The position numbers and the translations under genes are program-made. The notes under the pieces are model-generated. The model searched no databases. It was not told the origin of the DNA and saw only the letters and a program-made list of their open reading frames with translations. Below are positions 1 to 64,000 of a stretch of 64,000 bases of DNA, piece by piece. Source of the DNA: Paraburkholderia youngii (GTDB lineage Bacteria; Pseudomonadota; Gammaproteobacteria; Burkholderiales; Burkholderiaceae); the NCBI RefSeq assembly GCF_013366925.1, contig NZ_JAALDK010000002.1, positions 868,001 through 932,000 on the forward strand. Reading direction: 5' to 3'. How positions within the stretch are numbered: position 1 is the stretch's first letter; every line of letters begins with the position of its first letter.

Positions 1-192
1 AATCGCCCCGCGCGGGCCTACCGCGACCAGACGCTGTCCGGCCTGGGCCAACGCGATCAGCGGTTCATGCGCGGCCTGCAGGTTGATCACGGCAGGCGAA
101 CGCATCGGATCGGCGAATTCGGCATGGACCGACCCGCTGGCGGCGCATGCCGCCGCGACGAGTGCCAGCCAACGAAACAGGGTATTGCGCAT
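1..192 (-). CDS. YCF48/BNR-repeat-like exported protein, N-terminal part (runs off the left edge)
   Basis: Only the first 64 codons lie in the window. They encode a clear signal peptide (hydrophobic LALVAAACAASG, likely cut after VHA near residue 24), then a start like that of YCF48/BNR beta-propeller proteins, with a pattern of the type LIALAQAGQRLVAVGPRG. The start ATG is preceded by GGAGACACA. The gene follows the two DUF1329 genes on the same strand; in steroid and other hydrophobic-substrate degraders such proteins sit beside DUF1302, DUF1329 and RND (MmpL-like) transporter genes. Inferred role: periplasmic part of an uptake or export system. The family call rests on a short stretch. Confidence 0.65.
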   Translation of the reverse strand, partial: MRNTLFRWLALVAAACAASGSVHAEFADPMRSPAVINLQAAHEPLIALAQAGQRLVAVGPRGAI

Positions 193-319
193 TGTGTCTC
201 CTTCACAGTAACTGGCGATCGGTCACGCGAACAGTCCTGGATTTTTATGAAACTTCTCTGTGCGCCATGCGATACCCGGCATGGCGCACGTACTGCGCCT
301 TTCCTTGCACCTGTATCGG

Positions 320-1681
320 CTATCGCACGCCGGTCGACTGCATATGCTCAGGTGTAAAGAAGTCCTTCGTGAAGCTCGCGTTGAACATGATCCCAGGCGA
401 CTCCGCCGGATGGCTGCCGAAAATATAGATGCCGCTGTTGAAGTCGTAGAACCAGTTGCCCAGCGAATACGGCACCTTGTAGTCGTATGCAGGCGCCGTG
501 GTCTCGAAGCCACCTCGATACAGCTTGCCGGACTGGTCATAGGCATCCATCATTCCGCCGCCACCGTCTTCGTCGAAATAGAGCGTCTTCTTGCCATACA
601 CGTGACGCGAGCCCTGCTTGAGCGCCAGGTCGACGACCCACACACGGTGCAATTCCCAGCGCACATGATCCGGGCTGACGAAATGCGGCGTGAGGATCTT
701 GCTCGCCGGCGTTTCATACTGTTGCTGGTAGTCGTTGTACGGGATGTACATCTCCTTCTTGCCGACGAGCTTCGCGTCCCAGCGATCGATGCGTCCGTAG
801 AACAACTGGATGTCGTCCATCGTGATCGCGCCCGAATAGCCAGGGTTCGGCGTGTCGTAGGCAAGGTCAGGCGCCACGCGCACGCGGCGCTGACCGGGGT
901 TGTATTCCCACGATTGCTGGTTGTGATCGGCCGTATCGGTGAAGAACCAGTAGAGCGTGGTGTCGCCGATCATTCGCGCCGGTGCAACGAAATCGTTGTT
1001 GATGTATTGCCAGATGGCGAGACCGCCCTTCTTCCTGAATTCGCCTTCCTGTTTCAGATCGAAATATGGGTAGTACAGTGAGCTCTTGAATTGCGCGGCG
1101 AGGATCGGCGTGCCTCTCGAATCAACCAGCCACGTCTTCACGTTGTTGCGCTGGGCCGTACCCACGTAGCGCAGTTCCCAGTTCCACAATGCTTCCTGAC
1201 CGTTCTTCGGCACCGGGAACGGCTTGCCGCCGAACGCATCGGAAACGAACAGGCCATTCTTTTCGAGCTTCGCGTTCTGCGCGTTCTTTTCCGAATTCTC
1301 GAGATACCAGTCCGGATACGACACCGAGCGATGGGTCGGATAGACGTCCATCCGATAGGTCGGATAACGCTTGAACAGCTCGATCGAACTCGCGCTCAGC
1401 TTGTCCGCGTACTGCTGATAGTTCTGGTTAGTGATTTGCAGCACTGCCTTCTCATCCGGGAACGGGTCTGCCCACTTGCCAGAATCTGCCTTGAATCCGG
1501 TCGGAAACTGTGTGATACCGCCTGTGTAGGCGGGAATCGTCCCGTCCTTGTTCCCGGCGACTTCGGCCCCGAAAGGCGTGATCCCGTTTTCGATCGCATT
1601 CGACATCGGCGCGGCGCAAATTGCTGCAGCAAGCGCGAACGCGTTAATCAACAGCCGGTGCTTCTTCAAAACTGTCTCCAT
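320..1681 (-). CDS. DUF1329 family exported protein (copy A)
   Basis: A 453-residue protein. The start METVLKKHRLL is chosen over an in-frame ATG 96 bp upstream because GGAAAG lies just before it and a signal peptide follows immediately (cut after about residue 29, NA-IENG). The mature part is typical of DUF1329: ITPFGAEVAGNKDGTIPAYTGGI, TRPTH-like YPTHRSVSYPDWY, and a C-terminal region describing a hydrophobic cradle fold related to lipoprotein carriers (LolA/LolB-like). It is nearly the same as the neighbouring copy at 1827-3191, so this is a tandem duplication. DUF1329 proteins accompany DUF1302 barrels in operons for hydrophobic substrates. Moving lipophilic substrate across the periplasm is inferred, not shown. 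Confidence 0.88.
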   Translation of the reverse strand: METVLKKHRLLINAFALAAAICAAPMSNAIENGITPFGAEVAGNKDGTIPAYTGGITQFPTGFKADSGKWADPFPDEKAVLQITNQNYQQYADKLSASSIELFKRYPTYRMDVYPTHRSVSYPDWYLENSEKNAQNAKLEKNGLFVSDAFGGKPFPVPKNGQEALWNWELRYVGTAQRNNVKTWLVDSRGTPILAAQFKSSLYYPYFDLKQEGEFRKKGGLAIWQYINNDFVAPARMIGDTTLYWFFTDTADHNQQSWEYNPGQRRVRVAPDLAYDTPNPGYSGAITMDDIQLFYGRIDRWDAKLVGKKEMYIPYNDYQQQYETPASKILTPHFVSPDHVRWELHRVWVVDLALKQGSRHVYGKKTLYFDEDGGGGMMDAYDQSGKLYRGGFETTAPAYDYKVPYSLGNWFYDFNSGIYIFGSHPAESPGIMFNASFTKDFFTPEHMQSTGVR

Positions 1682-1756
1682 CACTTTCCAGATTGATCCA
1701 ATACCAAAAGCAATCACACTACTTTCGATGCGTGCGACTCGATCCAGCCACTGCTG

Positions 1757-1796
1757 GTGAGACGTCCCGCCAGGCAAGCCGGGCGGGACGTCTCAC
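1757..1796. repeat. Perfect 15-bp inverted repeat between the two DUF1329 genes
   Basis: GTGAGACGTCCCGCC at 1757-1771 is the exact reverse complement of 1782-1796, separated by a 10-nt loop. The transcript would form a strong hairpin 30 bp after the stop of DUF1329 copy B and about 75 bp before the start of copy A. No T run follows on either strand, so it is more likely an mRNA stabiliser or attenuator than a classical terminator. Confidence 0.75.
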
Positions 1797-1826
1797 TCAA
1801 TACCTTATCCTCGACTCAGCGCGCAA

Positions 1827-3191
1827 TTAGCGCACACCCGCAGATTGCATACGCTCCGGCGTGAAGTAGTCGTTCGGGAAGCTCACGTTGAACATGATCC
1901 CCGGCGACTCCGCCGGATGGCTGCCAAAAATATAGATGCCGCTGTTGAAGTCGTAGAACCAGTTACCGAGCGAATACGGAACCTTGTAGTCGTAGGCGGG
2001 CACCGTGGTTTCGAAGCCACCGCGATACAGCTTGCCCGACTGGTCATACGCGTCCATCATTCCGCCACCGCCGTCCTCGTCGAAATACAGCGTCTTCTTG
2101 CTGTAGATATGACGCGCGCCCTGCTTGAGCGTCAGGTCCACGACCCACACGCGGTGCAGTTCCCAGCGCACATGATCCGGATTCACGAAATTCGACGTGA
2201 GGATCTTGCTTGCAGGCGTATCGTACTGCTGCTTGTAGTCGTTGTACGGGATGTACATTTCCTTCTTTCCGACCAGCTTTGCGTCCCAGCGGTCGATCTT
2301 CCCGTAGAACAGCTGGATGTCATCCATCGTGATCGCGCCGGAATAGCCGGGGTTCGGGGTGTCATAGGCGAGATCGGGCGCCACGCGCACGCGGCGTTGG
2401 CCCGGGTTGTATGCCCACGATTGCTGATCGTGATCGGCCGAATCCGTGAAGTACCAGAAGAGCGACGTCTCGCCGATCAGACGGGACGGTGCAGCGTAGT
2501 CGTTATAGACCTGATACCAGATCGCAAGGGGACCCTTCTTGCGAAACTCCGCTTCATACTTAGGCTCGAAATACGGATAGAGCAGCGAACTCTTGAACTG
2601 TGCAGCAAGAATCGGAGTGCCTCTCGAATCGACGAGCCACGTCTTCACGTTGTTTTTCTGGGCCGTGCCCACATAACGCAATTCCCAGTCCCACAACGCT
2701 TCCTGACCGTTCTTCGGGACCGGGAACGGCTTACCGCCGAACGCGCCCGAAATATAAAGGCCATTCTTTTCGAGCTTGGCGCTTTGCGCGTTCTTCTCCG
2801 AGTTCTCGAGGTACCAATCCGGATACGAAACGGAGCGGTGCGTCGGGTAGATGTCCATCCGGTAAGTCGGATAGCGCTTGAACAGTTCGATCGAAGCGGC
2901 GCTCAGCTTGTCGGCGTATTGCTGATAGTTCTGGGCCGTGATTTGCAGAACAGGCTTTTCACCGGCAAAAGGGTCCGCCCATTTCCCGGAGTCGGGCTTG
3001 AAGCCGGCCGGGAATTCCTTGATGCCGCCCGTGTAGGCGGGAATCGTGCCGTCCTTGTTGCCGGAAATTTCCGCTCCGAACGGGGTAATCCCGCTCTCGA
3101 TTGCCAGCGTATAGGGTGAAGCCCAAACGGCGGCGAGTATCGCCAGCGCCTTAAGAAGCTTGGGGAGTCTTTTCACAGGTGCCTCCATCAT
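1827..3191 (-). CDS. DUF1329 family exported protein (copy B)
   Basis: About 454 residues. Two adjacent ATGs (3191 and 3188) overlap the DUF1302 stop codon as TGATGATGG, which points to translational coupling; either could be the true start. A signal peptide follows (KLLKALAILAAVWASPYTLA), then the same DUF1329 body as copy A with only scattered substitutions. Members usually have this length. It is co-transcribed with the DUF1302 gene and would act in the periplasm or at the inner face of the outer membrane. Binding of a lipophilic substrate or its ester is inferred from family context. Confidence 0.88.
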   Translation of the reverse strand: MMEAPVKRLPKLLKALAILAAVWASPYTLAIESGITPFGAEISGNKDGTIPAYTGGIKEFPAGFKPDSGKWADPFAGEKPVLQITAQNYQQYADKLSAASIELFKRYPTYRMDIYPTHRSVSYPDWYLENSEKNAQSAKLEKNGLYISGAFGGKPFPVPKNGQEALWDWELRYVGTAQKNNVKTWLVDSRGTPILAAQFKSSLLYPYFEPKYEAEFRKKGPLAIWYQVYNDYAAPSRLIGETSLFWYFTDSADHDQQSWAYNPGQRRVRVAPDLAYDTPNPGYSGAITMDDIQLFYGKIDRWDAKLVGKKEMYIPYNDYKQQYDTPASKILTSNFVNPDHVRWELHRVWVVDLTLKQGARHIYSKKTLYFDEDGGGGMMDAYDQSGKLYRGGFETTVPAYDYKVPYSLGNWFYDFNSGIYIFGSHPAESPGIMFNVSFPNDYFTPERMQSAGVR

Positions 3192-4888
3192 CAAAACGTT
3201 GTCTGATAGGTGATGCCGATCCACGACTTGTCGCTATACGGTGCGCCGAGTGCAGTCGCGGCTCCCGTCGTAGAGTACCCCTTCTTGTTCATGTAATAGG
3301 TGTAGGTCACGTTCACCTGGTGCTTGTTGTAAATCGTGAAATCAAGCCCGACCACGAACGTGTTCTGCCCTTGTGCTTCGGCCGCTGGCGTAATGACCGA
3401 AGAGTAGCCCTTCAGATTCAGATTGACGAACAGCGGCATCGTCAGATCGACCCCCGGGAACACCTGATACCACTGCGGGCTCGCACCAATGCCGATTCCA
3501 GCCCAGAAGCGCGTCGAGCAGTTGTTGAAGGGGTTGTTCCCCGATGCTGAGCATTGGCCGGTCGTGTCATAGCTGGAATTCGCAAAGTTGCCCGCGTTGT
3601 GTGTCACGCTCAGCAGCTGGTTGAACGCGAATTCAGCCTGAAGGAACATGTTGTCCCACAAGGGCGTCTTGCCGAACGACTGCGTGACGTTCAGCAGACC
3701 GTGCAGCGTGCGACCCGTCGGCGCGTCGTTGACCGTCGTGGTATTGACGGCTGTGAGCGGCATGTTCCAACGATACGACAGTTCGCCCGCCACTGCCGCG
3801 TTGCCGATCGCGCTGTTGAAGCCAGCGCCGATCAGGTTCACGTTGTTGCCGTACTTCGCCGTAACACCGGGCAGGTTGAAGCCAGGGAAGAGTTCCGGTC
3901 CGGCACCCGGGAGCAGCACCGCCGCCCATGGCATCTTCATGGCGAAGTGGCGATACGTGAATTCATAGGTCGTTGCGAGCGAATCGACTCGCCACTTGCC
4001 GTTCAGGCCGATGTCGCCTATCTGACCTTTGGTCGGCGCGATGCGCGGAATCCCGAACGTGCCCAGCCCCGGAATGGTTTCGTAGCTCGCGATCGGAGGG
4101 CCGTAGAGGATCGGATCCGCACCGCCGAAATAGGTGCCGCCTTCAGGCAGCCGGTCGTGATTCCATTCGAACGTGTACTGTGCCCCGAGGGAAATCGTGT
4201 CGGTAATGTTCGCCGTCACGGCGGCCTGAGCCGTCGGCAACACGATTTCCTTGAGCGAAGCGCTCGGGCTCTGCGTCAGCTTCATCAGGTCGAGCGGCTG
4301 TTGACCGATCGCCACCGAGTTCGCACCACCCAGCGTAGCGAACGCCGACTGCCCCCAGGTAATCGCCGTCCGGCCGAGCTTGACGTTTACAGAGTGACCA
4401 CCGAGGTCGAAGGTGTTGAACACGAACGCATCACGCAGTTCGGCGCTCGGCCCCTGATAGTACTTCTTGATGTAGCTCGTGTACTCGTTGTTCGGATAGT
4501 TCGGCAGAAACGCCGGATTGCTCGTATTGTGATTCTTGAACGTCGGGTCGTACCACGCGTCCATGCTGATGCGGAAGCCGGACGTTTCCTTGTACTTGAA
4601 ATCGAACTCGCTGTAGAGGTTCAGCATCGCCTGGATCGTGCTGAACTTCGGCGTCGACAGATTGCCTTCATCGAACGTCGGACTGCTGGTGTAGAACTGG
4701 TCCGGATTCTGCAGCCGGATGCCGTAGTCCGCGCGCACCGTGTTGTCCCATTGCATGTCGATGTCCGGGTTCGGCACATCGAAGTGAAATGCATTGGCGT
4801 TCGCGCTCCACAACCCGCATGCCGCGGCGATACAGGCGGCGTGTACGCCAAGGCTGATCGCCCTTGGCTTAAGACTCTTCTGTTTCAT
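3191..4888 (-). CDS. DUF1302 family outer-membrane beta-barrel protein
   Basis: 565 residues with a signal peptide (MKQKSLKPRAISLGVHAACI..., cut near ANANA-FHFDV). The DUF1302 start FHFDVPNPDIDMQWDNTVRADYG is visible, followed by many alternating amphipathic strands and a C-terminal aromatic strand ending IGITYQTTF, as expected for an outer-membrane barrel ending in Phe. The length is normal. It is the first gene of the DUF1302-DUF1329-DUF1329-YCF48 unit, transcribed away from the long regulatory gap that carries a perfect copy of the shared palindrome. Probable role: passage of the hydrophobic growth substrate through the outer membrane. Confidence 0.88.
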   Translation of the reverse strand: MKQKSLKPRAISLGVHAACIAAACGLWSANANAFHFDVPNPDIDMQWDNTVRADYGIRLQNPDQFYTSSPTFDEGNLSTPKFSTIQAMLNLYSEFDFKYKETSGFRISMDAWYDPTFKNHNTSNPAFLPNYPNNEYTSYIKKYYQGPSAELRDAFVFNTFDLGGHSVNVKLGRTAITWGQSAFATLGGANSVAIGQQPLDLMKLTQSPSASLKEIVLPTAQAAVTANITDTISLGAQYTFEWNHDRLPEGGTYFGGADPILYGPPIASYETIPGLGTFGIPRIAPTKGQIGDIGLNGKWRVDSLATTYEFTYRHFAMKMPWAAVLLPGAGPELFPGFNLPGVTAKYGNNVNLIGAGFNSAIGNAAVAGELSYRWNMPLTAVNTTTVNDAPTGRTLHGLLNVTQSFGKTPLWDNMFLQAEFAFNQLLSVTHNAGNFANSSYDTTGQCSASGNNPFNNCSTRFWAGIGIGASPQWYQVFPGVDLTMPLFVNLNLKGYSSVITPAAEAQGQNTFVVGLDFTIYNKHQVNVTYTYYMNKKGYSTTGAATALGAPYSDKSWIGITYQTTF

Positions 4889-5031
4889 GCGTCTCCTCTT
4901 GTCTTTGTCGAACTGCCGCAGAAAAGGCCAAGGCCGTTGGATTCCCGCAGACTTAGCAATGAAGCGAAACCGGCCTCCCCCACCTCATCAGCATCGCGTT
5001 TCAGATACCTCCCACCACGTCACCAGAATAC

Positions 5032-5042
5032 GAATGCTGTTC
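5032..5042. promoter_or_regulatory. Candidate operator GAATGCTGTTC (one mismatch)
   Basis: One change from GAAC-N3-GTTC. It lies 75 bp (centre to centre) closer to DUF1302 than the perfect copy at 5103-5121 and about 145 bp upstream of the DUF1302 start. Confidence 0.4.
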
Positions 5043-5102
5043 GCAAAGATAAACGCTCGAAACTCGACTGTCAACGCTCGCCCACCCCTACGCGATGCAT
5101 TT

Positions 5103-5121
5103 TTTCGAACGCCGTTCGAAA
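5103..5121. promoter_or_regulatory. Candidate operator, perfect 19-bp palindrome
   Basis: TTTCGAACGCCGTTCGAAA is a perfect palindrome around the core GAAC-GCC-GTTC. It lies about 215 bp upstream of the DUF1302 operon. The same core recurs in promoter regions across the window (22383, 22563, and imperfect copies at 40141, 40329, 44425, 47363, 48524, 57328), which supports binding of a dimeric regulator. Confidence 0.55.
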
Positions 5122-5506
5122 TTCGGGGTAAACGTGGGTTTGCGATTGGTGACGAATTCGAAGCGATGCGCGCATGACCGGAGCACACATCGGTGCCAGA
5201 TGCGTGGCCGAGCGCGTCGCGCAATCGAGATGCCGGCGACGCTTGCATTGACAAGGCATCCGCCTCGCCTGCGAGGAATGGCGATGCAAACCATGGGTGG
5301 CTTCCTGGCAATCCGCGAGAGCGGATCATGAATCGATCTGCAGGCCGTACGCGGTACAGATCAGGGACGAGGTAGTCTTTCGTCTCTCACTTCGCACGCG
5401 AAAGGAGGACGAATCGCGGAAGCAGCCGAAAACGCTTGTGCGATTGGGTCAGTTTCCTTGGCAGTGCATGTATTTATCCTGACCATGAATCGACAAGACA
5501 AATCCC

Positions 5507-5755
5507 TTATCCCGCTCCTGGGCAGGAGTGCATTTCTGGTTTTCGGGGAGGCGGTGGGAACACTCGCCAGGCTCCGTCGTCGTGCCGAAAGAAGAATATC
5601 GCGAGGGACCTCTCCGAGGCAGACGACCGCGCGAGCACACACCTCGTCTGACTCGAATTTGCGAAAGTACATCGGGTTACATGCACCGGTGTGGTCGCAG
5701 TTGGCGCGAGCCACTTTTCGATGAGCGAACGCAAAGAACTTTCTCCAAGCTTCAT
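5507..5755 (-). CDS. Small hypothetical protein (82 aa)
   Basis: The start MKLGESSLRSLIEKWLAP is preceded by AAGGAGCAGGAC, a good ribosome binding site 4-11 nt before ATG. The protein has an N-terminal helix, a basic Cys-containing middle and the stretch LAIFFFRHDDGAWRVFPP. It resembles a family of 75-95 residue hypothetical proteins I recall from Burkholderia genomes (EKWLAP near the start, FFFRHDDG.W.VFPP near the end), but I cannot confirm this without a search. Function unknown. It sits alone inside the regulatory gap. Confidence 0.5.
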   Translation of the reverse strand: MKLGESSLRSLIEKWLAPTATTPVHVTRCTFANSSQTRCVLARSSASERSLAIFFFRHDDGAWRVFPPPPRKPEMHSCPGAG

Positions 5756-5925
5756 GTCCTGCTCCTTCAACCGCCCCGTGTGCGCCGCTGGCAATCACTG
5801 CCACGAACGCAAAGATTGGCGACCTTGACCGGCTCGGCCCGACACCTGCACATCTCCGCTCCGGCTCCGGCACTGCGAGAAAAATCTGGTTCTACCGTAA
5901 TGTGTCGTTTGACTAAATACTAGTA

Positions 5926-6085
5926 GTCAGCCGACCCATTATCAAGCCCAGATGGCACCAGGGGAAATGCTGGTATGGACAAAACCACGCTTCAGTGGAG
6001 TACGATGTGTGACGTAGCAATTAAATGGATGAGACGCCATCTGGAAGTAATTAGTCGATGGACGAATATTTATTCGTCAGCTGAC
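5926..6085. promoter_or_regulatory. Pair of GTCAGCYGAC elements upstream of the TetR gene
   Basis: GTCAGCCGAC at 5926-5935 and the perfect 10-bp palindrome GTCAGCTGAC at 6076-6085 are exactly 150 bp apart, and the 15 bp before each are partly alike (both begin GAC and are AT-rich). The second lies about 140 bp before the TetR start. This could be the TetR autoregulatory site or that of an outside regulator; evidence is pattern only. Confidence 0.25.
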
Positions 6086-6226
6086 TATCATCAGATCAAG
6101 AGTCGCGGCTGGCCGATCAGGATCGAACGATGCACGTATCAGGGTGGGGAATGGTCTGCAGATTTGCGCATCCGGGACTGACAACGCGCGCGCGACAGGC
6201 AGCAGACGCCAAGGAGAGCACAACAG

Positions 6227-6886
6227 ATGAAAGACCTGACCATCTCATCGGCAGACCTCGACAACACGGCGGAAGACGGACCCAAACGGCGAGGAAATAG
6301 AACCACCCGTGTGCCCGCCATCATCGAAGCGGCGATCAAGGTCTTTGCATCGGAAGGTAACGCTGGGTTCACTCAACGCCGCATTGCCAGCGACGCGGGA
6401 ATCCGACTGAGAACCTTGCAGCACTATTTCAGCACTCGCGAAGAACTACTGCGGGCCACGATCGAGGCTTTTACAAGTCGCTATTTCGAGCACTATCGGA
6501 CGATCGCAGAAGACAAACGTCGGCCACCGGAGGCCCGGCTGGAAGTCATCGTCGACGAGGCGTTCTCCGTACTGACGGCGCCCGACGGGAAGCGCGTTAG
6601 CGCCTTTGTTCTGGAGTCCTGGAGTCTGGCGGAGCACGAGCCCGCCTTGCATGCCTTAATGGCGAAAACCACTGCGGATTTCCAGGCTCTGCTGGCGGAA
6701 CTGATCGCACAGACAAACCCCGCCGTGGCGGCGGGAGAATGTACGCTGCGCGGTGCCCTGCTCCTTTCGCATCTACAGGGCCTCGTCGTCTATCTTCGCC
6801 GAGCCGACACGAACACACTCGATGTCGACTCGTTCCGTCACGCCATGAAGGTTGTCTGGCGCGCGTTGAGCAAGGCATCTCCATAG
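6227..6886 (+). CDS. TetR/AcrR family transcriptional regulator
   Basis: 219 residues; AAGGAG lies 13 nt before the ATG. A 25-residue leader is followed by a TetR DNA-binding domain (about 28-75) with the helix-turn-helix FTQRRIASDAGIRLRTLQHYFSTREELL. The rest is a helical ligand/dimer domain of usual length. It stands between the outer-membrane operon and the 15-gene beta-oxidation unit, convergent with the P450 gene. That position, and the palindromes in front of DUF1302, make it the leading candidate for the regulator of the shared operator, with an acyl-CoA or free substrate as ligand. Both points are inference. Confidence 0.88.
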   Translation: MKDLTISSADLDNTAEDGPKRRGNRTTRVPAIIEAAIKVFASEGNAGFTQRRIASDAGIRLRTLQHYFSTREELLRATIEAFTSRYFEHYRTIAEDKRRPPEARLEVIVDEAFSVLTAPDGKRVSAFVLESWSLAEHEPALHALMAKTTADFQALLAELIAQTNPAVAAGECTLRGALLLSHLQGLVVYLRRADTNTLDVDSFRHAMKVVWRALSKASP

Positions 6887-6985
6887 AACGAGGGGCGCGC
6901 CATATGGCGGGCGTACCGAGCCGTAGATAGTCTTCCACAGACCCACATGGTCACCATGGCCTGCTCGGGCCATCGCGACCGCTCT

Positions 6986-8215
6986 TCAACGGGCCACGTC
7001 CCAGACAAGAGGCAAGTGGTACAGCGTGCCGTTCACACCTCCGTGGACACCCGCCTTCTCGCCAGGCTTGATCTGGAAATCGGGAATCCGCTTCAGCCAT
7101 TCCTGAAGGAAAACTTTCAACTCCACGCGCGCAAGGAACGAGCCGGGACAACGATGCGCGCCATTGCCGAACGTCGAATGAATCGGCGTGGGCCGCGTGA
7201 AATCCACCGTCAGCGGATCGTCGAACTTTCGCTCGTCCAGACCGTGCAGCGTGGTCGGCATGACGATCATGTCGCCCGCCTTCATCTGCACGCCTTTGTA
7301 TTCGAAGTCGTGTGTGATCCGCCGCCCTTGATTCACCACCGGGAAGCGCCGCAGAAGCTCGTCCACGGCCTTCTGCGTCAGTTCGGGGTTGTCGATCAGC
7401 TGCTTGCGGTGGGCCGGGCTGCCGGCGAGGAATCGCGCGATAAAACCCATTGCCGAGGCAACCGTGTCGAGGCCGCCAATCAGCACGAGGCCGCAAAGCC
7501 CGCGCACTTCATCGTCGGTGAGCGCACGCCCGTCGATCTTCGAATGGACGATCTTGCTGATGAGGTCGTCACCCGGATTCGCGCGGCGCTCCGCGATCTT
7601 CACCCCCAGGTACTGAAAAATCGCGCCGAGCGCCTTGAGCTTCTCGTTGGCATCGACCGGGCGGACCATCTTGTCGGCGAGGCCGAGCAAGTACTCGCGA
7701 TCTTCGGCGGGCAGCGCCACCATGTTCATGAAGATGCCGATTGGCAGATGCTGCGCAAACCCCGATACGAATTCCACTTCGCCCTTGGGATAAAAACCCT
7801 CGATCAGTTCGATCGCCATTTCGCGCGCCTTCTCCTCGAGCTTGCCGATTGCCTGCGGCATGAACGCAGGCGCGATCAGCGCGCGATAGGCGGTGTGCTG
7901 CGGAGGATCGAAGAAGATCGGCGGCAACGGTTGATGCTCGACCAGCGGCACCGTCAGCTGTTTCGACGAGAAATTCTCGTAGTCCTTGAGGATGTGATAG
8001 ATGTCATCGCCGCGCGTCGCGATCCAGTGTCCGCCGTTTCGCGGTGTCCACAGAATGTCGGGAATGCCTTCGGCGTGCAACTGCTTGAGCGACAGATGAT
8101 AGTCGTCCTCGGCACCCGGCGGATTGTAGATATCGATGTCGAACACACGTTCGGGCAATACGTGCGCGGGAATTGGCGCGAGCTCCGGAGCCGCGCCATG
8201 AGCAGCTACTGACAT
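6986..8215 (-). CDS. Cytochrome P450, CYP101 (P450cam)-like
   Basis: 409 residues, start chosen at MSVAAHG with GGAGAC upstream. All P450 landmarks are visible: I-helix GGLDT (247-251, the acid-alcohol pair at D250-T251), ExxR at E286-R289, and the heme loop FGNGAHRCPG with ligand C356. These sit within one residue of the corresponding P450cam positions, and the ending LPLVWD is also P450cam-like. CYP101-type enzymes are soluble monooxygenases that hydroxylate terpenoids such as camphor or ionones with electrons from a ferredoxin/ferredoxin reductase; no such partner genes are in the window. It is the last gene of the 15-gene unit, so an oxidation of a cyclic isoprenoid substrate or intermediate is likely. 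Confidence 0.92.
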   Translation of the reverse strand: MSVAAHGAAPELAPIPAHVLPERVFDIDIYNPPGAEDDYHLSLKQLHAEGIPDILWTPRNGGHWIATRGDDIYHILKDYENFSSKQLTVPLVEHQPLPPIFFDPPQHTAYRALIAPAFMPQAIGKLEEKAREMAIELIEGFYPKGEVEFVSGFAQHLPIGIFMNMVALPAEDREYLLGLADKMVRPVDANEKLKALGAIFQYLGVKIAERRANPGDDLISKIVHSKIDGRALTDDEVRGLCGLVLIGGLDTVASAMGFIARFLAGSPAHRKQLIDNPELTQKAVDELLRRFPVVNQGRRITHDFEYKGVQMKAGDMIVMPTTLHGLDERKFDDPLTVDFTRPTPIHSTFGNGAHRCPGSFLARVELKVFLQEWLKRIPDFQIKPGEKAGVHGGVNGTLYHLPLVWDVAR

Positions 8216-8286
8216 CTGTTGTCTCCTTTTTCGAATCGACCGGTATCGGCGGTCGGGACCATTCTGGGTCGTCGGGCAAACTGCGA

Positions 8287-9420
8287 TTACAGGAACGCGC
8301 CGTACAGTTCGAGATGGTGTTCGGTGTTTCCCCAGGTCATATCGATGCAGGTGAGCCGCTTCACGTACCACCCCACCGCCAGTTCGTCGGTCATGCCCAT
8401 CCCGCCGTGCAGTTGCACCGCTTGCTGTGCCACGAAGCGCGCACTACGGCCGATCAGCGCCTTGGCGGCTGTGACTGCACGATGGGCTTCGCGGTCGTCG
8501 TCCTCGCCGAGCTTGGCGGCGGCAAAGTAGACGATCGATTTCGCCTGCTCTACCGCGGTCAAAATATCGGCGGCGCGATGCTGCAGCGCCTGGAATTTAC
8601 CAATCGGCGAACCGAACTGCTTTCGCGTGCGCAGGTATTCAAAGGTCAGTTCGCTCAACCGCGACATCGCGCCGACCGCTTCCGCGCACAGCGCAAAAAT
8701 GCCTTGATCGACCGCCCACTCGAGCAGTGGGTAGCCCTGATCGACCGCGCCGATGACAGCCTTTGCATCGACGCGCACGTCCTCCAGCACCACCTCGGCG
8801 ACTCGCTGGCCATCGAGTGCGGGAAATCCTCTGACGCGGACGCCTTGGGTTCGCGCATCGACGGCGAAGAGTGTGATGCCGTGCTGATCGGTCTGCTCGC
8901 CCGCGGTACGCGCCGAAACCAGCAGAATGTCCGCACTGTCGCCGTGCAATACGACGCCCTTCCGTCCGTTCAGGACGAACCCGTCACGCGTGGTCTCGGC
9001 CCTCGTCGCAACATTCCACAAATCGAAACGCGCACCGGGTTCGAGCGTCGCCAGCGCGGTCTTCAGGCTGCCGTCGGCGATGCCGGTCAGCAACTCGGCC
9101 TTGCGCGCCTCGTGTCCTGCGCGCCCGATCAGCTTCGCGCCGAGCACCGCGGTCGAAACGAACGGCTCCAATACGAGTCCACGGCCGAAGGCTTCCATCA
9201 CGAGCATGGTCTCGACCGGCCCCGTGCCAAGGCCGCCATGATCCTGCGGCACGTTCAGTGCCAGCACGCCCATTTCAGCCAGCGTAGTCCAGTGCGCAGC
9301 CGACCAGCCCTCGGGCGTAGCGGCGAGACGGCGTCGCGCCTCGAAGTCGTATTCCTTTTCGACGAAACGGCCGACCACGTCGGCCAGCATCTGTTCCTCT
9401 TCAACCAGCGTGAAGTCCAT
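8287..9420 (-). CDS. Acyl-CoA dehydrogenase, small (FadE27/PimD-like) subunit
   Basis: 377 residues of the acyl-CoA dehydrogenase fold: N-terminal helical domain (MDFTLVEEEQMLADVV...), middle beta domain, C-terminal helices with RKQFGSPIGKFQALQHR and LHGGMGMTDELAVGWYVKRL. The ending does not carry the usual YEGT-type catalytic motif. Small proteins like this pair with a larger subunit as heteromers in steroid (FadE/ChsE type) and pimeloyl-CoA (PimC/PimD type) oxidation. Its partner starts 9 bp upstream (9430-10638). The pair would introduce the alpha-beta double bond in a bulky or branched acyl-CoA. Confidence 0.88.
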   Translation of the reverse strand: MDFTLVEEEQMLADVVGRFVEKEYDFEARRRLAATPEGWSAAHWTTLAEMGVLALNVPQDHGGLGTGPVETMLVMEAFGRGLVLEPFVSTAVLGAKLIGRAGHEARKAELLTGIADGSLKTALATLEPGARFDLWNVATRAETTRDGFVLNGRKGVVLHGDSADILLVSARTAGEQTDQHGITLFAVDARTQGVRVRGFPALDGQRVAEVVLEDVRVDAKAVIGAVDQGYPLLEWAVDQGIFALCAEAVGAMSRLSELTFEYLRTRKQFGSPIGKFQALQHRAADILTAVEQAKSIVYFAAAKLGEDDDREAHRAVTAAKALIGRSARFVAQQAVQLHGGMGMTDELAVGWYVKRLTCIDMTWGNTEHHLELYGAFL

Positions 9421-9429
9421 GGCGTGTCC

Positions 9430-10638
9430 TCAGATGCCGAGCGCCTGCTTGGCGATGATGTTTTTCTGCACTTCAGTCGAACCGCCGTAGATCGAAATCT
9501 TGCGCCAGTCCAGGTAGTGCGCGGCCAGCGCGTTGAGCAACTCGCCGTTCGCGGTCTCGCCCTGCCAGTCCGCCTCCAGCGCCTCGCTTACAAAAGGCAC
9601 CGCATAGGGGCCGGCGCACTCCATGATCAGCTCCGTAAGCTCCTGCTGAATCTCCGAACCGCGGATTTTCAGCACCGAAGCCTCCGGTCCGATCGGACGT
9701 CCCGCTGTTTCGGCCGAGACGACGCGCAGCAGCGACCATTCGTGCGCGATCAGATCGATTTCCACCCTGGCGATGCGATCGCGAAAGCGGACGTCCTCGA
9801 TGAGCGGCTTGCCGTGCTTACGCTCGGTGCTGGCAATTTCCTTCAGACGTCGCATGAAACGCTTGCAGTTGCCAAGCCCCGCGATGTTGGTCCGCTCGTG
9901 GCCGAGCAGGTACTTCGCGATCGACCAGCCGCGATGCTCTTCACCGACGAGATTGCTCACCGGCACTTCCACGTTATCGAAAAACACTTCGTTGACGTCG
10001 TGGCCGCCGTCGAGCGTGCGGATCGGTCTGACCGTGATGCCGGGCGTCGACATATCGATCAGCAGGAACGAGATGCCTTCCTGCGGACGGCCGCTGCCAT
10101 CCGTGCGAACCAGGCAGAAAATCCAGTTCGCCCACTGGGCAAACGAAGTCCAGATCTTTTGGCCTTTGACCACGTAGAACGACTGACCGTCGCGCTCGAC
10201 GCGGTCCGCACGCGTCTTGAGCGACGCCAGATCGGAACCCGCCCCCGGCTCGGAGTAACCCTGACACCACCAGTCCTCCATCGAGACGATGCGCGGCAGA
10301 AACCGTTCGCGCTGCGCGTCGGTGCCGAACTTCTGGATCACAGGTCCGACCATCGAAAGGCCAAACGGCATCTGGCGCGGCGCGCCGGCGGTAAAGCATT
10401 CCTCGTCGAAAATGTTGCGCTGCGCGGCATTCCAGGCGGCGCCGCCGAATTGCGCGGGCCATGCAGGTGCGCCCCATCCGTTCCCGGCCAGAATGCGTTG
10501 CCAGCGCACATAGTCTTCGCGCGGCACATGGCGGAAGTTCAGCACCCGTTCACGAATGTCGTCGGGCAAATGCGTCGCTACGAATTCGCGCACCGTGGCG
10601 CGAAATTCCTTGTCGGCGGGACTCTCTTTCAGGTTCAT
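9430..10638 (-). CDS. Acyl-CoA dehydrogenase, large (FadE26/PimC-like) subunit
   Basis: 402 residues. Recognisable features are QGYSEPGAGSDLASL (FAD/substrate loop), GQKIWTSFAQWANWIFCLVRT, an arginine-rich R-E-rich middle, and the ending YGGSTEVQKNIIAKQALGI. It resembles large subunits of heteromeric acyl-CoA dehydrogenases for steroid side chains and dicarboxylic acids. The matching small subunit follows directly. This is the first of three large/small pairs in the window; different chain-shortening rounds may each use their own pair. Confidence 0.88.
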   Translation of the reverse strand: MNLKESPADKEFRATVREFVATHLPDDIRERVLNFRHVPREDYVRWQRILAGNGWGAPAWPAQFGGAAWNAAQRNIFDEECFTAGAPRQMPFGLSMVGPVIQKFGTDAQRERFLPRIVSMEDWWCQGYSEPGAGSDLASLKTRADRVERDGQSFYVVKGQKIWTSFAQWANWIFCLVRTDGSGRPQEGISFLLIDMSTPGITVRPIRTLDGGHDVNEVFFDNVEVPVSNLVGEEHRGWSIAKYLLGHERTNIAGLGNCKRFMRRLKEIASTERKHGKPLIEDVRFRDRIARVEIDLIAHEWSLLRVVSAETAGRPIGPEASVLKIRGSEIQQELTELIMECAGPYAVPFVSEALEADWQGETANGELLNALAAHYLDWRKISIYGGSTEVQKNIIAKQALGI

Positions 10639-10643
10639 TTCAG

Positions 10644-10694
10644 CCTCCCGCCGGGCCGCCCCAAGGGAGGCCGAAGCCCTCCCGGGGGGCCCCG
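10644..10694. repeat. GC-rich intergenic hairpin, REP-like
   Basis: The gap between the MaoC and acyl-CoA dehydrogenase genes holds an imperfect GC-rich dyad: GGGAGGC (10665-10671) can pair with GCCCTCCC (10676-10683) with one bulge, flanked by further C- and G-runs. It looks like the dispersed GC-rich intergenic dyads common in Burkholderiaceae. There is no T tract. Confidence 0.4.
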
Positions 10695-10776
10695 AACAAC
10701 AGTGAGCATGGGGGTCGTTTCATTTCAGGCTCCAGTCGCTGCCCGGCAAAGCACGTCGGCGTTGCCGGGCGCGGAT

Positions 10777-11646
10777 TCAGGCAATTTCCACGATGCCGTT
10801 GTTCAGCACCACCACGTCGCGTGCGTCGACGCGCGCCCGCAAATGCAGGCGTGTGTCACTGTCCCTCCAGAACTGGAAGCGCACTTCTTCGCCGGGATAT
10901 ACCGGCGAAGTCAAGCGCAACGCCAGTCGCTTCAAGCGCGATGCGTCGTTGCCCGCGAACCTGCGAATCGCCGCGTAACCCGCCATACCGTAGGTCGCGA
11001 GGCCGTGAAGAATGGGACGGCTGAAGCCGGCCTTCGACGCTACCTCCGGGTCCGCGTGCAGCGGGTTCGCATCGCCCGAAAGGCGGTAGATCAACGCAGC
11101 ATGGGCACCGGTCGGGAACACATATTCCGCATCGGGCGCACGCTCCGGCACCGCCGGAAGCGCTTCGGGCGGCGCGTCGCTCGCGCCCGACTCGGCGCTG
11201 AACCCGCCGTCGCCACGCAGAAAGGACACCTGCCGGACTTCGGCAAGCTGTTCGCCCGTCGAGGCGTCGATGATGTCGCGCTTGAGTTCGACGATCGCGC
11301 CTTTGCCCGCGCCTTTGTCCGAGATGCGGCTCACCCGCGTCTTGCTGACGATGGTCGCCGCCACCGGCATCGGGCGCACGAAACGCACGTCCTGCTCACC
11401 ATGCACGAGCTTCAGATAGTCGATGCCGGTGCGCGGGTCGCGCATCCACGATTTCGGCCACGCGAACGCGGCCGCGCAGGTCGGCATCGCTTGCAGGTCC
11501 TTTTCGTACACGTAGCGCAGCTGTTCGGTGTCGAGCGGGTCTCCGCCCAGCCCGAGACCCAGCGAATACAGCATCACGTCGCGCTCGCTGTACGTCTGCG
11601 TAACATCCTCGATCGGCCAGTTCTTGACGACTTCGTAGTTCAGCAT
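10777..11646 (-). CDS. MaoC family (R)-specific enoyl-CoA hydratase, double hotdog
   Basis: 289 residues. The N-terminal half is a degenerate hotdog (MLNYEVVKNWPIEDVTQTYSERD...). The C-terminal half carries the hydratase-2 motif YRLSGDANPLHADP, with D192, N194 and H197 as expected catalytic and fold residues, then GFSRPILHGLATYG. The length is that of the hydratase-2 domain of HSD17B4/MFE-2. It hydrates 2-enoyl-CoA to (R)-3-hydroxyacyl-CoA. It sits beside acyl-CoA dehydrogenase pairs and upstream SDR genes that could oxidise the product. Confidence 0.92.
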   Translation of the reverse strand: MLNYEVVKNWPIEDVTQTYSERDVMLYSLGLGLGGDPLDTEQLRYVYEKDLQAMPTCAAAFAWPKSWMRDPRTGIDYLKLVHGEQDVRFVRPMPVAATIVSKTRVSRISDKGAGKGAIVELKRDIIDASTGEQLAEVRQVSFLRGDGGFSAESGASDAPPEALPAVPERAPDAEYVFPTGAHAALIYRLSGDANPLHADPEVASKAGFSRPILHGLATYGMAGYAAIRRFAGNDASRLKRLALRLTSPVYPGEEVRFQFWRDSDTRLHLRARVDARDVVVLNNGIVEIA

Positions 11647-11668
11647 GAGGTGATAGTCCTATGTATGC

Positions 11669-12475
11669 TCAGTGGTCCGTGAAGTTGGGCTTGCGCTTTT
11701 CGAGGAAGCTCGCCATGCCTTCCTTGTAGTCATCGCACTGGTTGGCGATCGGCATGTCCAGTCCGGCGTACATCACCGCCTCGTGGGGCGTCTGGAACGG
11801 CACCTCCCAGACCTGCTCCTTCATGATGCGCATCGAGCGCGGCGAGCAGTACTCGGCCATTTCGCGCGCGTAGGCATAGGTCTCCTCGACGAGCTTGTCG
11901 GCTGGGATTGCCCGATTCACGAGTCCCATCCGTTCGGCTTCACGCCCCTTGATCTTGCGTCCCGACATCAGCAGGTCGAGCGCGTGCGCCTGGCCGACGT
12001 GGCGCGCGAGTATCCAGGCCATGCCGTACTCCGCGGTCAGGCCCCGGCGCGCGAATGCCGTCGTGATGGTGGCGTCTTCCGACGCAAAGCGGATGTCGCA
12101 AAAGAGCGCGTGGATCAGGCCAATGCCGACCGTCGCACCGTTGAGCATCGCTATCACCGGTTTCGGGATGGCCGGATAGTACGAGCAGCGCGTCTGCCAG
12201 TCGGCGCGCTTGCGCATGTCGAACGGGCGCGGCAGCTTCGTCATCAGCGCGGCCGGGTCGCCGCCAAAGCTGTGAATATCGCCGCCCGCGCAAAACGCCT
12301 TGCCAGCACCGGTGAAAACGATGACGCGCACGCCATGATCCGCGCCCGCCGCCTGCATCGCCTCGTACACCTCGGTCGCCACCTGGTCGTTCCAGGTGTT
12401 CATGTGTTCAGGACGGTTCAGCGTAATGGTTGCGATACGGTCCTTGACGTCGTACAGAATGGTCTCGAAGCGCAT
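11669..12475 (-). CDS. Enoyl-CoA hydratase/isomerase (crotonase) family protein
   Basis: 268 residues with crotonase features: ITLNRPEHMNTWN, oxyanion-hole AFCAGGDIHSFGG, and GATVGIGLIHALFCDIRFAS. Neither usual hydratase glutamate is present (Ile and Phe at those places), but a glutamate in GLTAEYGMAW corresponds to the acid used by PaaG-type isomerases. The protein is therefore more likely an isomerase or a specialised hydratase than a standard enoyl-CoA hydratase. The gene is 16 bp downstream of the next acyl-CoA dehydrogenase. Confidence 0.88.
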   Translation of the reverse strand: MRFETILYDVKDRIATITLNRPEHMNTWNDQVATEVYEAMQAAGADHGVRVIVFTGAGKAFCAGGDIHSFGGDPAALMTKLPRPFDMRKRADWQTRCSYYPAIPKPVIAMLNGATVGIGLIHALFCDIRFASEDATITTAFARRGLTAEYGMAWILARHVGQAHALDLLMSGRKIKGREAERMGLVNRAIPADKLVEETYAYAREMAEYCSPRSMRIMKEQVWEVPFQTPHEAVMYAGLDMPIANQCDDYKEGMASFLEKRKPNFTDH

Positions 12476-12491
12476 GAGATCCCTCCAAAGC

Positions 12492-13658
12492 TCAGAATGA
12501 ACGCGGCAGGTCGAGCACGTGCTCGGCGACGTAGGACAGAATCAGGTTCGTCGAAATCGGCGCGACCTGATAGAGACGCGTTTCGCGGAACTTGCGTTCG
12601 ACGTCGTATTCGCAGGCGAACCCGAAACCGCCATGGGTCTGCAGACAGGCATTGGCGGCCTTCCACGAAGCCGTGGCCGCGAGATGCTTCGCCATGTTCG
12701 CTTCCGCGCCGCACGGCTGATGATTGTCGAACAGCTCGCAGGCCTTGTAGCGCATGAGGTCGGCCGCGCGCACGTCGATGTATGACTCGGCAATCGGAAA
12801 CTGAATACCCTGATTCATGCCGATCGGCCGGTCGAACACGATGCGCTCGCTCGCGTACTTCGATGCGCGATCGACGAACCAGTAGCCGTCGCCGATACAC
12901 TCGGCGGCGATCAATGCGCGCTCGGCGTTGAGTCCGTCGAGGATGTACTTGAAACCTTTGCCTTCCTCGCCGATCAGGTTCTCTTCAGAGATTTCCAGAT
13001 TATCGAAGAACAGTTCGTTCGTCTCGTGGTTGACCATGTTCGGAATCGGTCGCACGGTCAGGCCATTGCCGATCGCCTGATGCAGGTCCACGAGGAAGCA
13101 CGACAGCCCATCCGACTTCTTCTTCACGTCCGACAGCGGCGTGGTGCGCGCGAGCAGGATCATCATGTCCGAGTGCTGCACGCGTGATATCCACACCTTC
13201 TGGCCGTTGACCACGTAACGGCCGTCTTTTTTTACAGCGTTGGTCTTCAGCTTTGTCGTGTCCGTTCCGGTGGTCGGCTCGGTCACGGCCATCGATTGCA
13301 GACGCAACTCTCCGCTCGCGATCTTCGGCAGGTATTTGCGCTTTTGCGCTTCCGAGCCATTACGCAGCAGCGTATTCATGTTGTACATCTGGCCGTGGCA
13401 GAACCCGGAGTTGCCGCCGTTGCGGTTGATCTCCTCCATGATCACGGACGCCTCGGTCAACCCGAGGCCGGAACCGCCATACTCCTGGGGAATCAGCGCA
13501 GCCATCCAGCCGGCCTTCGTCAGTGCGTCGACGAAAGCCTCCGGATAGACGCGCTCATGATCGATACGGCGCCAGTACTCGTCCGGGTACTCCTTCGAGA
13601 GGTCACGCAACGCGTCGCGCAGTTCCTGATATTGATCGGGTTTGGAAATTCGGCTCAT
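12492..13658 (-). CDS. Acyl-CoA dehydrogenase, single-subunit type
   Basis: 388 residues; the ATG of MSRISKPDQYQ is used, with GGAA upstream, rather than an earlier in-frame ATG without a good site. Visible features: AALIPQEYGGSGLGLTEASVIMEEI, TEPTTGTDTTKLKTNAVKK, GQKVWISR, and near the end CLQTHGGFGFACEYDVERKFRETRLYQVAPISTN. This is the ordinary homomeric layout, distinct from the large/small pairs around it. It may act on a short or linear intermediate. The catalytic glutamate cannot be placed with confidence by eye. Confidence 0.85.
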   Translation of the reverse strand: MSRISKPDQYQELRDALRDLSKEYPDEYWRRIDHERVYPEAFVDALTKAGWMAALIPQEYGGSGLGLTEASVIMEEINRNGGNSGFCHGQMYNMNTLLRNGSEAQKRKYLPKIASGELRLQSMAVTEPTTGTDTTKLKTNAVKKDGRYVVNGQKVWISRVQHSDMMILLARTTPLSDVKKKSDGLSCFLVDLHQAIGNGLTVRPIPNMVNHETNELFFDNLEISEENLIGEEGKGFKYILDGLNAERALIAAECIGDGYWFVDRASKYASERIVFDRPIGMNQGIQFPIAESYIDVRAADLMRYKACELFDNHQPCGAEANMAKHLAATASWKAANACLQTHGGFGFACEYDVERKFRETRLYQVAPISTNLILSYVAEHVLDLPRSF

Positions 13659-13692
13659 GAATGGATTCCGTTTGCTTGGCTGGACGCGCGGC

Positions 13693-14847
13693 TCACGCTG
13701 CTGCATCGATCAGCCCGCCGGCATTGGCGAGCTGGGTCAGATGATGTTCGGTCGAACCGAACTGGATATCGATCACGCTCAGGCGTCTCAGGTAGTGGCC
13801 GATCTTGCACTCTTCGGTCATCCCGATGCCGCCGTGAAGTTGCACGCCTTGCTGACCGACGAAACGGCCCGAGCGTCCGATCTGCACTTTCGCCGCGGAC
13901 ATACTGCGATCGCGTTCGGCCGCATCCGGCTCCTCGCTCATCATGGTCGCGAACAGCGCCATGCTGCGCGCCTGCTCCACCATGACGAGCATGTCGACCG
14001 CGCGATGCTGGAGCGCCTGAAACGATCCGATAGGCACGCCAAACTGCTTGCGGACCTTCAGATACTCGACCGTTTCTTCGTGCGCGGCGGCCATTGCGCC
14101 CACGGCTTCCGCGCTCACCGCCGCGATGGCGTGCGCAACGACCGTTACGATCAGCGGCAACGCGGCGCCCGCCACGCCCACCACGTCGCTCTCCACAACG
14201 CGCACGCCGGAAAATTCGATGTCTGCCGCACGCAACCGGTCTTGCGTCGGATACGAGTGGCGCGTCACGCCCGCCGCGTCGCCCCTGACCACGAACAGAC
14301 CGATGCCGTCGCGCGCGCGTCTGCCGCCCGACACGCGCGCCGACACCACCAGAAGATCGGCGCTGCCGCCGTGCAGCACCACGCGCTTGGCGCCGTCGAG
14401 CACCCAGCCGTCGGCGTCGCGCCGTGCGGTGGTCGCAACGTCCGCAAGGTCGTAGCGCGACTGCGCCTCGCTGTGGGCGAACGCCATCTGCAGCTCACCC
14501 TGCGCAATCTGCGGCAGAATCGCCGCACGTTGCGCCGCGTTGCCGCCGAGGCGCACGAAGCCGCCGCCCAGCACGACCGTCGCAAGATACGGTTCGACTG
14601 CGAGCCCACGGCCCAACGCCTCCATCACGATCATCGTTTCGACCGGGCCGCAGTTACTGCCGCCGTATTCCTCGTCGAACGAAAGGCCCAGCAGACCCAT
14701 GTCGGCGTAACGCGCCCAGAGCTCCCGGCTGAAACCGTCAGGCTCAGCGAGATACTTCGCGCGCTGCTCGAAGCCGTACTCGTCCTTGACGAGCCGCTCG
14801 ACGCTGTCCTTGAGCATGCGTTGCTCATCGGTGAAATCAAAGTCCAT
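13693..14847 (-). CDS. Acyl-CoA dehydrogenase, small (FadE27/PimD-like) subunit
   Basis: 384 residues starting at MDFDFTDEQRML, 31 bp after the stop of its large partner (14879-16078). It has GLSFDEEYGGSNCGPVETMIVMEALGRG, RKQFGVPIGSFQALQHRAVDML and LHGGIGMTEECKIGHYLRRL, the same plan as the small subunits at 8287 and 35653. Forms the second large/small pair, probably a heterotetramer by analogy with steroid side-chain dehydrogenases. Confidence 0.88.
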   Translation of the reverse strand: MDFDFTDEQRMLKDSVERLVKDEYGFEQRAKYLAEPDGFSRELWARYADMGLLGLSFDEEYGGSNCGPVETMIVMEALGRGLAVEPYLATVVLGGGFVRLGGNAAQRAAILPQIAQGELQMAFAHSEAQSRYDLADVATTARRDADGWVLDGAKRVVLHGGSADLLVVSARVSGGRRARDGIGLFVVRGDAAGVTRHSYPTQDRLRAADIEFSGVRVVESDVVGVAGAALPLIVTVVAHAIAAVSAEAVGAMAAAHEETVEYLKVRKQFGVPIGSFQALQHRAVDMLVMVEQARSMALFATMMSEEPDAAERDRSMSAAKVQIGRSGRFVGQQGVQLHGGIGMTEECKIGHYLRRLSVIDIQFGSTEHHLTQLANAGGLIDAAA

Positions 14848-14878
14848 ATCTGATGCTTCTCCGCAGTTCGCCGGTCGC

Positions 14879-16078
14879 TCAAAGTCCGAGTACGGACTTG
14901 GCGAGAATGTTCTTCTGAATCTCGTTGGAGCCGCCCACGATCGAGACGTGGCGCGCGAAGTAGTGATTCGGCGCGATCGTGAGCCCCCATTCGGGTTCCC
15001 GAACCGGATCGCCAAGCCCGCGCAGGAAGTCGAGATCGAGCGGTAAGGCGTCCGGCCCTGCGACCTCGAGGAGCAATTCAGCCGCGAGTTGCTGCAGTTC
15101 CGAACCCTTGATCTTCAGAATCGAAGTCTTCGGGTCGGGCACGTGGCTGTCCTGCGCGCTGCTTTCGGCGATCACGCGCATCTGCGTCATTTCCAGGGCC
15201 TTCAGCTCCACCTCGACGGCCGCGACACGTTCGCGAAAACGCGGGTCGTCCCACAGCACGCCGTCGCCGCAGGGCACGCGCTTCGCAAGATCCTTCGCAT
15301 GACGCACGCGCATCTTCGAAACGCCCACGCGCGCGATGCCGCTGCGCTCGTTGCCAAGCAGATATTTCGCGTAATCCCAGCCCTTGTTTTCCTCGCCGAT
15401 CCGGTTCGCAACCGGCACGCGCACGTTGTCGAAGAACACCTCGTTGGTTTCATGATGGCCGTCGATCGTGATGATCGGGCGCACGGTCAGGCCAGGTGTC
15501 TTCATGTCGATCAGCAGATACGTGATGCCCTGCTGCTTCTTGCCGCTCAAATCGGTGCGCACGAGACAGAACATCCAGTCGGCGTGATGCGCGGTCGAAG
15601 TCCACAGCTTCTGCCCGTTGATTACGTAGTGGTCGCCGTCGCGGACCGCCTGAGTTCGCAGCGCGGCCAGGTCCGAACCGGCGCCGGGCTCGGAAAACCC
15701 CTGGCAGAACCAGTATTCGAGGCTCGCGATGCGAGGAAGGAAATGGCGCTTCTGCTCTTCGCTGCCGAACGCGATCAAAACCGGACCGATCATGTTCACG
15801 TTGAACGACAGCGTCTCGGGCGCCGGCGCCATGTGCAGCTCTTCCTTGAAGATGTACTGCTGCACCGCGCTCCAGCCCGTCCCGCCCCACGCCTTGTCCC
15901 ACGCGGGAGTCGCCCAGCCGCGCTCGTACAGAATGCGCTGCCAGCGGCGCAGGTCGGCCGCCGAATAACGCTGCCCCAAGGTCGCCTTGCGTCGAATGTC
16001 GGCGGGTAGCGCCTCCTTGAAGAAGGCTCTCACCTCATTGCGGAACGCCAGCTCTTTGTCGGTATATCGCAGATCCAT
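14879..16078 (-). CDS. Acyl-CoA dehydrogenase, large (FadE26/PimC-like) subunit
   Basis: 399 residues with FCQGFSEPGAGSDLAALRTQA, GQKLWTSTAHHADWMFCLVRTDLSG and the ending VGGSNEIQKNILAKSVLGL. This is the large partner of the subunit at 13693-14847, encoded first and separated by 31 bp. Likely substrate class: a bulky alicyclic or branched acyl-CoA. The gene follows the racemase (43 bp), which would supply the (S)-2-methylacyl-CoA that such dehydrogenases need. Confidence 0.88.
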   Translation of the reverse strand: MDLRYTDKELAFRNEVRAFFKEALPADIRRKATLGQRYSAADLRRWQRILYERGWATPAWDKAWGGTGWSAVQQYIFKEELHMAPAPETLSFNVNMIGPVLIAFGSEEQKRHFLPRIASLEYWFCQGFSEPGAGSDLAALRTQAVRDGDHYVINGQKLWTSTAHHADWMFCLVRTDLSGKKQQGITYLLIDMKTPGLTVRPIITIDGHHETNEVFFDNVRVPVANRIGEENKGWDYAKYLLGNERSGIARVGVSKMRVRHAKDLAKRVPCGDGVLWDDPRFRERVAAVEVELKALEMTQMRVIAESSAQDSHVPDPKTSILKIKGSELQQLAAELLLEVAGPDALPLDLDFLRGLGDPVREPEWGLTIAPNHYFARHVSIVGGSNEIQKNILAKSVLGL

Positions 16079-16120
16079 GAGTGTCTCGTTTCGTCTTGAT
16101 GGGTCGCCTGACGGTGCGGA

Positions 16121-17263
16121 TCAGGCCAGCGTTCCCGCTTCTTTCAGCTCGCCGATGCGGCCCGGATCGAGCCATGCGGCCAGCGCGGCCTCGACCGTGG
16201 ACGCGTCGGGGGCCTCGGGCGGCGTCGGCTTCGCGGGCACGGTGGCGGAAAAGCGTGGCGCCGGCGCGGGCTGCACGATGCCGTCGACTTCGATGAACGT
16301 GCCGCGCGCCTTCAGATGCGCATGCTCGGGTGCCTCGGTCCACGACAGCACGGGAGCAAAGCACGCGTCCGTATGCTCGAGCAGAGTCGACCACTGCTCG
16401 CGCGTGCGGCTCTTGAACTTGAGCGCGAACAGCGCGCGTGCCGCGGGCCAGTTGCTGGCGTCGAGCTGCGTTCCCAGCGTTTGCGGATCGATGTCGAGCA
16501 GGCGAAGCAGTTCGACATAGAACTTGTCCTCGATAGGGCCGACCGTGATCCACTTACCATCCGCGCATTCATACACGTCGTAGAAGTGCGATCCCGAGTC
16601 GGTGACATTCGTCCCGCGGCCGTCACGCCAGATGCCGGCGGCCTGCATGCCGAAGAACGTGGTGGCGAGGTTCGCCGTGCCATCGACGATTGCGGCATCC
16701 ACGACCTGCCCGGCGCCGCCGTTGCGCGCATGCAGAATCGCCGAGAGCAGTCCCATTGCCAGGTACAGCGACCCGCCCGCATAGTCGCCGATCAGATTCA
16801 GCGGTATCGACGGTGGCTGGTCGCAGCGGCCAATTGCGTTGAGTACGCCGGTGATCGCGATGTAGTTCAGGTCATGCCCGGCGTACCGCGCGAGCGGACC
16901 TTCCTGGCCCCACCCGGTGATGCGTCCGTAAGCGAGCTTCGGATTACGTTCGAGGCAGACCTGCGGGCCCAGCCCGAGTCGTTCGGTCACGCCCGGCCGG
17001 AAACCTTCTATCAGTGCGTCGGCGCGCTCCACCAGACTGAGCACGAGCTCGACGGCCTGCGGGTCCTTCAGGTCGAGCGCAATCGTCTTCCGGTTGCGCA
17101 GCAACAGGTTGTAGCGCAGCGGACGCTCGATACCGAGCTTGACCGGCTGGCGACGCTCGATGCGCAACACCGTGGCACCCAGATCGGCGAGCAGCATCGC
17201 CGCCATGGGCCCCGGCCCGATGCCCGCCAGCTCGACGATTCGAACTCCTGCAAGCGGCCCCAT
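16121..17263 (-). CDS. Alpha-methylacyl-CoA racemase (CaiB/BaiF family)
   Basis: 380 residues. Key racemase residues line up with the Mycobacterium tuberculosis enzyme MCR at a constant offset of four: H130 in GHDLNY (H126), D160 in LIGDYAGG (D156) and E245 in VGPIEDKFY (E241). The N-terminal LAGVRIVELAGIGPGPMAAMLLADLGA is typical. It interconverts (R)- and (S)-2-methylacyl-CoA thioesters, needed before beta-oxidation of isoprenoid chains or sterol/bile-acid side chains. This is one of the strongest hints that the substrate is an isoprenoid. Confidence 0.93.
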   Translation of the reverse strand: MGPLAGVRIVELAGIGPGPMAAMLLADLGATVLRIERRQPVKLGIERPLRYNLLLRNRKTIALDLKDPQAVELVLSLVERADALIEGFRPGVTERLGLGPQVCLERNPKLAYGRITGWGQEGPLARYAGHDLNYIAITGVLNAIGRCDQPPSIPLNLIGDYAGGSLYLAMGLLSAILHARNGGAGQVVDAAIVDGTANLATTFFGMQAAGIWRDGRGTNVTDSGSHFYDVYECADGKWITVGPIEDKFYVELLRLLDIDPQTLGTQLDASNWPAARALFALKFKSRTREQWSTLLEHTDACFAPVLSWTEAPEHAHLKARGTFIEVDGIVQPAPAPRFSATVPAKPTPPEAPDASTVEAALAAWLDPGRIGELKEAGTLA

Positions 17264-17266
17264 CGT

Positions 17267-18121
17267 TCACCCCTTGCGAGCGTGGGCGCGCATCGCGTCC
17301 CATTGCTCGTCGGTCCAGTCCTGCATGGCGCGGAAGGTCGGACCGCCCACACCCTGCATCCAGCGGCCGCCGTCGATCACGATCATGTCGCCGGTGATGT
17401 AGCCGGAGCCATCCGACGCTAGATAAGCGTACAGATCGGCAAGTTCCGTATGATCGCCGAAGCGCCGCAGCGGCACCGAGCGCTCCTGCGGCTCGACCTG
17501 CGAGCCCGGCGGGTACAACTGCTCCCATGCGCCCGGCGTCGGGAAAAGTCCGGGCGCCACCGCGTTCAGACGAATTCCCTTCGGGCCCCACTCGACCGCG
17601 AGGCTGCGGGTCATCGCCAGAACACCCGCCTTCGCCGCGGCGGACGGCACGGTAAAGGCCGAGCCCGTCATCGTGGGCGTCGATACCGTGCTGATCACGT
17701 TGCCCGGGTGACCCGCGTCGATCCAGCGCTTGCCCGCCGCGATCGTGCAATAGAAGCTGCCGTGCAGCACGATGTCGAGCACCGCATCCACTGCCCGCGC
17801 CGACAGGCTTTCCGTGCGCGCGATGAAGTTGGCCGCCGCGTTGTTCAGCAACACGTCGAGCGGACCGTCCCGCCAGATCGTGTCCATCATCGACTCGACG
17901 GACTCCGCGCTGCGCACGTCCGCCTGCACCGTCGTGACACGGGCGCCGGGCACCACGCCGCGAAACTCGTCGGCCGTCGCGTCCAGCACTTCCTTGCGGC
18001 GACCACAGATGACGAGTTCGGCGCCCAGTTCGAGGTAGCGTCGGCCGATACTCTTGCCAAGGCCAGTGCCGCCTCCGGTGATGAGAATTCGTTTGTTCTT
18101 CAGCAGGTCGGGCGTAAACAT
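17267..18121 (-). CDS. SDR family protein resembling 2,4-dienoyl-CoA reductase
   Basis: 284 residues, starting at MFTPDLLKNKRIL; 3 bp from the racemase gene. The Rossmann motif TGGGTGLGKSIG (15-26) and NNAAAN (93-98) are present, but the usual YxxxK is S160-A-A-A-K164, so the catalytic tyrosine is missing. The same replacement is typical of the mitochondrial/peroxisomal 2,4-dienoyl-CoA reductase group (SAAKAGV...LAVEWGP), which this protein matches also in its TRSLAVEWGPKGIRLNAVAPG stretch. It would reduce a 2,4-dienoyl-CoA with NADPH, useful for an unsaturated isoprenoid chain. Confidence 0.85.
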   Translation of the reverse strand: MFTPDLLKNKRILITGGGTGLGKSIGRRYLELGAELVICGRRKEVLDATADEFRGVVPGARVTTVQADVRSAESVESMMDTIWRDGPLDVLLNNAAANFIARTESLSARAVDAVLDIVLHGSFYCTIAAGKRWIDAGHPGNVISTVSTPTMTGSAFTVPSAAAKAGVLAMTRSLAVEWGPKGIRLNAVAPGLFPTPGAWEQLYPPGSQVEPQERSVPLRRFGDHTELADLYAYLASDGSGYITGDMIVIDGGRWMQGVGGPTFRAMQDWTDEQWDAMRAHARKG

Positions 18122-18165
18122 ATGCGTTGAACTTCCAGTAGAGACAGCAACGGAGAATGGCAGCG

Positions 18166-18975
18166 TCAGGCGCCCGTGAAAACCGGCTTGCGTTTTTCCA
18201 TGAAGGCCTTTACCGCCTCCGTGTGGTCGCTCGTTTGACGGGTCAGCGGATTGAGGTCGGTTTCGAGGCGGCATGCGTCTTCGATCGAATTGCCCGCGTT
18301 GACAAGGCTCGCCTTCAGGAGCGCCAGCGTCACTGGCGGATAACTCGCGAAGCGCGCCGCGGTCCCGATTGCCGCATCGAGCACGCCGCCGCTTGCGGCC
18401 ACCTCGCTGACGAGGCCTAGGCGGCGCGCCTCGGCGGCGTCGATCACATTGCCCCTGAGCATCAGCTCACGCGCCTTGCCGCCGCCGATCTTTTGCGGCA
18501 GCGTCCACAGAATGCCGGTATCGGGCAACAGTCCAACCTTGCTAAAGGCACACGAATATTTCGCTGTATCGGCGCTTACCACGACATCGCATGCGGCAGC
18601 CAGTGACACCCCCGCCCCGTAGCACGTGCCCTCTACCGCCGCAACGACGGGTTTCGTGCCCGTATAGATCAGCTTGAAAAGACGCACGCCCACTGCGATG
18701 CGCTCACGAAGCGCCAGCAGCGGTGGCGTGGCCGCGTGCATTTCGGACAGGTCGCCGCCCGCGCAAAAGTGGCCGCCCGCGCCCGTCAGCACGATCGCGC
18801 GGGTATCCGGGTCGTCGTGCATCAGCCGCTGGAACACTTCGGTCAGCGCGAGACGCATCTTCATGGAGAACGCGTTGCGGCGCTCGGGATAGTTCATCGT
18901 GACGATAGTCACGTCGCCTTCGCGGCGTAGCTGCACGATCTCGTCCGCAGCCTTTTCTTTCTGCTCGATAGTCAT
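18166..18975 (-). CDS. Enoyl-CoA hydratase/isomerase family protein (tandem copy 1)
   Basis: 269 residues from MTIEQKEKAAD. Crotonase motifs: VTMNYPERRNAFSMKMR, GHFCAGGDLSEM, GTCYGAGVSLAAACDVVVSA. The hydratase glutamates are replaced, and GLLPDTG carries an aspartate at the position of the catalytic acid of PaaG-type isomerases. First of three adjacent, clearly related copies (with 18993 and 19811). Isomerisation of double bonds in ring- or branch-containing enoyl-CoAs is a reasonable guess. Confidence 0.88.
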   Translation of the reverse strand: MTIEQKEKAADEIVQLRREGDVTIVTMNYPERRNAFSMKMRLALTEVFQRLMHDDPDTRAIVLTGAGGHFCAGGDLSEMHAATPPLLALRERIAVGVRLFKLIYTGTKPVVAAVEGTCYGAGVSLAAACDVVVSADTAKYSCAFSKVGLLPDTGILWTLPQKIGGGKARELMLRGNVIDAAEARRLGLVSEVAASGGVLDAAIGTAARFASYPPVTLALLKASLVNAGNSIEDACRLETDLNPLTRQTSDHTEAVKAFMEKRKPVFTGA

Positions 18976-18992
18976 CGCATCGCTCCCCGCGC

Positions 18993-19799
18993 TCACTCGC
19001 CCGTGAAGACCGGTGTGGTCTTTTCCATAAACGCCTTGCAAGCAGCCCGATGGTCTTTCGACTGACGCAGGATGGGCTGAAAGTCGATCTCGGCTCTCAG
19101 CGCGCCTTCCATGGTCGTCGCGGCGTTGGTCAGCGCGTCCTTGAGCAGCGCCACGCCGAGCGGCGGCAGTTCGGCGAGGCCGCGCGCCACTTCGATTGCC
19201 TTCGCGCGCGCAGTACCCGGCTCGACGACTTCGTTCGCAAGGTGGATCTTTACGGCCTTGTCTCCGTCGATCTCGGTGGCGAGCGAGAGCATCTCTCGCG
19301 CGCGAGCCATGCCGATGCGTTTCGGCAGCGTCCACAGAATGCCGGTATCCGGAATCAGCCCGACGCGCAGAAACGCCGCGCAAAACCGCGCAGTCGAAGC
19401 CGCGACGACGTAGTCGGTCGCCACCGCGAGCGACAGACCGGCGCCGAACGCCACGCCTTCCACCGCCGCCACGACCGGCTTCGGTCCAGCCTGCATTTCC
19501 CGCACCACGACGCACGACTCCGCCAGAATCTCGCGGCTTTGCAGGATCGTGCGCTTCGTCATCTCGGAGATGTCCGCGCCCGCGCAAAAGTGCTCGCCCG
19601 CGCCCGTGAGGACGATTGCGTGCGAATCCGGATCGTCGACCATCAGCCGATGCATGGTGTCGCGCAGCAACTGGCGCATCTGGCGTCCCATCGCGTTGCG
19701 GCGCCTGGGATTGTTCAGCGTCACGATCGCGACCGGTCCCTCGCGGGTCACCTCGATCAGCGACGTCACTTCGTTTTCTGCCGTTTGTTTTTCGCTCAT
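18993..19799 (-). CDS. Enoyl-CoA hydratase/isomerase family protein (tandem copy 2)
   Basis: 268 residues from MSEKQTAENEV. Motifs: VTLNNPRRRNAMGRQMR, EHFCAGADISEMTKR, GVAFGAGLSLAVATDYVVAA and GLIPDTGILWTLPKRIG. It shares the isomerase-type aspartate and the ending KAFMEKTTPVFTGE with its neighbours. Gaps to the flanking copies are 17 and 11 bp, so the three are co-translated. The paralogues differ most in the 85-110 region that usually shapes the acyl pocket. Confidence 0.88.
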   Translation of the reverse strand: MSEKQTAENEVTSLIEVTREGPVAIVTLNNPRRRNAMGRQMRQLLRDTMHRLMVDDPDSHAIVLTGAGEHFCAGADISEMTKRTILQSREILAESCVVVREMQAGPKPVVAAVEGVAFGAGLSLAVATDYVVAASTARFCAAFLRVGLIPDTGILWTLPKRIGMARAREMLSLATEIDGDKAVKIHLANEVVEPGTARAKAIEVARGLAELPPLGVALLKDALTNAATTMEGALRAEIDFQPILRQSKDHRAACKAFMEKTTPVFTGE

Positions 19800-19810
19800 A
19801 TCGCCTTCCC

Positions 19811-20611
19811 TCAGTCGGCCACGAATACCGGCTTGCGCTTTTCCATGAAGGCGCTCACCGCCTCCTGGTGTTCGCGGCTGCGGCGCAGGATGGGCTGCAG
19901 GTTGACTTCGGCTTCGATCGCATCGTCGAGCGTGCGGATGCCCGTCGCGAGCGCGGCCTTCAGGTGCGCGGTGGCCACCGACGGCAGTTCCGCGTACTGT
20001 TGCGCCACCTTCAATGCGGCGTTCAGCGCTTCGCCGGGCTCTACGATCTGATTCGCAAAACCGCTCTCGCCTGCTTCGACGCCATCGAACTCGCGCGCAC
20101 TCAGCATCAGTTCGCGTGCAAGACCGCCGCCCACGCGCTGCGACAGCGACCAATAGAGCCCGGTATCCGGCAGCAGCCCCACCTTGACGAACGCGCTCGC
20201 ATATCGCGCGGCCGACGACGTGACGACGTAGTCGCAAGCGGCGGCGAGCGAGAGGCCGGCGCCGAACGCAAACCCCTCGACGGCGGCGACAACCGCTTTC
20301 GGTCCTTCGACCATCAGTCTGAAAATATCGAGCGGCAGTTCATTGCGCTGGCGGTATTCGAGTACCTTGCGCGCCTGCATCTCCGAAATGTCTCCGCCTG
20401 CGCAAAACGTATTGCCCGCGCCGGTCAATACGATCGCACGGCAAGTTTCCTCGTGATGCATCAGGCGATAAAGCTGCGCGTACAAGGTCTCGCGCATCTT
20501 CAACGAAAACGCGTTGCGCCGTTGCGGATAGTTCAATGTGACGATCGCGATCGCACCGTCTTGCCGGACCTGTACGATCTCTGCTGCATCGTTGCCGGTC
20601 TCTTCGCTCAT
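19811..20611 (-). CDS. Enoyl-CoA hydratase/isomerase family protein (tandem copy 3)
   Basis: 266 residues from MSEETGNDAAE. Motifs: VTLNYPQRRNAFSLKMRE, NTFCAGGDISEMQAR, GFAFGAGLSLAAACDYVV, GLLPDTGLYWSLSQRVG, ending FMEKRKPVFVAD. Same isomerase-type aspartate as copies 1 and 2. It is the first of the three to be transcribed and lies after the thiolase-like gene and a repeat-bearing gap. Confidence 0.88.
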   Translation of the reverse strand: MSEETGNDAAEIVQVRQDGAIAIVTLNYPQRRNAFSLKMRETLYAQLYRLMHHEETCRAIVLTGAGNTFCAGGDISEMQARKVLEYRQRNELPLDIFRLMVEGPKAVVAAVEGFAFGAGLSLAAACDYVVTSSAARYASAFVKVGLLPDTGLYWSLSQRVGGGLARELMLSAREFDGVEAGESGFANQIVEPGEALNAALKVAQQYAELPSVATAHLKAALATGIRTLDDAIEAEVNLQPILRRSREHQEAVSAFMEKRKPVFVAD

Positions 20612-20627
20612 CTGTCCGTCTCCTGTC

Positions 20628-20695
20628 GATCGGAGTTGGCGCTTTAGCGCCTACTCCGATCCCATGCAAAGAACTTACTCCGATCCCATGCAAAG
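20628..20695. repeat. 34-bp hairpin plus a 20-bp direct repeat
   Basis: 20628-20661 is a near-perfect 34-bp palindrome (two mismatched pairs, arms GATCGGAGT...ACTCCGATC). The 20-mer TACTCCGATCCCATGCAAAG occurs at 20652-20671 and again at 20676-20695, a 24-bp period. It lies between the thiolase-like gene and the tandem crotonases. I recall similar TTAGCGCC..ACTCCGATC dyads elsewhere in Burkholderia, so a dispersed REP-like element is likely. Confidence 0.6.
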
Positions 20696-20727
20696 CTGTT
20701 GACAGTGACCCTGGCGGGCGGCGTGTC

Positions 20728-21879
20728 TTACAGCGTTTCCTGTGTTCCGAGAATCACCGTGGCCTGGCTCGACAGCACGCCGCCGTTGCCGTGCGCGATC
20801 GCCAGCTTCGCGCCGGGGATCTGGCGCTCGCCGGCGCGGCCCGTCAATTGCCGCATCGATTCTTCCATCAGAAAGAGCCCATACATGCCAGGGTGAACGC
20901 AGGACAGACCGCCGCCGTTGGTGTTCACCGCGAGCCGGCCGCCCGGCGCGATGCCGCCGGCCGCGACGAAGTGGCCGCCTTCGCCTTTAGCGCAAAAGCC
21001 GAGGTCTTCGAGAAACAGAATGGTGTTGATCGTGAAAGCGTCGTAGAGCATCGCGACGTCGATATCGCCTGCTTTCACACCCGCCATCTCATACGCACGC
21101 CGGCCTGATTCCGCTGCGGCGGTCACCGTGAGGTCCGGCATGTTCGCGATTTCGCGGTGCGAGGTGGCCGAAGCCGCACCGAGCAGATAAACCGGCTTGT
21201 CGGTCAGATCGCGCGCCCGATCGGCGCGCACCATGACGACCGCCGCCGCGCCATCGGTCACGAGGCAGCAATCACGCACGGAAAGCGGGTCGGACACGAG
21301 GCGTGCGCCCATCACATCTTCGATCGACAACGGCGTACGCATGTACGCTTCCGGATTGAGCTGCGCCCACTTGCGCGCGGCTACCGCCACTTCGGCGAGA
21401 TGCTCGCGCTTCGTGCCGTACTGGTGCATATGCCGCGCCGCCGCAAGCGCATACGACGAAACCGGATTCATCGGCTTGTACGGGCTCTCCCACGGCGAGG
21501 GGCGCGACGATTGCACCAGCTTGCCGGCCGCGCTGCGCTGATTGCTTCCATATGCGATCAACGCAACGTCGATCTGTCCCGTACACAACGCCATGGCCGC
21601 GGTGTGCGCGTAAATTTCGAACGCCGAGCCGCCGCTTCGATTGTTGTCGGTGAACCTCGGGTTAATACCGAGGTATTCGGCAAACGTGAGGCCCGAGAGC
21701 ATGTCGTCCGGCGTACACACGAAAAGCCCGTCGACATCGCCAGGCCTCAGCCCTACCTGAGCCAGCGCGTCAACGGAGGCACGCGCAGCAAGATCCAGCG
21801 ACGACAAGCCAGGTGCTTCCCCAATGCCATAGGTGGCGCCTGCCACCAGTGCGGTACGCCCGCGCAAGTTGAATTCCAT
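20728..21879 (-). CDS. Thiolase-fold protein without nucleophilic cysteine; candidate Ltp2-type acyl-CoA retro-aldolase
   Basis: 383 residues from MEFNLRGRTAL (AAAGGT upstream). The SCP2-thiolase fold is clear, but the usual nucleophile segment reads NNRSGGSAFEIYAH with no cysteine, the HDxFT histidine is a tyrosine (LYDAFT, Y279), and the C-terminal loop is GGGLSCVHPGMYG (Y333). In steroid degraders, Ltp2-type proteins show the same losses, work as retro-aldolases that cleave a 3-hydroxyacyl-CoA side chain, and need a DUF35 partner; two tyrosines have been proposed as catalytic there. A DUF35 gene precedes this one by 57 bp. The aldolase role is inferred; a plain thiolase is unlikely. Confidence 0.8.
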   Translation of the reverse strand: MEFNLRGRTALVAGATYGIGEAPGLSSLDLAARASVDALAQVGLRPGDVDGLFVCTPDDMLSGLTFAEYLGINPRFTDNNRSGGSAFEIYAHTAAMALCTGQIDVALIAYGSNQRSAAGKLVQSSRPSPWESPYKPMNPVSSYALAAARHMHQYGTKREHLAEVAVAARKWAQLNPEAYMRTPLSIEDVMGARLVSDPLSVRDCCLVTDGAAAVVMVRADRARDLTDKPVYLLGAASATSHREIANMPDLTVTAAAESGRRAYEMAGVKAGDIDVAMLYDAFTINTILFLEDLGFCAKGEGGHFVAAGGIAPGGRLAVNTNGGGLSCVHPGMYGLFLMEESMRQLTGRAGERQIPGAKLAIAHGNGGVLSSQATVILGTQETL

Positions 21880-21936
21880 CGATCTACCTTTCATCGGTGC
21901 GACCGGCTCTTGACGGCCGGTTGCGGTTAGCGGGCG

Positions 21937-22302
21937 TCAGGCTGGTTCGAACACAAGCAGTGCCGCATCTCCCCGGTACACGATCTTCGCCTGCACGGGC
22001 ATACCAATGCGCACGGCCTCTGGCTCGATGCCCTCTACACAGCTGAGCATGCGCACACCTTCTTCCAGATCGATCACGGCGACGTTGTAGCTTGGCGTGG
22101 GCGATTTCTGGCGCACCACGGTGGTGGAATAAACCGTGCCTTTCCCGCAGGCTTCGACCCACTCGAGGTCGCGCATCCCGGTAACCGGCTCAGCTACGCG
22201 CGGGTAGAACACATAGCGACCGCTGCTGCGGCTACGCTGGATCATCAAGCGGCCCTCGGCCAGAAACTTCTGATAATCGACTTCAGGACAAAGAGAGTCC
22301 AT
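21937..22302 (-). CDS. DUF35 OB-fold protein, partner of the thiolase-like protein
   Basis: 121 residues from MDSLCPEVDYQKF (GGAGGAG 8 nt upstream). The OB-fold part is typical: LEWVEACGKGTVYSTTVVRQ...YNVAVIDLEEGVRMLSCVEG. The N-terminal rubredoxin-like zinc ribbon, normally CxxC...CxxC, has lost all four cysteines (RSRSSGRYVFYPRVAEP). DUF35 proteins bind and support thiolase-fold enzymes, as in the steroid aldolase complex Ltp2-ChsH2. It is the first gene of the 15-gene unit, 81 bp from a perfect copy of the shared palindrome. Confidence 0.85.
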   Translation of the reverse strand: MDSLCPEVDYQKFLAEGRLMIQRSRSSGRYVFYPRVAEPVTGMRDLEWVEACGKGTVYSTTVVRQKSPTPSYNVAVIDLEEGVRMLSCVEGIEPEAVRIGMPVQAKIVYRGDAALLVFEPA

Positions 22303-22382
22303 TCCCCGCTCCTCCAAATCGTTTTGCCATGGGCTCGCGCCGAATCGAGCCACTCTGTCGGGTCAAAATGGAACACATAACC

Positions 22383-22393
22383 GAACACTGTTC
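22383..22393. promoter_or_regulatory. Candidate operator GAACACTGTTC (perfect)
   Basis: Perfect GAAC-N3-GTTC palindrome 81 bp upstream of the DUF35 start, so placed to control the 15-gene minus-strand unit. A second perfect copy lies 180 bp away (22563) next to the divergent ring-opening operon. Confidence 0.55.
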
Positions 22394-22562
22394 CAAATCT
22401 TAAACGCATTGGAAGGATGCTGTCAACGCCGGGAAACCCCTGCCACGCCCCGCCGCGCAAGGCTGCCACTACATCCCGACCGAATTGCTGGCGCACCTCG
22501 GAGAAACCCGCGGCCGCAGGTTTCAGCGCTTGACGACCGGCAAGCGATTCGTTTAATTTATC

Positions 22563-22573
22563 GAACATTGTTC
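22563..22573. promoter_or_regulatory. Candidate operator GAACATTGTTC (perfect)
   Basis: Perfect GAAC-N3-GTTC palindrome with the AT-rich tail CAATTA, 115 bp upstream of the GTG start of the AliB-like gene. The 385-bp divergent gap (22303-22687) therefore has one copy for each direction; nothing else recognisable was seen in it. Confidence 0.55.
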
Positions 22574-22687
22574 AATTACGTGAAGATACCGGGCGAGATT
22601 CGGAAGAGGTCGGCGGGGGCGACGTGTCCCCTCTCCGGTGACGAATCCGGGGCCGCCCCAGAAAAACCGCTAGCAAGAGAGCTCGAA

Positions 22688-23851
22688 GTGACATACGAAC
22701 TAACAGACGACCAGGTTCAGATCCGCGACCTCATCCGCCGCGTCGCAAGGGAGCGCGTGGTGACACGCGCCGACGAGATCGACCGTACGGCCGAGTATCC
22801 GCACGACATGTACGCTCTGCTCAAGGAACTGGGCCTCTTCACGCTGCCGTTTCCCGAAGCGTATGGCGGCGCCGGCAGTTTGATGTCGGCCTGTATCGCC
22901 GTCGAGGAATTCGGGCGGGTTTGCTACAACACGGGCTATCTGCTGGTCGTGCAATGGACACCGTTCGGAGCCATTCTTGAAGGCGGCACCGACGAGCAGA
23001 AGGCTCGCCTTCTGCCTGGACTCGCCTCCGGTGACTTGCGCGGTGCGCTGTCGATTACCGAAGCGCAAAGCGGCTCCGACGTCTCGGGCATTCGCACCAC
23101 GGCACGCCGCAAGAACGGCGGATATGTGCTCAACGGCTCGAAGATCTGGTGCACGAATTCGCATATCGCCGACTTCATTCTGGTCGCCGCCAGGACGCTC
23201 GATGAAGAAGGACAGCCGCTCGGCATCAATCTATTCATCGTCGATCGCAACACGCCGGGTCTGACGATCGGCAATGAAGAAGACAAGATGGGCGCGCGCG
23301 GCGTCCCGTCGTGCCCTCTCTATTTCGACGACGCTTTCATCCGCACGGAAGATCGTCTCGGCCCCGAAGGCGGCCAGGGGTTCAAAGTGGCAATGGAGAC
23401 GCTCAACACCAGCCGCCCCATCGTGGCCGCGCGCGCGGTAGGCATCGCGCAGGGCGCGATCGATCACACCGTCAAATTCATTCAGGACCGCGTTGCATTC
23501 GGTCAGAGCATCAGCAACTTTCAGGGCGTGCGCTGGATGATCGCTGACATGGTCACCCAGACCGAGGCTGCGCGCCAACTCGTCTATCGCACGGCGTCGC
23601 TCGTCGACGCGGGCGTCAGAGGCCGTGAACTCGCCCCCATGGCGGCGATGGCGAAGATGTTCGCATCGGATGTCGCGATGAAGGTCGCGACCGACGCCGT
23701 ACAGCTTTTCGGCGCCGCGGGCATCTCCAACGAGTACCCGATCAATCGATATTTCCGCGACGCGAAGGTAGTGCAGATCATCGAGGGCACCAACCAGATT
23801 CAGCGCAACATCGTCGCGGACAACGTGCTCGGCCGCATCAAGAAGAACTGA
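22688..23851 (+). CDS. Acyl-CoA dehydrogenase, AliB-like (cyclohexanecarboxyl-CoA dehydrogenase type)
   Basis: 387 residues from a GTG start (VTYELTDDQVQIRDL) with AAGAGAG upstream; longer in-frame starts would add an unrelated arginine-rich tail and run over the operator. Motifs: ITEAQSGSDVSGIRTTARR, GSKIWCTNSHIADF, LFGAAGISNEYPINRYFRDAKVVQIIEGTNQIQRNIV, with E366 in the usual catalytic position. It heads an operon with BadH- and BadI-like genes, matching the order of steps for cyclohexanecarboxyl-CoA degradation in Rhodopseudomonas palustris. It would oxidise a ring-carboxyl-CoA to the 1-ene. Confidence 0.85.
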   Translation: MTYELTDDQVQIRDLIRRVARERVVTRADEIDRTAEYPHDMYALLKELGLFTLPFPEAYGGAGSLMSACIAVEEFGRVCYNTGYLLVVQWTPFGAILEGGTDEQKARLLPGLASGDLRGALSITEAQSGSDVSGIRTTARRKNGGYVLNGSKIWCTNSHIADFILVAARTLDEEGQPLGINLFIVDRNTPGLTIGNEEDKMGARGVPSCPLYFDDAFIRTEDRLGPEGGQGFKVAMETLNTSRPIVAARAVGIAQGAIDHTVKFIQDRVAFGQSISNFQGVRWMIADMVTQTEAARQLVYRTASLVDAGVRGRELAPMAAMAKMFASDVAMKVATDAVQLFGAAGISNEYPINRYFRDAKVVQIIEGTNQIQRNIVADNVLGRIKKN

Positions 23852-23899
23852 CGACGACAGCTGATCTAACAATCGAGCGACAACAACAGAGGACAGGCA

Positions 23900-24376
23900 A
23901 TGGTAGAAATCGAAACGGTTGGTCTGGGGATTCACTGGGAGGATCTGCCCGTTGGACGCAAGTTCAAGACCGTAGGCCGGACGGTGACGGAAACGGATGT
24001 CGTGAACTTTGTTTCGGTGACCGGCATGCTGGAAGTCCTGTTCACCAACACCGAGTTCTTGCGCGAGCAATCCGCCATCAAGGGCCGTGTCGCGCCGGGA
24101 GCGCTGGTGTTTACGCTCATGGAAGGGCTACTCACGCAGGCCACCATGCAGGGCGTCGGCTTTGCGTTCCTGAACATGGAGCTCGACATCAAAGGCCCGA
24201 CCTACGTGGGCGACACGATCCATGTCGAATGCGAAGTGATCGAATGCCGGCCTAGCAAGGGGCGTCCCGGCCTCGGGCTCGTGCGCACCCGCAACCGCGT
24301 GGTCAAGCAGGACGGCACGGAAGTGATGGTGTACACGCCGCTCAGGCTCGTTAAGGGCAAGGAGTACAAGGCCTGA
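23900..24376 (+). CDS. MaoC-like dehydratase, single hotdog domain
   Basis: 158 residues. Pattern of small MaoC proteins: LPVGRKFKTVGRTVTETDVVNFVSVTG near the N terminus, then GRVAPGALVFTLMEGLL and KGPTYVGDTIHVECEVIE. In the usual ring pathway the second step is done by a crotonase (BadK); here a MaoC protein occupies that place, so it may hydrate the cyclohex-1-ene-carboxyl-CoA-type intermediate. Stop and next start are only 2 bp apart. Confidence 0.85.
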   Translation: MVEIETVGLGIHWEDLPVGRKFKTVGRTVTETDVVNFVSVTGMLEVLFTNTEFLREQSAIKGRVAPGALVFTLMEGLLTQATMQGVGFAFLNMELDIKGPTYVGDTIHVECEVIECRPSKGRPGLGLVRTRNRVVKQDGTEVMVYTPLRLVKGKEYKA

Positions 24377-24378
24377 GC

Positions 24379-25632
24379 ATGGAAAATCCACAACAACCTC
24401 TCGAACAGGCGACCGGCCCGCTAGCCGGTGTCCGCGTGATCGATCTGACCATCAACGTGCTCGGTCCGGTCGCCACGCAGTTGCTCGGCGACATGGGCGC
24501 GGACGTCATCAAGATCGAACCGCCCGAAGGCGACCAGAACCGCAAGAACGGTCCCGGCCGCAATCCCGACATGGCCGTGTTCTATACGATCATGAACCGC
24601 AACAAGCGGAGCGTGATCCTGAACCTCAAGCTGGCCGAATGCCGCGAAGCGCTGCTCAAGCTCGTCGAGACCGCCGACGTGATCGTGCACAGCATGCGCC
24701 CGAGCGCGGCCGAGCGCCTCGGCATCGACTATGAGACGGTGCGGGCGCGCAATCCGCGCATCGTCTATGCGTCGGGCGCGGGCTATCGAATCGACGGTCC
24801 CTACAAGGACCGCCCCGCTTTCGATGACGTGATCCAGGGCGAGAGCGGCATCGCCTCGATGAACCGCGACACGGACGGCTCGCCGCGCTACTTCCCCACC
24901 GTGATCGTCGACAAGTTCTGCGGTTACGTGCTGGCGTCGTCGATCGGCATGGCGCTCTATCACCGCGAGCGGACCGGTGTCGGCCAACTCGTGCATGTGC
25001 CGATGTTCGAAACGATGCTGCAATTCAATCTGTTCGAGCATCTTTGGGAAGGTGCGCTGGGCTCCAATGACGGAACCGGTCTCGGCTATCCGCGCATGTT
25101 CTCGCCGCACCGCCGACCCTACGCGACAAAAGACGGGCATATCTGCCTGCTCGCCGTGAACAACGAGCAATGGCGCCGCGTACTGTGCGCAATCGATGCC
25201 GCGCATCTGCTCGAGGACCCGCGCTTCTGTCACATGACCGAGCGCATGCGCAACATCAACGAGCTGTACCGCATCGTCGGCGACGCGATCCGCAACAAGA
25301 CGACCGCGGAATGGAACGCGATCTTCGCCTCCGCCGACGTGCCGCACGGCCCGGTACGCGACCTGAAAGACCTGATGCACGACGCGTACATCAAGGAGAC
25401 CGGCTTCTTCCAGCGTTTCGAGCACCCAACCGAAGGCGACATGGTAATGACCTCGATACCGGTGCACTTCTCCGAGTCGCCCGGCAACGTTCGCTATCTG
25501 CCGCCGAATCTCGGCGAGCACAGCATCCAGGTTCTGATCGAAGCGGGTTACAGCGAAGACGAGGCCAGCTCGCTGCTCGCCCGGGCCACGGGAAAAGCCG
25601 ACGAAGTTTCCGAAGCGCTGAGCAAGGATTAA
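24379..25632 (+). CDS. CaiB/BaiF family CoA transferase
   Basis: 417 residues. Class III CoA-transferase fold with LAGVRVIDLTINVLGPVATQLLGDMGADVIKIEPP at the start and D178 in VIVDKFCG at the position of the catalytic aspartate of formyl-CoA transferase. Unlike the racemase at 16121 it lacks the GHDxNY motif, so it is probably a true CoA transferase. It may load the ring carboxylate with CoA from succinyl-CoA or recycle CoA from a ring-opened product. Confidence 0.88.
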   Translation: MENPQQPLEQATGPLAGVRVIDLTINVLGPVATQLLGDMGADVIKIEPPEGDQNRKNGPGRNPDMAVFYTIMNRNKRSVILNLKLAECREALLKLVETADVIVHSMRPSAAERLGIDYETVRARNPRIVYASGAGYRIDGPYKDRPAFDDVIQGESGIASMNRDTDGSPRYFPTVIVDKFCGYVLASSIGMALYHRERTGVGQLVHVPMFETMLQFNLFEHLWEGALGSNDGTGLGYPRMFSPHRRPYATKDGHICLLAVNNEQWRRVLCAIDAAHLLEDPRFCHMTERMRNINELYRIVGDAIRNKTTAEWNAIFASADVPHGPVRDLKDLMHDAYIKETGFFQRFEHPTEGDMVMTSIPVHFSESPGNVRYLPPNLGEHSIQVLIEAGYSEDEASSLLARATGKADEVSEALSKD

Positions 25633-25670
25633 CTGGCGCGAAAGCGCCTCGCAAATCACGGAGGGAATCA

Positions 25671-26435
25671 ATGAAGGGGCTCAAGGAAAAGGTCGTCATC
25701 GTCACCGGCGCCGCGGGCGGGATCGGAACAGCCATCAGCAAGCGATTCGGCGAGGAAGGCTCGACCGTCGCGCTGTTCGATCTGAACGAAGAGGGCGCGG
25801 CGCGTGTTGCGGCGGAGATCGAAGCAGCGGGCGGCAAGGCGCGCGCGTACCGCGTCGACATCACGGACCACGAAGGCGTGCATGCCGCGGTGGCGAGAGT
25901 CGAAGAAGAACTGGGACCGATCGAGGTTCTCGTGAACAACGCCGGCTGGGACATGGGCGCATTTTTCCTGCAAACCGAGAAGCCGTTTTGGGACAAGGTG
26001 GTTGCGATCAACCTGTACGGACCGCTGAACATGCACCATGCCGTGCTGCGACGGATGTCCGAGCGCGGCCGCGGCCGTGTCGTCAATATCTCGTCGGATG
26101 CGGGGCGCGTGGGCTCCTCGATGGAAGCGGTGTACTCCTTCTGCAAGGGCGGCCTGATCGCATTCACGAAGACGATGGCGCGCGAAATGGCTCGCCAGAT
26201 GATTCCCGTCAACGTCGTTTGCCCGGGTCCCACCGCGACCCCTCTTCTCGACAACCTCGCGCAAGGCGAGAAAGGCGAGCGCATCAAGGCGGCCCTCGTG
26301 AAGGCCGTACCGTTCGGCCGCATGGGCGACCCGAGCGACATCCCGGGCGTGGTTGCCTTCCTCGCGAGTGACGACGCCGCCTTCATCAGCGGCCAGGTCA
26401 TCAGCGTGTCTGGCGGTTTGACGATGGCCGGCTAA
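25671..26435 (+). CDS. badH-like: SDR, BadH-like 2-hydroxycyclohexanecarboxyl-CoA dehydrogenase
   Basis: 254 residues; GGAGGGAATCA before ATG. Rossmann GxxxGxG in TGAAGGIGTAI, NNAGW, catalytic Ser (NISSDAG) and Y-S-F-C-K are all present, ending SGQVISVSGGLTMAG. The sequence reads like BadH of R. palustris, and the BadI-like gene follows 43 bp later. It oxidises 2-hydroxycycloalkane-carboxyl-CoA to the 2-oxo compound with NAD. A substituted ring (for example with an isopropyl or isopropenyl group) is possible. Confidence 0.88.
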   Translation: MKGLKEKVVIVTGAAGGIGTAISKRFGEEGSTVALFDLNEEGAARVAAEIEAAGGKARAYRVDITDHEGVHAAVARVEEELGPIEVLVNNAGWDMGAFFLQTEKPFWDKVVAINLYGPLNMHHAVLRRMSERGRGRVVNISSDAGRVGSSMEAVYSFCKGGLIAFTKTMAREMARQMIPVNVVCPGPTATPLLDNLAQGEKGERIKAALVKAVPFGRMGDPSDIPGVVAFLASDDAAFISGQVISVSGGLTMAG

Positions 26436-26478
26436 AAGGCACCGCTGCCGCAAACAACCAACAACATTGGACTACGAC

Positions 26479-27255
26479 ATGGAATTCAAGGACATCAGCT
26501 ATCACGAGGCGGATGGGATCGCGACGATCACCATCAATCGCCCGAAGGTCTACAACGCATTCAGCGCCAACACCGTCGAAGAGCTCATCAAGGCTTTCGG
26601 CCTCGCGGGATGGAACAAGGATATCGGCGTCGTCGTGCTCACGGGTGCCGGCGACAAGGCATTCTGTACGGGCGGCGACCAGTCCGGCGACGGCTACAAC
26701 GGGCGCGGCACCGTCGGTCTGCCGATCGAGGAACTGCAAAGCATCATCCGCGACATTCCGAAGCCCGTGATTGCCCGGGTGAACGGCTACGCAATCGGCG
26801 GCGGCAACGTGCTCGTGACGATCTGCGATCTCGCCATCGCTTCCGAGACCGCGGTGTTCGGCCAGGTCGGACCGAAGGTCGGGTCGGTCGATCCCGGTTT
26901 CGGTACCGCCTACCTCGCGCGCATCGTCGGCGAGAAGCGCGCGCGGGAAATCTGGTATCTGTGCCGCAAATACAGCGCGAAACAGGCGCTCGACTGGGGT
27001 CTCATCAATGCCGTCGTGCCGCCCGAACAGCTCGACGCCGAAACGAAGAAGATGTGTGACGAGATTCTGCAGATGAGTCCCACCGCTATTGCGCTGGCGA
27101 AGCGTTCGTTCAATATCGACACCGAGAATATCCGCGGTATCGGTGCGTTCGCAATGCAAGCGCTCGCGATGTACTACGACACGGATGAATCGAAGGAAGG
27201 CGGCAATGCATTCCGCGAAAAGCGCAAGCCGGAGTTCCGCAAGTACGTGAAGTAA
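26479..27255 (+). CDS. badI-like: BadI-like 2-ketocyclohexanecarboxyl-CoA hydrolase (ring-cleaving crotonase)
   Basis: 258 residues from ATG at 26479 (an upstream in-frame TTG is less likely). It has the MenB/BadI signature rather than that of enoyl-CoA hydratases: AFCTGGDQS (62-69), GYAIGGGNVLVTICDL, FGQVGPKVGSVDPGFGTAYLARIVGEKRAREIWYLCR and the ending EKRKPEFRKYVK, all as I remember them in R. palustris BadI (about 260 aa). It hydrolyses the beta-keto ring C-C bond, giving a pimelyl-CoA-type dicarboxylic acid. That product would suit the PimC/PimD-like dehydrogenase pairs in the other operons. Confidence 0.9.
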   Translation: MEFKDISYHEADGIATITINRPKVYNAFSANTVEELIKAFGLAGWNKDIGVVVLTGAGDKAFCTGGDQSGDGYNGRGTVGLPIEELQSIIRDIPKPVIARVNGYAIGGGNVLVTICDLAIASETAVFGQVGPKVGSVDPGFGTAYLARIVGEKRAREIWYLCRKYSAKQALDWGLINAVVPPEQLDAETKKMCDEILQMSPTAIALAKRSFNIDTENIRGIGAFAMQALAMYYDTDESKEGGNAFREKRKPEFRKYVK

Positions 27256-27343
27256 GAGAAAGAAGAAGCGTGGGCGGCGGGCGTGCGAGCCGCCGCCCGT
27301 CCACCTCACTTCAAAGTCCGCACGAATGCATCGATTGTGAGGC

Positions 27344-27377
27344 GCCCGGAAGCGCTTGTCGTTTCCGGGCTCCTTTT
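27344..27377 (+). terminator. Rho-independent terminator after the ring-opening operon
   Basis: GCCCGGAA (27344-27351) pairs with TTCCGGGC (27363-27370), loop 11 nt, followed by TCCTTTTT. It lies 88 bp after the BadI-like stop. The rest of the 27256-27657 gap holds only the possible gene remnant listed next. Confidence 0.75.
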
Positions 27378-27504
27378 TAGCAGTCCGCACCCGCCCTCAG
27401 AACCGATAGTTCCATGCCTGGTTAATCCACCCTCGCTCGGCAACCTCTCCCCAAGCGAACCAAACGTCGGGTTCGCGTGTATCGCCAACACGGCGCGATC
27501 AGGG

Positions 27505-27636
27505 ATGGCCCGCGGCATCGTCCTGCAACTGGCCGATGCGCATGAGATCGCGCGGGCAATCATCGCCCGCGACAGGAACCAGGCTCGCGGGCAGATTGCC
27601 GAGTACATCGCGGGCATCAGGACGTGGCTCGAGTAG
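27505..27636 (+). pseudogene. Possible remnant of a GntR/FadR-type regulator (C-terminal end)
   Basis: A 43-codon stretch ends LADAHEIARAIIARDRNQARGQIAEYIAGIRTWLE, which resembles the last helices of FCD-domain GntR regulators (H..I..AI.ARD...A......HI). No DNA-binding domain is upstream and the start has no good ribosome site. It may be a decayed regulator of the ring-opening operon. Weak call. Confidence 0.3.
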
Positions 27637-27657
27637 TGAGGGGCCACGCTGGCCGCT

Positions 27658-28809
27658 TCAACGATCGCCGATCTCGATCCATCGTCCGCTGCGGCCGGAC
27701 TCGATCACCGCCTCCACCACCCGGTGCGCGTGGGCAGCCTCTTCGAAGCTCGGCGATGGTGTGCGCTCGTGCTTGATGGCTTCGAGCATGTCGTGAAACA
27801 TCCAGCCCATCGACACCATGTACGACGGAGCATTCTGTTTCGAGAACCCCGTTCCCGGCACGGCGAAATAGTGCTCCGGGGTTTCGAGCCATTCGCCTGC
27901 GGCCGTGCCGAACTCGAACGGCTCCGGCTTGCCCGCATAAAGACGCGATGAAATGCCATCGCCGAACGTAGGATCGACGTAGAGCAGACGTCCTTTCGTT
28001 CCCCACAATTCGGCACGAATGCCAGGGCCGTCGGCGACGGCCCAGCTTGTCTGGATCGTGCCCAACGCGCCGTTTTCCATGCGCAACACGCCGCAGCCGA
28101 GATCGGCGGTGTCTGGCGCGTACGTGCTACCGTCCGGCAAACGCCATTGCTTGATGCCCGTCGTGTCCGACCCGGTCGCCGCCTTCACCCGGCCGAGCAA
28201 TGGCATCAGAAACAGGACCATGTGGCTGCCGAAATTGCGCCATGCGCTGCCGCCGCTTGTGGAGTCGGCTAACCACTTGTACGGCGACACGCCGCCGCCA
28301 GGATAGGAGGCATGGGGATAAATGAAACCATCGTGGTTACGCAATGGCTGAAGGAGCTGAAAATTGAAACCGAGTGGCTCGCCAAGGAAGCCCTCTGAAA
28401 CAAGCTTCAGCATGTGCATCGCCGCGGGCACCCAGCGGAACTGCGCGTCGACCACACCGACCAGCCCTTTTTTCGCGGTCAGTTCGCTCTGCGCGAGCGC
28501 ATGTTCCGTATCGACCGCGAACGGCAGCGCGTCATAGACGTGCTTGCCCGCGTTGAGCGCGGCCATCACCATGTCATAGCGATACGAAGGCCGGCTGCCG
28601 ACATCGATGATGTCGAGAGTGGGATCGGCGACGAGATCCGCCACGTCCCAATAGGCGCGCGGCACGCCGAAGGCTTTCGCCGCTGCTTCGGCGGTCTCGC
28701 GGTGCGCGGTACAGACTGCCGCCACCTCCACATCCGGCAATAGCCGCCAGGCGCTGCCATGCACTTTCAGGCTCCAGTTGGCGCCGATGATGCCGATTCT
28801 GCGTGTCAC
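27658..28809 (-). CDS. Gfo/Idh/MocA family oxidoreductase
   Basis: 383 residues from a GTG start (VTRRIGIIGANWSLKVHG) with GGAG 9 nt upstream. N-terminal NAD(P)-binding Rossmann domain (IGIIGAN), the typical DVGSRPSYRYDMVMAALNAGKHVYDALPF segment near 95-125 (normally EKP, here DALP), and a C-terminal Gfo/Idh/MocA beta-sheet domain. Members oxidise sugars, cyclic alcohols or related substrates. Last gene of a three-gene unit with an SDR and a SnoaL protein; substrate unknown. Confidence 0.85.
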   Translation of the reverse strand: MTRRIGIIGANWSLKVHGSAWRLLPDVEVAAVCTAHRETAEAAAKAFGVPRAYWDVADLVADPTLDIIDVGSRPSYRYDMVMAALNAGKHVYDALPFAVDTEHALAQSELTAKKGLVGVVDAQFRWVPAAMHMLKLVSEGFLGEPLGFNFQLLQPLRNHDGFIYPHASYPGGGVSPYKWLADSTSGGSAWRNFGSHMVLFLMPLLGRVKAATGSDTTGIKQWRLPDGSTYAPDTADLGCGVLRMENGALGTIQTSWAVADGPGIRAELWGTKGRLLYVDPTFGDGISSRLYAGKPEPFEFGTAAGEWLETPEHYFAVPGTGFSKQNAPSYMVSMGWMFHDMLEAIKHERTPSPSFEEAAHAHRVVEAVIESGRSGRWIEIGDR

Positions 28810-28846
28810 GATCGTTTCTCCATGTCTCGTTGCTCCCTCTCGTTGG

Positions 28847-29866
28847 TCAAAGGCCTGTCGGCTCCAGCCGCCGCTTTGCCTCGGCGCGATAGCCGCTGAT
28901 GATCGATTCGAACTCTCCCCAAACGCTTTGCGGCTGGTCGAAGTGCGTCGTGTCATCGATTTCGGCCAGATGTCGCTCGATGTCTTCCGGCGTAGGAGGA
29001 CGGCCGTGCTGGCTCAACCACCCATCGGCCTCGCCGACGAAAACGCGTGCGAACCGCCCGCCCGTTGCCGTGTAGAGCGCGCGATTGGCCTTGCACCGTT
29101 CACTTGCCAGCCATATCGCCATCGGCACGACGAATTCGTTGCGGATGCCCGGCGCGACCAGTGCGAAATCTTCCGGCATACCGTCATGGAAATCGGCAGG
29201 CCATTCGTCGCTGCCCTGACCGAGCCGGCTGGCGCCGCACGGGAGCAACGCGTTGACCTGAATGCCGTATTTCTCGCCTTCCGCGCCGATACTGTTCATC
29301 AGCCCCACCAAACCCGCTTTTGCGGCACCGTAGTTGGCTTGCCACACGGAACCAAACATCGCGGATGCGGAACTGGTGAGGACGATTCGCCCATATTTCG
29401 CGGCCTGCATCGCGCGCCACGCTGGCTGGCCCACATAAAATGCGGCCATCAGGTGAACATCCATGATCGAGCGAATCTGCTCGTCAGTGAGTTCCTCAAA
29501 TGGCGCGTTGCGTAGAAATCCGGCGTTGTGAATGAGGACATCGACCCTGCCGAATGCGTTCAGCGCGGCGTCCACGATTGCAGTTCCACCGGCTCTCGTC
29601 GCGCAACTTTCATGGCAGGCGATCGCTTTGCCACCTGCGGTTCCGATTTCTTCGACGACACCCAGAGCCGCGCTCCGGGCACCGATGTCCGACAGCACAT
29701 TGCCGCGCGGATCGGTTCCCAGATCGTTCACGACGACGGCGGCCCCACGCGCCGCCAACGCCTTCGCATAGTCGCGGCCCAATCCGCTTCCCGCGCCAGT
29801 CACGATCGCAACGCGGCCGTCGAAGCGAATTGTCGAATCCGCATCCAACACGTCCTGCGCGTTCAT
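28847..29866 (-). CDS. SDR, MFE-2/HSD17B4-like 3-hydroxyacyl-CoA dehydrogenase
   Basis: 339 residues from MNAQDVLDADS, overlapping the SnoaL gene by ATGA. Features of the dehydrogenase domain of peroxisomal multifunctional enzyme 2: GRVAIVTGAGSGLGRDYAKALAARGAAVVVNDLG, HNAGFLRNAPFEELT, SSASAMFGSVWQANYGAAKAGLVGLMNSI (YGAAK). It likely oxidises an (R)-3-hydroxyacyl-CoA, the product of MaoC-type hydratases such as that at 10777. The C-terminal 60 residues extend beyond the SDR core. Confidence 0.87.
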   Translation of the reverse strand: MNAQDVLDADSTIRFDGRVAIVTGAGSGLGRDYAKALAARGAAVVVNDLGTDPRGNVLSDIGARSAALGVVEEIGTAGGKAIACHESCATRAGGTAIVDAALNAFGRVDVLIHNAGFLRNAPFEELTDEQIRSIMDVHLMAAFYVGQPAWRAMQAAKYGRIVLTSSASAMFGSVWQANYGAAKAGLVGLMNSIGAEGEKYGIQVNALLPCGASRLGQGSDEWPADFHDGMPEDFALVAPGIRNEFVVPMAIWLASERCKANRALYTATGGRFARVFVGEADGWLSQHGRPPTPEDIERHLAEIDDTTHFDQPQSVWGEFESIISGYRAEAKRRLEPTGL

Positions 29867-30306
29867 GCCGGCGCTCCGACATCGACGCGCAGTCGCTGCA
29901 GCTTCATGCTCTTGATATGCCACTGGCCGTCGATCTTCTCGTAGGTCTCGACATAGTGGCCGTAGCCGTGGAGCGTGCGATTCGGATATGCCGAGTCCGC
30001 TTCCCAGCGCAACATGTCTTCCATCGCCCAGATGCCGCTCGCCGTCGTGCCCGAAGTGATCTCGATTTCCGGACAATGGCCGTGATGAACACTCACGCAT
30101 TCCGCAAGAGGAACACTGACTGCCTGTTCGATTTTTTCCCTGCCGACGAGAATGCATCCGGGCACGTCATCGCTGATATCGAACCGGGCATCAGACGCGA
30201 ACACGGATTTGAATCCGTCCCAGTTCTTTGTGTCGATGCAACGGAAATAACGCGCTTTGAGTTGCTTGATCTCCTCGATTGCAACGAGCTTTTCGATGTC
30301 GGTCAC
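29863..30306 (-). CDS. SnoaL/NTF2-like protein
   Basis: 147 residues with the NTF2-like cone fold pattern: IEEIKQLKARYFRCIDTKNWDGFKSVFASDARFDI at the start and HGYGHYVETYEKIDGQWHIKSMKLQRLRVDV at the end. Bacterial members act as dehydratases, isomerases or hydroxylases on steroid- and polyketide-like substrates (bile-acid dehydratase BaiE and scytalone dehydratase have this fold). It is the first gene of its unit. A dehydration step is possible but unproven. Confidence 0.8.
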   Translation of the reverse strand: MTDIEKLVAIEEIKQLKARYFRCIDTKNWDGFKSVFASDARFDISDDVPGCILVGREKIEQAVSVPLAECVSVHHGHCPEIEITSGTTASGIWAMEDMLRWEADSAYPNRTLHGYGHYVETYEKIDGQWHIKSMKLQRLRVDVGAPA

Positions 30307-30486
30307 TCGGGTTCCTCCATTGATCGACGCGGTCGCATCGGAGTCTTTACCGAAACCCGCTATCGCGTGTTCCGCTGATTGTCTTGATGTTCTTGATCAA
30401 CAATAGCACCGCCAGTACCATTATTCAATACATGAGATCGCGACACGCTTCGGTCGCGCACATCACTAAACGAAAGGACAAGGCGA

Positions 30487-31374
30487 ATGGGTATTCTGGA
30501 TCGCAGAGGCGAACTTGAAGGTCGCAGAGCGGTGTTGATTGGCGGCGCCGCAGGAATTGGAAGGGCGGTCGCCCTGGCACTAGGCGAGGCCGGCGTCGAT
30601 ATCGCTTTGTGCGACATCGATGACGAAGGCATTGCGGACACATCGGCGCAATTGCGAGCGCTCGGCCGCCGCGTGTTCGGCATGCACGCGGATGCCACAC
30701 AGCCAGAGCAGCTCGCGCAGTTCTATGACGCGACTGCCGGCTTCTTCGATGCGATCGATCTGCTCGTGAACGTGGTTGGCGGCACTCGTATGCAGCCCTT
30801 CATCGAACGTACGCAACGCGATTGTGCGGACGACATTCAGCGCAACTTCGGCTACGTGATTGAATCCATGCGTCACGCAGTACCGCTGCTACAGCGCAGC
30901 GGCCGTGGCGGCTCGATCGTGAACTTTACGACCATCGAAGCGCATCGCAGTGCCGGCGGCTTCGCAGTCTACGCTGGCGCGAAGGCCGCAACGACCCACT
31001 TCTCGAAGGCAATGGCCTGGGAGCTCGGTCCGCTCGGAATCCGCGTGAACCTGATTGCGCCCGACACGACGCCCAGCGCGGGCAACGCCGCCGCTATTCC
31101 CGAACCCTGGCGCTCGCTCAACGCCGATGCCCCGCCCGAGTGGTGGGCGAAGGCCTTCGAGATGTACATCCCGTTGCAAGCTCCTCCGAGTGCGGACGAT
31201 CTGGCGAATGCCGTATTGTTCCTCGCGTCTGACCTTGCGAAATCGGTCACGGGTCAGGTGCTGCATGTGGATGGAGGCGCCGCGGCCGCCCTCGGCATGT
31301 TGCGCTGGCCATACGACGATGGCGCAACGCTCCCCGTTCCGATGGGCGGCACCTTGCGCAAACTGTTTGGCTAA
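30487..31374 (+). CDS. SDR family oxidoreductase
   Basis: 295 residues. GGAAGIGRAVALAL Rossmann motif, NVVGG in place of NNAG, and YAGAKAATTHFSKAMAWELGPLGIRVNLIAPD with an intact Y-x-x-x-K. The C-terminal tail (GMLRWPYDDGATLPVPMGGTLRKLFG) is longer than usual. Divergent from the SnoaL unit across a 180-bp gap in which I find TTGATCAA but no good copy of the GAAC-N3-GTTC palindrome. Convergent with the second TetR gene. Confidence 0.85.
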   Translation: MGILDRRGELEGRRAVLIGGAAGIGRAVALALGEAGVDIALCDIDDEGIADTSAQLRALGRRVFGMHADATQPEQLAQFYDATAGFFDAIDLLVNVVGGTRMQPFIERTQRDCADDIQRNFGYVIESMRHAVPLLQRSGRGGSIVNFTTIEAHRSAGGFAVYAGAKAATTHFSKAMAWELGPLGIRVNLIAPDTTPSAGNAAAIPEPWRSLNADAPPEWWAKAFEMYIPLQAPPSADDLANAVLFLASDLAKSVTGQVLHVDGGAAAALGMLRWPYDDGATLPVPMGGTLRKLFG

Positions 31375-31394
31375 TGCCGTAACGGAAATCGCGA

Positions 31395-32075
31395 CTACTT
31401 CCGATCCATTGCGCGCGGCAGTATGCCGTCGAGGAACAGCGTAAGTGCGAGCTCTAGCGCGGCATGCCGCTCTTTATCGCGAAGCGGCTCGCCAAGGAAG
31501 CTGGCGAGGCCGCCGCTCGTCAGCGCGCCAAAGCACGCGGCCGCCGCGCGCGGATCGGAGACCACGATCTTTCCGTTGAGTGCCAACGCAGTGAGATACT
31601 CAGCGATCGGAGCCAACGCCCTGTCTTGCTGATCGACGACGTCTTCGAGCATCTCGTTCAGTTCTTCTCGCGCCTCGCTTACCGCCCTCCACATCGCGCG
31701 TATGCTCGGGTCCGCATGGTAGGACTGGATGATTTCCCCATAGTCGCGCAGCACGGAGCGCGGCGAACGACGTGCGTCGGTGGACACGTTGGTGAGCGGA
31801 TCGAGCAGCAGCGGAACGCCGCGCTCCATCGCCGCGCGCAGCAGGCCCGCCTTGCTTCCATAGCGCCGGTAGATCGTAGACTTGCTCGCGCCAAACGATG
31901 CCGCAATGCCGTCCATCGTCGCGGCTCGATAGCCGACGGCCATGAACTGTTCCAGCGTATGGTCGAGCAGTTCGTCCTGGCGCCTCTCTGCATCGGCCTT
32001 GAATGGGCGACCCCGTTTTGCGCGTGGTAAAGCCTCCCCCTTACGCGCGGCTCGCGACCTTTTCTCTGCGCTCAT
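31395..32075 (-). CDS. TetR/AcrR family transcriptional regulator
   Basis: 226 residues. A basic leader (RSRAARKGEALPRAKRGRPFK) precedes the helix-turn-helix YRAATMDGIAASFGASKSTIYRRYGSKAGLLRAAM, then a helical effector domain of the TetR_C type found with aromatic and fatty-acid degradation genes. It ends 20 bp from the convergent SDR gene. An inverted repeat 24 bp upstream of its start (32099-32120) may be its own operator. Confidence 0.88.
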   Translation of the reverse strand: MSAEKRSRAARKGEALPRAKRGRPFKADAERRQDELLDHTLEQFMAVGYRAATMDGIAASFGASKSTIYRRYGSKAGLLRAAMERGVPLLLDPLTNVSTDARRSPRSVLRDYGEIIQSYHADPSIRAMWRAVSEAREELNEMLEDVVDQQDRALAPIAEYLTALALNGKIVVSDPRAAAACFGALTSGGLASFLGEPLRDKERHAALELALTLFLDGILPRAMDRK

Positions 32076-32098
32076 GACTTGTCGATAGATGATGCGTA

Positions 32099-32120
32099 TG
32101 GTTCGCCGGTATTGGAACCA
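32099..32120. promoter_or_regulatory. Inverted repeat TGGTTC-N10-GAACCA upstream of the second TetR gene
   Basis: Six-base arms with a 10-nt spacer at 32099-32104 and 32115-32120, just before the TetR start. Spacing and position suit autoregulation by a TetR dimer. The half-site contains GAAC but in the opposite order to the shared palindrome. Confidence 0.35.
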
Positions 32121-32207
32121 CTTCGCGTCAGATTGTAGCCTGGGGGTCGCAACCGCCTGAGCCTCGTGACGCGCTGCTACTCGCTCTATCGTCGCCGCGC
32201 TGGTCGT

Positions 32208-33200
32208 CTAGGTCATCAGTCTGTTCAACCGGCTCGACGCCGCCACCGCGTCGTCGATGATCTCATCGAAAATTGCCTCGACCTTGCGGACCGCGTCAGC
32301 AAAGACCGCGGCGTGCCCGTAGTCGATCATGCCTTTGCGTGTGTCGCCAGTCACGTAAGCCTCGTGCGCGAGCGCGCCCATCACGTGCGGACGGAACCGC
32401 TCGAACTCGCTCACCTGCGCACGATCCAGTTCCATGACCGCCTCGGCGCTCTCGTTGCGCAGCACGCGGTGGTGATCGCGAATCGCAGACTTGACCACGA
32501 CGCTTTCGCTGCCGTCGCCCGCCACGACCTTCGCTTTGACCTCGGGATGAATCCATAGCTCCTCGGCGACCATCATGCGAGTACCCATCAGGACCGCGTC
32601 GGCGCCCATCGCGAGCACCCCTGCAAGCTGCCGCCCGGTGCCGATGCCGCCGCCGATCACGACCGGCAAGCCGATTTCCCGCGGCGCCTGCGCGGCCTGC
32701 ACGATGCTGCCGATCTGGTAGACGCCTGGATGGCCGCCGCATTCATTACCGACGACGATCACGCCGTCGACGCCCATCCGCGCCGCCGTACGTGCATAGC
32801 GCACGGCGGGCACCTTGTGCAAAACCTTGATGCCCGCCTCCTTGAGCAGCGGCACGACCGCTTCCGGGCTCGCACCGGCCGTCTCCACGCAGGCAACCTT
32901 CTCTTCGATCAGAATGCGGATCTGTTGCTTGACCCGCTCCACGCCACCCGCTTGCCGCGATATGTACAGATTGACGCCGAAGTTCCTGGCACCGGTGAGC
33001 TCACGGCAGGTGCGCAACTCATTGCGGAATTCGTCGGAATCGGGAAAGCCCGCGCCGACAATGAAGCCCATGCCGCCTGCGTTGACCACCGCCGCGACAT
33101 ACCGTGCGTCGGATACGCGCGGCCCGAGACCGCCGCAAAGAATCGGGTGGCGAATACCGAGCAGATCGGTGATTCGCGTGCTGAACGTGTGGGGGCGCAC
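32208..33200 (-). CDS. Nitronate monooxygenase / 2-nitropropane dioxygenase-like flavoprotein (copy 1)
   Basis: 330 residues. TIM-barrel flavoprotein: TDLLGIRHPILCGGLGP at the start, NAGGMGFIVGAG, GVDGVIVVGNECGGHPG, and LPVVIGGGIGTGRQLAGVLAMGADAVLMGTRMM for FMN phosphate binding. Proteins of this group are common in terpenoid and fatty-acid clusters, where several are suspected to be enoyl-CoA-related reductases rather than nitronate oxidases. Last gene of the ligase operon. A paralogue is at 43359. Confidence 0.87.
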   Translation of the reverse strand: MRPHTFSTRITDLLGIRHPILCGGLGPRVSDARYVAAVVNAGGMGFIVGAGFPDSDEFRNELRTCRELTGARNFGVNLYISRQAGGVERVKQQIRILIEEKVACVETAGASPEAVVPLLKEAGIKVLHKVPAVRYARTAARMGVDGVIVVGNECGGHPGVYQIGSIVQAAQAPREIGLPVVIGGGIGTGRQLAGVLAMGADAVLMGTRMMVAEELWIHPEVKAKVVAGDGSESVVVKSAIRDHHRVLRNESAEAVMELDRAQVSEFERFRPHVMGALAHEAYVTGDTRKGMIDYGHAAVFADAVRKVEAIFDEIIDDAVAASSRLNRLMT

Positions 33201-33221
33201 GATGCCATTTCCTCCCGCACG

Positions 33222-34001
33222 TCAGCGAAACGAAATCGTGTGGCCGCCATCCACCGCGATCGTCTGGCCGTTGATATAACCGCCCGAAGGCGAAGCGAGC
33301 ATCACGGCGAGCCCGGCGATCTCCTCGACCTCGCCGAAGCGCTGCGATGGATTACGGCCACGGTACCATTCGACCATCGCCTCGTCCTCCCATTGCGATC
33401 GCGCCATCTCGGTCTTGAACGTTCCGGGCGCGATGCAATTGGCGGTGACGCCCTTTGCTGCGAATTCCATCGCGAGGTTCCTCACGAGCTGCATGTCGGC
33501 GGCTTTGGTGAGCCCGTAAGTTCCCGTCGCGGCATCGCCGAACAGTCCGACCACCGATGCCACCGAAATGAAGCGCCCATAGCCACGCTCGATCATGCCA
33601 GGCACGGTCAATTGCGCGAGCCAGATATTGCTCTGAACGTTGACCTGCATGAACTTGTTGAACGTTTCGTCTTGCAGATCCAGGGTGGATCCGATCCAAG
33701 GATGAATCGCCGCATTGGCCATCACGATATCGACTCGGCCCCACTCGCCGTTCGCCGTGGCCACTAGTCCTTGCAGTTCGGCTTTACGGCCGATATTGCA
33801 CGCGAACGGCATGGCCACGCGGCTGCCGATCTTGTCATTGATGGTTTGCGCGGCAGTTTCGCAGGCGTCGGCGTTCCGGCCGGAAATGACGACTTTCGCG
33901 CCGTGCTCCGCCATGCCGAGGGCGCTGGCGTAACCGATGCCGCGACTCGATCCGGTGACGATCGCGACCTTGTCGGTGAGGTCGAATAGTGATGAGCGCA
34001 T
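33222..34001 (-). CDS. SDR family oxidoreductase
   Basis: 259 residues from MRSSLFDLTDKVA. TGSSRGIGYASALGMAEHGAKVVISGRN, NAAIHPW, SVASVVGLFGDAATGTYGLTKAADMQL (YGLTK) and INGQTIAVDGG are all in place, so a complete classical SDR. Lies between a crotonase and the flavoprotein; oxidation of a hydroxyacyl-CoA or ring alcohol is likely. Confidence 0.88.
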   Translation of the reverse strand: MRSSLFDLTDKVAIVTGSSRGIGYASALGMAEHGAKVVISGRNADACETAAQTINDKIGSRVAMPFACNIGRKAELQGLVATANGEWGRVDIVMANAAIHPWIGSTLDLQDETFNKFMQVNVQSNIWLAQLTVPGMIERGYGRFISVASVVGLFGDAATGTYGLTKAADMQLVRNLAMEFAAKGVTANCIAPGTFKTEMARSQWEDEAMVEWYRGRNPSQRFGEVEEIAGLAVMLASPSGGYINGQTIAVDGGHTISFR

Positions 34002-34053
34002 TGGTACTCCACGAAATGAGCGGACGGATGAACACGAGACTCGGCGAGCGGAA

Positions 34054-34848
34054 TTAGCCTTGCTTGCGTTTCTGCTGAGCGATGAAAGCCGACGCGATCT
34101 GATGATGCTCGTTGCTGAGCGTCGCCGCCAACTGCCGCGCAAGCGTCGTGTCGAGCATCTGCGCCGCGCTGCGATGAAGATGCAGGTTCATCAGCTTCTT
34201 GGTTTCGCGCAGCGCATTGCGCGGTTGCTTGAGCAGTTTTTCAGCAAGCGCCAAGGCCTCGTCCATCAGCTTTTCGGGCTCGACGACGCGATTGGCAAGA
34301 CCGAACTCGACCGCCTGCTGCGGTGTGATGCGGTCGCCGGTGAAGATCAGTTCTTTCGCTCGCAGCAGACTGGTGTAGAGCGGCCACGCCACGGAGATCC
34401 CATCACCGACGACCAGACCGATGTTGATATGCGGTTCCGCGAGAAACGACTTCTCCGACATCAGAACGATGTCGCACAAGGTCGCCATTGTCGCGCCCCA
34501 GCCGACGGCCGGCCCGTTGACCGCGGCGATCAGCGGAATCGGCACGTCGATGAAGCCGTGTATCGTTCGACGCGCGTTCTCCTGGACGTGCGCGGCGAAC
34601 TCGGGGTCGTCGAGCGTCTTGACAAAGTGATTCATGTTTCCGCCAGCACTGAACGCTCGTCCCGCACCGGTGAGAATGCCGACACGCGCGTCGGGGTCCG
34701 AGGCTAGCGCAGCAAAAAGCTTGGGATAGCTGAACAGCATCTCCGTGGTCGACGCGTTCAGATCGTCTGGCCGATTGAGCGTGATGATGCGCAGGCCGCC
34801 GGCGGCTGTCACCTGAATATCGTCTGGAAGATCGTAGAGATTTGCCAT
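34054..34848 (-). CDS. Enoyl-CoA hydratase/isomerase family protein
   Basis: 264 residues from MANLYDLPDDIQ. Crotonase motifs: IITLNRPDDLNAST, RAFSAGGNMNHF, GPAVGWGATMATLCDIVLMSE. The two hydratase glutamates are absent (Thr/Met and His), while an aspartate in LVVGDGISVAWPL could be an isomerase-type acid. The reaction is therefore open. Member of the seven-gene ligase operon. Confidence 0.86.
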   Translation of the reverse strand: MANLYDLPDDIQVTAAGGLRIITLNRPDDLNASTTEMLFSYPKLFAALASDPDARVGILTGAGRAFSAGGNMNHFVKTLDDPEFAAHVQENARRTIHGFIDVPIPLIAAVNGPAVGWGATMATLCDIVLMSEKSFLAEPHINIGLVVGDGISVAWPLYTSLLRAKELIFTGDRITPQQAVEFGLANRVVEPEKLMDEALALAEKLLKQPRNALRETKKLMNLHLHRSAAQMLDTTLARQLAATLSNEHHQIASAFIAQQKRKQG

Positions 34849-34895
34849 GCGGGTACATACGTCCCTTGAGTTAAGCGCTTTGGTTGGGCAGCCGC

Positions 34896-35633
34896 TTATT
34901 TCCCCACCTGCCACGCCATGCCGCCATTCTTCTTTCCTTGCGCCATTGCAGCCTTCTCGATTCGCAAAGCCTCTTCCAGTGAAGTTAGCGCACCCTGATC
35001 GATCACACGCTTGACCGTCGCGACGAGATCGGGCCGGCGACTCGCGATCGTCTTCGCGAGTGAGCTTGCGCGCTCCATCAGTTGATCGTGGCCGACCACC
35101 TCGTTGACGAGGCCAATGCGCAACGCCGTGGCCGCGTCGATCGGGTCACTGGTAAAGCTGATCTGCTTGGCCCACCTCGGACCCACTATATATGGCAATC
35201 TCGCAGTCATACCGCCGCCGGCGAGCGCGCCGATTTTCGTATGCGTATCGGCAAAGCGCGCGCGCTCGGACGCGATGATGAAATCGCATCCCATCGCAAG
35301 TTCCAGACCGCCGGTAACGGCAGCGCCGTTGACCGCCGCGATCACCGGCTTGGTGATGCGCGGCCACATATCGATCATTTCCGCGACCCACGAGCGCGGC
35401 GCATCGGGCGCCGAGAAGTCGTTCAGATCGAGCCCCGCGCAAAAGGCCGGATCGGCGCCGGTCACGATCAGCACACGCAGGCTTTCGTCCGCTTCGAAGC
35501 GGTTCAACGCGCCGACGAGTGCTTCGGTCAATGCAAGGTTCAGCGCGTTGCGAGCCTCGGGCCGATTCAGTGTCAGCGTAAGAACGGCGTCTTCTCGAGT
35601 CACGCCGAGCAAATCGGTTACTTTCGCGTCCAT
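34896..35633 (-). CDS. Enoyl-CoA hydratase/isomerase family protein
   Basis: 245 residues. LTLNRPEARNALN, PAFCAGLDLNDF, GAAVTGGLELAMGCDFIIASERARFADTHTKIG. The first hydratase glutamate (LEL) is kept; the second position is His (DTH), so activity may differ from a standard hydratase. Encoded 19 bp after the small acyl-CoA dehydrogenase subunit. Confidence 0.87.
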   Translation of the reverse strand: MDAKVTDLLGVTREDAVLTLTLNRPEARNALNLALTEALVGALNRFEADESLRVLIVTGADPAFCAGLDLNDFSAPDAPRSWVAEMIDMWPRITKPVIAAVNGAAVTGGLELAMGCDFIIASERARFADTHTKIGALAGGGMTARLPYIVGPRWAKQISFTSDPIDAATALRIGLVNEVVGHDQLMERASSLAKTIASRRPDLVATVKRVIDQGALTSLEEALRIEKAAMAQGKKNGGMAWQVGK

Positions 35634-35652
35634 CGCAATTCCTCGATAGGGT

Positions 35653-36813
35653 TCACGCCAGCGCAGCCAATACCTCGCACTGAATCTGCCGTGCGTAACG
35701 ATTCAGGTGATAGTCCATGTTGCCCAACAACGCGTCGAGTACCAGATGGCGGCGATAGTGATGGCCGACCTTGTATTCGTTCGTAATGCCGTAACCGCCG
35801 TGCAACTGGATGCCTTGCTGCGTCACGAACTTCGCGCTGCGAGTGGTCTGCGCCTTGCAGCCTGAAACCTCGACGCTTCTATTTGGCCCGTTCTCGCTGA
35901 GCGCGAGCAATGCGCGATGCAGTGTTGCGCGCGCCTGCATCGCATCGATCGCCATGTCGGCCATCCGGTGTTGCAGCGCCTGGAAGCTGCCGATCGCGAC
36001 GCCGAACTGCTTGCGGGTCTTCAAATATTCCGAAGCGAGTTCGATGGCATCCTCCATATCGCCTACGAGTTCCGCACAGAGCGCGACGATCGTTTCGTCG
36101 ACGGCGGCCTGCAGCCCTTCGAAGGCATTGCCCGCTTCGCCTAAGACATCGGATTGCGCCACCACGACGCCTTCGAGCAGCAAGTCGGCCGATGGCGTGC
36201 CGTCGAGCAACGCGCAGGTCTTGAGCGTCACGCCCGCCTGCTTCGGATCGACGACGAAAATACCGATGCCATCCTTGTCGCCGGCCGCACCGGCCGTGCG
36301 TGCGACGACGAGGAGGCGATCGGCGACAGGTGCGCCCACCACGAGCGTCTTGTAGCCATCCAGCCTCCAGGTCCCGTCGGTGGTCTTCTTGGCGGTGGCC
36401 GTCACATAGTGCACCTGGCCTCGCGCCTCGCGTTCGCTGTGCGCGACCGCATAAACAGCCTCCCCCGAGACGATCTCGGCAAGCAGCGTCTCGCGCTGCC
36501 CTTCGCGCCCACAGCGAGTCACCAACGACGCGGGAAACACACCGCACATCGCATACGGTTCCAACACCAGCGCGCGGCCGATCTGCTCGGCCACAATGGC
36601 GCTTTCGACGGGCGAGAAACCGAGCCCGCCCATTTCCTCCGGAACGGCGATACCGAGCCAGCCCATTTCGCCGAGCGTGCGCCACGTGTCGCGCGAAAAG
36701 CCTCCTTCTTTCGAGGCCAGATTGCGGCGATGTTCGAACGTATAGCTCTTTTGCACAAAGCGCTGCGCGCTTTCCAGCAGCATCCGCTGTTCGTCGCTCA
36801 ACTCAAAATCCAT
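35653..36813 (-). CDS. Acyl-CoA dehydrogenase, small (FadE27/PimD-like) subunit
   Basis: 386 residues from MDFELSDEQRMLLES. Same plan as the small subunits at 8287 and 13693: EEMGGLGFSPVESAIVAEQIGRALV, RKQFGVAIGSFQALQHRMADMAIDAM, LHGGYGITNEYKVGHHYRRHL. Third large/small pair, with 36892-38103. The window thus codes for three such heteromers. Confidence 0.88.
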   Translation of the reverse strand: MDFELSDEQRMLLESAQRFVQKSYTFEHRRNLASKEGGFSRDTWRTLGEMGWLGIAVPEEMGGLGFSPVESAIVAEQIGRALVLEPYAMCGVFPASLVTRCGREGQRETLLAEIVSGEAVYAVAHSEREARGQVHYVTATAKKTTDGTWRLDGYKTLVVGAPVADRLLVVARTAGAAGDKDGIGIFVVDPKQAGVTLKTCALLDGTPSADLLLEGVVVAQSDVLGEAGNAFEGLQAAVDETIVALCAELVGDMEDAIELASEYLKTRKQFGVAIGSFQALQHRMADMAIDAMQARATLHRALLALSENGPNRSVEVSGCKAQTTRSAKFVTQQGIQLHGGYGITNEYKVGHHYRRHLVLDALLGNMDYHLNRYARQIQCEVLAALA

Positions 36814-36891
36814 GCTGCACCCTCTTTCTGCCGGCAATTGATGCGATTCCCCCCAACGGGAATCGACGGATGTTCGTGGATCGACTCGAGC

Positions 36892-38103
36892 TCACAGGTC
36901 GAACATCGCCTTGGCGATGATGTTTCGCTGAATTTCGGCCGTCCCGCCATAGATCGTGCAAGCACGTCGATAGAAAGCCTCTGCCGCGAGGCCCGGCGCG
37001 TACTCGGGCCCGATAAACGACGAGTCGCGCAGCGCTCGCTCTTCGTTCGGATCAGGATAGAACACGGCACCGTAGTCGCCGATCACCTCGAGCAGCATCT
37101 CGGTCAGCTTCTGATGGAGCTCCGAGCCTCGCACCTTTAGCATCGAGCCGATTGCCATTCCGCCGCTGCGCTCGTCGATTCCTTGATGCAGGATCTTCTG
37201 CACCGCCATGTCTATCGCGCGAACCTCCAGCTCATACTGCGCAAGACGCGCCGCAAACGTCGGGTCCTGGATCAACGGCTTGCCGGCCACGTGCTCGCGC
37301 GACGCGTAGTGCCGGATCTTGCGCAGATAGCGCTTGAGCGCCGGGGCCTCGGCGCCGAGGAACGCGCGCTCGTTGAAGAGCAGAAATTTCGTATACCCCC
37401 AGCCCTTGTTCACTTCGCCGATCAGGTTTTCGGCGGGCACGCGCACGTTGTCGTAGAACACTTCGGCAAGGTGGTTGCAGCCGTCGAGCGAGCCGATCGG
37501 TCGCACGGTAACACCTGGCGAGGTCATGTCGAGCAGCAAAAAGGAAATGCCTTTTTGCGGCTTCGCTTCGGTATCCGTGCGCACCAGCACGAAATTCCAT
37601 TGGCCAGAGGTGCCAAAGCTGGTCCAGATCTTCTGCCCGTTGACGATGTAATGGTCTCCATCGCGAACCGCCGTCGTACGCAACGACGCGAGATCGGAGC
37701 CCGAGCCCGGCTCCGAAAAGCCTTGTACCCAGAACACTTCCCCGCGTTGAATCGGCGGCAGAAAGCGGCGCTTCTGCTCTTCATTGCCGAACTCGCAAAT
37801 CACCGGGCCAACTAGCGACACACCCGCCTGATTCTGCGCCGGCGCGCCCGCCAGATAGCACTCTTCTTCGAATATGTAGCGCTGCATCGCGCTCCAGCCG
37901 GTGCCGCCGTCCGCAACCGGCCAATGCGGCACTGACCATCCGCGCGTCTCATGCAGAATGCGGGTCCAGCGCTGCGAATCGTCGTCGCCTGCGAGAAAGC
38001 CCTGCTGCCCGCGAAAGGCCATATCCGCCGGCAGATGCTGCTTGAGAAACGCCCGAACTTCTTCACGGAACGCCATGTCCGCAGGGTCTACGCGAAAATC
38101 CAT
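36892..38103 (-). CDS. Acyl-CoA dehydrogenase, large (FadE26/PimC-like) subunit
   Basis: 403 residues. WVQGFSEPGSGSDLASLRTTA, GQKIWTSFGTSGQWNFVLVRTDTEA, and the ending YGGTAEIQRNIIAKAMFDL. It follows the ligase gene by 3 bp (38107 stop, 38103 start), so the CoA ester made by the ligase is probably its substrate or close to it. Confidence 0.88.
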   Translation of the reverse strand: MDFRVDPADMAFREEVRAFLKQHLPADMAFRGQQGFLAGDDDSQRWTRILHETRGWSVPHWPVADGGTGWSAMQRYIFEEECYLAGAPAQNQAGVSLVGPVICEFGNEEQKRRFLPPIQRGEVFWVQGFSEPGSGSDLASLRTTAVRDGDHYIVNGQKIWTSFGTSGQWNFVLVRTDTEAKPQKGISFLLLDMTSPGVTVRPIGSLDGCNHLAEVFYDNVRVPAENLIGEVNKGWGYTKFLLFNERAFLGAEAPALKRYLRKIRHYASREHVAGKPLIQDPTFAARLAQYELEVRAIDMAVQKILHQGIDERSGGMAIGSMLKVRGSELHQKLTEMLLEVIGDYGAVFYPDPNEERALRDSSFIGPEYAPGLAAEAFYRRACTIYGGTAEIQRNIIAKAMFDL

Positions 38104-38106
38104 TGT

Positions 38107-40041
38107 TTAGCTTCCGGCGTTTTCAGTACGTTGAACTCGATCTGCATCCGCTGCCGGGGCAGCGTTACCGACCAGGGTGCGCGGCGTGGGCGGCACGCGA
38201 TACAGTTCGTCCACGACGCCACGCCGCCGCTCGAGCACATTGCGTTGGCTGATTGCGCTCTTCGCGCTCAATTCGCCGTTATCGAGCGTCGGCTGCTCGC
38301 TTTCGAGCACGATGCGGACAATACGGGCAGAGCTACCTCCAGCACGCGCGGCGAGCTTGTCGAGCCCCGCCTGGAAGAAGGCGCGCACACCGCGGCTGTT
38401 GATGATCTGGTCGACGTCCGGCATCGGATCGTGGAGGTCGTCGCAAAGCGCACGGCACGCTTCGATGTCGGGGAAGACAAGCGCGCTCAGGTATTCGCGG
38501 TCGTGCCCGGCGATCACGATGTCGCGCGCATACGGGCCAAACACGTTCAGCGCGTACAGTCGCAACTCCGCGACGTTGACCCATGTACCCGTGGATAGCT
38601 TGAAGTTCTCCGCGATGCGTCCGTCGAAACGCAGTCCAAGTTCCAGACGCTGCGGGTCGATGAAGGTTGCGGCGTCACCCGAGCGGAAATAGCCCTCCTC
38701 GTCGAACGCGGCGGCGGTGCGGTCGGGATCTTTCCAGTAGCCGGGCGTAACACAGTCGCCGAAAAAGCGGATTTCCAGCTTCTCGTCCACCGGAGCCACT
38801 TTCACTTTGACGCCGGGCACGGGCAAGCCCGCAATCGCCTCGCGTCGCGGATCCCAGGCTGCCGACATTGGCGTGGGACCCGCTTCCGTCCCGCCGATGC
38901 CCGACATGATAAGAACACGCTGGCCGATGGTTCGCACCGCAAGCTCGTCGAGTTGCGCCCAGATGTGCTTCGGCAGGCTAGCGCCGCCGTAGTAGATGAG
39001 CGCGAGCTTGCTGAAGAATTTTTTGCGCAGCGCCTCGTCCGCCTTCAGATGCGGAATCAGCGAGGCCAGCCCTTGAGGCGTATTGAGGTAGACGACCGGT
39101 GCGATTTCGCGCAACGCCTGCACCGTCGGCCCAATTTCCTCCGGCGTCGGCTTGCCTGGGTCCAGGTAGTACGTACCCCCGCCGTACAGCACCATGCCGA
39201 AGTTGTGCGTGCCGCCAAAGGTGTGATGCCACGGCAGCCAGTCGACGAGATCCGGTGGCCCATCCTGAAGAAACGCGAACACCTGGGCGACTTGCTGTCG
39301 ATTGCTGCACAACATGCGTTGCGGGTAGATGACGCCTTTCGGTGCGCCCGTCGTTCCCGAAGTAAACATGATCTTGCCCACCGTATCCGGGCCGACCGCA
39401 TTGAACGCCTTTTCGACGTCGGCCGTAACCGGCGTCTTCAGCCAGTCGGCGACACGCGAACCGGCACGCCCCTCCGGCAACGGACCGACGACGACACATT
39501 CGACGTCGCCAAACACCTCGCGCAACGCACGGCCATATTGCGCGCCGTCATCAGCTAAGACGAGGCCGGGCGTGCATACGGCAGCGAGTTGCCTGAGCTT
39601 CGAGAAGTCCTGCGACAAGAGCGAATATGCGGGCGTCACCGGAATATAGGGAACCCCGACGTGCAATGCGGCGAGCGCGAACAGCGCGTGTTCGAAGCTC
39701 CGATCCGAAAGAATCATCAACGGACGGGACGGCGACAAGCCTCGGTCGAGCAACGCCTGCCCCAGCGCACGCGCACCGTCGAACGCCTGCCGATAGGTCA
39801 GGGACTCCCATGACTTGCCGTCCGGCGTCCGCCGCGCGAGCAGCGCACGCTCGGGTGTGACACTCGCCCAGTGTTCGAGCCGCTCCGTCAAGCGGACGGG
39901 ATACGGTTCGAGTGGTTCCTTCAGTTCATACACCACGCTTCCATCGGGCCTTCGCTCGACGATCGCGTCCATGCTGCCGAGGCGGATCGGGCGAAACGGC
40001 ACATCCATCAGGGCATCGTGCGAAGCCGTACCTGCATCCAT
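38107..40041 (-). CDS. AMP-dependent acyl-CoA synthetase, feruloyl-CoA synthase-like
   Basis: 644 residues from MDAGTASHDALM (AGGA upstream); an in-frame ATG 84 bp earlier has no clear site. P-loop FTSGTTGAPKGVIYP, the A5-type YYGGASLPKHIW and GIGGTEAGP, YFRSGDAATF, and LRFDGRIAENFKLSTGTWVNV in place of the usual RKKxxIK. This N-terminal layout and length match the feruloyl-CoA synthase group, which activates hydrophobic carboxylic acids with ATP and CoA. First gene of the seven-gene unit, 100 bp from an operator-like site. Confidence 0.88.
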   Translation of the reverse strand: MDAGTASHDALMDVPFRPIRLGSMDAIVERRPDGSVVYELKEPLEPYPVRLTERLEHWASVTPERALLARRTPDGKSWESLTYRQAFDGARALGQALLDRGLSPSRPLMILSDRSFEHALFALAALHVGVPYIPVTPAYSLLSQDFSKLRQLAAVCTPGLVLADDGAQYGRALREVFGDVECVVVGPLPEGRAGSRVADWLKTPVTADVEKAFNAVGPDTVGKIMFTSGTTGAPKGVIYPQRMLCSNRQQVAQVFAFLQDGPPDLVDWLPWHHTFGGTHNFGMVLYGGGTYYLDPGKPTPEEIGPTVQALREIAPVVYLNTPQGLASLIPHLKADEALRKKFFSKLALIYYGGASLPKHIWAQLDELAVRTIGQRVLIMSGIGGTEAGPTPMSAAWDPRREAIAGLPVPGVKVKVAPVDEKLEIRFFGDCVTPGYWKDPDRTAAAFDEEGYFRSGDAATFIDPQRLELGLRFDGRIAENFKLSTGTWVNVAELRLYALNVFGPYARDIVIAGHDREYLSALVFPDIEACRALCDDLHDPMPDVDQIINSRGVRAFFQAGLDKLAARAGGSSARIVRIVLESEQPTLDNGELSAKSAISQRNVLERRRGVVDELYRVPPTPRTLVGNAAPAADADRVQRTENAGS

Positions 40042-40140
40042 CTGAATCGTCCTGTTGTTATCTGGCAAGTCATGTCCCGCGCGCGCTCGCATCGCCATCC
40101 GATACACGCAAATCTTGCGGATCAAGACAAACCAATAATT

Positions 40141-40151
40141 GAACGTCGATC
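40141..40151. promoter_or_regulatory. Candidate operator GAACGTCGATC (one mismatch)
   Basis: One change from GAAC-N3-GTTC; 100 bp upstream of the ligase operon. The divergent gap 40042-40393 carries this site on the ligase side and another on the thiolase side, mirroring the 22.3-22.7 kb gap. Nothing else was seen in the gap. Confidence 0.45.
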
Positions 40152-40328
40152 ATCATGTTGAACCAGCATAGCGCGAAATCGAACCCGCGTCTATCCGTTG
40201 TCACCCACAAGGAAGCCGGATATCCAACCCGCGATCCGGCGCGAATGAAGCACGAAATGCTCGGCACCATCTCATCCTTGCGCACTGCACAATTGCGTGG
40301 ACATGAAAGCGAAAATGCGCTACTTTTC

Positions 40329-40339
40329 GAACATCATTC
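40329..40339. promoter_or_regulatory. Candidate operator GAACATCATTC (one mismatch)
   Basis: One change from GAAC-N3-GTTC, preceded by TTTC as at 5103. It lies 55 bp upstream of the thiolase start, on the plus-strand side of the divergent gap. Confidence 0.45.
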
Positions 40340-40393
40340 ATATTGTTAAACACGAACCGGATCGTAACCGATTCTCGGGACCAAGGAGCCATC

Positions 40394-41575
40394 ATGTCGG
40401 ATGAGGTCGTCGTCACCGCTGCCGTTCGCACCGCTATTGGAGATTTCGGTGGCGCGCTATCGAGCGTTCCGCCCACGACGCTCGGCGCAACCGTCGTTCG
40501 CGCGCTGCTCGAGCGTACGAATCTGCCGGGTGAAGATGTGGGTCATGTAGTGTTCGGCAACGTGATCCATACCGAGCCTCGCGACATCTATCTCGCGCGC
40601 GTCGCCGCGATGGAAGGCGGCGTCAGCGCCGAAGCACCGGCGCTGACGCTCAACAGGCTGTGCGGCTCCGGCCTCCAGGCAATCATCTCCGCCGCCCAGG
40701 CCATCGCGCACGGCGACACCGAAATTGCCATCGGCGCAGGTGCGGAAAGCATGTCGCGCGCAGCCTACGTGGCCACCGGCGCGCGTTGGGGTTCGCGCAT
40801 GGGCGACATCCGTCTGATCGACATGATGGTCGGCGCGTTGACTGATCCCTTCAGCGCTTGCCATATGGGCGTAACCGCAGAGAACGTCGCGAAGAAGTAC
40901 GGCATCACGCGCGACGACCAGGACTCGCTCGCCGTCGAATCGCACCGGCGCGCTGCGCAAGCCATTCACGACGGCAACTTCCGCGAGCAGATCGTGCCGG
41001 TCGCCTTGCGTACGAAAAAAGACGAAATCGCTTTCGATACCGATGAGCATGTGCGGTCGGGCACGACCCTCGCCGATCTCGCCAAATTGCGCCCGGCGTT
41101 CCAGAAAGACGGTACGGTCACGCCCGGCAATGCGTCCGGTCTCAATGACGGCGCCGCAGCTGTCCTGCTGATGGCCCGCCGCACCGCCGAACAACGTGGC
41201 CTTCGTCCTCTTGCGCGACTGGTCTCCTGGGCTCACGCGGGCGTCGACCCGCAATTCATGGGCATTGGTCCGGTGCCTGCCACACGGAAGGCGCTGCAGC
41301 GCGCGGGTTTGACCGTCGCCGACCTCGATGTGATCGAAGCGAACGAGGCTTTCGCCGCGCAAGCTTGCGCGGTGGCGAAGCAACTGGAATTCGACAGCGC
41401 GAAGGTCAACCCGAACGGATCGGGTATTTCGCTCGGTCATCCGATTGGCGCGACCGGCGCCGTCATTGCGGTCAAAGCCATTCACGAGTTGCATCGTTGC
41501 GGCGGCCGCTATGCGCTCGTGACGATGTGCATCGGCGGGGGCCAAGGCATCGCGGCCATCTTCGAGCGCATTTAA
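40394..41575 (+). CDS. Thiolase (acetyl-CoA acyltransferase)
   Basis: 393 residues from MSDEVVVTAAVRTAIGDFGG, AAGGAG upstream. Full thiolase catalytic set: nucleophile C90 in NRLCGSGLQAI, GHPIGATGA with the conserved histidine, and C379 in CIGGGQG. Standard length for bacterial acetyl-CoA acetyltransferases. It would release acetyl-CoA or propionyl-CoA from beta-ketoacyl-CoA, in contrast to the cysteine-less thiolase-fold protein at 20728. Confidence 0.93.
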   Translation: MSDEVVVTAAVRTAIGDFGGALSSVPPTTLGATVVRALLERTNLPGEDVGHVVFGNVIHTEPRDIYLARVAAMEGGVSAEAPALTLNRLCGSGLQAIISAAQAIAHGDTEIAIGAGAESMSRAAYVATGARWGSRMGDIRLIDMMVGALTDPFSACHMGVTAENVAKKYGITRDDQDSLAVESHRRAAQAIHDGNFREQIVPVALRTKKDEIAFDTDEHVRSGTTLADLAKLRPAFQKDGTVTPGNASGLNDGAAAVLLMARRTAEQRGLRPLARLVSWAHAGVDPQFMGIGPVPATRKALQRAGLTVADLDVIEANEAFAAQACAVAKQLEFDSAKVNPNGSGISLGHPIGATGAVIAVKAIHELHRCGGRYALVTMCIGGGQGIAAIFERI

Positions 41576-41615
41576 AGCTTTCCGCAGCGTTATTCGTTCA
41601 ACCAGAAGGAGAGAC

Positions 41616-43283
41616 GTGGTACGTCCCGAACAACTGCTTCACGCACAACGACAGCCGGTGGCGCCACGCCCCGCTGCGACGATGCTCCTGGTCCGCGACG
41701 CGCTGTACGAAGGTTCGCCAACCATCGAAGTGCTGATGACACGACGGTCGGCGCAGGCGAGCTTCGCGCCGGGCGCGTTCGTCTTTCCCGGCGGAGCGAT
41801 CGACTCCTCCGATGCACGAATCGCCGGCAGCGCACGACGGCGCGCCACGCAAGACGATACGCAGGCGGTTCAGGCCGTGGCTGCCATTCGGGAAACATTC
41901 GAAGAACTCGGCGTGCTACTGGCATGGCGACACGACGGTGTGCTCGTCGACGACCACGATATTGCGAAGCTCGAGCGGGCAACAGCGATCGAGGACCATT
42001 GCTCGCAGCATGGGCTCACGCTCGCTGCGGATTGCGTTTATCCGTTTGCTCATTGGATCACCGACCGTGATCTGCCGCGGCGCTTTGACGTCCAGTTTTT
42101 CGTGGCGCGCATGCCGGTCGATCAAACCGCGGTCGCGGACGGCGCCGAGCAGTTCGAACCTTTGTGGGTCCGTCCCGACGAGGCGCTGGCACGCAATGCC
42201 GCTGGCGACTTCGCGATGATCTTCCCAACGGTGCGCACCCTCGAGCGCCTTCGCTCGTTCGACTCGGTTGATGCACTGCTCGCCGCGTGTAGGGCGGAAA
42301 AGTCCCTCTGGAGCAGTTGTCCGCGTGGTGGGATGAAAGCAGGCAGTGTCATGCGGTGCATGGAAGGCGATACCCCATACGGCGAACTGCGCCTCGTGTG
42401 CCCCGATGGCCAGGTGCTCCACTGTCTCGATTGGCGATCCACAGACGCGATCCCACTCCTGCGAAACGTGATGCGATTGACCGCGACGAACGGCGGATTG
42501 ATGACCGGTCCAGGCACGAATAGCTACATCGTCGGCACGGCGGCGACTGGCTTCATCGTCGTCGATCCGGGACCAGGCGACCTGGCGCACCTTCAACGCA
42601 TCTTCTCGGCAACGGGCGGCGACATTCGCATGATCGTCTGCACGCACTCCCACGTGGACCATGCGCCCGGAGCGAGGCCGCTGCAGTCCATGTGCCCGCA
42701 CAAGCCACCCATCCTCGGCGTGCCGTCCGGACCTGCCGCCAAGGCAAGCAATCACTTCGCCCCCGACCGTGAATTGCTCGACGGCGAGGTGCTCACGCTT
42801 GCGCATGACGGAGAGACGCATCGATTGCTCGTGGTCTCGACGCCGGGGCACGCAAGCAACCACGTGTGCCTGGTCCTTCTGGAGGACGGACTGCTATTCA
42901 GCGGCGATCACATTCTGAATGGCAGCACGACCATCATCGATCCTCCGGACGGCAATATGACGGCGTACCTTGCGTCACTAGACCGACTCGACGCGATCTG
43001 TACCGAACGTGAGATCGAATTTATTCTCCCCGCACACGGGTACGTGCTCGACCGGGCGCGTGACCAGATCGCGCGCCTCAAGGCACACCGGTTCGCCCGG
43101 GAAGCCAAGATCGCCGACGCGGTCAAGGCGCTGCCGAGTGGTTCGATTGACGATTGGCTGCGGCTTGCTTACACCGATGTTCCCGAAAGACTGTGGTCAG
43201 CCGCTTCCCGGTCGCTGCTGGCTCATCTCGAACGGCTCGACGAACACCGTCATCTGATCTCGCACGCGTGCTTGCGCTCGTAA
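41616..43283 (+). CDS. Nudix hydrolase / metallo-beta-lactamase fusion protein
   Basis: 555 residues from a GTG start, 40 bp after the thiolase. N-terminal half (about 20-215) is a Nudix domain of the NUDT19/CoA-pyrophosphatase type: FVFPGGAID and Nudix box RETFEELGV (92-100). C-terminal half (about 286-550) is a metallo-beta-lactamase fold of the LACTB2 type: MTGPGTNSYIVG, THSHVDH (343-349) with H344, H346, D348, H349, STPGHASNH and FSGDHIL. The joining of a possible CoA/acyl-CoA diphosphatase to a possible thioesterase-like hydrolase suggests trimming of dead-end CoA esters; this is inference. Confidence 0.88.
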   Translation: MVRPEQLLHAQRQPVAPRPAATMLLVRDALYEGSPTIEVLMTRRSAQASFAPGAFVFPGGAIDSSDARIAGSARRRATQDDTQAVQAVAAIRETFEELGVLLAWRHDGVLVDDHDIAKLERATAIEDHCSQHGLTLAADCVYPFAHWITDRDLPRRFDVQFFVARMPVDQTAVADGAEQFEPLWVRPDEALARNAAGDFAMIFPTVRTLERLRSFDSVDALLAACRAEKSLWSSCPRGGMKAGSVMRCMEGDTPYGELRLVCPDGQVLHCLDWRSTDAIPLLRNVMRLTATNGGLMTGPGTNSYIVGTAATGFIVVDPGPGDLAHLQRIFSATGGDIRMIVCTHSHVDHAPGARPLQSMCPHKPPILGVPSGPAAKASNHFAPDRELLDGEVLTLAHDGETHRLLVVSTPGHASNHVCLVLLEDGLLFSGDHILNGSTTIIDPPDGNMTAYLASLDRLDAICTEREIEFILPAHGYVLDRARDQIARLKAHRFAREAKIADAVKALPSGSIDDWLRLAYTDVPERLWSAASRSLLAHLERLDEHRHLISHACLRS

Positions 43284-43358
43284 TGCCCGTATCAGCTGTC
43301 CACGCCCGTGGAATCCCAAGCTCGGACAGCCGCATTCGATTGCCGTCTTCTTTCGACT

Positions 43359-44369
<1,011 letters not shown>

Positions 44370-44424
44370 TCAACGTGCAGCGGTCGAGCGTCGCGTGTGA
44401 AATGCGTCGCTCGTTTATATTTAC

Positions 44425-44435
44425 GAACATCGTGC
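44425..44435. promoter_or_regulatory. Candidate operator GAACATCGTGC (one mismatch)
   Basis: One change from GAAC-N3-GTTC, with the same AT-rich tail (CAATTA) as the perfect site at 22563. Almost centred between the divergent starts of the flavoprotein (44336) and folE (44527). An identical 11-mer occurs at 57328. Confidence 0.45.
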
Positions 44436-44526
44436 AATTATATACACTTCTCCATTGCCGATGCTCATGTGCTGCACTCGCGGACACGCATGTGATTGCA
44501 CGAGGCATGAACGATCAGGAGAATTG

Positions 44527-45162
44527 ATGAACAAGCGAGACAACGAGATTAGCGCTGAGGAAGCGTCGGTTCTCCCGACCCTGGATCAAGCGGAAGAAGC
44601 CGTGCGTACGCTCATCCGATGGGCAGGCGACAACCCCGAAAGGGAAGGCCTCATTCAAACACCCGCACGCGTCGCGCGCGCATACCGCGAGTTCTTCTCG
44701 GGCTACGAATCCGATCCAATGCAGATCCTGGCAACCACGTTTTCCGAGGTGGATGGCTATGACGAGATGGTGGTGCTAAAGGACATTCGCTTCGAAAGCT
44801 ACTGCGAACATCATATGGTACCCATCATCGGACGCGCGCACGTTGCCTACTTGCCCGAGCATCGCGTGGTCGGCATTTCCAAACTCGCGCGCCTCGTAGA
44901 TGTCTATGCCAAGCGTCTGCAGATCCAGGAGAAGATGACCGTTCAGATCGCCGACGCGTTGAACACCGTGCTGCAACCCAAGGGGGTCGCCGTCATTCTC
45001 GAAGCCGCACATCAGTGCATGAGCACGCGGGGCGTGCATAAGCCGGGCGCGTCGCTGGTGACGAGTCGAATGCTGGGCGCATTCCGCGACGATCCTTCCA
45101 CGCGCCGCGAGTTTCTCTCGATTGTCGGTCACGGTGCGAATACTCCATTACCCAATAGCTAA
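44527..45162 (+). CDS. folE: GTP cyclohydrolase I
   Basis: 211 residues from [18 protein letters not shown] upstream. Zinc ligands C93, H96 (SYCEHH) and C164 (AHQCMSTRG) correspond to C110, H113 and C181 of the E. coli enzyme; [20 protein letters not shown] is the usual core. It makes dihydroneopterin triphosphate for folate or tetrahydropterin. Its place in a catabolic island with a shared operator-like site and its own terminator is unusual; it is probably a second copy serving a special need. No pterin-dependent hydroxylase is in the window. Confidence 0.95.
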
Positions 45163-45198
45163 AAGCCAACGTCGGCTTCCAGCCGACGTTGGCTTTTT
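45161..45198 (+). terminator. Rho-independent terminator after folE
   Basis: A perfect 17-bp stem (45161-45177 with 45181-45197) starting at the folE stop codon, a 3-nt loop and a T run (TTTTT). Because the left arm starts AAAA it could also serve the convergent SnoaL unit. Confidence 0.88.
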
Positions 45199-45253
45199 GG
45201 ACAAATCGATTGGCGTATCCGCGGCAAGCGTCGTGACAGGCTTGCGTACGGTT

Positions 45254-45796
45254 TCAGACCTCGGCGGGTTGACGCGTCGTTAGAGGCCGTTCATAAGAAA
45301 CGTCTTCACGATTTCTTGAACTAACGCCGTTGCTCATCAGGATTTCACGCCATGCCGCAGGTACTTCTGCAGGCGTGAGTTCGTTGATAGCTTCAGAGAT
45401 GCAGACACGAGCCGCGATCGCCCACACACCATCACGCTTCTCGAAGCGGTCGATATAGCGCCCCACCGCCAGCGTGTCCGGCTTGACGCGATTTTCTCCG
45501 AAGAAAAGCCAGTACGTTTCCGCGTGTGCCTCATTGCCCTGCAATTCGACGCTGTGATTGAACACCATATGGTGGTGCGACAACTGATGCTCGGTATGGT
45601 ATCCAAAAGCCCAGTCGACGAATTCCTCTGCATTTCCAACGAATGCGCCGTGATCATCGATGGCGCCCGGATGGTATGCCGACAGCGTCAACTCACGGTC
45701 CATGCGGTCGACCCCGCGACAATACCGGTGCACGCATTCGAGTATGTCCTGCTTGTCCAACAGCGCTTCCACGCGTGCGTTCAAGTCTTCATTCAT
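45254..45796 (-). CDS. SnoaL/NTF2-like protein
   Basis: 180 residues from MNEDLNARVEALLDK. NTF2-like pattern DILECVHRYCRGVDRMDRELTLSAYHPGAIDDHGAFVG, then SHHHMVFNHSVELQGNEAHAETYWLFFGEN and YIDRFEKRDGVWAIAARV. The H-D containing core resembles dehydratases/isomerases of steroid and polyketide routes. Third gene of a small operon with two short proteins. Confidence 0.82.
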   Translation of the reverse strand: MNEDLNARVEALLDKQDILECVHRYCRGVDRMDRELTLSAYHPGAIDDHGAFVGNAEEFVDWAFGYHTEHQLSHHHMVFNHSVELQGNEAHAETYWLFFGENRVKPDTLAVGRYIDRFEKRDGVWAIAARVCISEAINELTPAEVPAAWREILMSNGVSSRNREDVSYERPLTTRQPAEV

Positions 45797-45807
45797 CGTT
45801 TTTACCG

Positions 45808-46122
45808 TTAGATGGTCATGGCGACAAAAAAGACGACCGCGCCAATCACGGCGCCAACGAAGCAATAGCCTTCGCCTGTCGACAAATCAGTTTCCTGCGC
45901 TCGCGCACGGCTCGCGATCGCACATCCGATGATGCCCGCAAGTGCCGTCAAGCCAAGCACGGCAAACGTCATCACGACGCCGAACAGCGCGGACCGACCT
46001 AGTTCTTCCATGTGCAGGTCACGTTGCAGCAGCCAGACCGCTGCTGCCGAAATCGACAGAAGAATGAGCGGCAGCCATACTCTGCGCGCTTCTCGTGCGC
46101 TCTCGCGAGTCAGCGTTTTCAT
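45808..46122 (-). CDS. Small membrane protein (104 aa), unknown function
   Basis: 104 residues from MKTLTRESAREARR. Three hydrophobic segments (about 16-33, 45-69, 85-103) separated by short charged loops predict an inner-membrane protein. No family recognised. It overlaps the upstream 65-residue gene by ATGA and is 11 bp before the SnoaL gene, so all three are made together. Confidence 0.7.
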   Translation of the reverse strand: MKTLTRESAREARRVWLPLILLSISAAAVWLLQRDLHMEELGRSALFGVVMTFAVLGLTALAGIIGCAIASRARAQETDLSTGEGYCFVGAVIGAVVFFVAMTI

Positions 46123-46316
46123 CGTGTCCGGCCCCCCATGCGCGGTTTGCCGAGAGTACCAGGCGCCATTGCTTCCAGCGCGCGCGTCACCCAATTCGGC
46201 TGTCTTGCGCGAGCCGATTCGTTCGACGAGGGAGCGCCGTTTTCAGCGCGCTGACGACGATAGTCGAACGTGTAGTCCGCAAGTGGACCTCGTAAATCGC
46301 TGTCGAGAAAGTACAT
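46119..46316 (-). CDS. Small hypothetical protein (65 aa)
   Basis: 65 residues from MYFLDSDLRGPLADYTFDYRR with GGAGACATGCG before ATG and a 4-bp ATGA overlap with the membrane protein gene. Hydrophilic, tyrosine-rich at the start, ends KPRMGGRTR. No recognised family. The ribosome site, the overlap and a degenerate operator-like site 88 bp upstream support it being real. Confidence 0.6.
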   Translation of the reverse strand: MYFLDSDLRGPLADYTFDYRRQRAENGAPSSNESARARQPNWVTRALEAMAPGTLGKPRMGGRTR

Positions 46317-46403
46317 CGCATGTCTCCGATCAGACTTATGCCTGGCGGGCGCTTGCATGGCGCCTCTAGATAGACATCCTAGGTCACGGAAAACTGTTAT
46401 GCA

Positions 46404-46414
46404 ACAAGTCGTTC
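46404..46414. promoter_or_regulatory. Weak operator-like site upstream of the small-protein operon
   Basis: ACAAGTCGTTC followed by AATTAA matches the right half and tail of the shared motif (GTTCAATTA) but has two changes in the left half. It is listed because of its position 88 bp before the start at 46316. Confidence 0.25.
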
Positions 46415-46478
46415 AATTAATGGCGTCGGTGTTTTCACTAGCCGTGAAGGGATAGACCGGATCGCATGCGCGAGCGGC

Positions 46479-46508
46479 CGTTGCACACATGGTCATGTGT
46501 GCAACGGG
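46479..46508. repeat. Perfect 14-bp inverted repeat with 2-nt loop
   Basis: 46479-46492 (CCGTTGCACACATG) is the exact reverse complement of 46495-46508. It begins 27 bp beyond the SDR stop codon and would form a strong hairpin in that transcript. No T run follows, so it may be a Rho-assisted terminator, a mRNA end protector or a protein site. Confidence 0.6.
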
Positions 46509-46534
46509 GTCGGCAATGAGACGCGGACGGGCAA

Positions 46535-47320
46535 TCAGGAGACCTGGAAGCCGCCGTCGACAGCGAGAAGCTGTCCGGTGACATAGTCCGATGCCGGCGA
46601 CGCGAAGAACAGCACAGCCCTCGCGATATCGGAGGCGACACCGATGCGGCCCAGCGGCATGCGGCCAGGCTGCGTAATGGGCCCGTGGGCCTGATGAACC
46701 TTCGTCGATGCGGCCGCGCCCTCCGTTGCCACGCCGCCGGGCAGCACTGCGTTCACGCGAATTCCATGTGGTGCGAATTCGAGAGCTGCGACCTTGGTGA
46801 GGTTGTTGACACCCGCCTTCGATGCGCCGTAGTCGCCGTTGTCGAAAATCACCGGCTGCAGCGAAGCCACCGACGAAATATTGATGATCGAACCGCCGTT
46901 TTTGGCACCCTGCATCCGCTTGATCGCTTCGCGCATGCACAGGAAGGTGCCGCGCAGGTTGACGCCTAGCACCTTGTCCCACTTCTCGGCCGACGTCTCG
47001 ACGAATTGCGTCTTCGGATAGATACCCGCGTTGTTGACGAGAATATCGAGGCGCCCGAGCTTCGCCTGCACGGTTTCGTACATCGCGAGAATCGACGCTT
47101 CATTGCCGATGTCCACTTTGACCGCGATAGCCTTGCCTGACGCGCTTTCGATTTGTTTGACCGTCTGCTGCGCCGCTTCCTCGTTCAGATCCGCCGCGAC
47201 CACTGCCGCGCCGGCCGACGCAAGCAGCAGGGCCGTCTCACGTCCGATGCCCGAACCTGCCCCTGTCACCACCGCTACTTTCTGATCGAGATTGAATAGA
47301 CTCGCCACATTCGTGCTCAC
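46535..47320 (-). CDS. SDR family oxidoreductase
   Basis: 261 residues. VAVVTGAGSGIGRETALLL, NNAGIYPKTQF, NISSVASLQPVIFDNGDYGASKAGV (YGASK) and TGQLLAVDGGF: complete classical SDR of the 3-oxoacyl reductase / hydroxyacyl dehydrogenase type. Single-gene unit with an operator-like site 43 bp upstream. Substrate unknown. Confidence 0.88.
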   Translation of the reverse strand: MSTNVASLFNLDQKVAVVTGAGSGIGRETALLLASAGAAVVAADLNEEAAQQTVKQIESASGKAIAVKVDIGNEASILAMYETVQAKLGRLDILVNNAGIYPKTQFVETSAEKWDKVLGVNLRGTFLCMREAIKRMQGAKNGGSIINISSVASLQPVIFDNGDYGASKAGVNNLTKVAALEFAPHGIRVNAVLPGGVATEGAAASTKVHQAHGPITQPGRMPLGRIGVASDIARAVLFFASPASDYVTGQLLAVDGGFQVS

Positions 47321-47362
47321 TGCTCCTCCTTTTGGCTCGCGTCGCGAGCAAAGTTATTTTCT

Positions 47363-47373
47363 GAACGTCATTC
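47363..47373. promoter_or_regulatory. Candidate operator GAACGTCATTC (one mismatch)
   Basis: One change from GAAC-N3-GTTC, 43 bp upstream of the SDR start, overlapping the expected promoter region. Confidence 0.45.
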
Positions 47374-47450
47374 GGAAAAATAAACGCCCCGTTTGAAGGT
47401 GTCAAGATAAACGAGGATCCGCATGACGGAAGGAGCAGCTACTGTGGGTA

Positions 47451-48350
47451 TCACGTAGCAGTCGACGACGCGATTTCACGCATGATGTCGAGCATCGAAC
47501 GATGGTAGGGCTTGTGAGGCCTATCCGCCCACACCAGCGACACTTCGGTTTCGCCCGAAGCTGGAACATCCTCGATGTCGATGTAGGCGACCCCCTCCAC
47601 GGGCAAGTACCGCGCCGAGTCCAGCATCAGGCCGACACCCAGTTCGTGAGCCACGAGATTGAGCATCGTATAAGGATGGCGCGCTTGCTGGGTTACGCGC
47701 GGCGACAGCCCCGCCTCGCGGCGCGCTGCCTCGAACGCGGCGAAGAGCGGCTGCGACATCTGCTGAGGGAACATGATGAGCGGATATCGCGCGAGATCCG
47801 CGATGCGAATCGAACGCTGCGTCGCCACCGGCCACTTCGCCGGAACCGCGGCGACCACACGCAGGCGCTCGATGACCACGCTTTCCAAACCCGAGACGTC
47901 CGCGGCGCTGGTGACCACCACGCCCAGGTCAATGCTGCCGTTTTTCACGCTGGCGACGGTCAAAGCACTGCCGCGCTCGATCAACCGGACGTCGACACCG
48001 GGCCATTGCTTGCGGAGGCCCTGAATGGCTAGCGGCATGATTCGAACCGCGCACATCGGCACGAACGCAACGCTCAAACTCGCCAGTTCGTCGGCGGCTT
48101 GCCGCACGCGCCGCTCGGCCAGCTCGGCTTGCGCGATCAGTGGCTTCGCTTCCGCGAGCAACGCGGCTCCGGCGGGCGTGAGCGAAACGCCTCGCGGTGT
48201 GCGTTCGAGCAGTTTGATACCAAGCTGCTCCTCCAGCCGCATGATCGACTGGCTGAGCGGCGGCTGCGCCATGCCCAGTCGCGCAGCCGCACGGCCAAAG
48301 TGCTGGGTCTCCGCAACCGCAACGAAATGTCTGAGATGCCGCAATTCCAT
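47451..48350 (-). CDS. LysR family transcriptional regulator
   Basis: 299 residues from MELRHLRHFVAVAETQHFGRAAARLGMAQPPLSQSIMRLEEQLGIKLLERTPRG..., a textbook LysR helix-turn-helix, followed by a substrate-binding domain of the CatR/BenM-like type. An in-frame ATG 63 bp earlier is less likely. Divergent from the chemoreceptor gene, so it may control it, itself, or the SDR downstream. Confidence 0.9.
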   Translation of the reverse strand: MELRHLRHFVAVAETQHFGRAAARLGMAQPPLSQSIMRLEEQLGIKLLERTPRGVSLTPAGAALLAEAKPLIAQAELAERRVRQAADELASLSVAFVPMCAVRIMPLAIQGLRKQWPGVDVRLIERGSALTVASVKNGSIDLGVVVTSAADVSGLESVVIERLRVVAAVPAKWPVATQRSIRIADLARYPLIMFPQQMSQPLFAAFEAARREAGLSPRVTQQARHPYTMLNLVAHELGVGLMLDSARYLPVEGVAYIDIEDVPASGETEVSLVWADRPHKPYHRSMLDIMREIASSTAT

Positions 48351-48523
48351 GAGCTGATATGACTTTGATATCGGGTGCCGCCAGCATATCGCCTTTGTCC
48401 CGTTGCGGGGCACTGCGGACGAACCCTGGTCACATTGTTGAACGCGGCTTGGTGAACGCGGGCCCCCACGACATATCGGGTGCTCCCCAGCTTGACGTCA
48501 AGCATCGATCCACATACATTTTC

Positions 48524-48534
48524 GAATGTCGTTC
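48524..48534. promoter_or_regulatory. Candidate operator GAATGTCGTTC (one mismatch)
   Basis: One change from GAAC-N3-GTTC with TTC before it, 49 bp upstream of the chemoreceptor start and 174 bp from the divergent LysR start. Confidence 0.45.
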
Positions 48535-48582
48535 CACAATACGAATAATAATCAAAGGCAGCTCAAGTGAGCTTGGACAGAT

Positions 48583-50175
48583 ATGGGGCAACAGAACAAT
48601 ACGAATCGCGATTACGAGCTACAGGACCATGAGCTGATGGTCTGCTGCGTAGGCGTGCAATCTCAGGTGGTCTATACGAACCCGGTTTATCAACGCGTCA
48701 CGGGCTTTTCGCTGCAGGAACTCCAGGCTACGCAGGGAGCGGACCGCATACGCGACGTTCCCCAACCGGTACTGGCCGACCTCGGAGCGGCTGTTAGGCA
48801 GGGCAAGCCCTGGAGCGGACTGATCAAGCTCGCCTGCAAGCGTGGCACCCTCGTGTGGTGCCGTTTGAACATGGCGCCACTCGTTTCGCACGGACGATAC
48901 ATCGGCTCCCTGATGGTTCTCAGCAAGCCGGTTCATGGTGAGATCGCGCAGACCGAAGCACTGTATCGACGTTTTCGCCCTGACCATGACGGAAAGCTCG
49001 GATGGGAGCAAGGGCGCATCGTGCGCCGCGGCATTTTTGGCAAGGCCGCCGGCCGGATTCGCTCGGTTGGTCTGAAGCGCTACATCTGGGGTGTCCTCGG
49101 CGTGCTCACCCTGGTGGACATACTCGGACTGGCGAGCTGCGCCGAGGGGCTTTCCTCGTTCTCTTTCTGGAGCGAACTCGTCGCCTTGATTCTGCTGACC
49201 TCCGCTGCGGGCGTGTTCCTGTCTCGCGTCATCGCTGCCCCATTGCAGGAAGCCGCGCGAACAGCGATGAAGATTGCCGCGGGCGATCTGAGCGCCACGT
49301 GTCACAGCGTTCGAAGCGATGAAATCGGTGATGTGCTTCGAACGCTGAATCAGGTCAGTATCAACATGCGTGCCACCGTGCTCGACGTCCGTAATGGCGT
49401 AAAGACCATGCAACAGGCAACGAACGATATTGCCGCGGGCACGTTCGAGCTTTCCGGACGAACGGAAACGCAGGCCAGCAGTCTGGAAGAGACGGCTGCT
49501 TCAATGGAGCAGATCAACTCGACGGTGGGTCACAATGCCGACGCAGCCAGACAGGCGAGTAGTCTGGCCGCCCGCGCGAGCCAGGCGGCCGAAGATGGGG
49601 GACGAGTAGTAGATCAGGTCATCTCGACGATGGAGAAAATCACGCAGTCGAGCAGCAAGATTTCGGACATCATCTCCGTCATCGATGCCATTGCTTTCCA
49701 GACCAACATTCTGGCCCTGAACGCCGCGGTCGAAGCCGCGAGAGCCGGCGAAGACGGACGTGGGTTCGCCGTGGTAGCGGGCGAGGTCCGGAATCTCGCT
49801 CAACGCAGCGCGCAGGCCGCAAAGGAAATCAAGGCGTTGATCACGCAAAGCGTCGAAACGGTCGAAGGAGGATCGAAGCTGGTCGATTCGGCAGGCAAGA
49901 CGATTGCCGACATCGTCGCGCAAGTTCGAGGCGTAACCAATCTGGTCAGCCAGATCGCGGAGGCATCGCGAGAGCAGTCGGCCGGAGTCAGTCAGGTCAG
50001 CGTTGCGGTAGAACAATTGGACCGCATGACGCAGGTTAACTCAACGCTCGTTCAGCAGCACACGGCCGCAGCCGATAGCATGAAGCAGCAGACCCAGCGA
50101 CTCGCCGAAATGCTGTGCCTTTTCACGCTTTCCCGCGACGAACGAAACGCGCTGCTGAGCGGAACTGCCGCGTAA
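48583..50175 (+). CDS. Methyl-accepting chemotaxis protein, Aer-like (PAS plus two membrane segments)
   Basis: 530 residues. N-terminal cytoplasmic PAS domain (about 15-115: [19 protein letters not shown]), a linker, two hydrophobic segments close together (about 168-186 and 196-216) with a very short periplasmic turn, a HAMP-like stretch, and the highly conserved signalling tip [39 protein letters not shown]. This matches energy-taxis receptors of the Aer type rather than periplasmic ligand receptors. Its operator-like site suggests it is made with the catabolic genes, guiding cells by the energy yield of the substrate. Confidence 0.92.
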
Positions 50176-50360
50176 AGCCGTAATGGTAGATGTCTGGACG
50201 ATGTCTTCAGCGTCCCGGCTATTCAATAACACCATCCTGATCTCCGACGTCATAGCTACAACCGCAGTCCAGCAATCCGCTGCAAAATGACCGCCGTGTA
50301 CTAACACAACTTTGCAAATGCTCATTCGCGCGCTCCAGATCAGGCAAATCGTCGCAGAGG

Positions 50361-51956
50361 TCAACCCGCGATAATCATCTCCGCCGCCTTCTCGGCCACG
50401 GCGATCGTCGCGGCGTTCGTGTTGCCCGAAACGATGTTCGGCATGACGGAAGCGTCGACCACGCGTAGCCGCTCGACACCGCGAACACGCAACCGGGTGT
50501 CGACTACGGCCATGTCGTCGGCTCCCATCCGGCAACTGCCTACAGGGTGGTAGCCGATGCCCACGCGTTGGCGCACGTACGTCTCCCACGCACTATCGCT
50601 TTCAGGCAACGACGCAGGTTCATGATCGCCGATCACGTGTCTCGCCAGCGGGGTCGCGGCGAACACCTCGCTCACAAGACGGCTGCCCTTGATGGTCAAC
50701 GCAAGATCGCGTGGATCACCCAGCAACGCGTGCTCGATGACCGGCTTCGAGCACGGATCGAGATCTTTCAGGCGGATCCGTCCGCGGCCGTGGGGTCTCA
50801 GCACCTGCGAGCCGATCGTTACGCCTGCCTGCTTCGCGAGCGCGGGATGTCCGCCGACGAAAGCTATCGCCAGCGGCAAGAAGCTCATCGCAATGTCCGG
50901 CTCGGTCAGTTCGGGTGCGCTGCGCGCGTAGGCCATCGCGTGGACGGCTATCGAGGTCAGAATCCCTCTCTTTACCGTTGCATACTTCAGCAGATGTCCC
51001 GCGAGACGCAGAGGACCCACCATTGTGTTGTACGTCGGCACGTCGGTCAGTCGGCTCTGGGAAACCCCGCAATGTTCCTGCACATTACGGCCGACGCCGG
51101 GCAGATCGGCGACGATTTCAACACCCATCGCGGACAGATCAGCACCAGCGCCGATGCCGGATCGCAACAACACGCCGGGCGAAGCGATCGTTCCCGCACT
51201 CAGCACAACTTCGCGGCGAGCGGTAAAAGTGCGCCTCTCTCCTGCGACAATCACCTTCACACCAATCGCCCTCCGTTCTTGGAAGAGCACGTGGTCTACG
51301 ACCGCGCCAGTCGTGACAGTGAGATTGGGCCGATCTAGCGCAGGTTCGAGGTAGGCCTTGCGAGCGCTGCAGCGTTTGCCCTTCCGGGTCGTGCCATAGA
51401 CGATAAATGATCCATGCACGTCGCCTGCGCAATACTCCGCACGCGCTGGCATGCCGCAATGCCCCGCAGCCTCGAGAAAGGTGTGAGCCAATGGATGCAG
51501 TACGCGCGGCGGCGAGACGCTCAGCGGACCATCAGAGCCATGCGCCGGGGACGCGGGACCGGTGAAATTCTCGGACTTGCGGAAATACGGAAGCAGATCG
51601 TCGAATCCCAAGCCCGGGCACCCGCTGTCCCGCCACGCGTCGTAATCCCCACGCTGGCCACGGATATAGACCATCCCATTGATGCTGCTGCTTCCACCTA
51701 GCGCCTTTCCCGCTGCCCATGTCGTCATGCGCGCACCGGCGGAGGGATCGGGCGCGGACGGATAAATCCAGTCCGCCTTGGGATTGCCCATCAGCGCGAA
51801 ACTGCCGGCTGGCATATCGAAGAGAAATCCCTTTCCTTCCTTGCCCGCCTCCAGCAGCAACACGCGTGTCGAAGGATTCTCGCTCAATCTCGCCGCAATG
51901 ACGCACCCAGCCGAACCGCCGCCGATCACGATATAGTCGAAAACGCTTTCTCTCAT
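50361..51956 (-). CDS. GMC family oxidoreductase (choline dehydrogenase-like, FAD)
   Basis: 531 residues. FAD motif YIVIGGGSAGCVIAARLSE at the start, GGSSSINGMVYIRG, and the C-terminal catalytic region GIGYHPVGSCRMG...VVDASVMPNIVSGNTNAATIAVAEKAAEMI. Oxidises a primary or ring alcohol to the aldehyde or ketone. Overlaps the aldehyde dehydrogenase gene by ATGA, giving an alcohol-to-acid pair that could feed the CoA ligases. The aldehyde dehydrogenase is, however, frameshifted in this sequence. Confidence 0.92.
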   Translation of the reverse strand: MRESVFDYIVIGGGSAGCVIAARLSENPSTRVLLLEAGKEGKGFLFDMPAGSFALMGNPKADWIYPSAPDPSAGARMTTWAAGKALGGSSSINGMVYIRGQRGDYDAWRDSGCPGLGFDDLLPYFRKSENFTGPASPAHGSDGPLSVSPPRVLHPLAHTFLEAAGHCGMPARAEYCAGDVHGSFIVYGTTRKGKRCSARKAYLEPALDRPNLTVTTGAVVDHVLFQERRAIGVKVIVAGERRTFTARREVVLSAGTIASPGVLLRSGIGAGADLSAMGVEIVADLPGVGRNVQEHCGVSQSRLTDVPTYNTMVGPLRLAGHLLKYATVKRGILTSIAVHAMAYARSAPELTEPDIAMSFLPLAIAFVGGHPALAKQAGVTIGSQVLRPHGRGRIRLKDLDPCSKPVIEHALLGDPRDLALTIKGSRLVSEVFAATPLARHVIGDHEPASLPESDSAWETYVRQRVGIGYHPVGSCRMGADDMAVVDTRLRVRGVERLRVVDASVMPNIVSGNTNAATIAVAEKAAEMIIAG

Positions 51957-53409
51957 CGCTTGCCTTCTCTGCGCGCAACGAAGACGTTCTTGAGCTGCAG
52001 ATACTCCTCCATACCGGCCCAGCCACCCACCCTGCCGAAGCCGCTTTGACGGTATCCGCCGAACGGCGCACCTGGTGCCATCGAGGCGAAGCCGTTGATG
52101 TTCACGTAGCCCGCGTCGAGGCGCTCGGCGAATGCGTGCGCCCGGTCGAGATCATTGGTGTGCAGATAGGCACCGAGCCCGTAACGCGTACCGTTGGCGA
52201 TCGCCAGCGCCTCTGCGTCATCGGCAAAGGGAGTGATCGACAACACGGGACCGAACACCTCGTTCTGTTCCAGCGCACTTCCGGGCTGCACATCGGCAAA
52301 CACGGTCGGCTGGATGAAGAAGCCGTCGGCCAGTTCGCCGCCCAATCGCTCGCCGCCCGCAACCAGCTTGGCGTCGCGTCGCGCTTGCGCAATGATGCCG
52401 AGGATACGATCGCAAGCCGACTGGCATATCACCGGTCCGGCGATAGTGCCGGAATCGAAGGGATCACCTATCTTCATGCTGGCAGCCACCGCCGCGGCGC
52501 GCGCCACCATTTCGTCGTAGCGGGATCGGTGCACGAGCAAACGGGTCGGGTTCACGCAACCCTGCCCGCTCAGCCCCAATGCGCCATATACCGCCTGCAT
52601 CACTGCGGCGTCGAGATCGGCGTCTTCGAAGACGAGATTGGCGGACTTGCCGCCCAGTTCCAACGCGACCGGCTTCAGACATGCCGCCGCTGTCGCCATC
52701 ACACGCCGTGCGACGCCTTCGCCGCCCGTGAACGTGACCTTGGCGACGTCGGGGTGAGCCACGAGCGCCTCGCCAGCCTCGGCCTCGCCGGGCACCACAT
52801 TGAACAGGCCCGCTGGCAAGCCGGCCTGATGAGCGAGTTCAGCAATTCGCAGCGCGACGAAAGGCGCAAGCGCTGGCGGCTTCAGAACGACGCCATTGCC
52901 GGCAGCGCCATCATGCAGGTCGCCATCAGCGGACCGTTCCAGGGAATGATGACGCCCACCACACCATAAGGCTCTCGCCGGGTGTAATTGAAGCCTGGCG
53001 CCGGATAAGACTCGCCATACGAACCCTCGATCTTGTCGATCCAGCCCATGTAGTGATCGACCCAACCCAGCGCCATGTCCATCAGCGGCAGTCCCACTGG
53101 AATGCCGGACTCCCTGGCACCGAGAAATGCCAACTGCTGCTGGTTCGCTTCGAGCAGCTCGCCGAGGCGCCTGAAGCATCGTGTCCTCGCGCGCGGCCCC
53201 ATCTCCGTCCATACGCGTTGGGCCGCCTTGGCCGCCTTGACGGCGCGGTCGATGTCGCTCGCGCTAGCCAGGCGCACAACGGCCTGAGGACGACCCGTCG
53301 AAGGGTTGACGTGCTCGATGGCGTCGCCATCACCTTCGACAAATGCGCCGCCGATAAAGAGTCGGCCGGGGACGTCGAGCGGGTGTTGGTGCGCGGGGGA
53401 AAGTGACAT
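51953..53409 (-). pseudogene. Aldehyde dehydrogenase, frameshifted near 52900
   Basis: The N-terminal part (from MSLSPAHQHP at 53409 to about 52900) reads as ALDH: FIGGAFVEGD, GVVGVIIPWNGPLMATCMMALPA, then runs into a stop at 52882. The rest continues in another frame from AAGNGVVLKPP to KNVFVARREGKR, with the catalytic glutamate (LELGGKSANLVFEDAD) and cysteine (LSGQGCVNPTR). The family normally reads ALPALAAGN.V.LKP, so a short deletion around 52898-52906 is likely. It is either a real inactivation or a sequencing error. A start at 53421 is also possible. Confidence 0.85.
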
Positions 53410-53631
53410 GTGCTGTTCCATTGAGCGTTTGACTTCTGGAGGCAGAAGAGGCGTGCAGGAACAGACGCCGGGCGCGTCGTCGCGGTCGGTCGTGTCGTCT
53501 CCTGAATGTTCTCCTGGCCGGCTGGCGCGCGACGCGAGCCGGCTCTGATAAATTCGATTCTAGCGATGGCCCATGCTTTACACTGCTTACCGAACGGAAC
53601 ATCTAGAGTGACTTTCTTTCATTAATTGACG

Positions 53632-54612
53632 ATGCCCGAAATCCGAAACCTGCAGCCTTTCGTTCAGGCCGTCCGTTGCGGCAGCTTCATCGCAGCGGCC
53701 ACCCGGCTCCAGGTCACACCGCCTGCCGTCAGCAAGAGCATTGCCGCTCTGGAGCGTGAACTGGGCGTGCGCCTCTTCAACCGGACCACCCGCAAGCTCA
53801 GTCTGACGAGCGAAGGGCGGCAGTTCTTTCAACGCGTGGCGCCGTTGTTGAGTCAACTCGACGAAGCCGTCGCGGATGTGCGGCGCAGCCCTGAGCATCC
53901 GGAGGGGGTGATCAAGGTTTCGGTGACGCCCACGTTCGGGAGGCATTGCCTCACTCCGGTGATCGCGGAGTTTCTGCAACGCTACCCGCTCGTCGAAATC
54001 GACATCAGCTATGACGAGGTTGCGCCAAGTCTGGTCAATGACGGTGTCGACGTGAGCATTCAGCATGCGCGCGGACGAGGAACCAACCATGTCTCCCGTC
54101 CGCTGTGTGACTACCCAATCGTATTGGTCGCGAGTCAGGACTACCTCGAACGCAAGGGGGTGCCGCAATCGCCGGATCAACTGGCCGAACATGACTTCAT
54201 CGGCATCCGGATGCCTTTTGGGCTCGCGGCGCTTCATCTCGAACGCTTGCCCGGCGGTACGCGAAAACGAGCCAATCGCGGGGAAAAGGCGTTCATCCAT
54301 CATCCCCGCGGCCGTCTCACCGTCGCGGGTCAGCCGGATACAAGCCTGATCGCCGCTCTCAGCGGCGCCGGCATCACGCCGTCCTCGGTGCCTGTGGTGC
54401 TGCCGTATCTGCACTCCGGAGCGCTCAAGATCGTGCTTCCCGACTACAGGGTGCGCGGAGACGAGGCGGAGGGTGCGGGACCACGCATTTACGTGCACTA
54501 TCCCCACCGCCAGTATCTGCCCGCGAAAGTCAGGGTTTTCGTGGACTACCTGCTCGAACGCTTTCGGACAACCGATTTCGGCAAAGCGGAACTCGACAGA
54601 TATTCGGCCTGA
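53632..54612 (+). CDS. LysR family transcriptional regulator
   Basis: 326 residues from ATG at 53632 (MPEIRNLQPFVQAVRCGSFIAAATRLQVTPPAVSKSIAALERELGVRLFNRTTRKLSLT), a clear LysR DNA-binding domain, followed by a CrgA-like effector domain. Divergent from the aldehyde dehydrogenase / GMC pair across a 222-bp gap, the usual arrangement for a LysR gene and its target. No copy of the shared palindrome is seen in that gap. Confidence 0.92.
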   Translation: MPEIRNLQPFVQAVRCGSFIAAATRLQVTPPAVSKSIAALERELGVRLFNRTTRKLSLTSEGRQFFQRVAPLLSQLDEAVADVRRSPEHPEGVIKVSVTPTFGRHCLTPVIAEFLQRYPLVEIDISYDEVAPSLVNDGVDVSIQHARGRGTNHVSRPLCDYPIVLVASQDYLERKGVPQSPDQLAEHDFIGIRMPFGLAALHLERLPGGTRKRANRGEKAFIHHPRGRLTVAGQPDTSLIAALSGAGITPSSVPVVLPYLHSGALKIVLPDYRVRGDEAEGAGPRIYVHYPHRQYLPAKVRVFVDYLLERFRTTDFGKAELDRYSA

Positions 54613-54625
54613 GCGCCGGCCGCCT

Positions 54626-55579
54626 TCACTCGCGGTCGGTGCCGCGCCGCCGATACGCGGAAGGACTCGTCGAAACGTGCTTGCGAAAGATGTTGCGAAA
54701 TGCGCGCACGTCCGAATAGCCCACCATGACGGCGATCTGCTCGATGGAGATCTGCGTGTTGCGCAGCATCCTCTTGGCAGACTCGATGCGCAGTGAACTC
54801 GCATAGGCACGCGGCGTCACGCCCAGGCTACGTGTAAAGCGACGCAGCAACGTGGCATGACTGACGGCGAGGAGGTCCGCCAGCTCGCTGATCTTGAAGT
54901 CCTGAGCGAAACGCTGCGCGAGCCAGAATTGCGCGCTGCTCACGAGCGGATCGTCGCTCGTCAGGCGGCCTTCCTCGCGCTCGCCGTCGGTGCCGGTCGT
55001 CGATGCGAGCCATTGAGCGGTGTGCGGCGATATCGCACGATCGACCAGACGGGCCACGAGTTGCCACTCGCTTGCCGGCACGCTGCAAGTGTGCACGCCG
55101 TCATGCTCGGCGATCGTGGAACCCGGGTCCACGCGCACCTTTGGAAAGCGCGACCGGAACAGGCTTCTGAGCACTCGCGGGACCGCTGCCGGGCCACCGT
55201 CGAGCAAGCCCGCCTGCGCGAGCAGCGCCCCTGCCGTGCCGCTCGCTGCCAATACGGCTCCCCGCGCACGCTGCCAGCGCAACCAGTCCGTCACGGGCTC
55301 CGCGTGATCGAGGAGCGTAACGAGCGCCTCTTCACTGGCGACCGCAAAAGCCGGGACATAGACGATGCGGTACTCGGTATCGCCGAGCAGGTTCCCGTCA
55401 CTCTCCATCCTTCGCCCGCCGGCGAACTCCAGGCCGTTTCCGTTGGCGCCGAGAAGACGCACCTGCGTCTTCATCGTGTGCCGGTAGGGAGGAGCGAACT
55501 GCCCGAATATGTGTCGTGCGATCAGCGCGAATCCGTCTACGAGCGCGCCGACGCTCGATAGATAGCTGCCTGGCAGCAC
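54626..55579 (-). CDS. GlxA-type AraC family regulator (DJ-1/PfpI-like domain plus AraC DNA-binding domain)
   Basis: About 317 residues from GTG at 55579; the reading frame stays open further upstream without an ATG, so the true start is uncertain. The N-terminal part (LPGSYLSSVGALVDGF...LLAQAGLLDG) is the amidotransferase-like sensor domain, followed by an AraC pair of helix-turn-helices (ISELADLLAVSHATLLRRFTRSLGVTPRAY and IEQIAVMVGYSDVRAFRNIFRKHVSTSPSAYRRR). Convergent with the LysR gene, divergent from the CMD/PhyH genes, which it may control. Confidence 0.88.
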   Translation of the reverse strand: MLPGSYLSSVGALVDGFALIARHIFGQFAPPYRHTMKTQVRLLGANGNGLEFAGGRRMESDGNLLGDTEYRIVYVPAFAVASEEALVTLLDHAEPVTDWLRWQRARGAVLAASGTAGALLAQAGLLDGGPAAVPRVLRSLFRSRFPKVRVDPGSTIAEHDGVHTCSVPASEWQLVARLVDRAISPHTAQWLASTTGTDGEREEGRLTSDDPLVSSAQFWLAQRFAQDFKISELADLLAVSHATLLRRFTRSLGVTPRAYASSLRIESAKRMLRNTQISIEQIAVMVGYSDVRAFRNIFRKHVSTSPSAYRRRGTDRE

Positions 55580-55780
55580 GAGCGCGGCAACGTCTTTTAC
55601 CGGTTCAGTCGGAGCGGCGGGCTTGCGAATTTCGATCCCCCAATATGCAGATTTTGATCCTCTTTCGCCGCGATCTTAGCACGCATCATCGTTGCTATCG
55701 CCGACCACCAGAACGGCGGGGAACGCGGAATCGCATCCGCTGCCAATAGCCGCGCCGTCGCGGTTAAACAGGAGACAGAA

Positions 55781-56209
55781 ATGAAGAACCTCGAAGAAAA
55801 GCTTGCCTACGGCTTAAAGGTATTCGGCGAAATCATGGGGGAAGACAAGGCAGCCGGCTTGCGCGCCGCGAGCGAGTCCACCGGCTTCGGATCCGACATT
55901 TCGCGCCTTGCCGTCAACTACGCGTTCGCGGATGTTTGGGGCGACGACAAACTCGAGCGCAAGCAGCGCAGCCTCGTCACGCTGGGCATCCTCATCGCCA
56001 ACCGGCAGACACTCGAACTGAAGAACCACGTCCGCATTGCCGTGCGCAACGGTCTGAGCGCACGCGAACTCGAAGGTGTACTCATGCAGGCGCTCCCATA
56101 TGTCGGCTTTCCTGCCGTCGCCTCCGCTACCACGGCCGTTCTCGAGACGCTGCGGGAACTGGGCATCGACACCACCACCCGCACTTCGGAAGAGCGCGGA
56201 TTGCTGTAA
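55781..56209 (+). CDS. Carboxymuconolactone decarboxylase (AhpD-like) family protein
   Basis: 142 residues; GGAGACAGAA before ATG. Helical CMD fold: RSLVTLGILIANRQTLELKNHVRIAVRNGLSARELEGVLMQALPYVGFPAVASA. The CxxC of AhpD peroxidases is absent, and the EExxEv..h.. region is of the gamma-carboxymuconolactone decarboxylase type. Precise reaction unknown. First gene of a pair with the PhyH-like dioxygenase (39 bp gap). Confidence 0.87.
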   Translation: MKNLEEKLAYGLKVFGEIMGEDKAAGLRAASESTGFGSDISRLAVNYAFADVWGDDKLERKQRSLVTLGILIANRQTLELKNHVRIAVRNGLSARELEGVLMQALPYVGFPAVASATTAVLETLRELGIDTTTRTSEERGLL

Positions 56210-56248
56210 GGCGCCATCGGTGCGCCCCGCGATCTAAGGAGACAATTT

Positions 56249-57232
56249 ATGAGCACACCAATCGTCGATATCGTGCCAGCAATGCGCGAATTCAACGTTT
56301 CCAACGACCTGATCGGCGATCACGCCGCGCTGCAAGCACGATGGAACGAAGACGGCTACCTGTTTTTCCGCGACGTTCTGGACCATGAGCCGCTGGAGCG
56401 CATGCGCGGTCTGCTGGTTGACCACCTCGACAGCCACGGCTTCGTGGACCGTAACGATCGAGACGTGCGATGGACCGGCAAAGAACGCGAAAACTTCAGC
56501 TTCTTTCCTGTGAAGGCGATGAATGAACAGCGTGCCGCACGCACCGTGATGGAAGACCCGGCGATTCGTGCGTTCTTTCAGCGACTGTTCGGCGTACCGC
56601 TTTACTGGGTGCCGTTCACCGAATACCGCACGTCGCCGCCCGCTATCGACAAAAGCCGCACGCGCTTCGACTTCATTCATGAAGATGCCATCTACAGCGA
56701 CCGGCTCGATTTCATCATCTGCTGGATTCCGCTCAGCGATATCGATGCGCAAGTTGGCGGGCTGGCCGTAGCGGAAGGATTGCACAAGCTTCCGTGTCTG
56801 CACAGGAAAGACGGCGACAAGATCATCCCGATCGATCTCGCTAGCGTGCCCGAAGACGCATGGCGCCGCACGAACTACCGCTTGGGCGACGTCCTGTTGA
56901 TGAGTCGACGCACGCCGCACTCCGGCCTCAGCAATCATTCGGACCGTTTTCGTCTTTCTCTCGACACGCGCATTCTGCCGCACGGCGGAAGTTTCCCGTT
57001 CGAGCCGCGCCTGCCGTATGTGGGGACGCTGACGTCGATCGCATCGGGCCAGATCGTCGTGCGCGACGCGCATGGCGAACATGTGCTGCGACTCGACGAG
57101 ACGAGCTATCTGCGCGGTTTCCAGGGCAACCGTCTGCGCGGAGACGAAATCGCCGACGTTTATCAGCCGGGCTGCGAAGTGATCGTTGCGCATGAAGGCG
57201 GCCTCGTTCAAACGCTGCGGCCGCAGCACTGA
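56249..57232 (+). CDS. Phytanoyl-CoA dioxygenase (PhyH)-like Fe(II)/2-oxoglutarate oxygenase
   Basis: 327 residues; AAGGAGACA before ATG. Iron ligands H144-x-D146 (IHEDAIYS) and H224 (TPHSGLSNHS), with R233/R235 for 2-oxoglutarate. PhyH family enzymes hydroxylate next to a carboxyl or CoA ester or on other hydrophobic substrates; alpha-hydroxylation permits removal of one carbon where a methyl branch blocks beta-oxidation. That would fit an isoprenoid substrate together with the racemase, but the true substrate is unknown. Confidence 0.87.
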   Translation: MSTPIVDIVPAMREFNVSNDLIGDHAALQARWNEDGYLFFRDVLDHEPLERMRGLLVDHLDSHGFVDRNDRDVRWTGKERENFSFFPVKAMNEQRAARTVMEDPAIRAFFQRLFGVPLYWVPFTEYRTSPPAIDKSRTRFDFIHEDAIYSDRLDFIICWIPLSDIDAQVGGLAVAEGLHKLPCLHRKDGDKIIPIDLASVPEDAWRRTNYRLGDVLLMSRRTPHSGLSNHSDRFRLSLDTRILPHGGSFPFEPRLPYVGTLTSIASGQIVVRDAHGEHVLRLDETSYLRGFQGNRLRGDEIADVYQPGCEVIVAHEGGLVQTLRPQH

Positions 57233-57327
57233 TCGTCGCATCAGGCGTGAAGACGAGGTTCGTCTTCACGCCGCCACACGCTTTACCTTTCTGAAGCATC
57301 GGCTCAAGCTCCGCTCCCACATTAATT

Positions 57328-57338
57328 GAACATCGTGC
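57328..57338. promoter_or_regulatory. Candidate operator GAACATCGTGC (one mismatch)
   Basis: Identical to the 11-mer at 44425. It lies 135 bp upstream of the NmrA-like gene and its hydrolase-ligase operon, in an AT-rich patch (ATTAATT before, TAATAT after). Confidence 0.45.
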
Positions 57339-57472
57339 TAATATCAGAACGCGTGCTTCGGAGCACGAGGCCGCGCATCTGCAATCACTGTCACCGGGAT
57401 CAGCGGCATCGCGCGCGAACCGTCCAGGCATGACACGCCTGACCTGCGTATCGTTCGACCACGGGACAAGTC

Positions 57473-58390
57473 ATGATCGATTCATCCGACGCGGTACTCG
57501 TCATCGGCGCCACTGGCATGCAAGGCGGTGCCACGGCTCGGCATCTCGTTGCGGCTGGGCGCAAGGTGCGTTTCCTCACGCGAAATCCAGACTCGCCGGC
57601 TGCGCGTGCACTTGTCGAAATGAATGCGCAGGCGCTCCACGGAGATCTGGACGACAGCGAGTCCCTCGAAAAAGCGCTGGAGGGCGTCGGTTCCGTCTTC
57701 TCCGTTCTCCTTCCTGATTTTGATCGCAGCGACAGCGAACGCCGCCAAGGCTTTGCGCTCATCAACGCAGCACGTAACGCGGGCGTCGCGCAGTTCGTTC
57801 ATACCTCGGTGGCGCAGGCGGGCAATCACGAGACGTTTCCCGGCTGGAACGACAAGCGTTGGAACCGAAAATACTGGACGGACAAATGGGACGTCGAAGA
57901 GGCCGTTCGCTCGGCGGGTTTCGAATCGTGGACGGTCTTGCAACCCGCATTCATGATGGACAATCTGGCTGAGCCGAAAGCAGCCGCGATGTTTCCGCAC
58001 CTACGCGAAGGCCTGTTGCTCACCGCATTACTACCCGACGCACGACTCGACTGGATTGCCGCCGACGACGTGGGCGCGCTCGCGACCAGCGCGCTAACCG
58101 ATCCGCAACGCTGGCACGGTCACACCGTGCCGCTGGCGTCCGAAAAGCTCACGATGGCCGAAGTCGCGCAGCGCCTCGCCAACGTAATGGGTGTACAGAT
58201 CAGCGTTTCGCACGTCTCACCGGATGAAGCCAGAGCAAATGGACTCTTACCGGGATGGGTGAATGCACAGGAATGGATCAACGCGGTCGGGTATCGCGTC
58301 GATCTCGATGCGCTTTCCGAACGTGGTGTCCAGCTTACTCCGATGGTGGACTGGATCGATGCGAATCGACAGCGCATCCCACTCGCATAG
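57473..58390 (+). CDS. NmrA-like NAD(P)-binding protein
   Basis: 305 residues from MIDSSDAVLVIGATGMQGGATARHLVAAGRKVRFLTRNPDSPAA, the atypical-SDR Rossmann start of NmrA proteins. FVHTSVAQAG and DWIAADDVGALATSAL are the usual later motifs. No classical YxxxK is seen; members are redox sensors or quinone/isoflavone-type reductases. First gene of an operon with an alpha/beta hydrolase and a CoA ligase. Confidence 0.87.
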   Translation: MIDSSDAVLVIGATGMQGGATARHLVAAGRKVRFLTRNPDSPAARALVEMNAQALHGDLDDSESLEKALEGVGSVFSVLLPDFDRSDSERRQGFALINAARNAGVAQFVHTSVAQAGNHETFPGWNDKRWNRKYWTDKWDVEEAVRSAGFESWTVLQPAFMMDNLAEPKAAAMFPHLREGLLLTALLPDARLDWIAADDVGALATSALTDPQRWHGHTVPLASEKLTMAEVAQRLANVMGVQISVSHVSPDEARANGLLPGWVNAQEWINAVGYRVDLDALSERGVQLTPMVDWIDANRQRIPLA

Positions 58391-58429
58391 GTCGTTGCGA
58401 AGCAATCCTCAGGCAATGGAAAATCCACG

Positions 58430-59278
58430 ATGAATGACCGTGCACCCTCATGGTTCGATGGCGCGATGACGCAGCCGCGTCGATCCCACTTCACCGAAGG
58501 CAGCGGGGTTACCGTGCACTATGTCTCGTGGAATGCCGCAGACACAGCTAAGCCGCCCCTCGTCTTCGCGCACGGTTTTCTCGGGCACGCGCACTGGTGG
58601 GACTTCATTGCGCCGTTCTTCACCGATCGCTTTCGCGTTTTCGCGCTGGATTTCAGCGGCATGGGCGACAGTGCCTACAGGCAGGAATACAGCGCCGACA
58701 TTTTCGTGCGCGACCTCGTCGCCGTCGTGGATGCAATCGGCTCTGGCCCGTGCGTCGTGGTCGGCCACAGCTTTGGCGGATCGCGTCTGCTTCAGGCGTG
58801 CGCGACCTTTCCCGATCGTCTCTCGCATGCAATCGTGCTCGATTCGTATTTCATGCTACGCGACGACAACTTGCCTGCGGTGGAAAGACGGCCGCCGCCA
58901 CGCCCCTATCCGGACTGGCATACCGCCGTCAGTCGGTTTCGACTCATCCCTGAACAAGATTGCGAGCTGTGGCTGCTCGAGCATCTCGCGCAAACATCGC
59001 TTCGTCGAACCGCTGACGGCTGGGTATGGCGCTTCGACCCGAAGCTGCGCGCTCTCCAACCGGTCGAAGGCGAGGAAGACCTGCTGAATCGCATCACAGT
59101 ACCCGTCAGCTATGTTCACGCCGAGTGCAGCAGCGTGGTCAGCGCCGATCGCGCTCGCCGCATCGTGGATGCGATTCCCGGCGCGAAGGGCCCCATCACG
59201 ATGCCACGCGCAGGCCATCACATGATGCTTGACCAGCCACTCGCGCTGGTGAGCCTGCTACGAGCATTGCTGGCATGA
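58430..59278 (+). CDS. Alpha/beta hydrolase
   Basis: 282 residues. FAHGFLGHAHWWD (oxyanion hole HGF), nucleophile elbow GHSFGG, acid region VPVSYVHAECSSVVS and catalytic histidine in RAGHHMMLDQP. Could be an esterase, a C-C hydrolase or a lactonase; located between an NmrA protein and a CoA ligase whose start it overlaps by ATGA, so it may release the free acid that the ligase then activates. Confidence 0.88.
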   Translation: MNDRAPSWFDGAMTQPRRSHFTEGSGVTVHYVSWNAADTAKPPLVFAHGFLGHAHWWDFIAPFFTDRFRVFALDFSGMGDSAYRQEYSADIFVRDLVAVVDAIGSGPCVVVGHSFGGSRLLQACATFPDRLSHAIVLDSYFMLRDDNLPAVERRPPPRPYPDWHTAVSRFRLIPEQDCELWLLEHLAQTSLRRTADGWVWRFDPKLRALQPVEGEEDLLNRITVPVSYVHAECSSVVSADRARRIVDAIPGAKGPITMPRAGHHMMLDQPLALVSLLRALLA

Positions 59279-60858
59279 ACCCCGACATGCGCGATCCGAT
59301 GACAACGCCGTGGTCGACCGAGCTGCCTCTCGCGGCCCTGATTGCGCACGCGGTCGAAAAGCACGGCGCCACTGCGCTGCATTTTCATACCCAGGGCGGT
59401 GCCTACACTTGCACCACCCGGTCCCTGCTGCACGACGCGAAAGAGATAGGCCGGGCGCTGAGAGCCATCGGCCTGCGTCGAGGCGATGTGATCGCGATAC
59501 AACTGCCCACCCAGCGTGAAACTGCGCTGCTGTATCTGGCTGCACTCGAGATCGGTGCGGTGCTCGTGCCAATCGTGCACATCTACGGTCCCGCCGAAGT
59601 CGGCTTCATCCTTCGACAATCGCGCGCCCGATTTCTTTGCGTGCCCGACTTCTGGTCCGGCACCGACTATCTGGAGCGTGTCGCCGCGCTTGGCAACACG
59701 CCTGACCTCGAGCGCGTTATCGTCGTTGGCGATCGGGCACCCTCGAACGGCATCACATTTGACGCGCTGCAACGACTCGCCGCGACAACGCATGATCAGC
59801 GCCCTGTCGACCTGCCAACGTCGGAAGACATCTGCCTGCTGCTGTACACGTCCGGAACGACAGCCTCCCCGAAAGGGGTGCAGCACTCTCATCGCACCGT
59901 AGGCGCAGAGTGGCAGATTCCATTCATCGACGGGCCAGGGCCGTATATGACGCCCTTCCCTGCTGGTCATATTGCAGGCTTCAATTTCCTGTTGCGTCCG
60001 TTCATAACCGGCACCGAGATGGTGTTTATGGACCGATGGGACGCCTCACTTGCCGCGCGACTGGTCGATGAGTACCGCGTGCGCCTTTCTGGCGGCACAC
60101 CGTTCCATCTCCAGGGACTCCTGGAAGCCGCTCGCCGCGACGGGCGCAGTTTGGCGTCCCTCGTGTCTTACGGCCTGGGCGGCACGGGAGTCACGCCAGA
60201 GCACGTCGCGATCGCCGATCAGGCCGGATTCGCCGGAACCCGCGCTTACGGGCTGACCGAGCATTCGACAGTGAGCGTCGGATGGGCCGATTCTCCCTTT
60301 GATATCCGGGCCTGCACGGACGGCCGCATTCAACCCGGCTCGCAGGTGCGCGTCGTCGACGAGTTGGACAGCGACCTGCCTACGGGACGCGACGGTGAGA
60401 TTCTGATCAAGGGACCGGAGTTGTTTGTCGGCTACACCGATCCAGCGCTCAATGCGGCCGCGTTCACGCACGATGGCTGGTTCCGGACCGGCGATATCGG
60501 CCGCGTCGACGAAAGCGGCTGCCTGACCATCACGGATCGCAAGAAAGACATCGTCATTCGCGGGGGAGAAAATATCTCGTCGCTCGAAGTAGAGCGAGTG
60601 CTTGCCACGCACCCGGCCGTGCGCGATGTCGCCGTCGTCGCGCGGCCAGACGCGCGATATGGCGAAAGAGTCTGTGCGGTCGTCGTCTTGCACGAACACA
60701 CCTCGCTCGATCTGAGCGCAGTCCAGACCCACTTTGCCGCTGCGGGTGTGGCGAAGCAAAAGACGCCGGAACACCTTTGCGTGGTTTCAGAACTGCCGCG
60801 CACGGCTTCGGGAAAGGTGAAAAAAGGCGATTTGCGCAAGCAGCTTGTAGCGCAATAG
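59275..60858 (+). CDS. AMP-dependent acyl-CoA synthetase
   Basis: 527 residues. Adenylation motifs LLYTSGTTASPKGVQHSH, GLTEHSTV, GWFRTGDIGRVDESGCLTITDRKKDIVIRGGENISS and the catalytic lysine near PRTASGKVKK. Resembles cyclohexanecarboxylate/fatty-acid CoA ligases (AliA/FadD-type). Second CoA ligase of the window, different in subfamily from that at 38107. Forms CoA thioesters from hydrophobic acids. Confidence 0.9.
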   Translation: MNPDMRDPMTTPWSTELPLAALIAHAVEKHGATALHFHTQGGAYTCTTRSLLHDAKEIGRALRAIGLRRGDVIAIQLPTQRETALLYLAALEIGAVLVPIVHIYGPAEVGFILRQSRARFLCVPDFWSGTDYLERVAALGNTPDLERVIVVGDRAPSNGITFDALQRLAATTHDQRPVDLPTSEDICLLLYTSGTTASPKGVQHSHRTVGAEWQIPFIDGPGPYMTPFPAGHIAGFNFLLRPFITGTEMVFMDRWDASLAARLVDEYRVRLSGGTPFHLQGLLEAARRDGRSLASLVSYGLGGTGVTPEHVAIADQAGFAGTRAYGLTEHSTVSVGWADSPFDIRACTDGRIQPGSQVRVVDELDSDLPTGRDGEILIKGPELFVGYTDPALNAAAFTHDGWFRTGDIGRVDESGCLTITDRKKDIVIRGGENISSLEVERVLATHPAVRDVAVVARPDARYGERVCAVVVLHEHTSLDLSAVQTHFAAAGVAKQKTPEHLCVVSELPRTASGKVKKGDLRKQLVAQ

Positions 60859-60873
60859 TGGGTCGGTCGATGC

Positions 60874-61749
60874 TTATCCAGCGGGGCCGTCGTGGCGAGA
60901 CTTAAAAAACCGATCTCGCTGCCTTGACACCTCATCGGACGAAATAAGCCGGTCATAGATCGCACGCGCCGCGGCCATACCCGCATCGAAATCGGCCGAT
61001 TCGGCCGCGGCGGCGATGGCATTCAGACACTCCCTTTTTACCGCTTCGCTACAGCTGAGGCGTGAGCGCGCCTCGGCAACCACGGAAACCGAATCGCAAT
61101 CGGGCAACGGCAGCCGGCGAATCAACGGCAATGACGTGCTCCCTACCTTCTCACGCGCCAGTTCTATCGCAACGCGCAACAGGTGCTCCTCATCGCCCTC
61201 AACGATCCGGTCGAATAACGCGGTGCCGCGGAACGTTCCTGCGCGCACGATCTGAGCGCCAAGAATGAAATCGATCGACTTTGCGAGGCCCAGCACGCGC
61301 GGCAAACGCTGCGTGCCGGAAAGAGGGATCACGCCGAGCTTGCATTCGGGCAGACCGATCTGCGCACTGTCCGCGACCACACGGTAGTGGCACACCAGCG
61401 CGGTTTCCAGGCCGCCACCAATTGCGAACCCGTGGATGGCGGCTACAACAGGCTTGTCGCTCGCCTCGATCATCGGATGAACATGCATCGACAACGCTGG
61501 CGCAGCGGTTGCAGCAGAAGTGCCGAATTCGCGAATGTCGCCTCCCGCCGAAAAGCCGCGTCCACTGCCGGTAAGCACGATCGCGCGAGCAAGCGCATCG
61601 CGTTGGGCTGCGTCGAACGCGGCGACGAGCCCACGGCGGAGCCTCAGCCCTAGACCGTTGACCGGTGGATGGTCCATCGTGACGATAGCGATGTCGTCTT
61701 CTACACGATACGTTACGTCGGCGAAGCGCTGCGGCTGGCAATGCATCAT
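60874..61749 (-). CDS. Enoyl-CoA hydratase, FadB N-terminal-like
   Basis: 291 residues; two adjacent ATGs (61749 or 61746). DIAIVTMDHPPVNGLGLRLRRGL, RGFSAGGDIREFG, GFAIGGGLETALVCHYRVVADSAQIGLPECKLGVIPLSGTQRLPR. Both hydratase glutamates (GGLET and GLPEC) are present, so unlike most crotonases in this window it should be a true enoyl-CoA hydratase. Follows the AveC-like gene by 42 bp; convergent with the ligase. Confidence 0.9.
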   Translation of the reverse strand: MMHCQPQRFADVTYRVEDDIAIVTMDHPPVNGLGLRLRRGLVAAFDAAQRDALARAIVLTGSGRGFSAGGDIREFGTSAATAAPALSMHVHPMIEASDKPVVAAIHGFAIGGGLETALVCHYRVVADSAQIGLPECKLGVIPLSGTQRLPRVLGLAKSIDFILGAQIVRAGTFRGTALFDRIVEGDEEHLLRVAIELAREKVGSTSLPLIRRLPLPDCDSVSVVAEARSRLSCSEAVKRECLNAIAAAAESADFDAGMAAARAIYDRLISSDEVSRQRDRFFKSRHDGPAG

Positions 61750-61791
61750 CTGTGGTTGGCTGTAGCGTTTGACGAGGCCGGTAATGTGTGG

Positions 61792-62745
61792 CTAGCGGCT
61801 GTTCGCAAGCCAGCTGGGCATGTCTGCTGGCCACGGATCGGCGTACACCGCGTGCACACCCATCGCGGTCGTGTAGGCCAGATTCAGTACGTTGCAAAAC
61901 GCGATGAAAGCCAACACCCGAAGCGCCGCGCGAACCGCTGGATGACAGTCGATACGATCGACGCCTCGCTCGATGGCCGTATGTCCGTTCTTGTCGACGC
62001 TCAGCAGAAGGAAGGCCGACGCCACGAAAGCAGACGGAAACAGCAAAAACTCATAGACCGGAAACTGGTAGTAGTGACCACCCCAGAAAGAAGCGCTCTG
62101 GAACGCACCTGGCCACGCGTCGAACCCCATGAACCGGCTGGCGGCGATGTCGAGCAAGCCCATTGTCATCCAGATCACGGCGAAGCCCGCGAGCGCGAGT
62201 CGCAGGTTGCCGGCACGAGGCCAACGCTTGCGGGTCGCACGCATCGCCCACAACGCCACCACGGCGGTGCCCGTGAAGGTATAGAAGTAGCTTGGCGCGT
62301 CGATCAGAATCGGCTCGGCGATGCGAGCATGCGACGATTGCCAGAACGGAATGAAACGGCACCAGCAGCCGAAGTTCAGCGCATGGGCGTTATAGGTGAA
62401 CATCGGTCGAAGAAAGTCCAACCACGGATCAAGCCAATATGCTGAGAGCCAGCCGACCATCATCAAACGCACCGCGTCGATGCGGCGACTCTTGACGATT
62501 CCGTAGACATACCAGATCGCTACTGGAATCAGGATCAGCACGCTGACCCACTGGTAATGGTCGATCGTCGCTTTCACGGACTCTGGAATCGGATCCGCGC
62601 CCAATTCCACGGGGCGGAAGTCCTCTGAACGAATCCACGCCACATAGGCGCGGATTTGTGCAAAAGCGAAAAGCGCACCGAGCGCTGCCCACGCATACAC
62701 CCTATGCCAGGTTGTGCTGCTGCGCGGGGCGACCATTTCCGACAT
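61792..62745 (-). CDS. Polytopic membrane protein, spirocyclase AveC family-like
   Basis: 317 residues with about six to seven hydrophobic segments (near 16-32, 66-85, 95-110, 150-168, 183-205, 230-250, 275-297). The pattern SAYWLDPWLDFLRPMFTYNAHALNFGCWCRFIPFW resembles the D-P-x-x-N/D...YNxxxxNxGxW region of AveC-like proteins. AveC affects spiroketal formation in avermectin; relatives in mycobacteria and proteobacteria lie in steroid or terpenoid clusters with unknown jobs. The family call is from memory of this pattern. Upstream is a palindrome at 62771-62786. Confidence 0.65.
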   Translation of the reverse strand: MSEMVAPRSSTTWHRVYAWAALGALFAFAQIRAYVAWIRSEDFRPVELGADPIPESVKATIDHYQWVSVLILIPVAIWYVYGIVKSRRIDAVRLMMVGWLSAYWLDPWLDFLRPMFTYNAHALNFGCWCRFIPFWQSSHARIAEPILIDAPSYFYTFTGTAVVALWAMRATRKRWPRAGNLRLALAGFAVIWMTMGLLDIAASRFMGFDAWPGAFQSASFWGGHYYQFPVYEFLLFPSAFVASAFLLLSVDKNGHTAIERGVDRIDCHPAVRAALRVLAFIAFCNVLNLAYTTAMGVHAVYADPWPADMPSWLANSR

Positions 62746-62770
62746 GCGTTGCCTCCTTCATCACGCCGTA

Positions 62771-62793
62771 ATTCACGTATGTGAATGTCGATC
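62771..62793. promoter_or_regulatory. Inverted repeat ATTCAC-GTAT-GTGAAT with overlapping degenerate operator
   Basis: ATTCACGTATGTGAAT (62771-62786) is an inverted repeat with a 4-nt centre. It overlaps GAATGTCGATC (62783-62793), which differs from GAAC-N3-GTTC at two positions. Located 26-48 bp upstream of the AveC-like start, in the 96-bp gap after the kinase-like gene. Confidence 0.35.
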
Positions 62794-62841
62794 GCAAAAA
62801 TGTACTCCTACCGATGTGGCTACGTCAAGCGCATACGCAGG

Positions 62842-63984
62842 TTATCGGCCCATGAGGTCGTGAATCTCGTGATCGAGCGCCGCCATCGCGAACCGAGGCG
62901 CAACTGCGCAATTGTTGACTTCCGCCTGCCATTCCACGGGATTCACAAGCCAGAAGAACAGCCCATAGACGATGTGGCGCCGGTAAGCATCCAGCGCGCT
63001 TTCAAATGACGGCGGCTTGTCCACGCCGTGAAAGGCAAGCCGCTCGAGATAGTATTCGAGCAACTCACGCTCCCATCGCGGCCGATCCGCGATATCGAGT
63101 GCCGATATCAGGAAGTACGTGACGTCATGGGCCCACGGTCCGCGTCGATACGACTGCCAGTCAAGAAAGCCGGGCGTGCCGTCGCGGTCGAAATAGAGGT
63201 TGCCGAGGTGTACGTCGCCGTGAAGAAACGTCATCGGCCCGATCCGGTCGAAGGCACGCAGATCGAGGAGCGCCTGCTCCATCCAGTCACGATCATGAAA
63301 CCGCTTAGGCACTGCAGCGCCGCGCGGCAACTGTGTATAGCTGGCGAACACATCCGGTTTCAGTTGGCCCCAGTGATACGTGCCCGCCTCGCCGTCGGGC
63401 AGCGGGTCCTGCGCGGCGAGCCAGCCCAGTTCGCCACCGTTCTCGAGCGCAGGCGATTGCCAGAACTGCGCATGCCACCGCGCCTGGGCATCCAGATTTG
63501 CCGCCGCCTGCGCAAACGTCAGCGGCCGCTGCACGCGACAGAACTCCACTTGCCGAGAACGTAGATCCTCGAGGATCACGATTGACTGCCCGCTTCGACT
63601 GTCCGTCTCTGCATAGAAGCAGGCAGGCACATTCGCAAGTAAGCACGGATGGACTTCCTTGAAGAATCTCGCCTCGTATTCGTATATGTAGGCGTTCAGA
63701 TCGCGATACTCGGGAACGAAGCCGCCCTTGACGATCAGAGACTCCGGCATGCCAAGCTCGCGTCCTCTTGCGTTGTAAGCGAGACGCACCCTGACTTTGG
63801 TAGCCGTGCCGTACATCACGTCGTCTATAGCCAGCGATTCAATCGCTACGCCCTCATGGCTCTGGGCGAGCGCCGAGGTCAGCCATGAAGGTGTGATTTC
63901 CTCGACCTGCAACGGAAGCCCGCCGGTGTCTGACTGTGGCCCGTGTGATTCCGTCAGGGCGAGGCTTTTCTTCGCAACACTCAT
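62842..63984 (-). CDS. Phosphotransferase, aminoglycoside/ecdysteroid-kinase-like family
   Basis: 380 residues; AGGAGCG before ATG. Kinase-like fold with an N-lobe ending in IVILEDL (hinge), catalytic loop FLHGDVHLGNLYF (HGDxHxxN) and FLDWQSYRRGPWAHDVTYFL (DxD/Q-type metal site). This pattern fits the CHK/EcKL-like branch, whose animal members phosphorylate ecdysteroids. Bacterial relatives occur in terpenoid and steroid clusters with unknown substrate. Phosphorylating a hydroxylated substrate is a possibility only. Confidence 0.85.
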   Translation of the reverse strand: MSVAKKSLALTESHGPQSDTGGLPLQVEEITPSWLTSALAQSHEGVAIESLAIDDVMYGTATKVRVRLAYNARGRELGMPESLIVKGGFVPEYRDLNAYIYEYEARFFKEVHPCLLANVPACFYAETDSRSGQSIVILEDLRSRQVEFCRVQRPLTFAQAAANLDAQARWHAQFWQSPALENGGELGWLAAQDPLPDGEAGTYHWGQLKPDVFASYTQLPRGAAVPKRFHDRDWMEQALLDLRAFDRIGPMTFLHGDVHLGNLYFDRDGTPGFLDWQSYRRGPWAHDVTYFLISALDIADRPRWERELLEYYLERLAFHGVDKPPSFESALDAYRRHIVYGLFFWLVNPVEWQAEVNNCAVAPRFAMAALDHEIHDLMGR

Positions 63985-64000
63985 CTTGACGCGCTCCTGT

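Follow-up and report, generated by a model that had tools for sequence, protein, structure and literature searches.

The window analysed here is a 64,000-nucleotide stretch of Paraburkholderia youngii, positions 868,001 to 932,000 of contig NZ_JAALDK010000002.1 (coordinates prefixed C2 are those of the contig, all others those of the window). It belongs to an island of about 140-143 kb that seems to serve the breakdown of a ring-containing compound. As the original prediction held, one common element, intergenic and conserved, stands at promoters for uptake, beta-oxidation, BadH/BadI-like ring opening, CoA ligation, chemotaxis and folE (Table 1). The DUF1302 and DUF1329 genes would account for uptake of a hydrophobic substrate.

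Table 1 Predicted operators, their predicted target genes and the LysR-type gene, in order of position in the window.
Feature	Position	Strand	Score in bits (leave-one-out)	Islands with counterpart	Remarks
Target: DUF1302 + two DUF1329 genes	320..4888	-			Pfam
Operator	5020..5054	.	26.9 (22.7)	12/12	Before DUF1302 gene 3191-4888(-)
Operator	5095..5129	.	30.9 (26.5)	7/12	Second of DUF1302 promoter
Target: P450, acyl-CoA dehydrogenases, hydratases, thiolase/OB-fold	6986..22302	-			Putative operon extent, from gene order
Operator	22371..22405	.	30.8	12/12	Before OB-fold/thiolase/beta-oxidation operon 22302(-)
Operator	22551..22585	.	38.4	12/12	Before acyl-CoA dehydrogenase/BadH/BadI operon 22688(+)
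Target: acyl-CoA dehydrogenase, MaoC, CoA transferase, BadH-like, BadI-like	22688..27255	+
Target: CoA ligase, PimC/PimD-like dehydrogenases, hydratase, SDR, FabK-like	32208..40041	-			Putative operon extent
Operator	40129..40163	.	29.3	10/12 (not G019, G097)	Before AMP-binding CoA ligase 38107-40041(-)
Operator	40317..40351	.	33.4	10/12	Before BktB thiolase 40394(+), centre -60
Target: BktB thiolase, MBL-fold hydrolase	40394..43283	+
Target: FabK-like gene	43359..44336	-
Operator	44413..44447	.	38.0	10/12 (not G030, G097)	Between FabK-like gene 43359-44336(-) and folE 44527(+)
Target: folE (GTP cyclohydrolase I)	44527..45162	+
Target: SDR	46535..47320	-
Operator	47351..47385	.	34.4	12/12	Before SDR 46535-47320(-), centre about -48
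LysR (AlsR/BenM-like)	47451..48350	-			In all 13 complete islands of the sample; motif persists without it
Operator	48512..48546	.	32.0	6/12	Before chemotaxis receptor 48583(+), divergent from LysR 47451-48350(-)
Target: methyl-accepting chemotaxis protein	48583..50175	+
Operator	57316..57350	.	22.5 (15.8)	6/12	Before NmrA-like gene 57473(+)
Target: NmrA-like, alpha/beta hydrolase (name from P. sprentiae record), CoA ligase	57473..60858	+
Target: AveC-like	61792..62745	-
Operator	62771..62805	.	32.5	6/12	Before AveC-like gene 61792-62745(-)

All 12 sequences of the original prediction are present where it placed them, and 11 of them are contained in a longer element of 35 bp, GTTYA-N7-GAAC-N3-GTTC-N7-TRAAC. 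The palindrome first described, GAAC-N3-GTTC, is only its centre: the outer boxes had been overlooked. The four boxes alternate in direction (starts: GTTY -12, GAAC 0, GTTC +7, RAAC +19). Read as pairs, they form two GTTY-N8-GAAC dyads with centres 19 nt, or about two helical turns, apart, the inner two boxes together making up GAAC-N3-GTTC. Around 311 cores, selected without the arms by an inner matrix from the window sites and with related sequences included, GTT[CT] starts at -12 in 53 cases, while no other offset from -30 to -4 has more than 7, and [AG]AAC starts at +19 in 58, with no more than 8 at any of the other offsets between 11 and 35. At several sites the outer boxes are degenerate; at 5020..5054, an outer box TAAAC lies on the promoter-distal side. 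No shared -35/-10 boxes were seen by eye between operators and start codons.

The argument that the sites exceed chance holds strongly for the extended element and weakly for the core. Allowing up to one mismatch, the core has 35 matches in the window, against 26.8 +/- 5.5 in shuffles; as 8 of 100 shuffles reach that count, we rejected the core palindrome alone as evidence. The whole genome (9.49 Mb) holds 84 perfect cores, and 60 of the backwards control. In the window, the perfect copies reported at 5107, 22383 and 22563 are joined by a fourth at 27844 that had been missed; it lies inside a coding ORF, gets less than 7 bits from the 35-bp matrix and was set aside as background. Palindromic expectation maximization (EM), to which no sites were supplied, found 10 of the 11 sites at width 13 and all 11 at widths 17, 21, 25, 29 and 35 (at width 25 in a shifted register, that of the outer dyad). 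Its de novo motif score was matched by none of 30 shuffles at each of six widths. The 11 window sites score 22.5-38.4 bits (15.8-34.5 on leave-one-out), and every other window position stays below 12. Site 46404 was dropped, its 7.9 bits being background and no counterpart of at least 14 bits occurring in the relatives scanned.

Matrix matches of at least 14 bits are intergenic in 11 cases and coding in none across the window, the distribution that had been predicted, and the 14 matches in C2:784-868 kb are likewise all intergenic. The original prediction covered the window alone; the sites continue about 80 kb upstream of it and run across C2:788.9-932.1 kb, 24 of them reaching at least 18 bits. 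Within the DNA scanned (some 0.86 Mb out of 9.49 Mb), the element is confined to the island, and no match of at least 14 bits was found in 400 kb of C1. The exact sub-pattern GTTTA-N7-GAA-N5-TTC occurs five times in the genome, each time inside the window (control: 2); with one mismatch it occurs 46 times, close to the control (39).

Conservation in related clusters was also borne out, since twelve other islands of the same genus retain sites. Pairing 8 of the 11 sites with their counterparts in five diverged islands (33 pairs) gives an identity of 74% over the 35 bp, 86% in the boxes and 32-39% in the flanks; the counterparts were picked by a matrix score of at least 14, which inflates motif identity. 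The site at 5095..5129, which corresponds to a 19-bp palindrome noted earlier, has a counterpart in none of the five diverged islands. The weakest accepted site (57328, in operator 57316..57350) has counterparts in six genomes that score 14.6-31.6 bits.

An IclR-family gene, C2:820962-821756(-), lies outside the window, some 46 kb upstream, and was picked as candidate regulator after the annotations were read. The proteins from P. sprentiae and from the window genome score above the cut-offs of HTH_IclR (PF09339) and IclR_C (PF01614). In a genus sample of 117 genomes (G000 included), the gene is found in all 15 motif-bearing genomes and in none of the 102 others, with the reservations that motif-bearing status means an exact sub-pattern match, which can miss a regulon (G008 has none and was found via its IclR), that the 102 were classed as motif-free by this sub-pattern and not by matrix scan, and that the protein searches scored the best first-look candidates only (22 per genome for IclR). 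Motif-bearing genomes that lack the LysR gene of Table 1 (G008, G102, G796, G848) or any homologue of the window's TetR gene (G008, G102, G132) retain the IclR gene. In 100 kb of G008, which has neither of the other two regulators, 9 matches reach at least 18 bits, and G102, whose IclR is 50% identical, has 6; in G796 and G848, of another genus (IclR 49%), the gene has a pair of sites of 25-31 bits at a distance of about 1 kb. Held-out loci from a 398-genome family sample behave alike: 10 of 10 IclR loci have at least one site of at least 14 bits within 3.8 kb. In a class sample of 369 genomes, the search at E<=1e-55 returned only G000 itself. As a negative control, six of 71 BadI-bearing plasmids, with IclR absent from the stretch fetched, gave one match of at least 14 bits in ~183 kb. 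This lone match among the six BadI clusters, 19.0 bits in L180, is unexplained.

The recognition helix is near-invariant among IclR orthologs about 50% identical, and the HTH stretch LAEL(N/S)(V/I)ALESPKSSLLNLLRPLVAEG has two variable positions among seven aligned orthologs. As in other IclR-family regulons, the regulator gene carries the same operator: predicted sites precede its start at C2:821798 (18.9 bits) and 821886 (25.4 bits), and also in G008, G613, G765, G017, G019, G113 and G132. In the window genome this gap is divergent, and its two operators may serve the SDR gene opposite.

Excerpts of Suvorova and Gelfand 2021 (PMC8222616) give the IclR operator rules as group 1 GKTYCRYW3-4RYGRAMC and group 2 TGRAACAN1-2TGTTYCA, with alternating boxes and tandem sites 18-22 nt apart. 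The island's boxes fit both consensuses in alternating direction (compared by eye; individual sites vary), and their offsets of -12 and +19 give a dyad spacing of 19 nt, inside that range. Tandem and three-box operators in the same excerpts share the box sequences, the alternating order, the group-1/group-2 pairs and the 19-nt dyad spacing, whereas here four boxes stand together and a single island has about two dozen operators that one regulator apparently serves. Because of the motif itself, its confinement to the island within the DNA scanned, its conservation, the co-occurrence and this fit to the rules, the IclR protein is the most likely reader. The palindrome would be the centre of a 35-bp predicted operator, which the protein encoded at C2:820962-821756(-) very probably reads, putatively as a pair of dimers.

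Known regulators resemble the island IclR in different respects. DitR, also of IclR type, regulates the abietane diterpenoid cluster, which serves terpenoid catabolism and includes P450s; it is likened to the island IclR by description, not sequence. The best NCBIfam match, PcaR/PcaU/PobR (TIGR02431), reaches 139.5 bits, below the cut-off of 284.75 for this subfamily; its members are catabolic regulators with GTTC...GAAC-type operators (PMC8222616, in excerpt), and the island's targets are ring-degradation and beta-oxidation genes. PheR of Sphingobium, as far as the excerpted text of PMC13273656 describes it, is an IclR-type regulator for the breakdown of a hydrophobic ring compound with a 44-bp footprint, but has a GCAACG core and one operon, and is likened by description, not by protein sequence. 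TtgV of Pseudomonas putida (PDB 2xrn/2xro) is a sequence relative (E 1.1e-12) that binds DNA as a tetramer (cited in the excerpts of PMC8222616), although it is an efflux regulator, likened by protein and not by operator. No description of the present regulon was found in the open-licence papers searched.

Among other possible readers, we initially favoured the LysR-type protein 47451-48350 for its T-N11-A spacing and position. T-N11-A, contained in each outer dyad of the element, is the usual LysR-box spacing; LysR proteins bind a pair of neighbouring dyads as tetramers, and the gene lies between sites 47363 and 48524. At E<=1e-70 all 13 complete islands have it and none of the 104 other genomes of the sample does, and it tracks complete islands as well as IclR does. 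It is nevertheless an improbable reader and was dropped, being present in 13 of the 15 motif-bearing genomes and without an ortholog in four that keep motif and IclR: G008 and G848 have no match at E<=1e-40, and G102 and G796 only 33-38% paralogs on other contigs. A TetR protein of the upstream half (C2:843948-844676) has predicted operators on either side, 843837 (15.6 bits) and 844701 (20.0), and is present in 12 of the 15 motif-bearing genomes but in none of the 102 others; without a match at E<=1e-40 in G017, G019 and G102, which keep the motif, it is very unlikely to read the element. Just as unlikely is some other regulator, such as one encoded outside the island across the whole genus: the co-occurrence is also compatible with a factor present in every genome, but the C1 stretch is free of matches, the exact sub-pattern is absent from the genome outside the window and the box grammar is IclR-like. 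Least credible is the TetR protein 6227-6886 put forward originally, which sits in the island, belongs to a family that binds palindromes and has orthologs of at least 84% in 8 of 15 motif-bearing genomes, yet whose homologues, in 12 of these 15 plus 20 other genomes counted motif-free, are missing (E<=1e-40) from motif-bearing G008, G102 and G132, and whose start has no matrix match of at least 14 bits in the 1 kb preceding it. A perfect palindrome at 6061-6078, before this gene, might be the TetR's own operator; among seven relatives it is partly kept, in G129 alone.

The IclR protein, then, would bind the 35-bp operator as a pair of dimers (a tetramer) and control the genes that follow about two dozen operators, 24 of them at >=18 bits, spread across about 143 kb. 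Its own promoter would be among those controlled, and the signal would be an effector that probably derives from the degraded ring compound. We lean slightly towards a repressor lifted by this effector, because four operators have their centres 43-60 bp upstream of the start codon, where they would overlie the core promoter. The lean is only slight, because further operators are found 86-224 bp upstream, and PcaR/PcaU/PobR, the closest relatives that have a name, are activators.

More tentatively, one IclR-type tetramer on four-box operators might be the single switch of the ~143-kb island, other regulators and, in one lineage, a small RNA included. Such a switch could cover uptake, ring degradation, chemotaxis and folE, with the dedicated double-hairpin small RNA, at C2:822934-823009, perhaps adjusting host mRNAs on substrate arrival, a scheme that we consider rather doubtful. 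Its odds are lowered because RNA and operator do not always coincide: of the 10 genomes that have the RNA, 3 lack an operator in front of it, and in G613 the operator is present but the RNA was not found. Both observations make it less likely that an operator-driven small RNA belongs to the regulon throughout.

Altogether, the analysis supplies a named, testable candidate regulator and a precise operator for a large catabolic island, as yet uncharacterised, that is found repeatedly in legume-nodulating and soil Paraburkholderia. The site map shows which genes belong together and can guide the search for the substrate, while about two dozen four-box operators with one apparent local regulator make a good test of the published proposal of two IclR pairing modes on DNA. 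The island is plasmid- or chromosome-borne, in legume-associated as well as soil Paraburkholderia.

All twelve sequences offered by the original prediction, which took the palindrome GAAC-N3-GTTC for a shared promoter mark, are present in their predicted places. The core alone is unremarkable in the window: 35 matches with at most one mismatch compare with 26.8 ± 5.5 in shuffles, and 8 of 100 shuffles also attain 35. Perfect copies number 84 genome-wide; a fourth in the window (27844-27854) lies within a coding ORF (27658-28809) and scores below 7 bits by the 35-bp matrix. Genes were called with a codon-usage script (60 in the window), and palindromic EM was run on 30 upstream segments with site positions withheld from the algorithm. 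It recovered 10 of the 11 good sites with a width of 13 and every one at widths 17, 21, 25 (in shifted register), 29 and 35, its score equalled by none of 30 dinucleotide shuffles at each width. At width 35 outer arms emerge, giving GTTYA-N7-GAAC-N3-GTTC-N7-TRAAC. Among 311 cores picked blind to the arms, a set that includes related sequences, GTT[CT] stands at -12 in 53 and [AG]AAC at +19 in 58, against at most 7 and 8, respectively, at other offsets.

The matrix built from the 11 good window sites scores them at 22.5-38.4 bits (leave-one-out, 15.8-34.5) and all other window positions below 12. The predicted preference for gaps between genes holds, with 11 intergenic and no coding matches ≥14 bits in the window; the proposed site at 46404 reaches 7.9 bits and was dropped. 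The scan also covered C2:784001-868000, 200-kb C2 flanks and 400 kb of another contig, C1. In the first of these, 14 of 14 matches ≥14 are intergenic, though by our own gene calls the stretch is 91% coding; that at 843837 is the counterpart of a site inside an annotated TetR gene start in the P. sprentiae record. Twenty C1 stretches (400 kb) gave no match ≥14 and three ≥12, and the flanks beyond the site span three of 14.1-14.4 bits. All five copies of the exact pattern GTTTA-N7-GAA-N5-TTC in the 9.49-Mb genome lie in the window (backwards control, 2); one mismatch gives 46 copies versus 39 in the control. Strong sites extend upstream to C2:788925, and the 24 matches ≥18 bits (11 in the window, 12 upstream, 1 downstream) span ~143 kb. 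A 19.0-bit match was also seen at L180:9579, in a BadI cluster of Cupriavidus that lacks the IclR.

Features of the catabolic island (window positions; C2, contig carrying the window, = window position + 868,000)
Feature	Position	Strand	Remark
IclR-family gene	C2:820962-821756	-	~46 kb upstream of window
Candidate RNA	C2:822934-823009		L132:3470-3545 (fetched locus); 45 kb upstream of window
Upstream-half TetR	C2:843948-844676
DUF1329 common stretches	321-620; 1828-2127		300 bp, 88% identical
Palindrome	6061-6078		before TetR 6227
TetR	6227-6886
LysR	47451-48350
Aldehyde dehydrogenase (51953-53421)	51953-52819; 52882-53421		C-terminal; N-terminal part
Ecdysteroid-kinase-like gene	62842-63984	-
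Operator just beyond window end	64096-64130 (C2:932096-932130)		22.9 bits; ~129 bp before kinase-like gene

The island recurs in twelve further genomes of a 117-genome genus sample. Orthologous promoters keep the element: each of 11 islands has 10-14 matches ≥14, and the split island of G097 has 5 + 6. Identity to five diverged islands (33 site pairs, 8 of 11 sites) is 74% over the 35 bp and 86% in the boxes, both raised because counterparts were selected at a score ≥14, and 32-39% in the flanks.

Regulators were tallied over the same sample, window genome included (15 motif-bearing genomes, 102 others). Three or more clustered exact matches occur in 13 of 117; in G102 two lie 143 bp from each other, and among the matches listed no other genome has two within 100 kb. 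G008, with no exact match, has nine sites ≥18 bits by matrix, scanned after the IclR was seen there. The 102 were judged by pattern scan, and protein searches scored best first-look candidates only. On these candidates the IclR, our favoured reader, occurs in 15/15 motif-bearing genomes and 0/102 others. The LysR occurs in 13/15 and 0/102, the upstream-half TetR in 12/15 and 0/102. For the TetR at 6227, first proposed as reader, any homologue is found in 12/15 and in 20/102 others. A 398-genome family sample yielded the IclR in 10 genomes, including G613, from another genus (91%), and G796 and G848, both from a third (49%), and all 10 loci carry at least one site ≥14. G796 and G848 each have two sites of 25-31 bits ~1 kb from the IclR, and both lack a LysR ortholog. 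Across seven aligned IclR orthologs, the most distant ~50% identical overall, a 26-residue helix-turn-helix stretch has two variable positions. Operators precede the gene's own start in the window genome and in G017, G019, G113 and G132. Before the TetR at 6227 lies a perfect palindrome, GACGAATA-TT-TATTCGTC, kept, partly, only in G129 of seven relatives.

An IclR-family survey (PMC8222616) gives operator consensuses GKTYCRYW3-4RYGRAMC (group 1) and TGRAACAN1-2TGTTYCA (group 2), three-box sites whose boxes alternate in direction, and tandem sites with a spacing of 18-22 nt, interpreted as tetramer binding. By these rules our element reads as a pair of group-1 dyads 19 nt from each other, their inner boxes forming a group-2 pair; we therefore propose that one IclR tetramer would bind each operator. 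Operators 47363, 48524, 40329 and 62783, centred 43-60 bp before the start codon, would cover the core promoter; the remaining window operators lie 86-224 bp upstream.

No gene was called behind the operator at C2:822768, which is followed by a candidate RNA comprising an invariant unpaired CU-rich UUCUCCUC and two hairpins, one of them a terminator with a T run. Its fold z-score is -3.88, at least one pair-preserving double change occurs at 7 of 20 predicted pairs (10 aligned genomes), and Rfam gave no match at E ≤ 1. It resembles double-hairpin RNAs of B. cenocepacia (PMC5688073). The RNA is conserved in 10 genomes, seven with an operator (16.4-26.9 bits) 158-166 bp before it; in G019, G113 and G132 the preceding 300 bp contain no operator (top score, 0.7 bits). 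Neither G613, where the operator is present, nor the fetched part of G017 yielded the RNA. Given the seven of ten and G613, a tie to the regulon is thus a possibility for a single lineage only.

Annotation of the upstream half was transferred by tblastn from P. sprentiae WSM5005 plasmid pl1 (NZ_CP017563.2). It encodes two P450s, a GMC oxidoreductase, a ring-hydroxylating dioxygenase, a CoA ligase, a thiolase, a transhydrogenase and an MFS transporter. From the presence of DUF1302/DUF1329, MMPL, P450s and BadH/BadI-like enzymes, the substrate may be a ring compound of hydrophobic character; operon extents we infer from gene order. The aldehyde dehydrogenase, split over two frames, is possibly frameshifted, and the stretches common to the two DUF1329 genes probably reflect a duplication.
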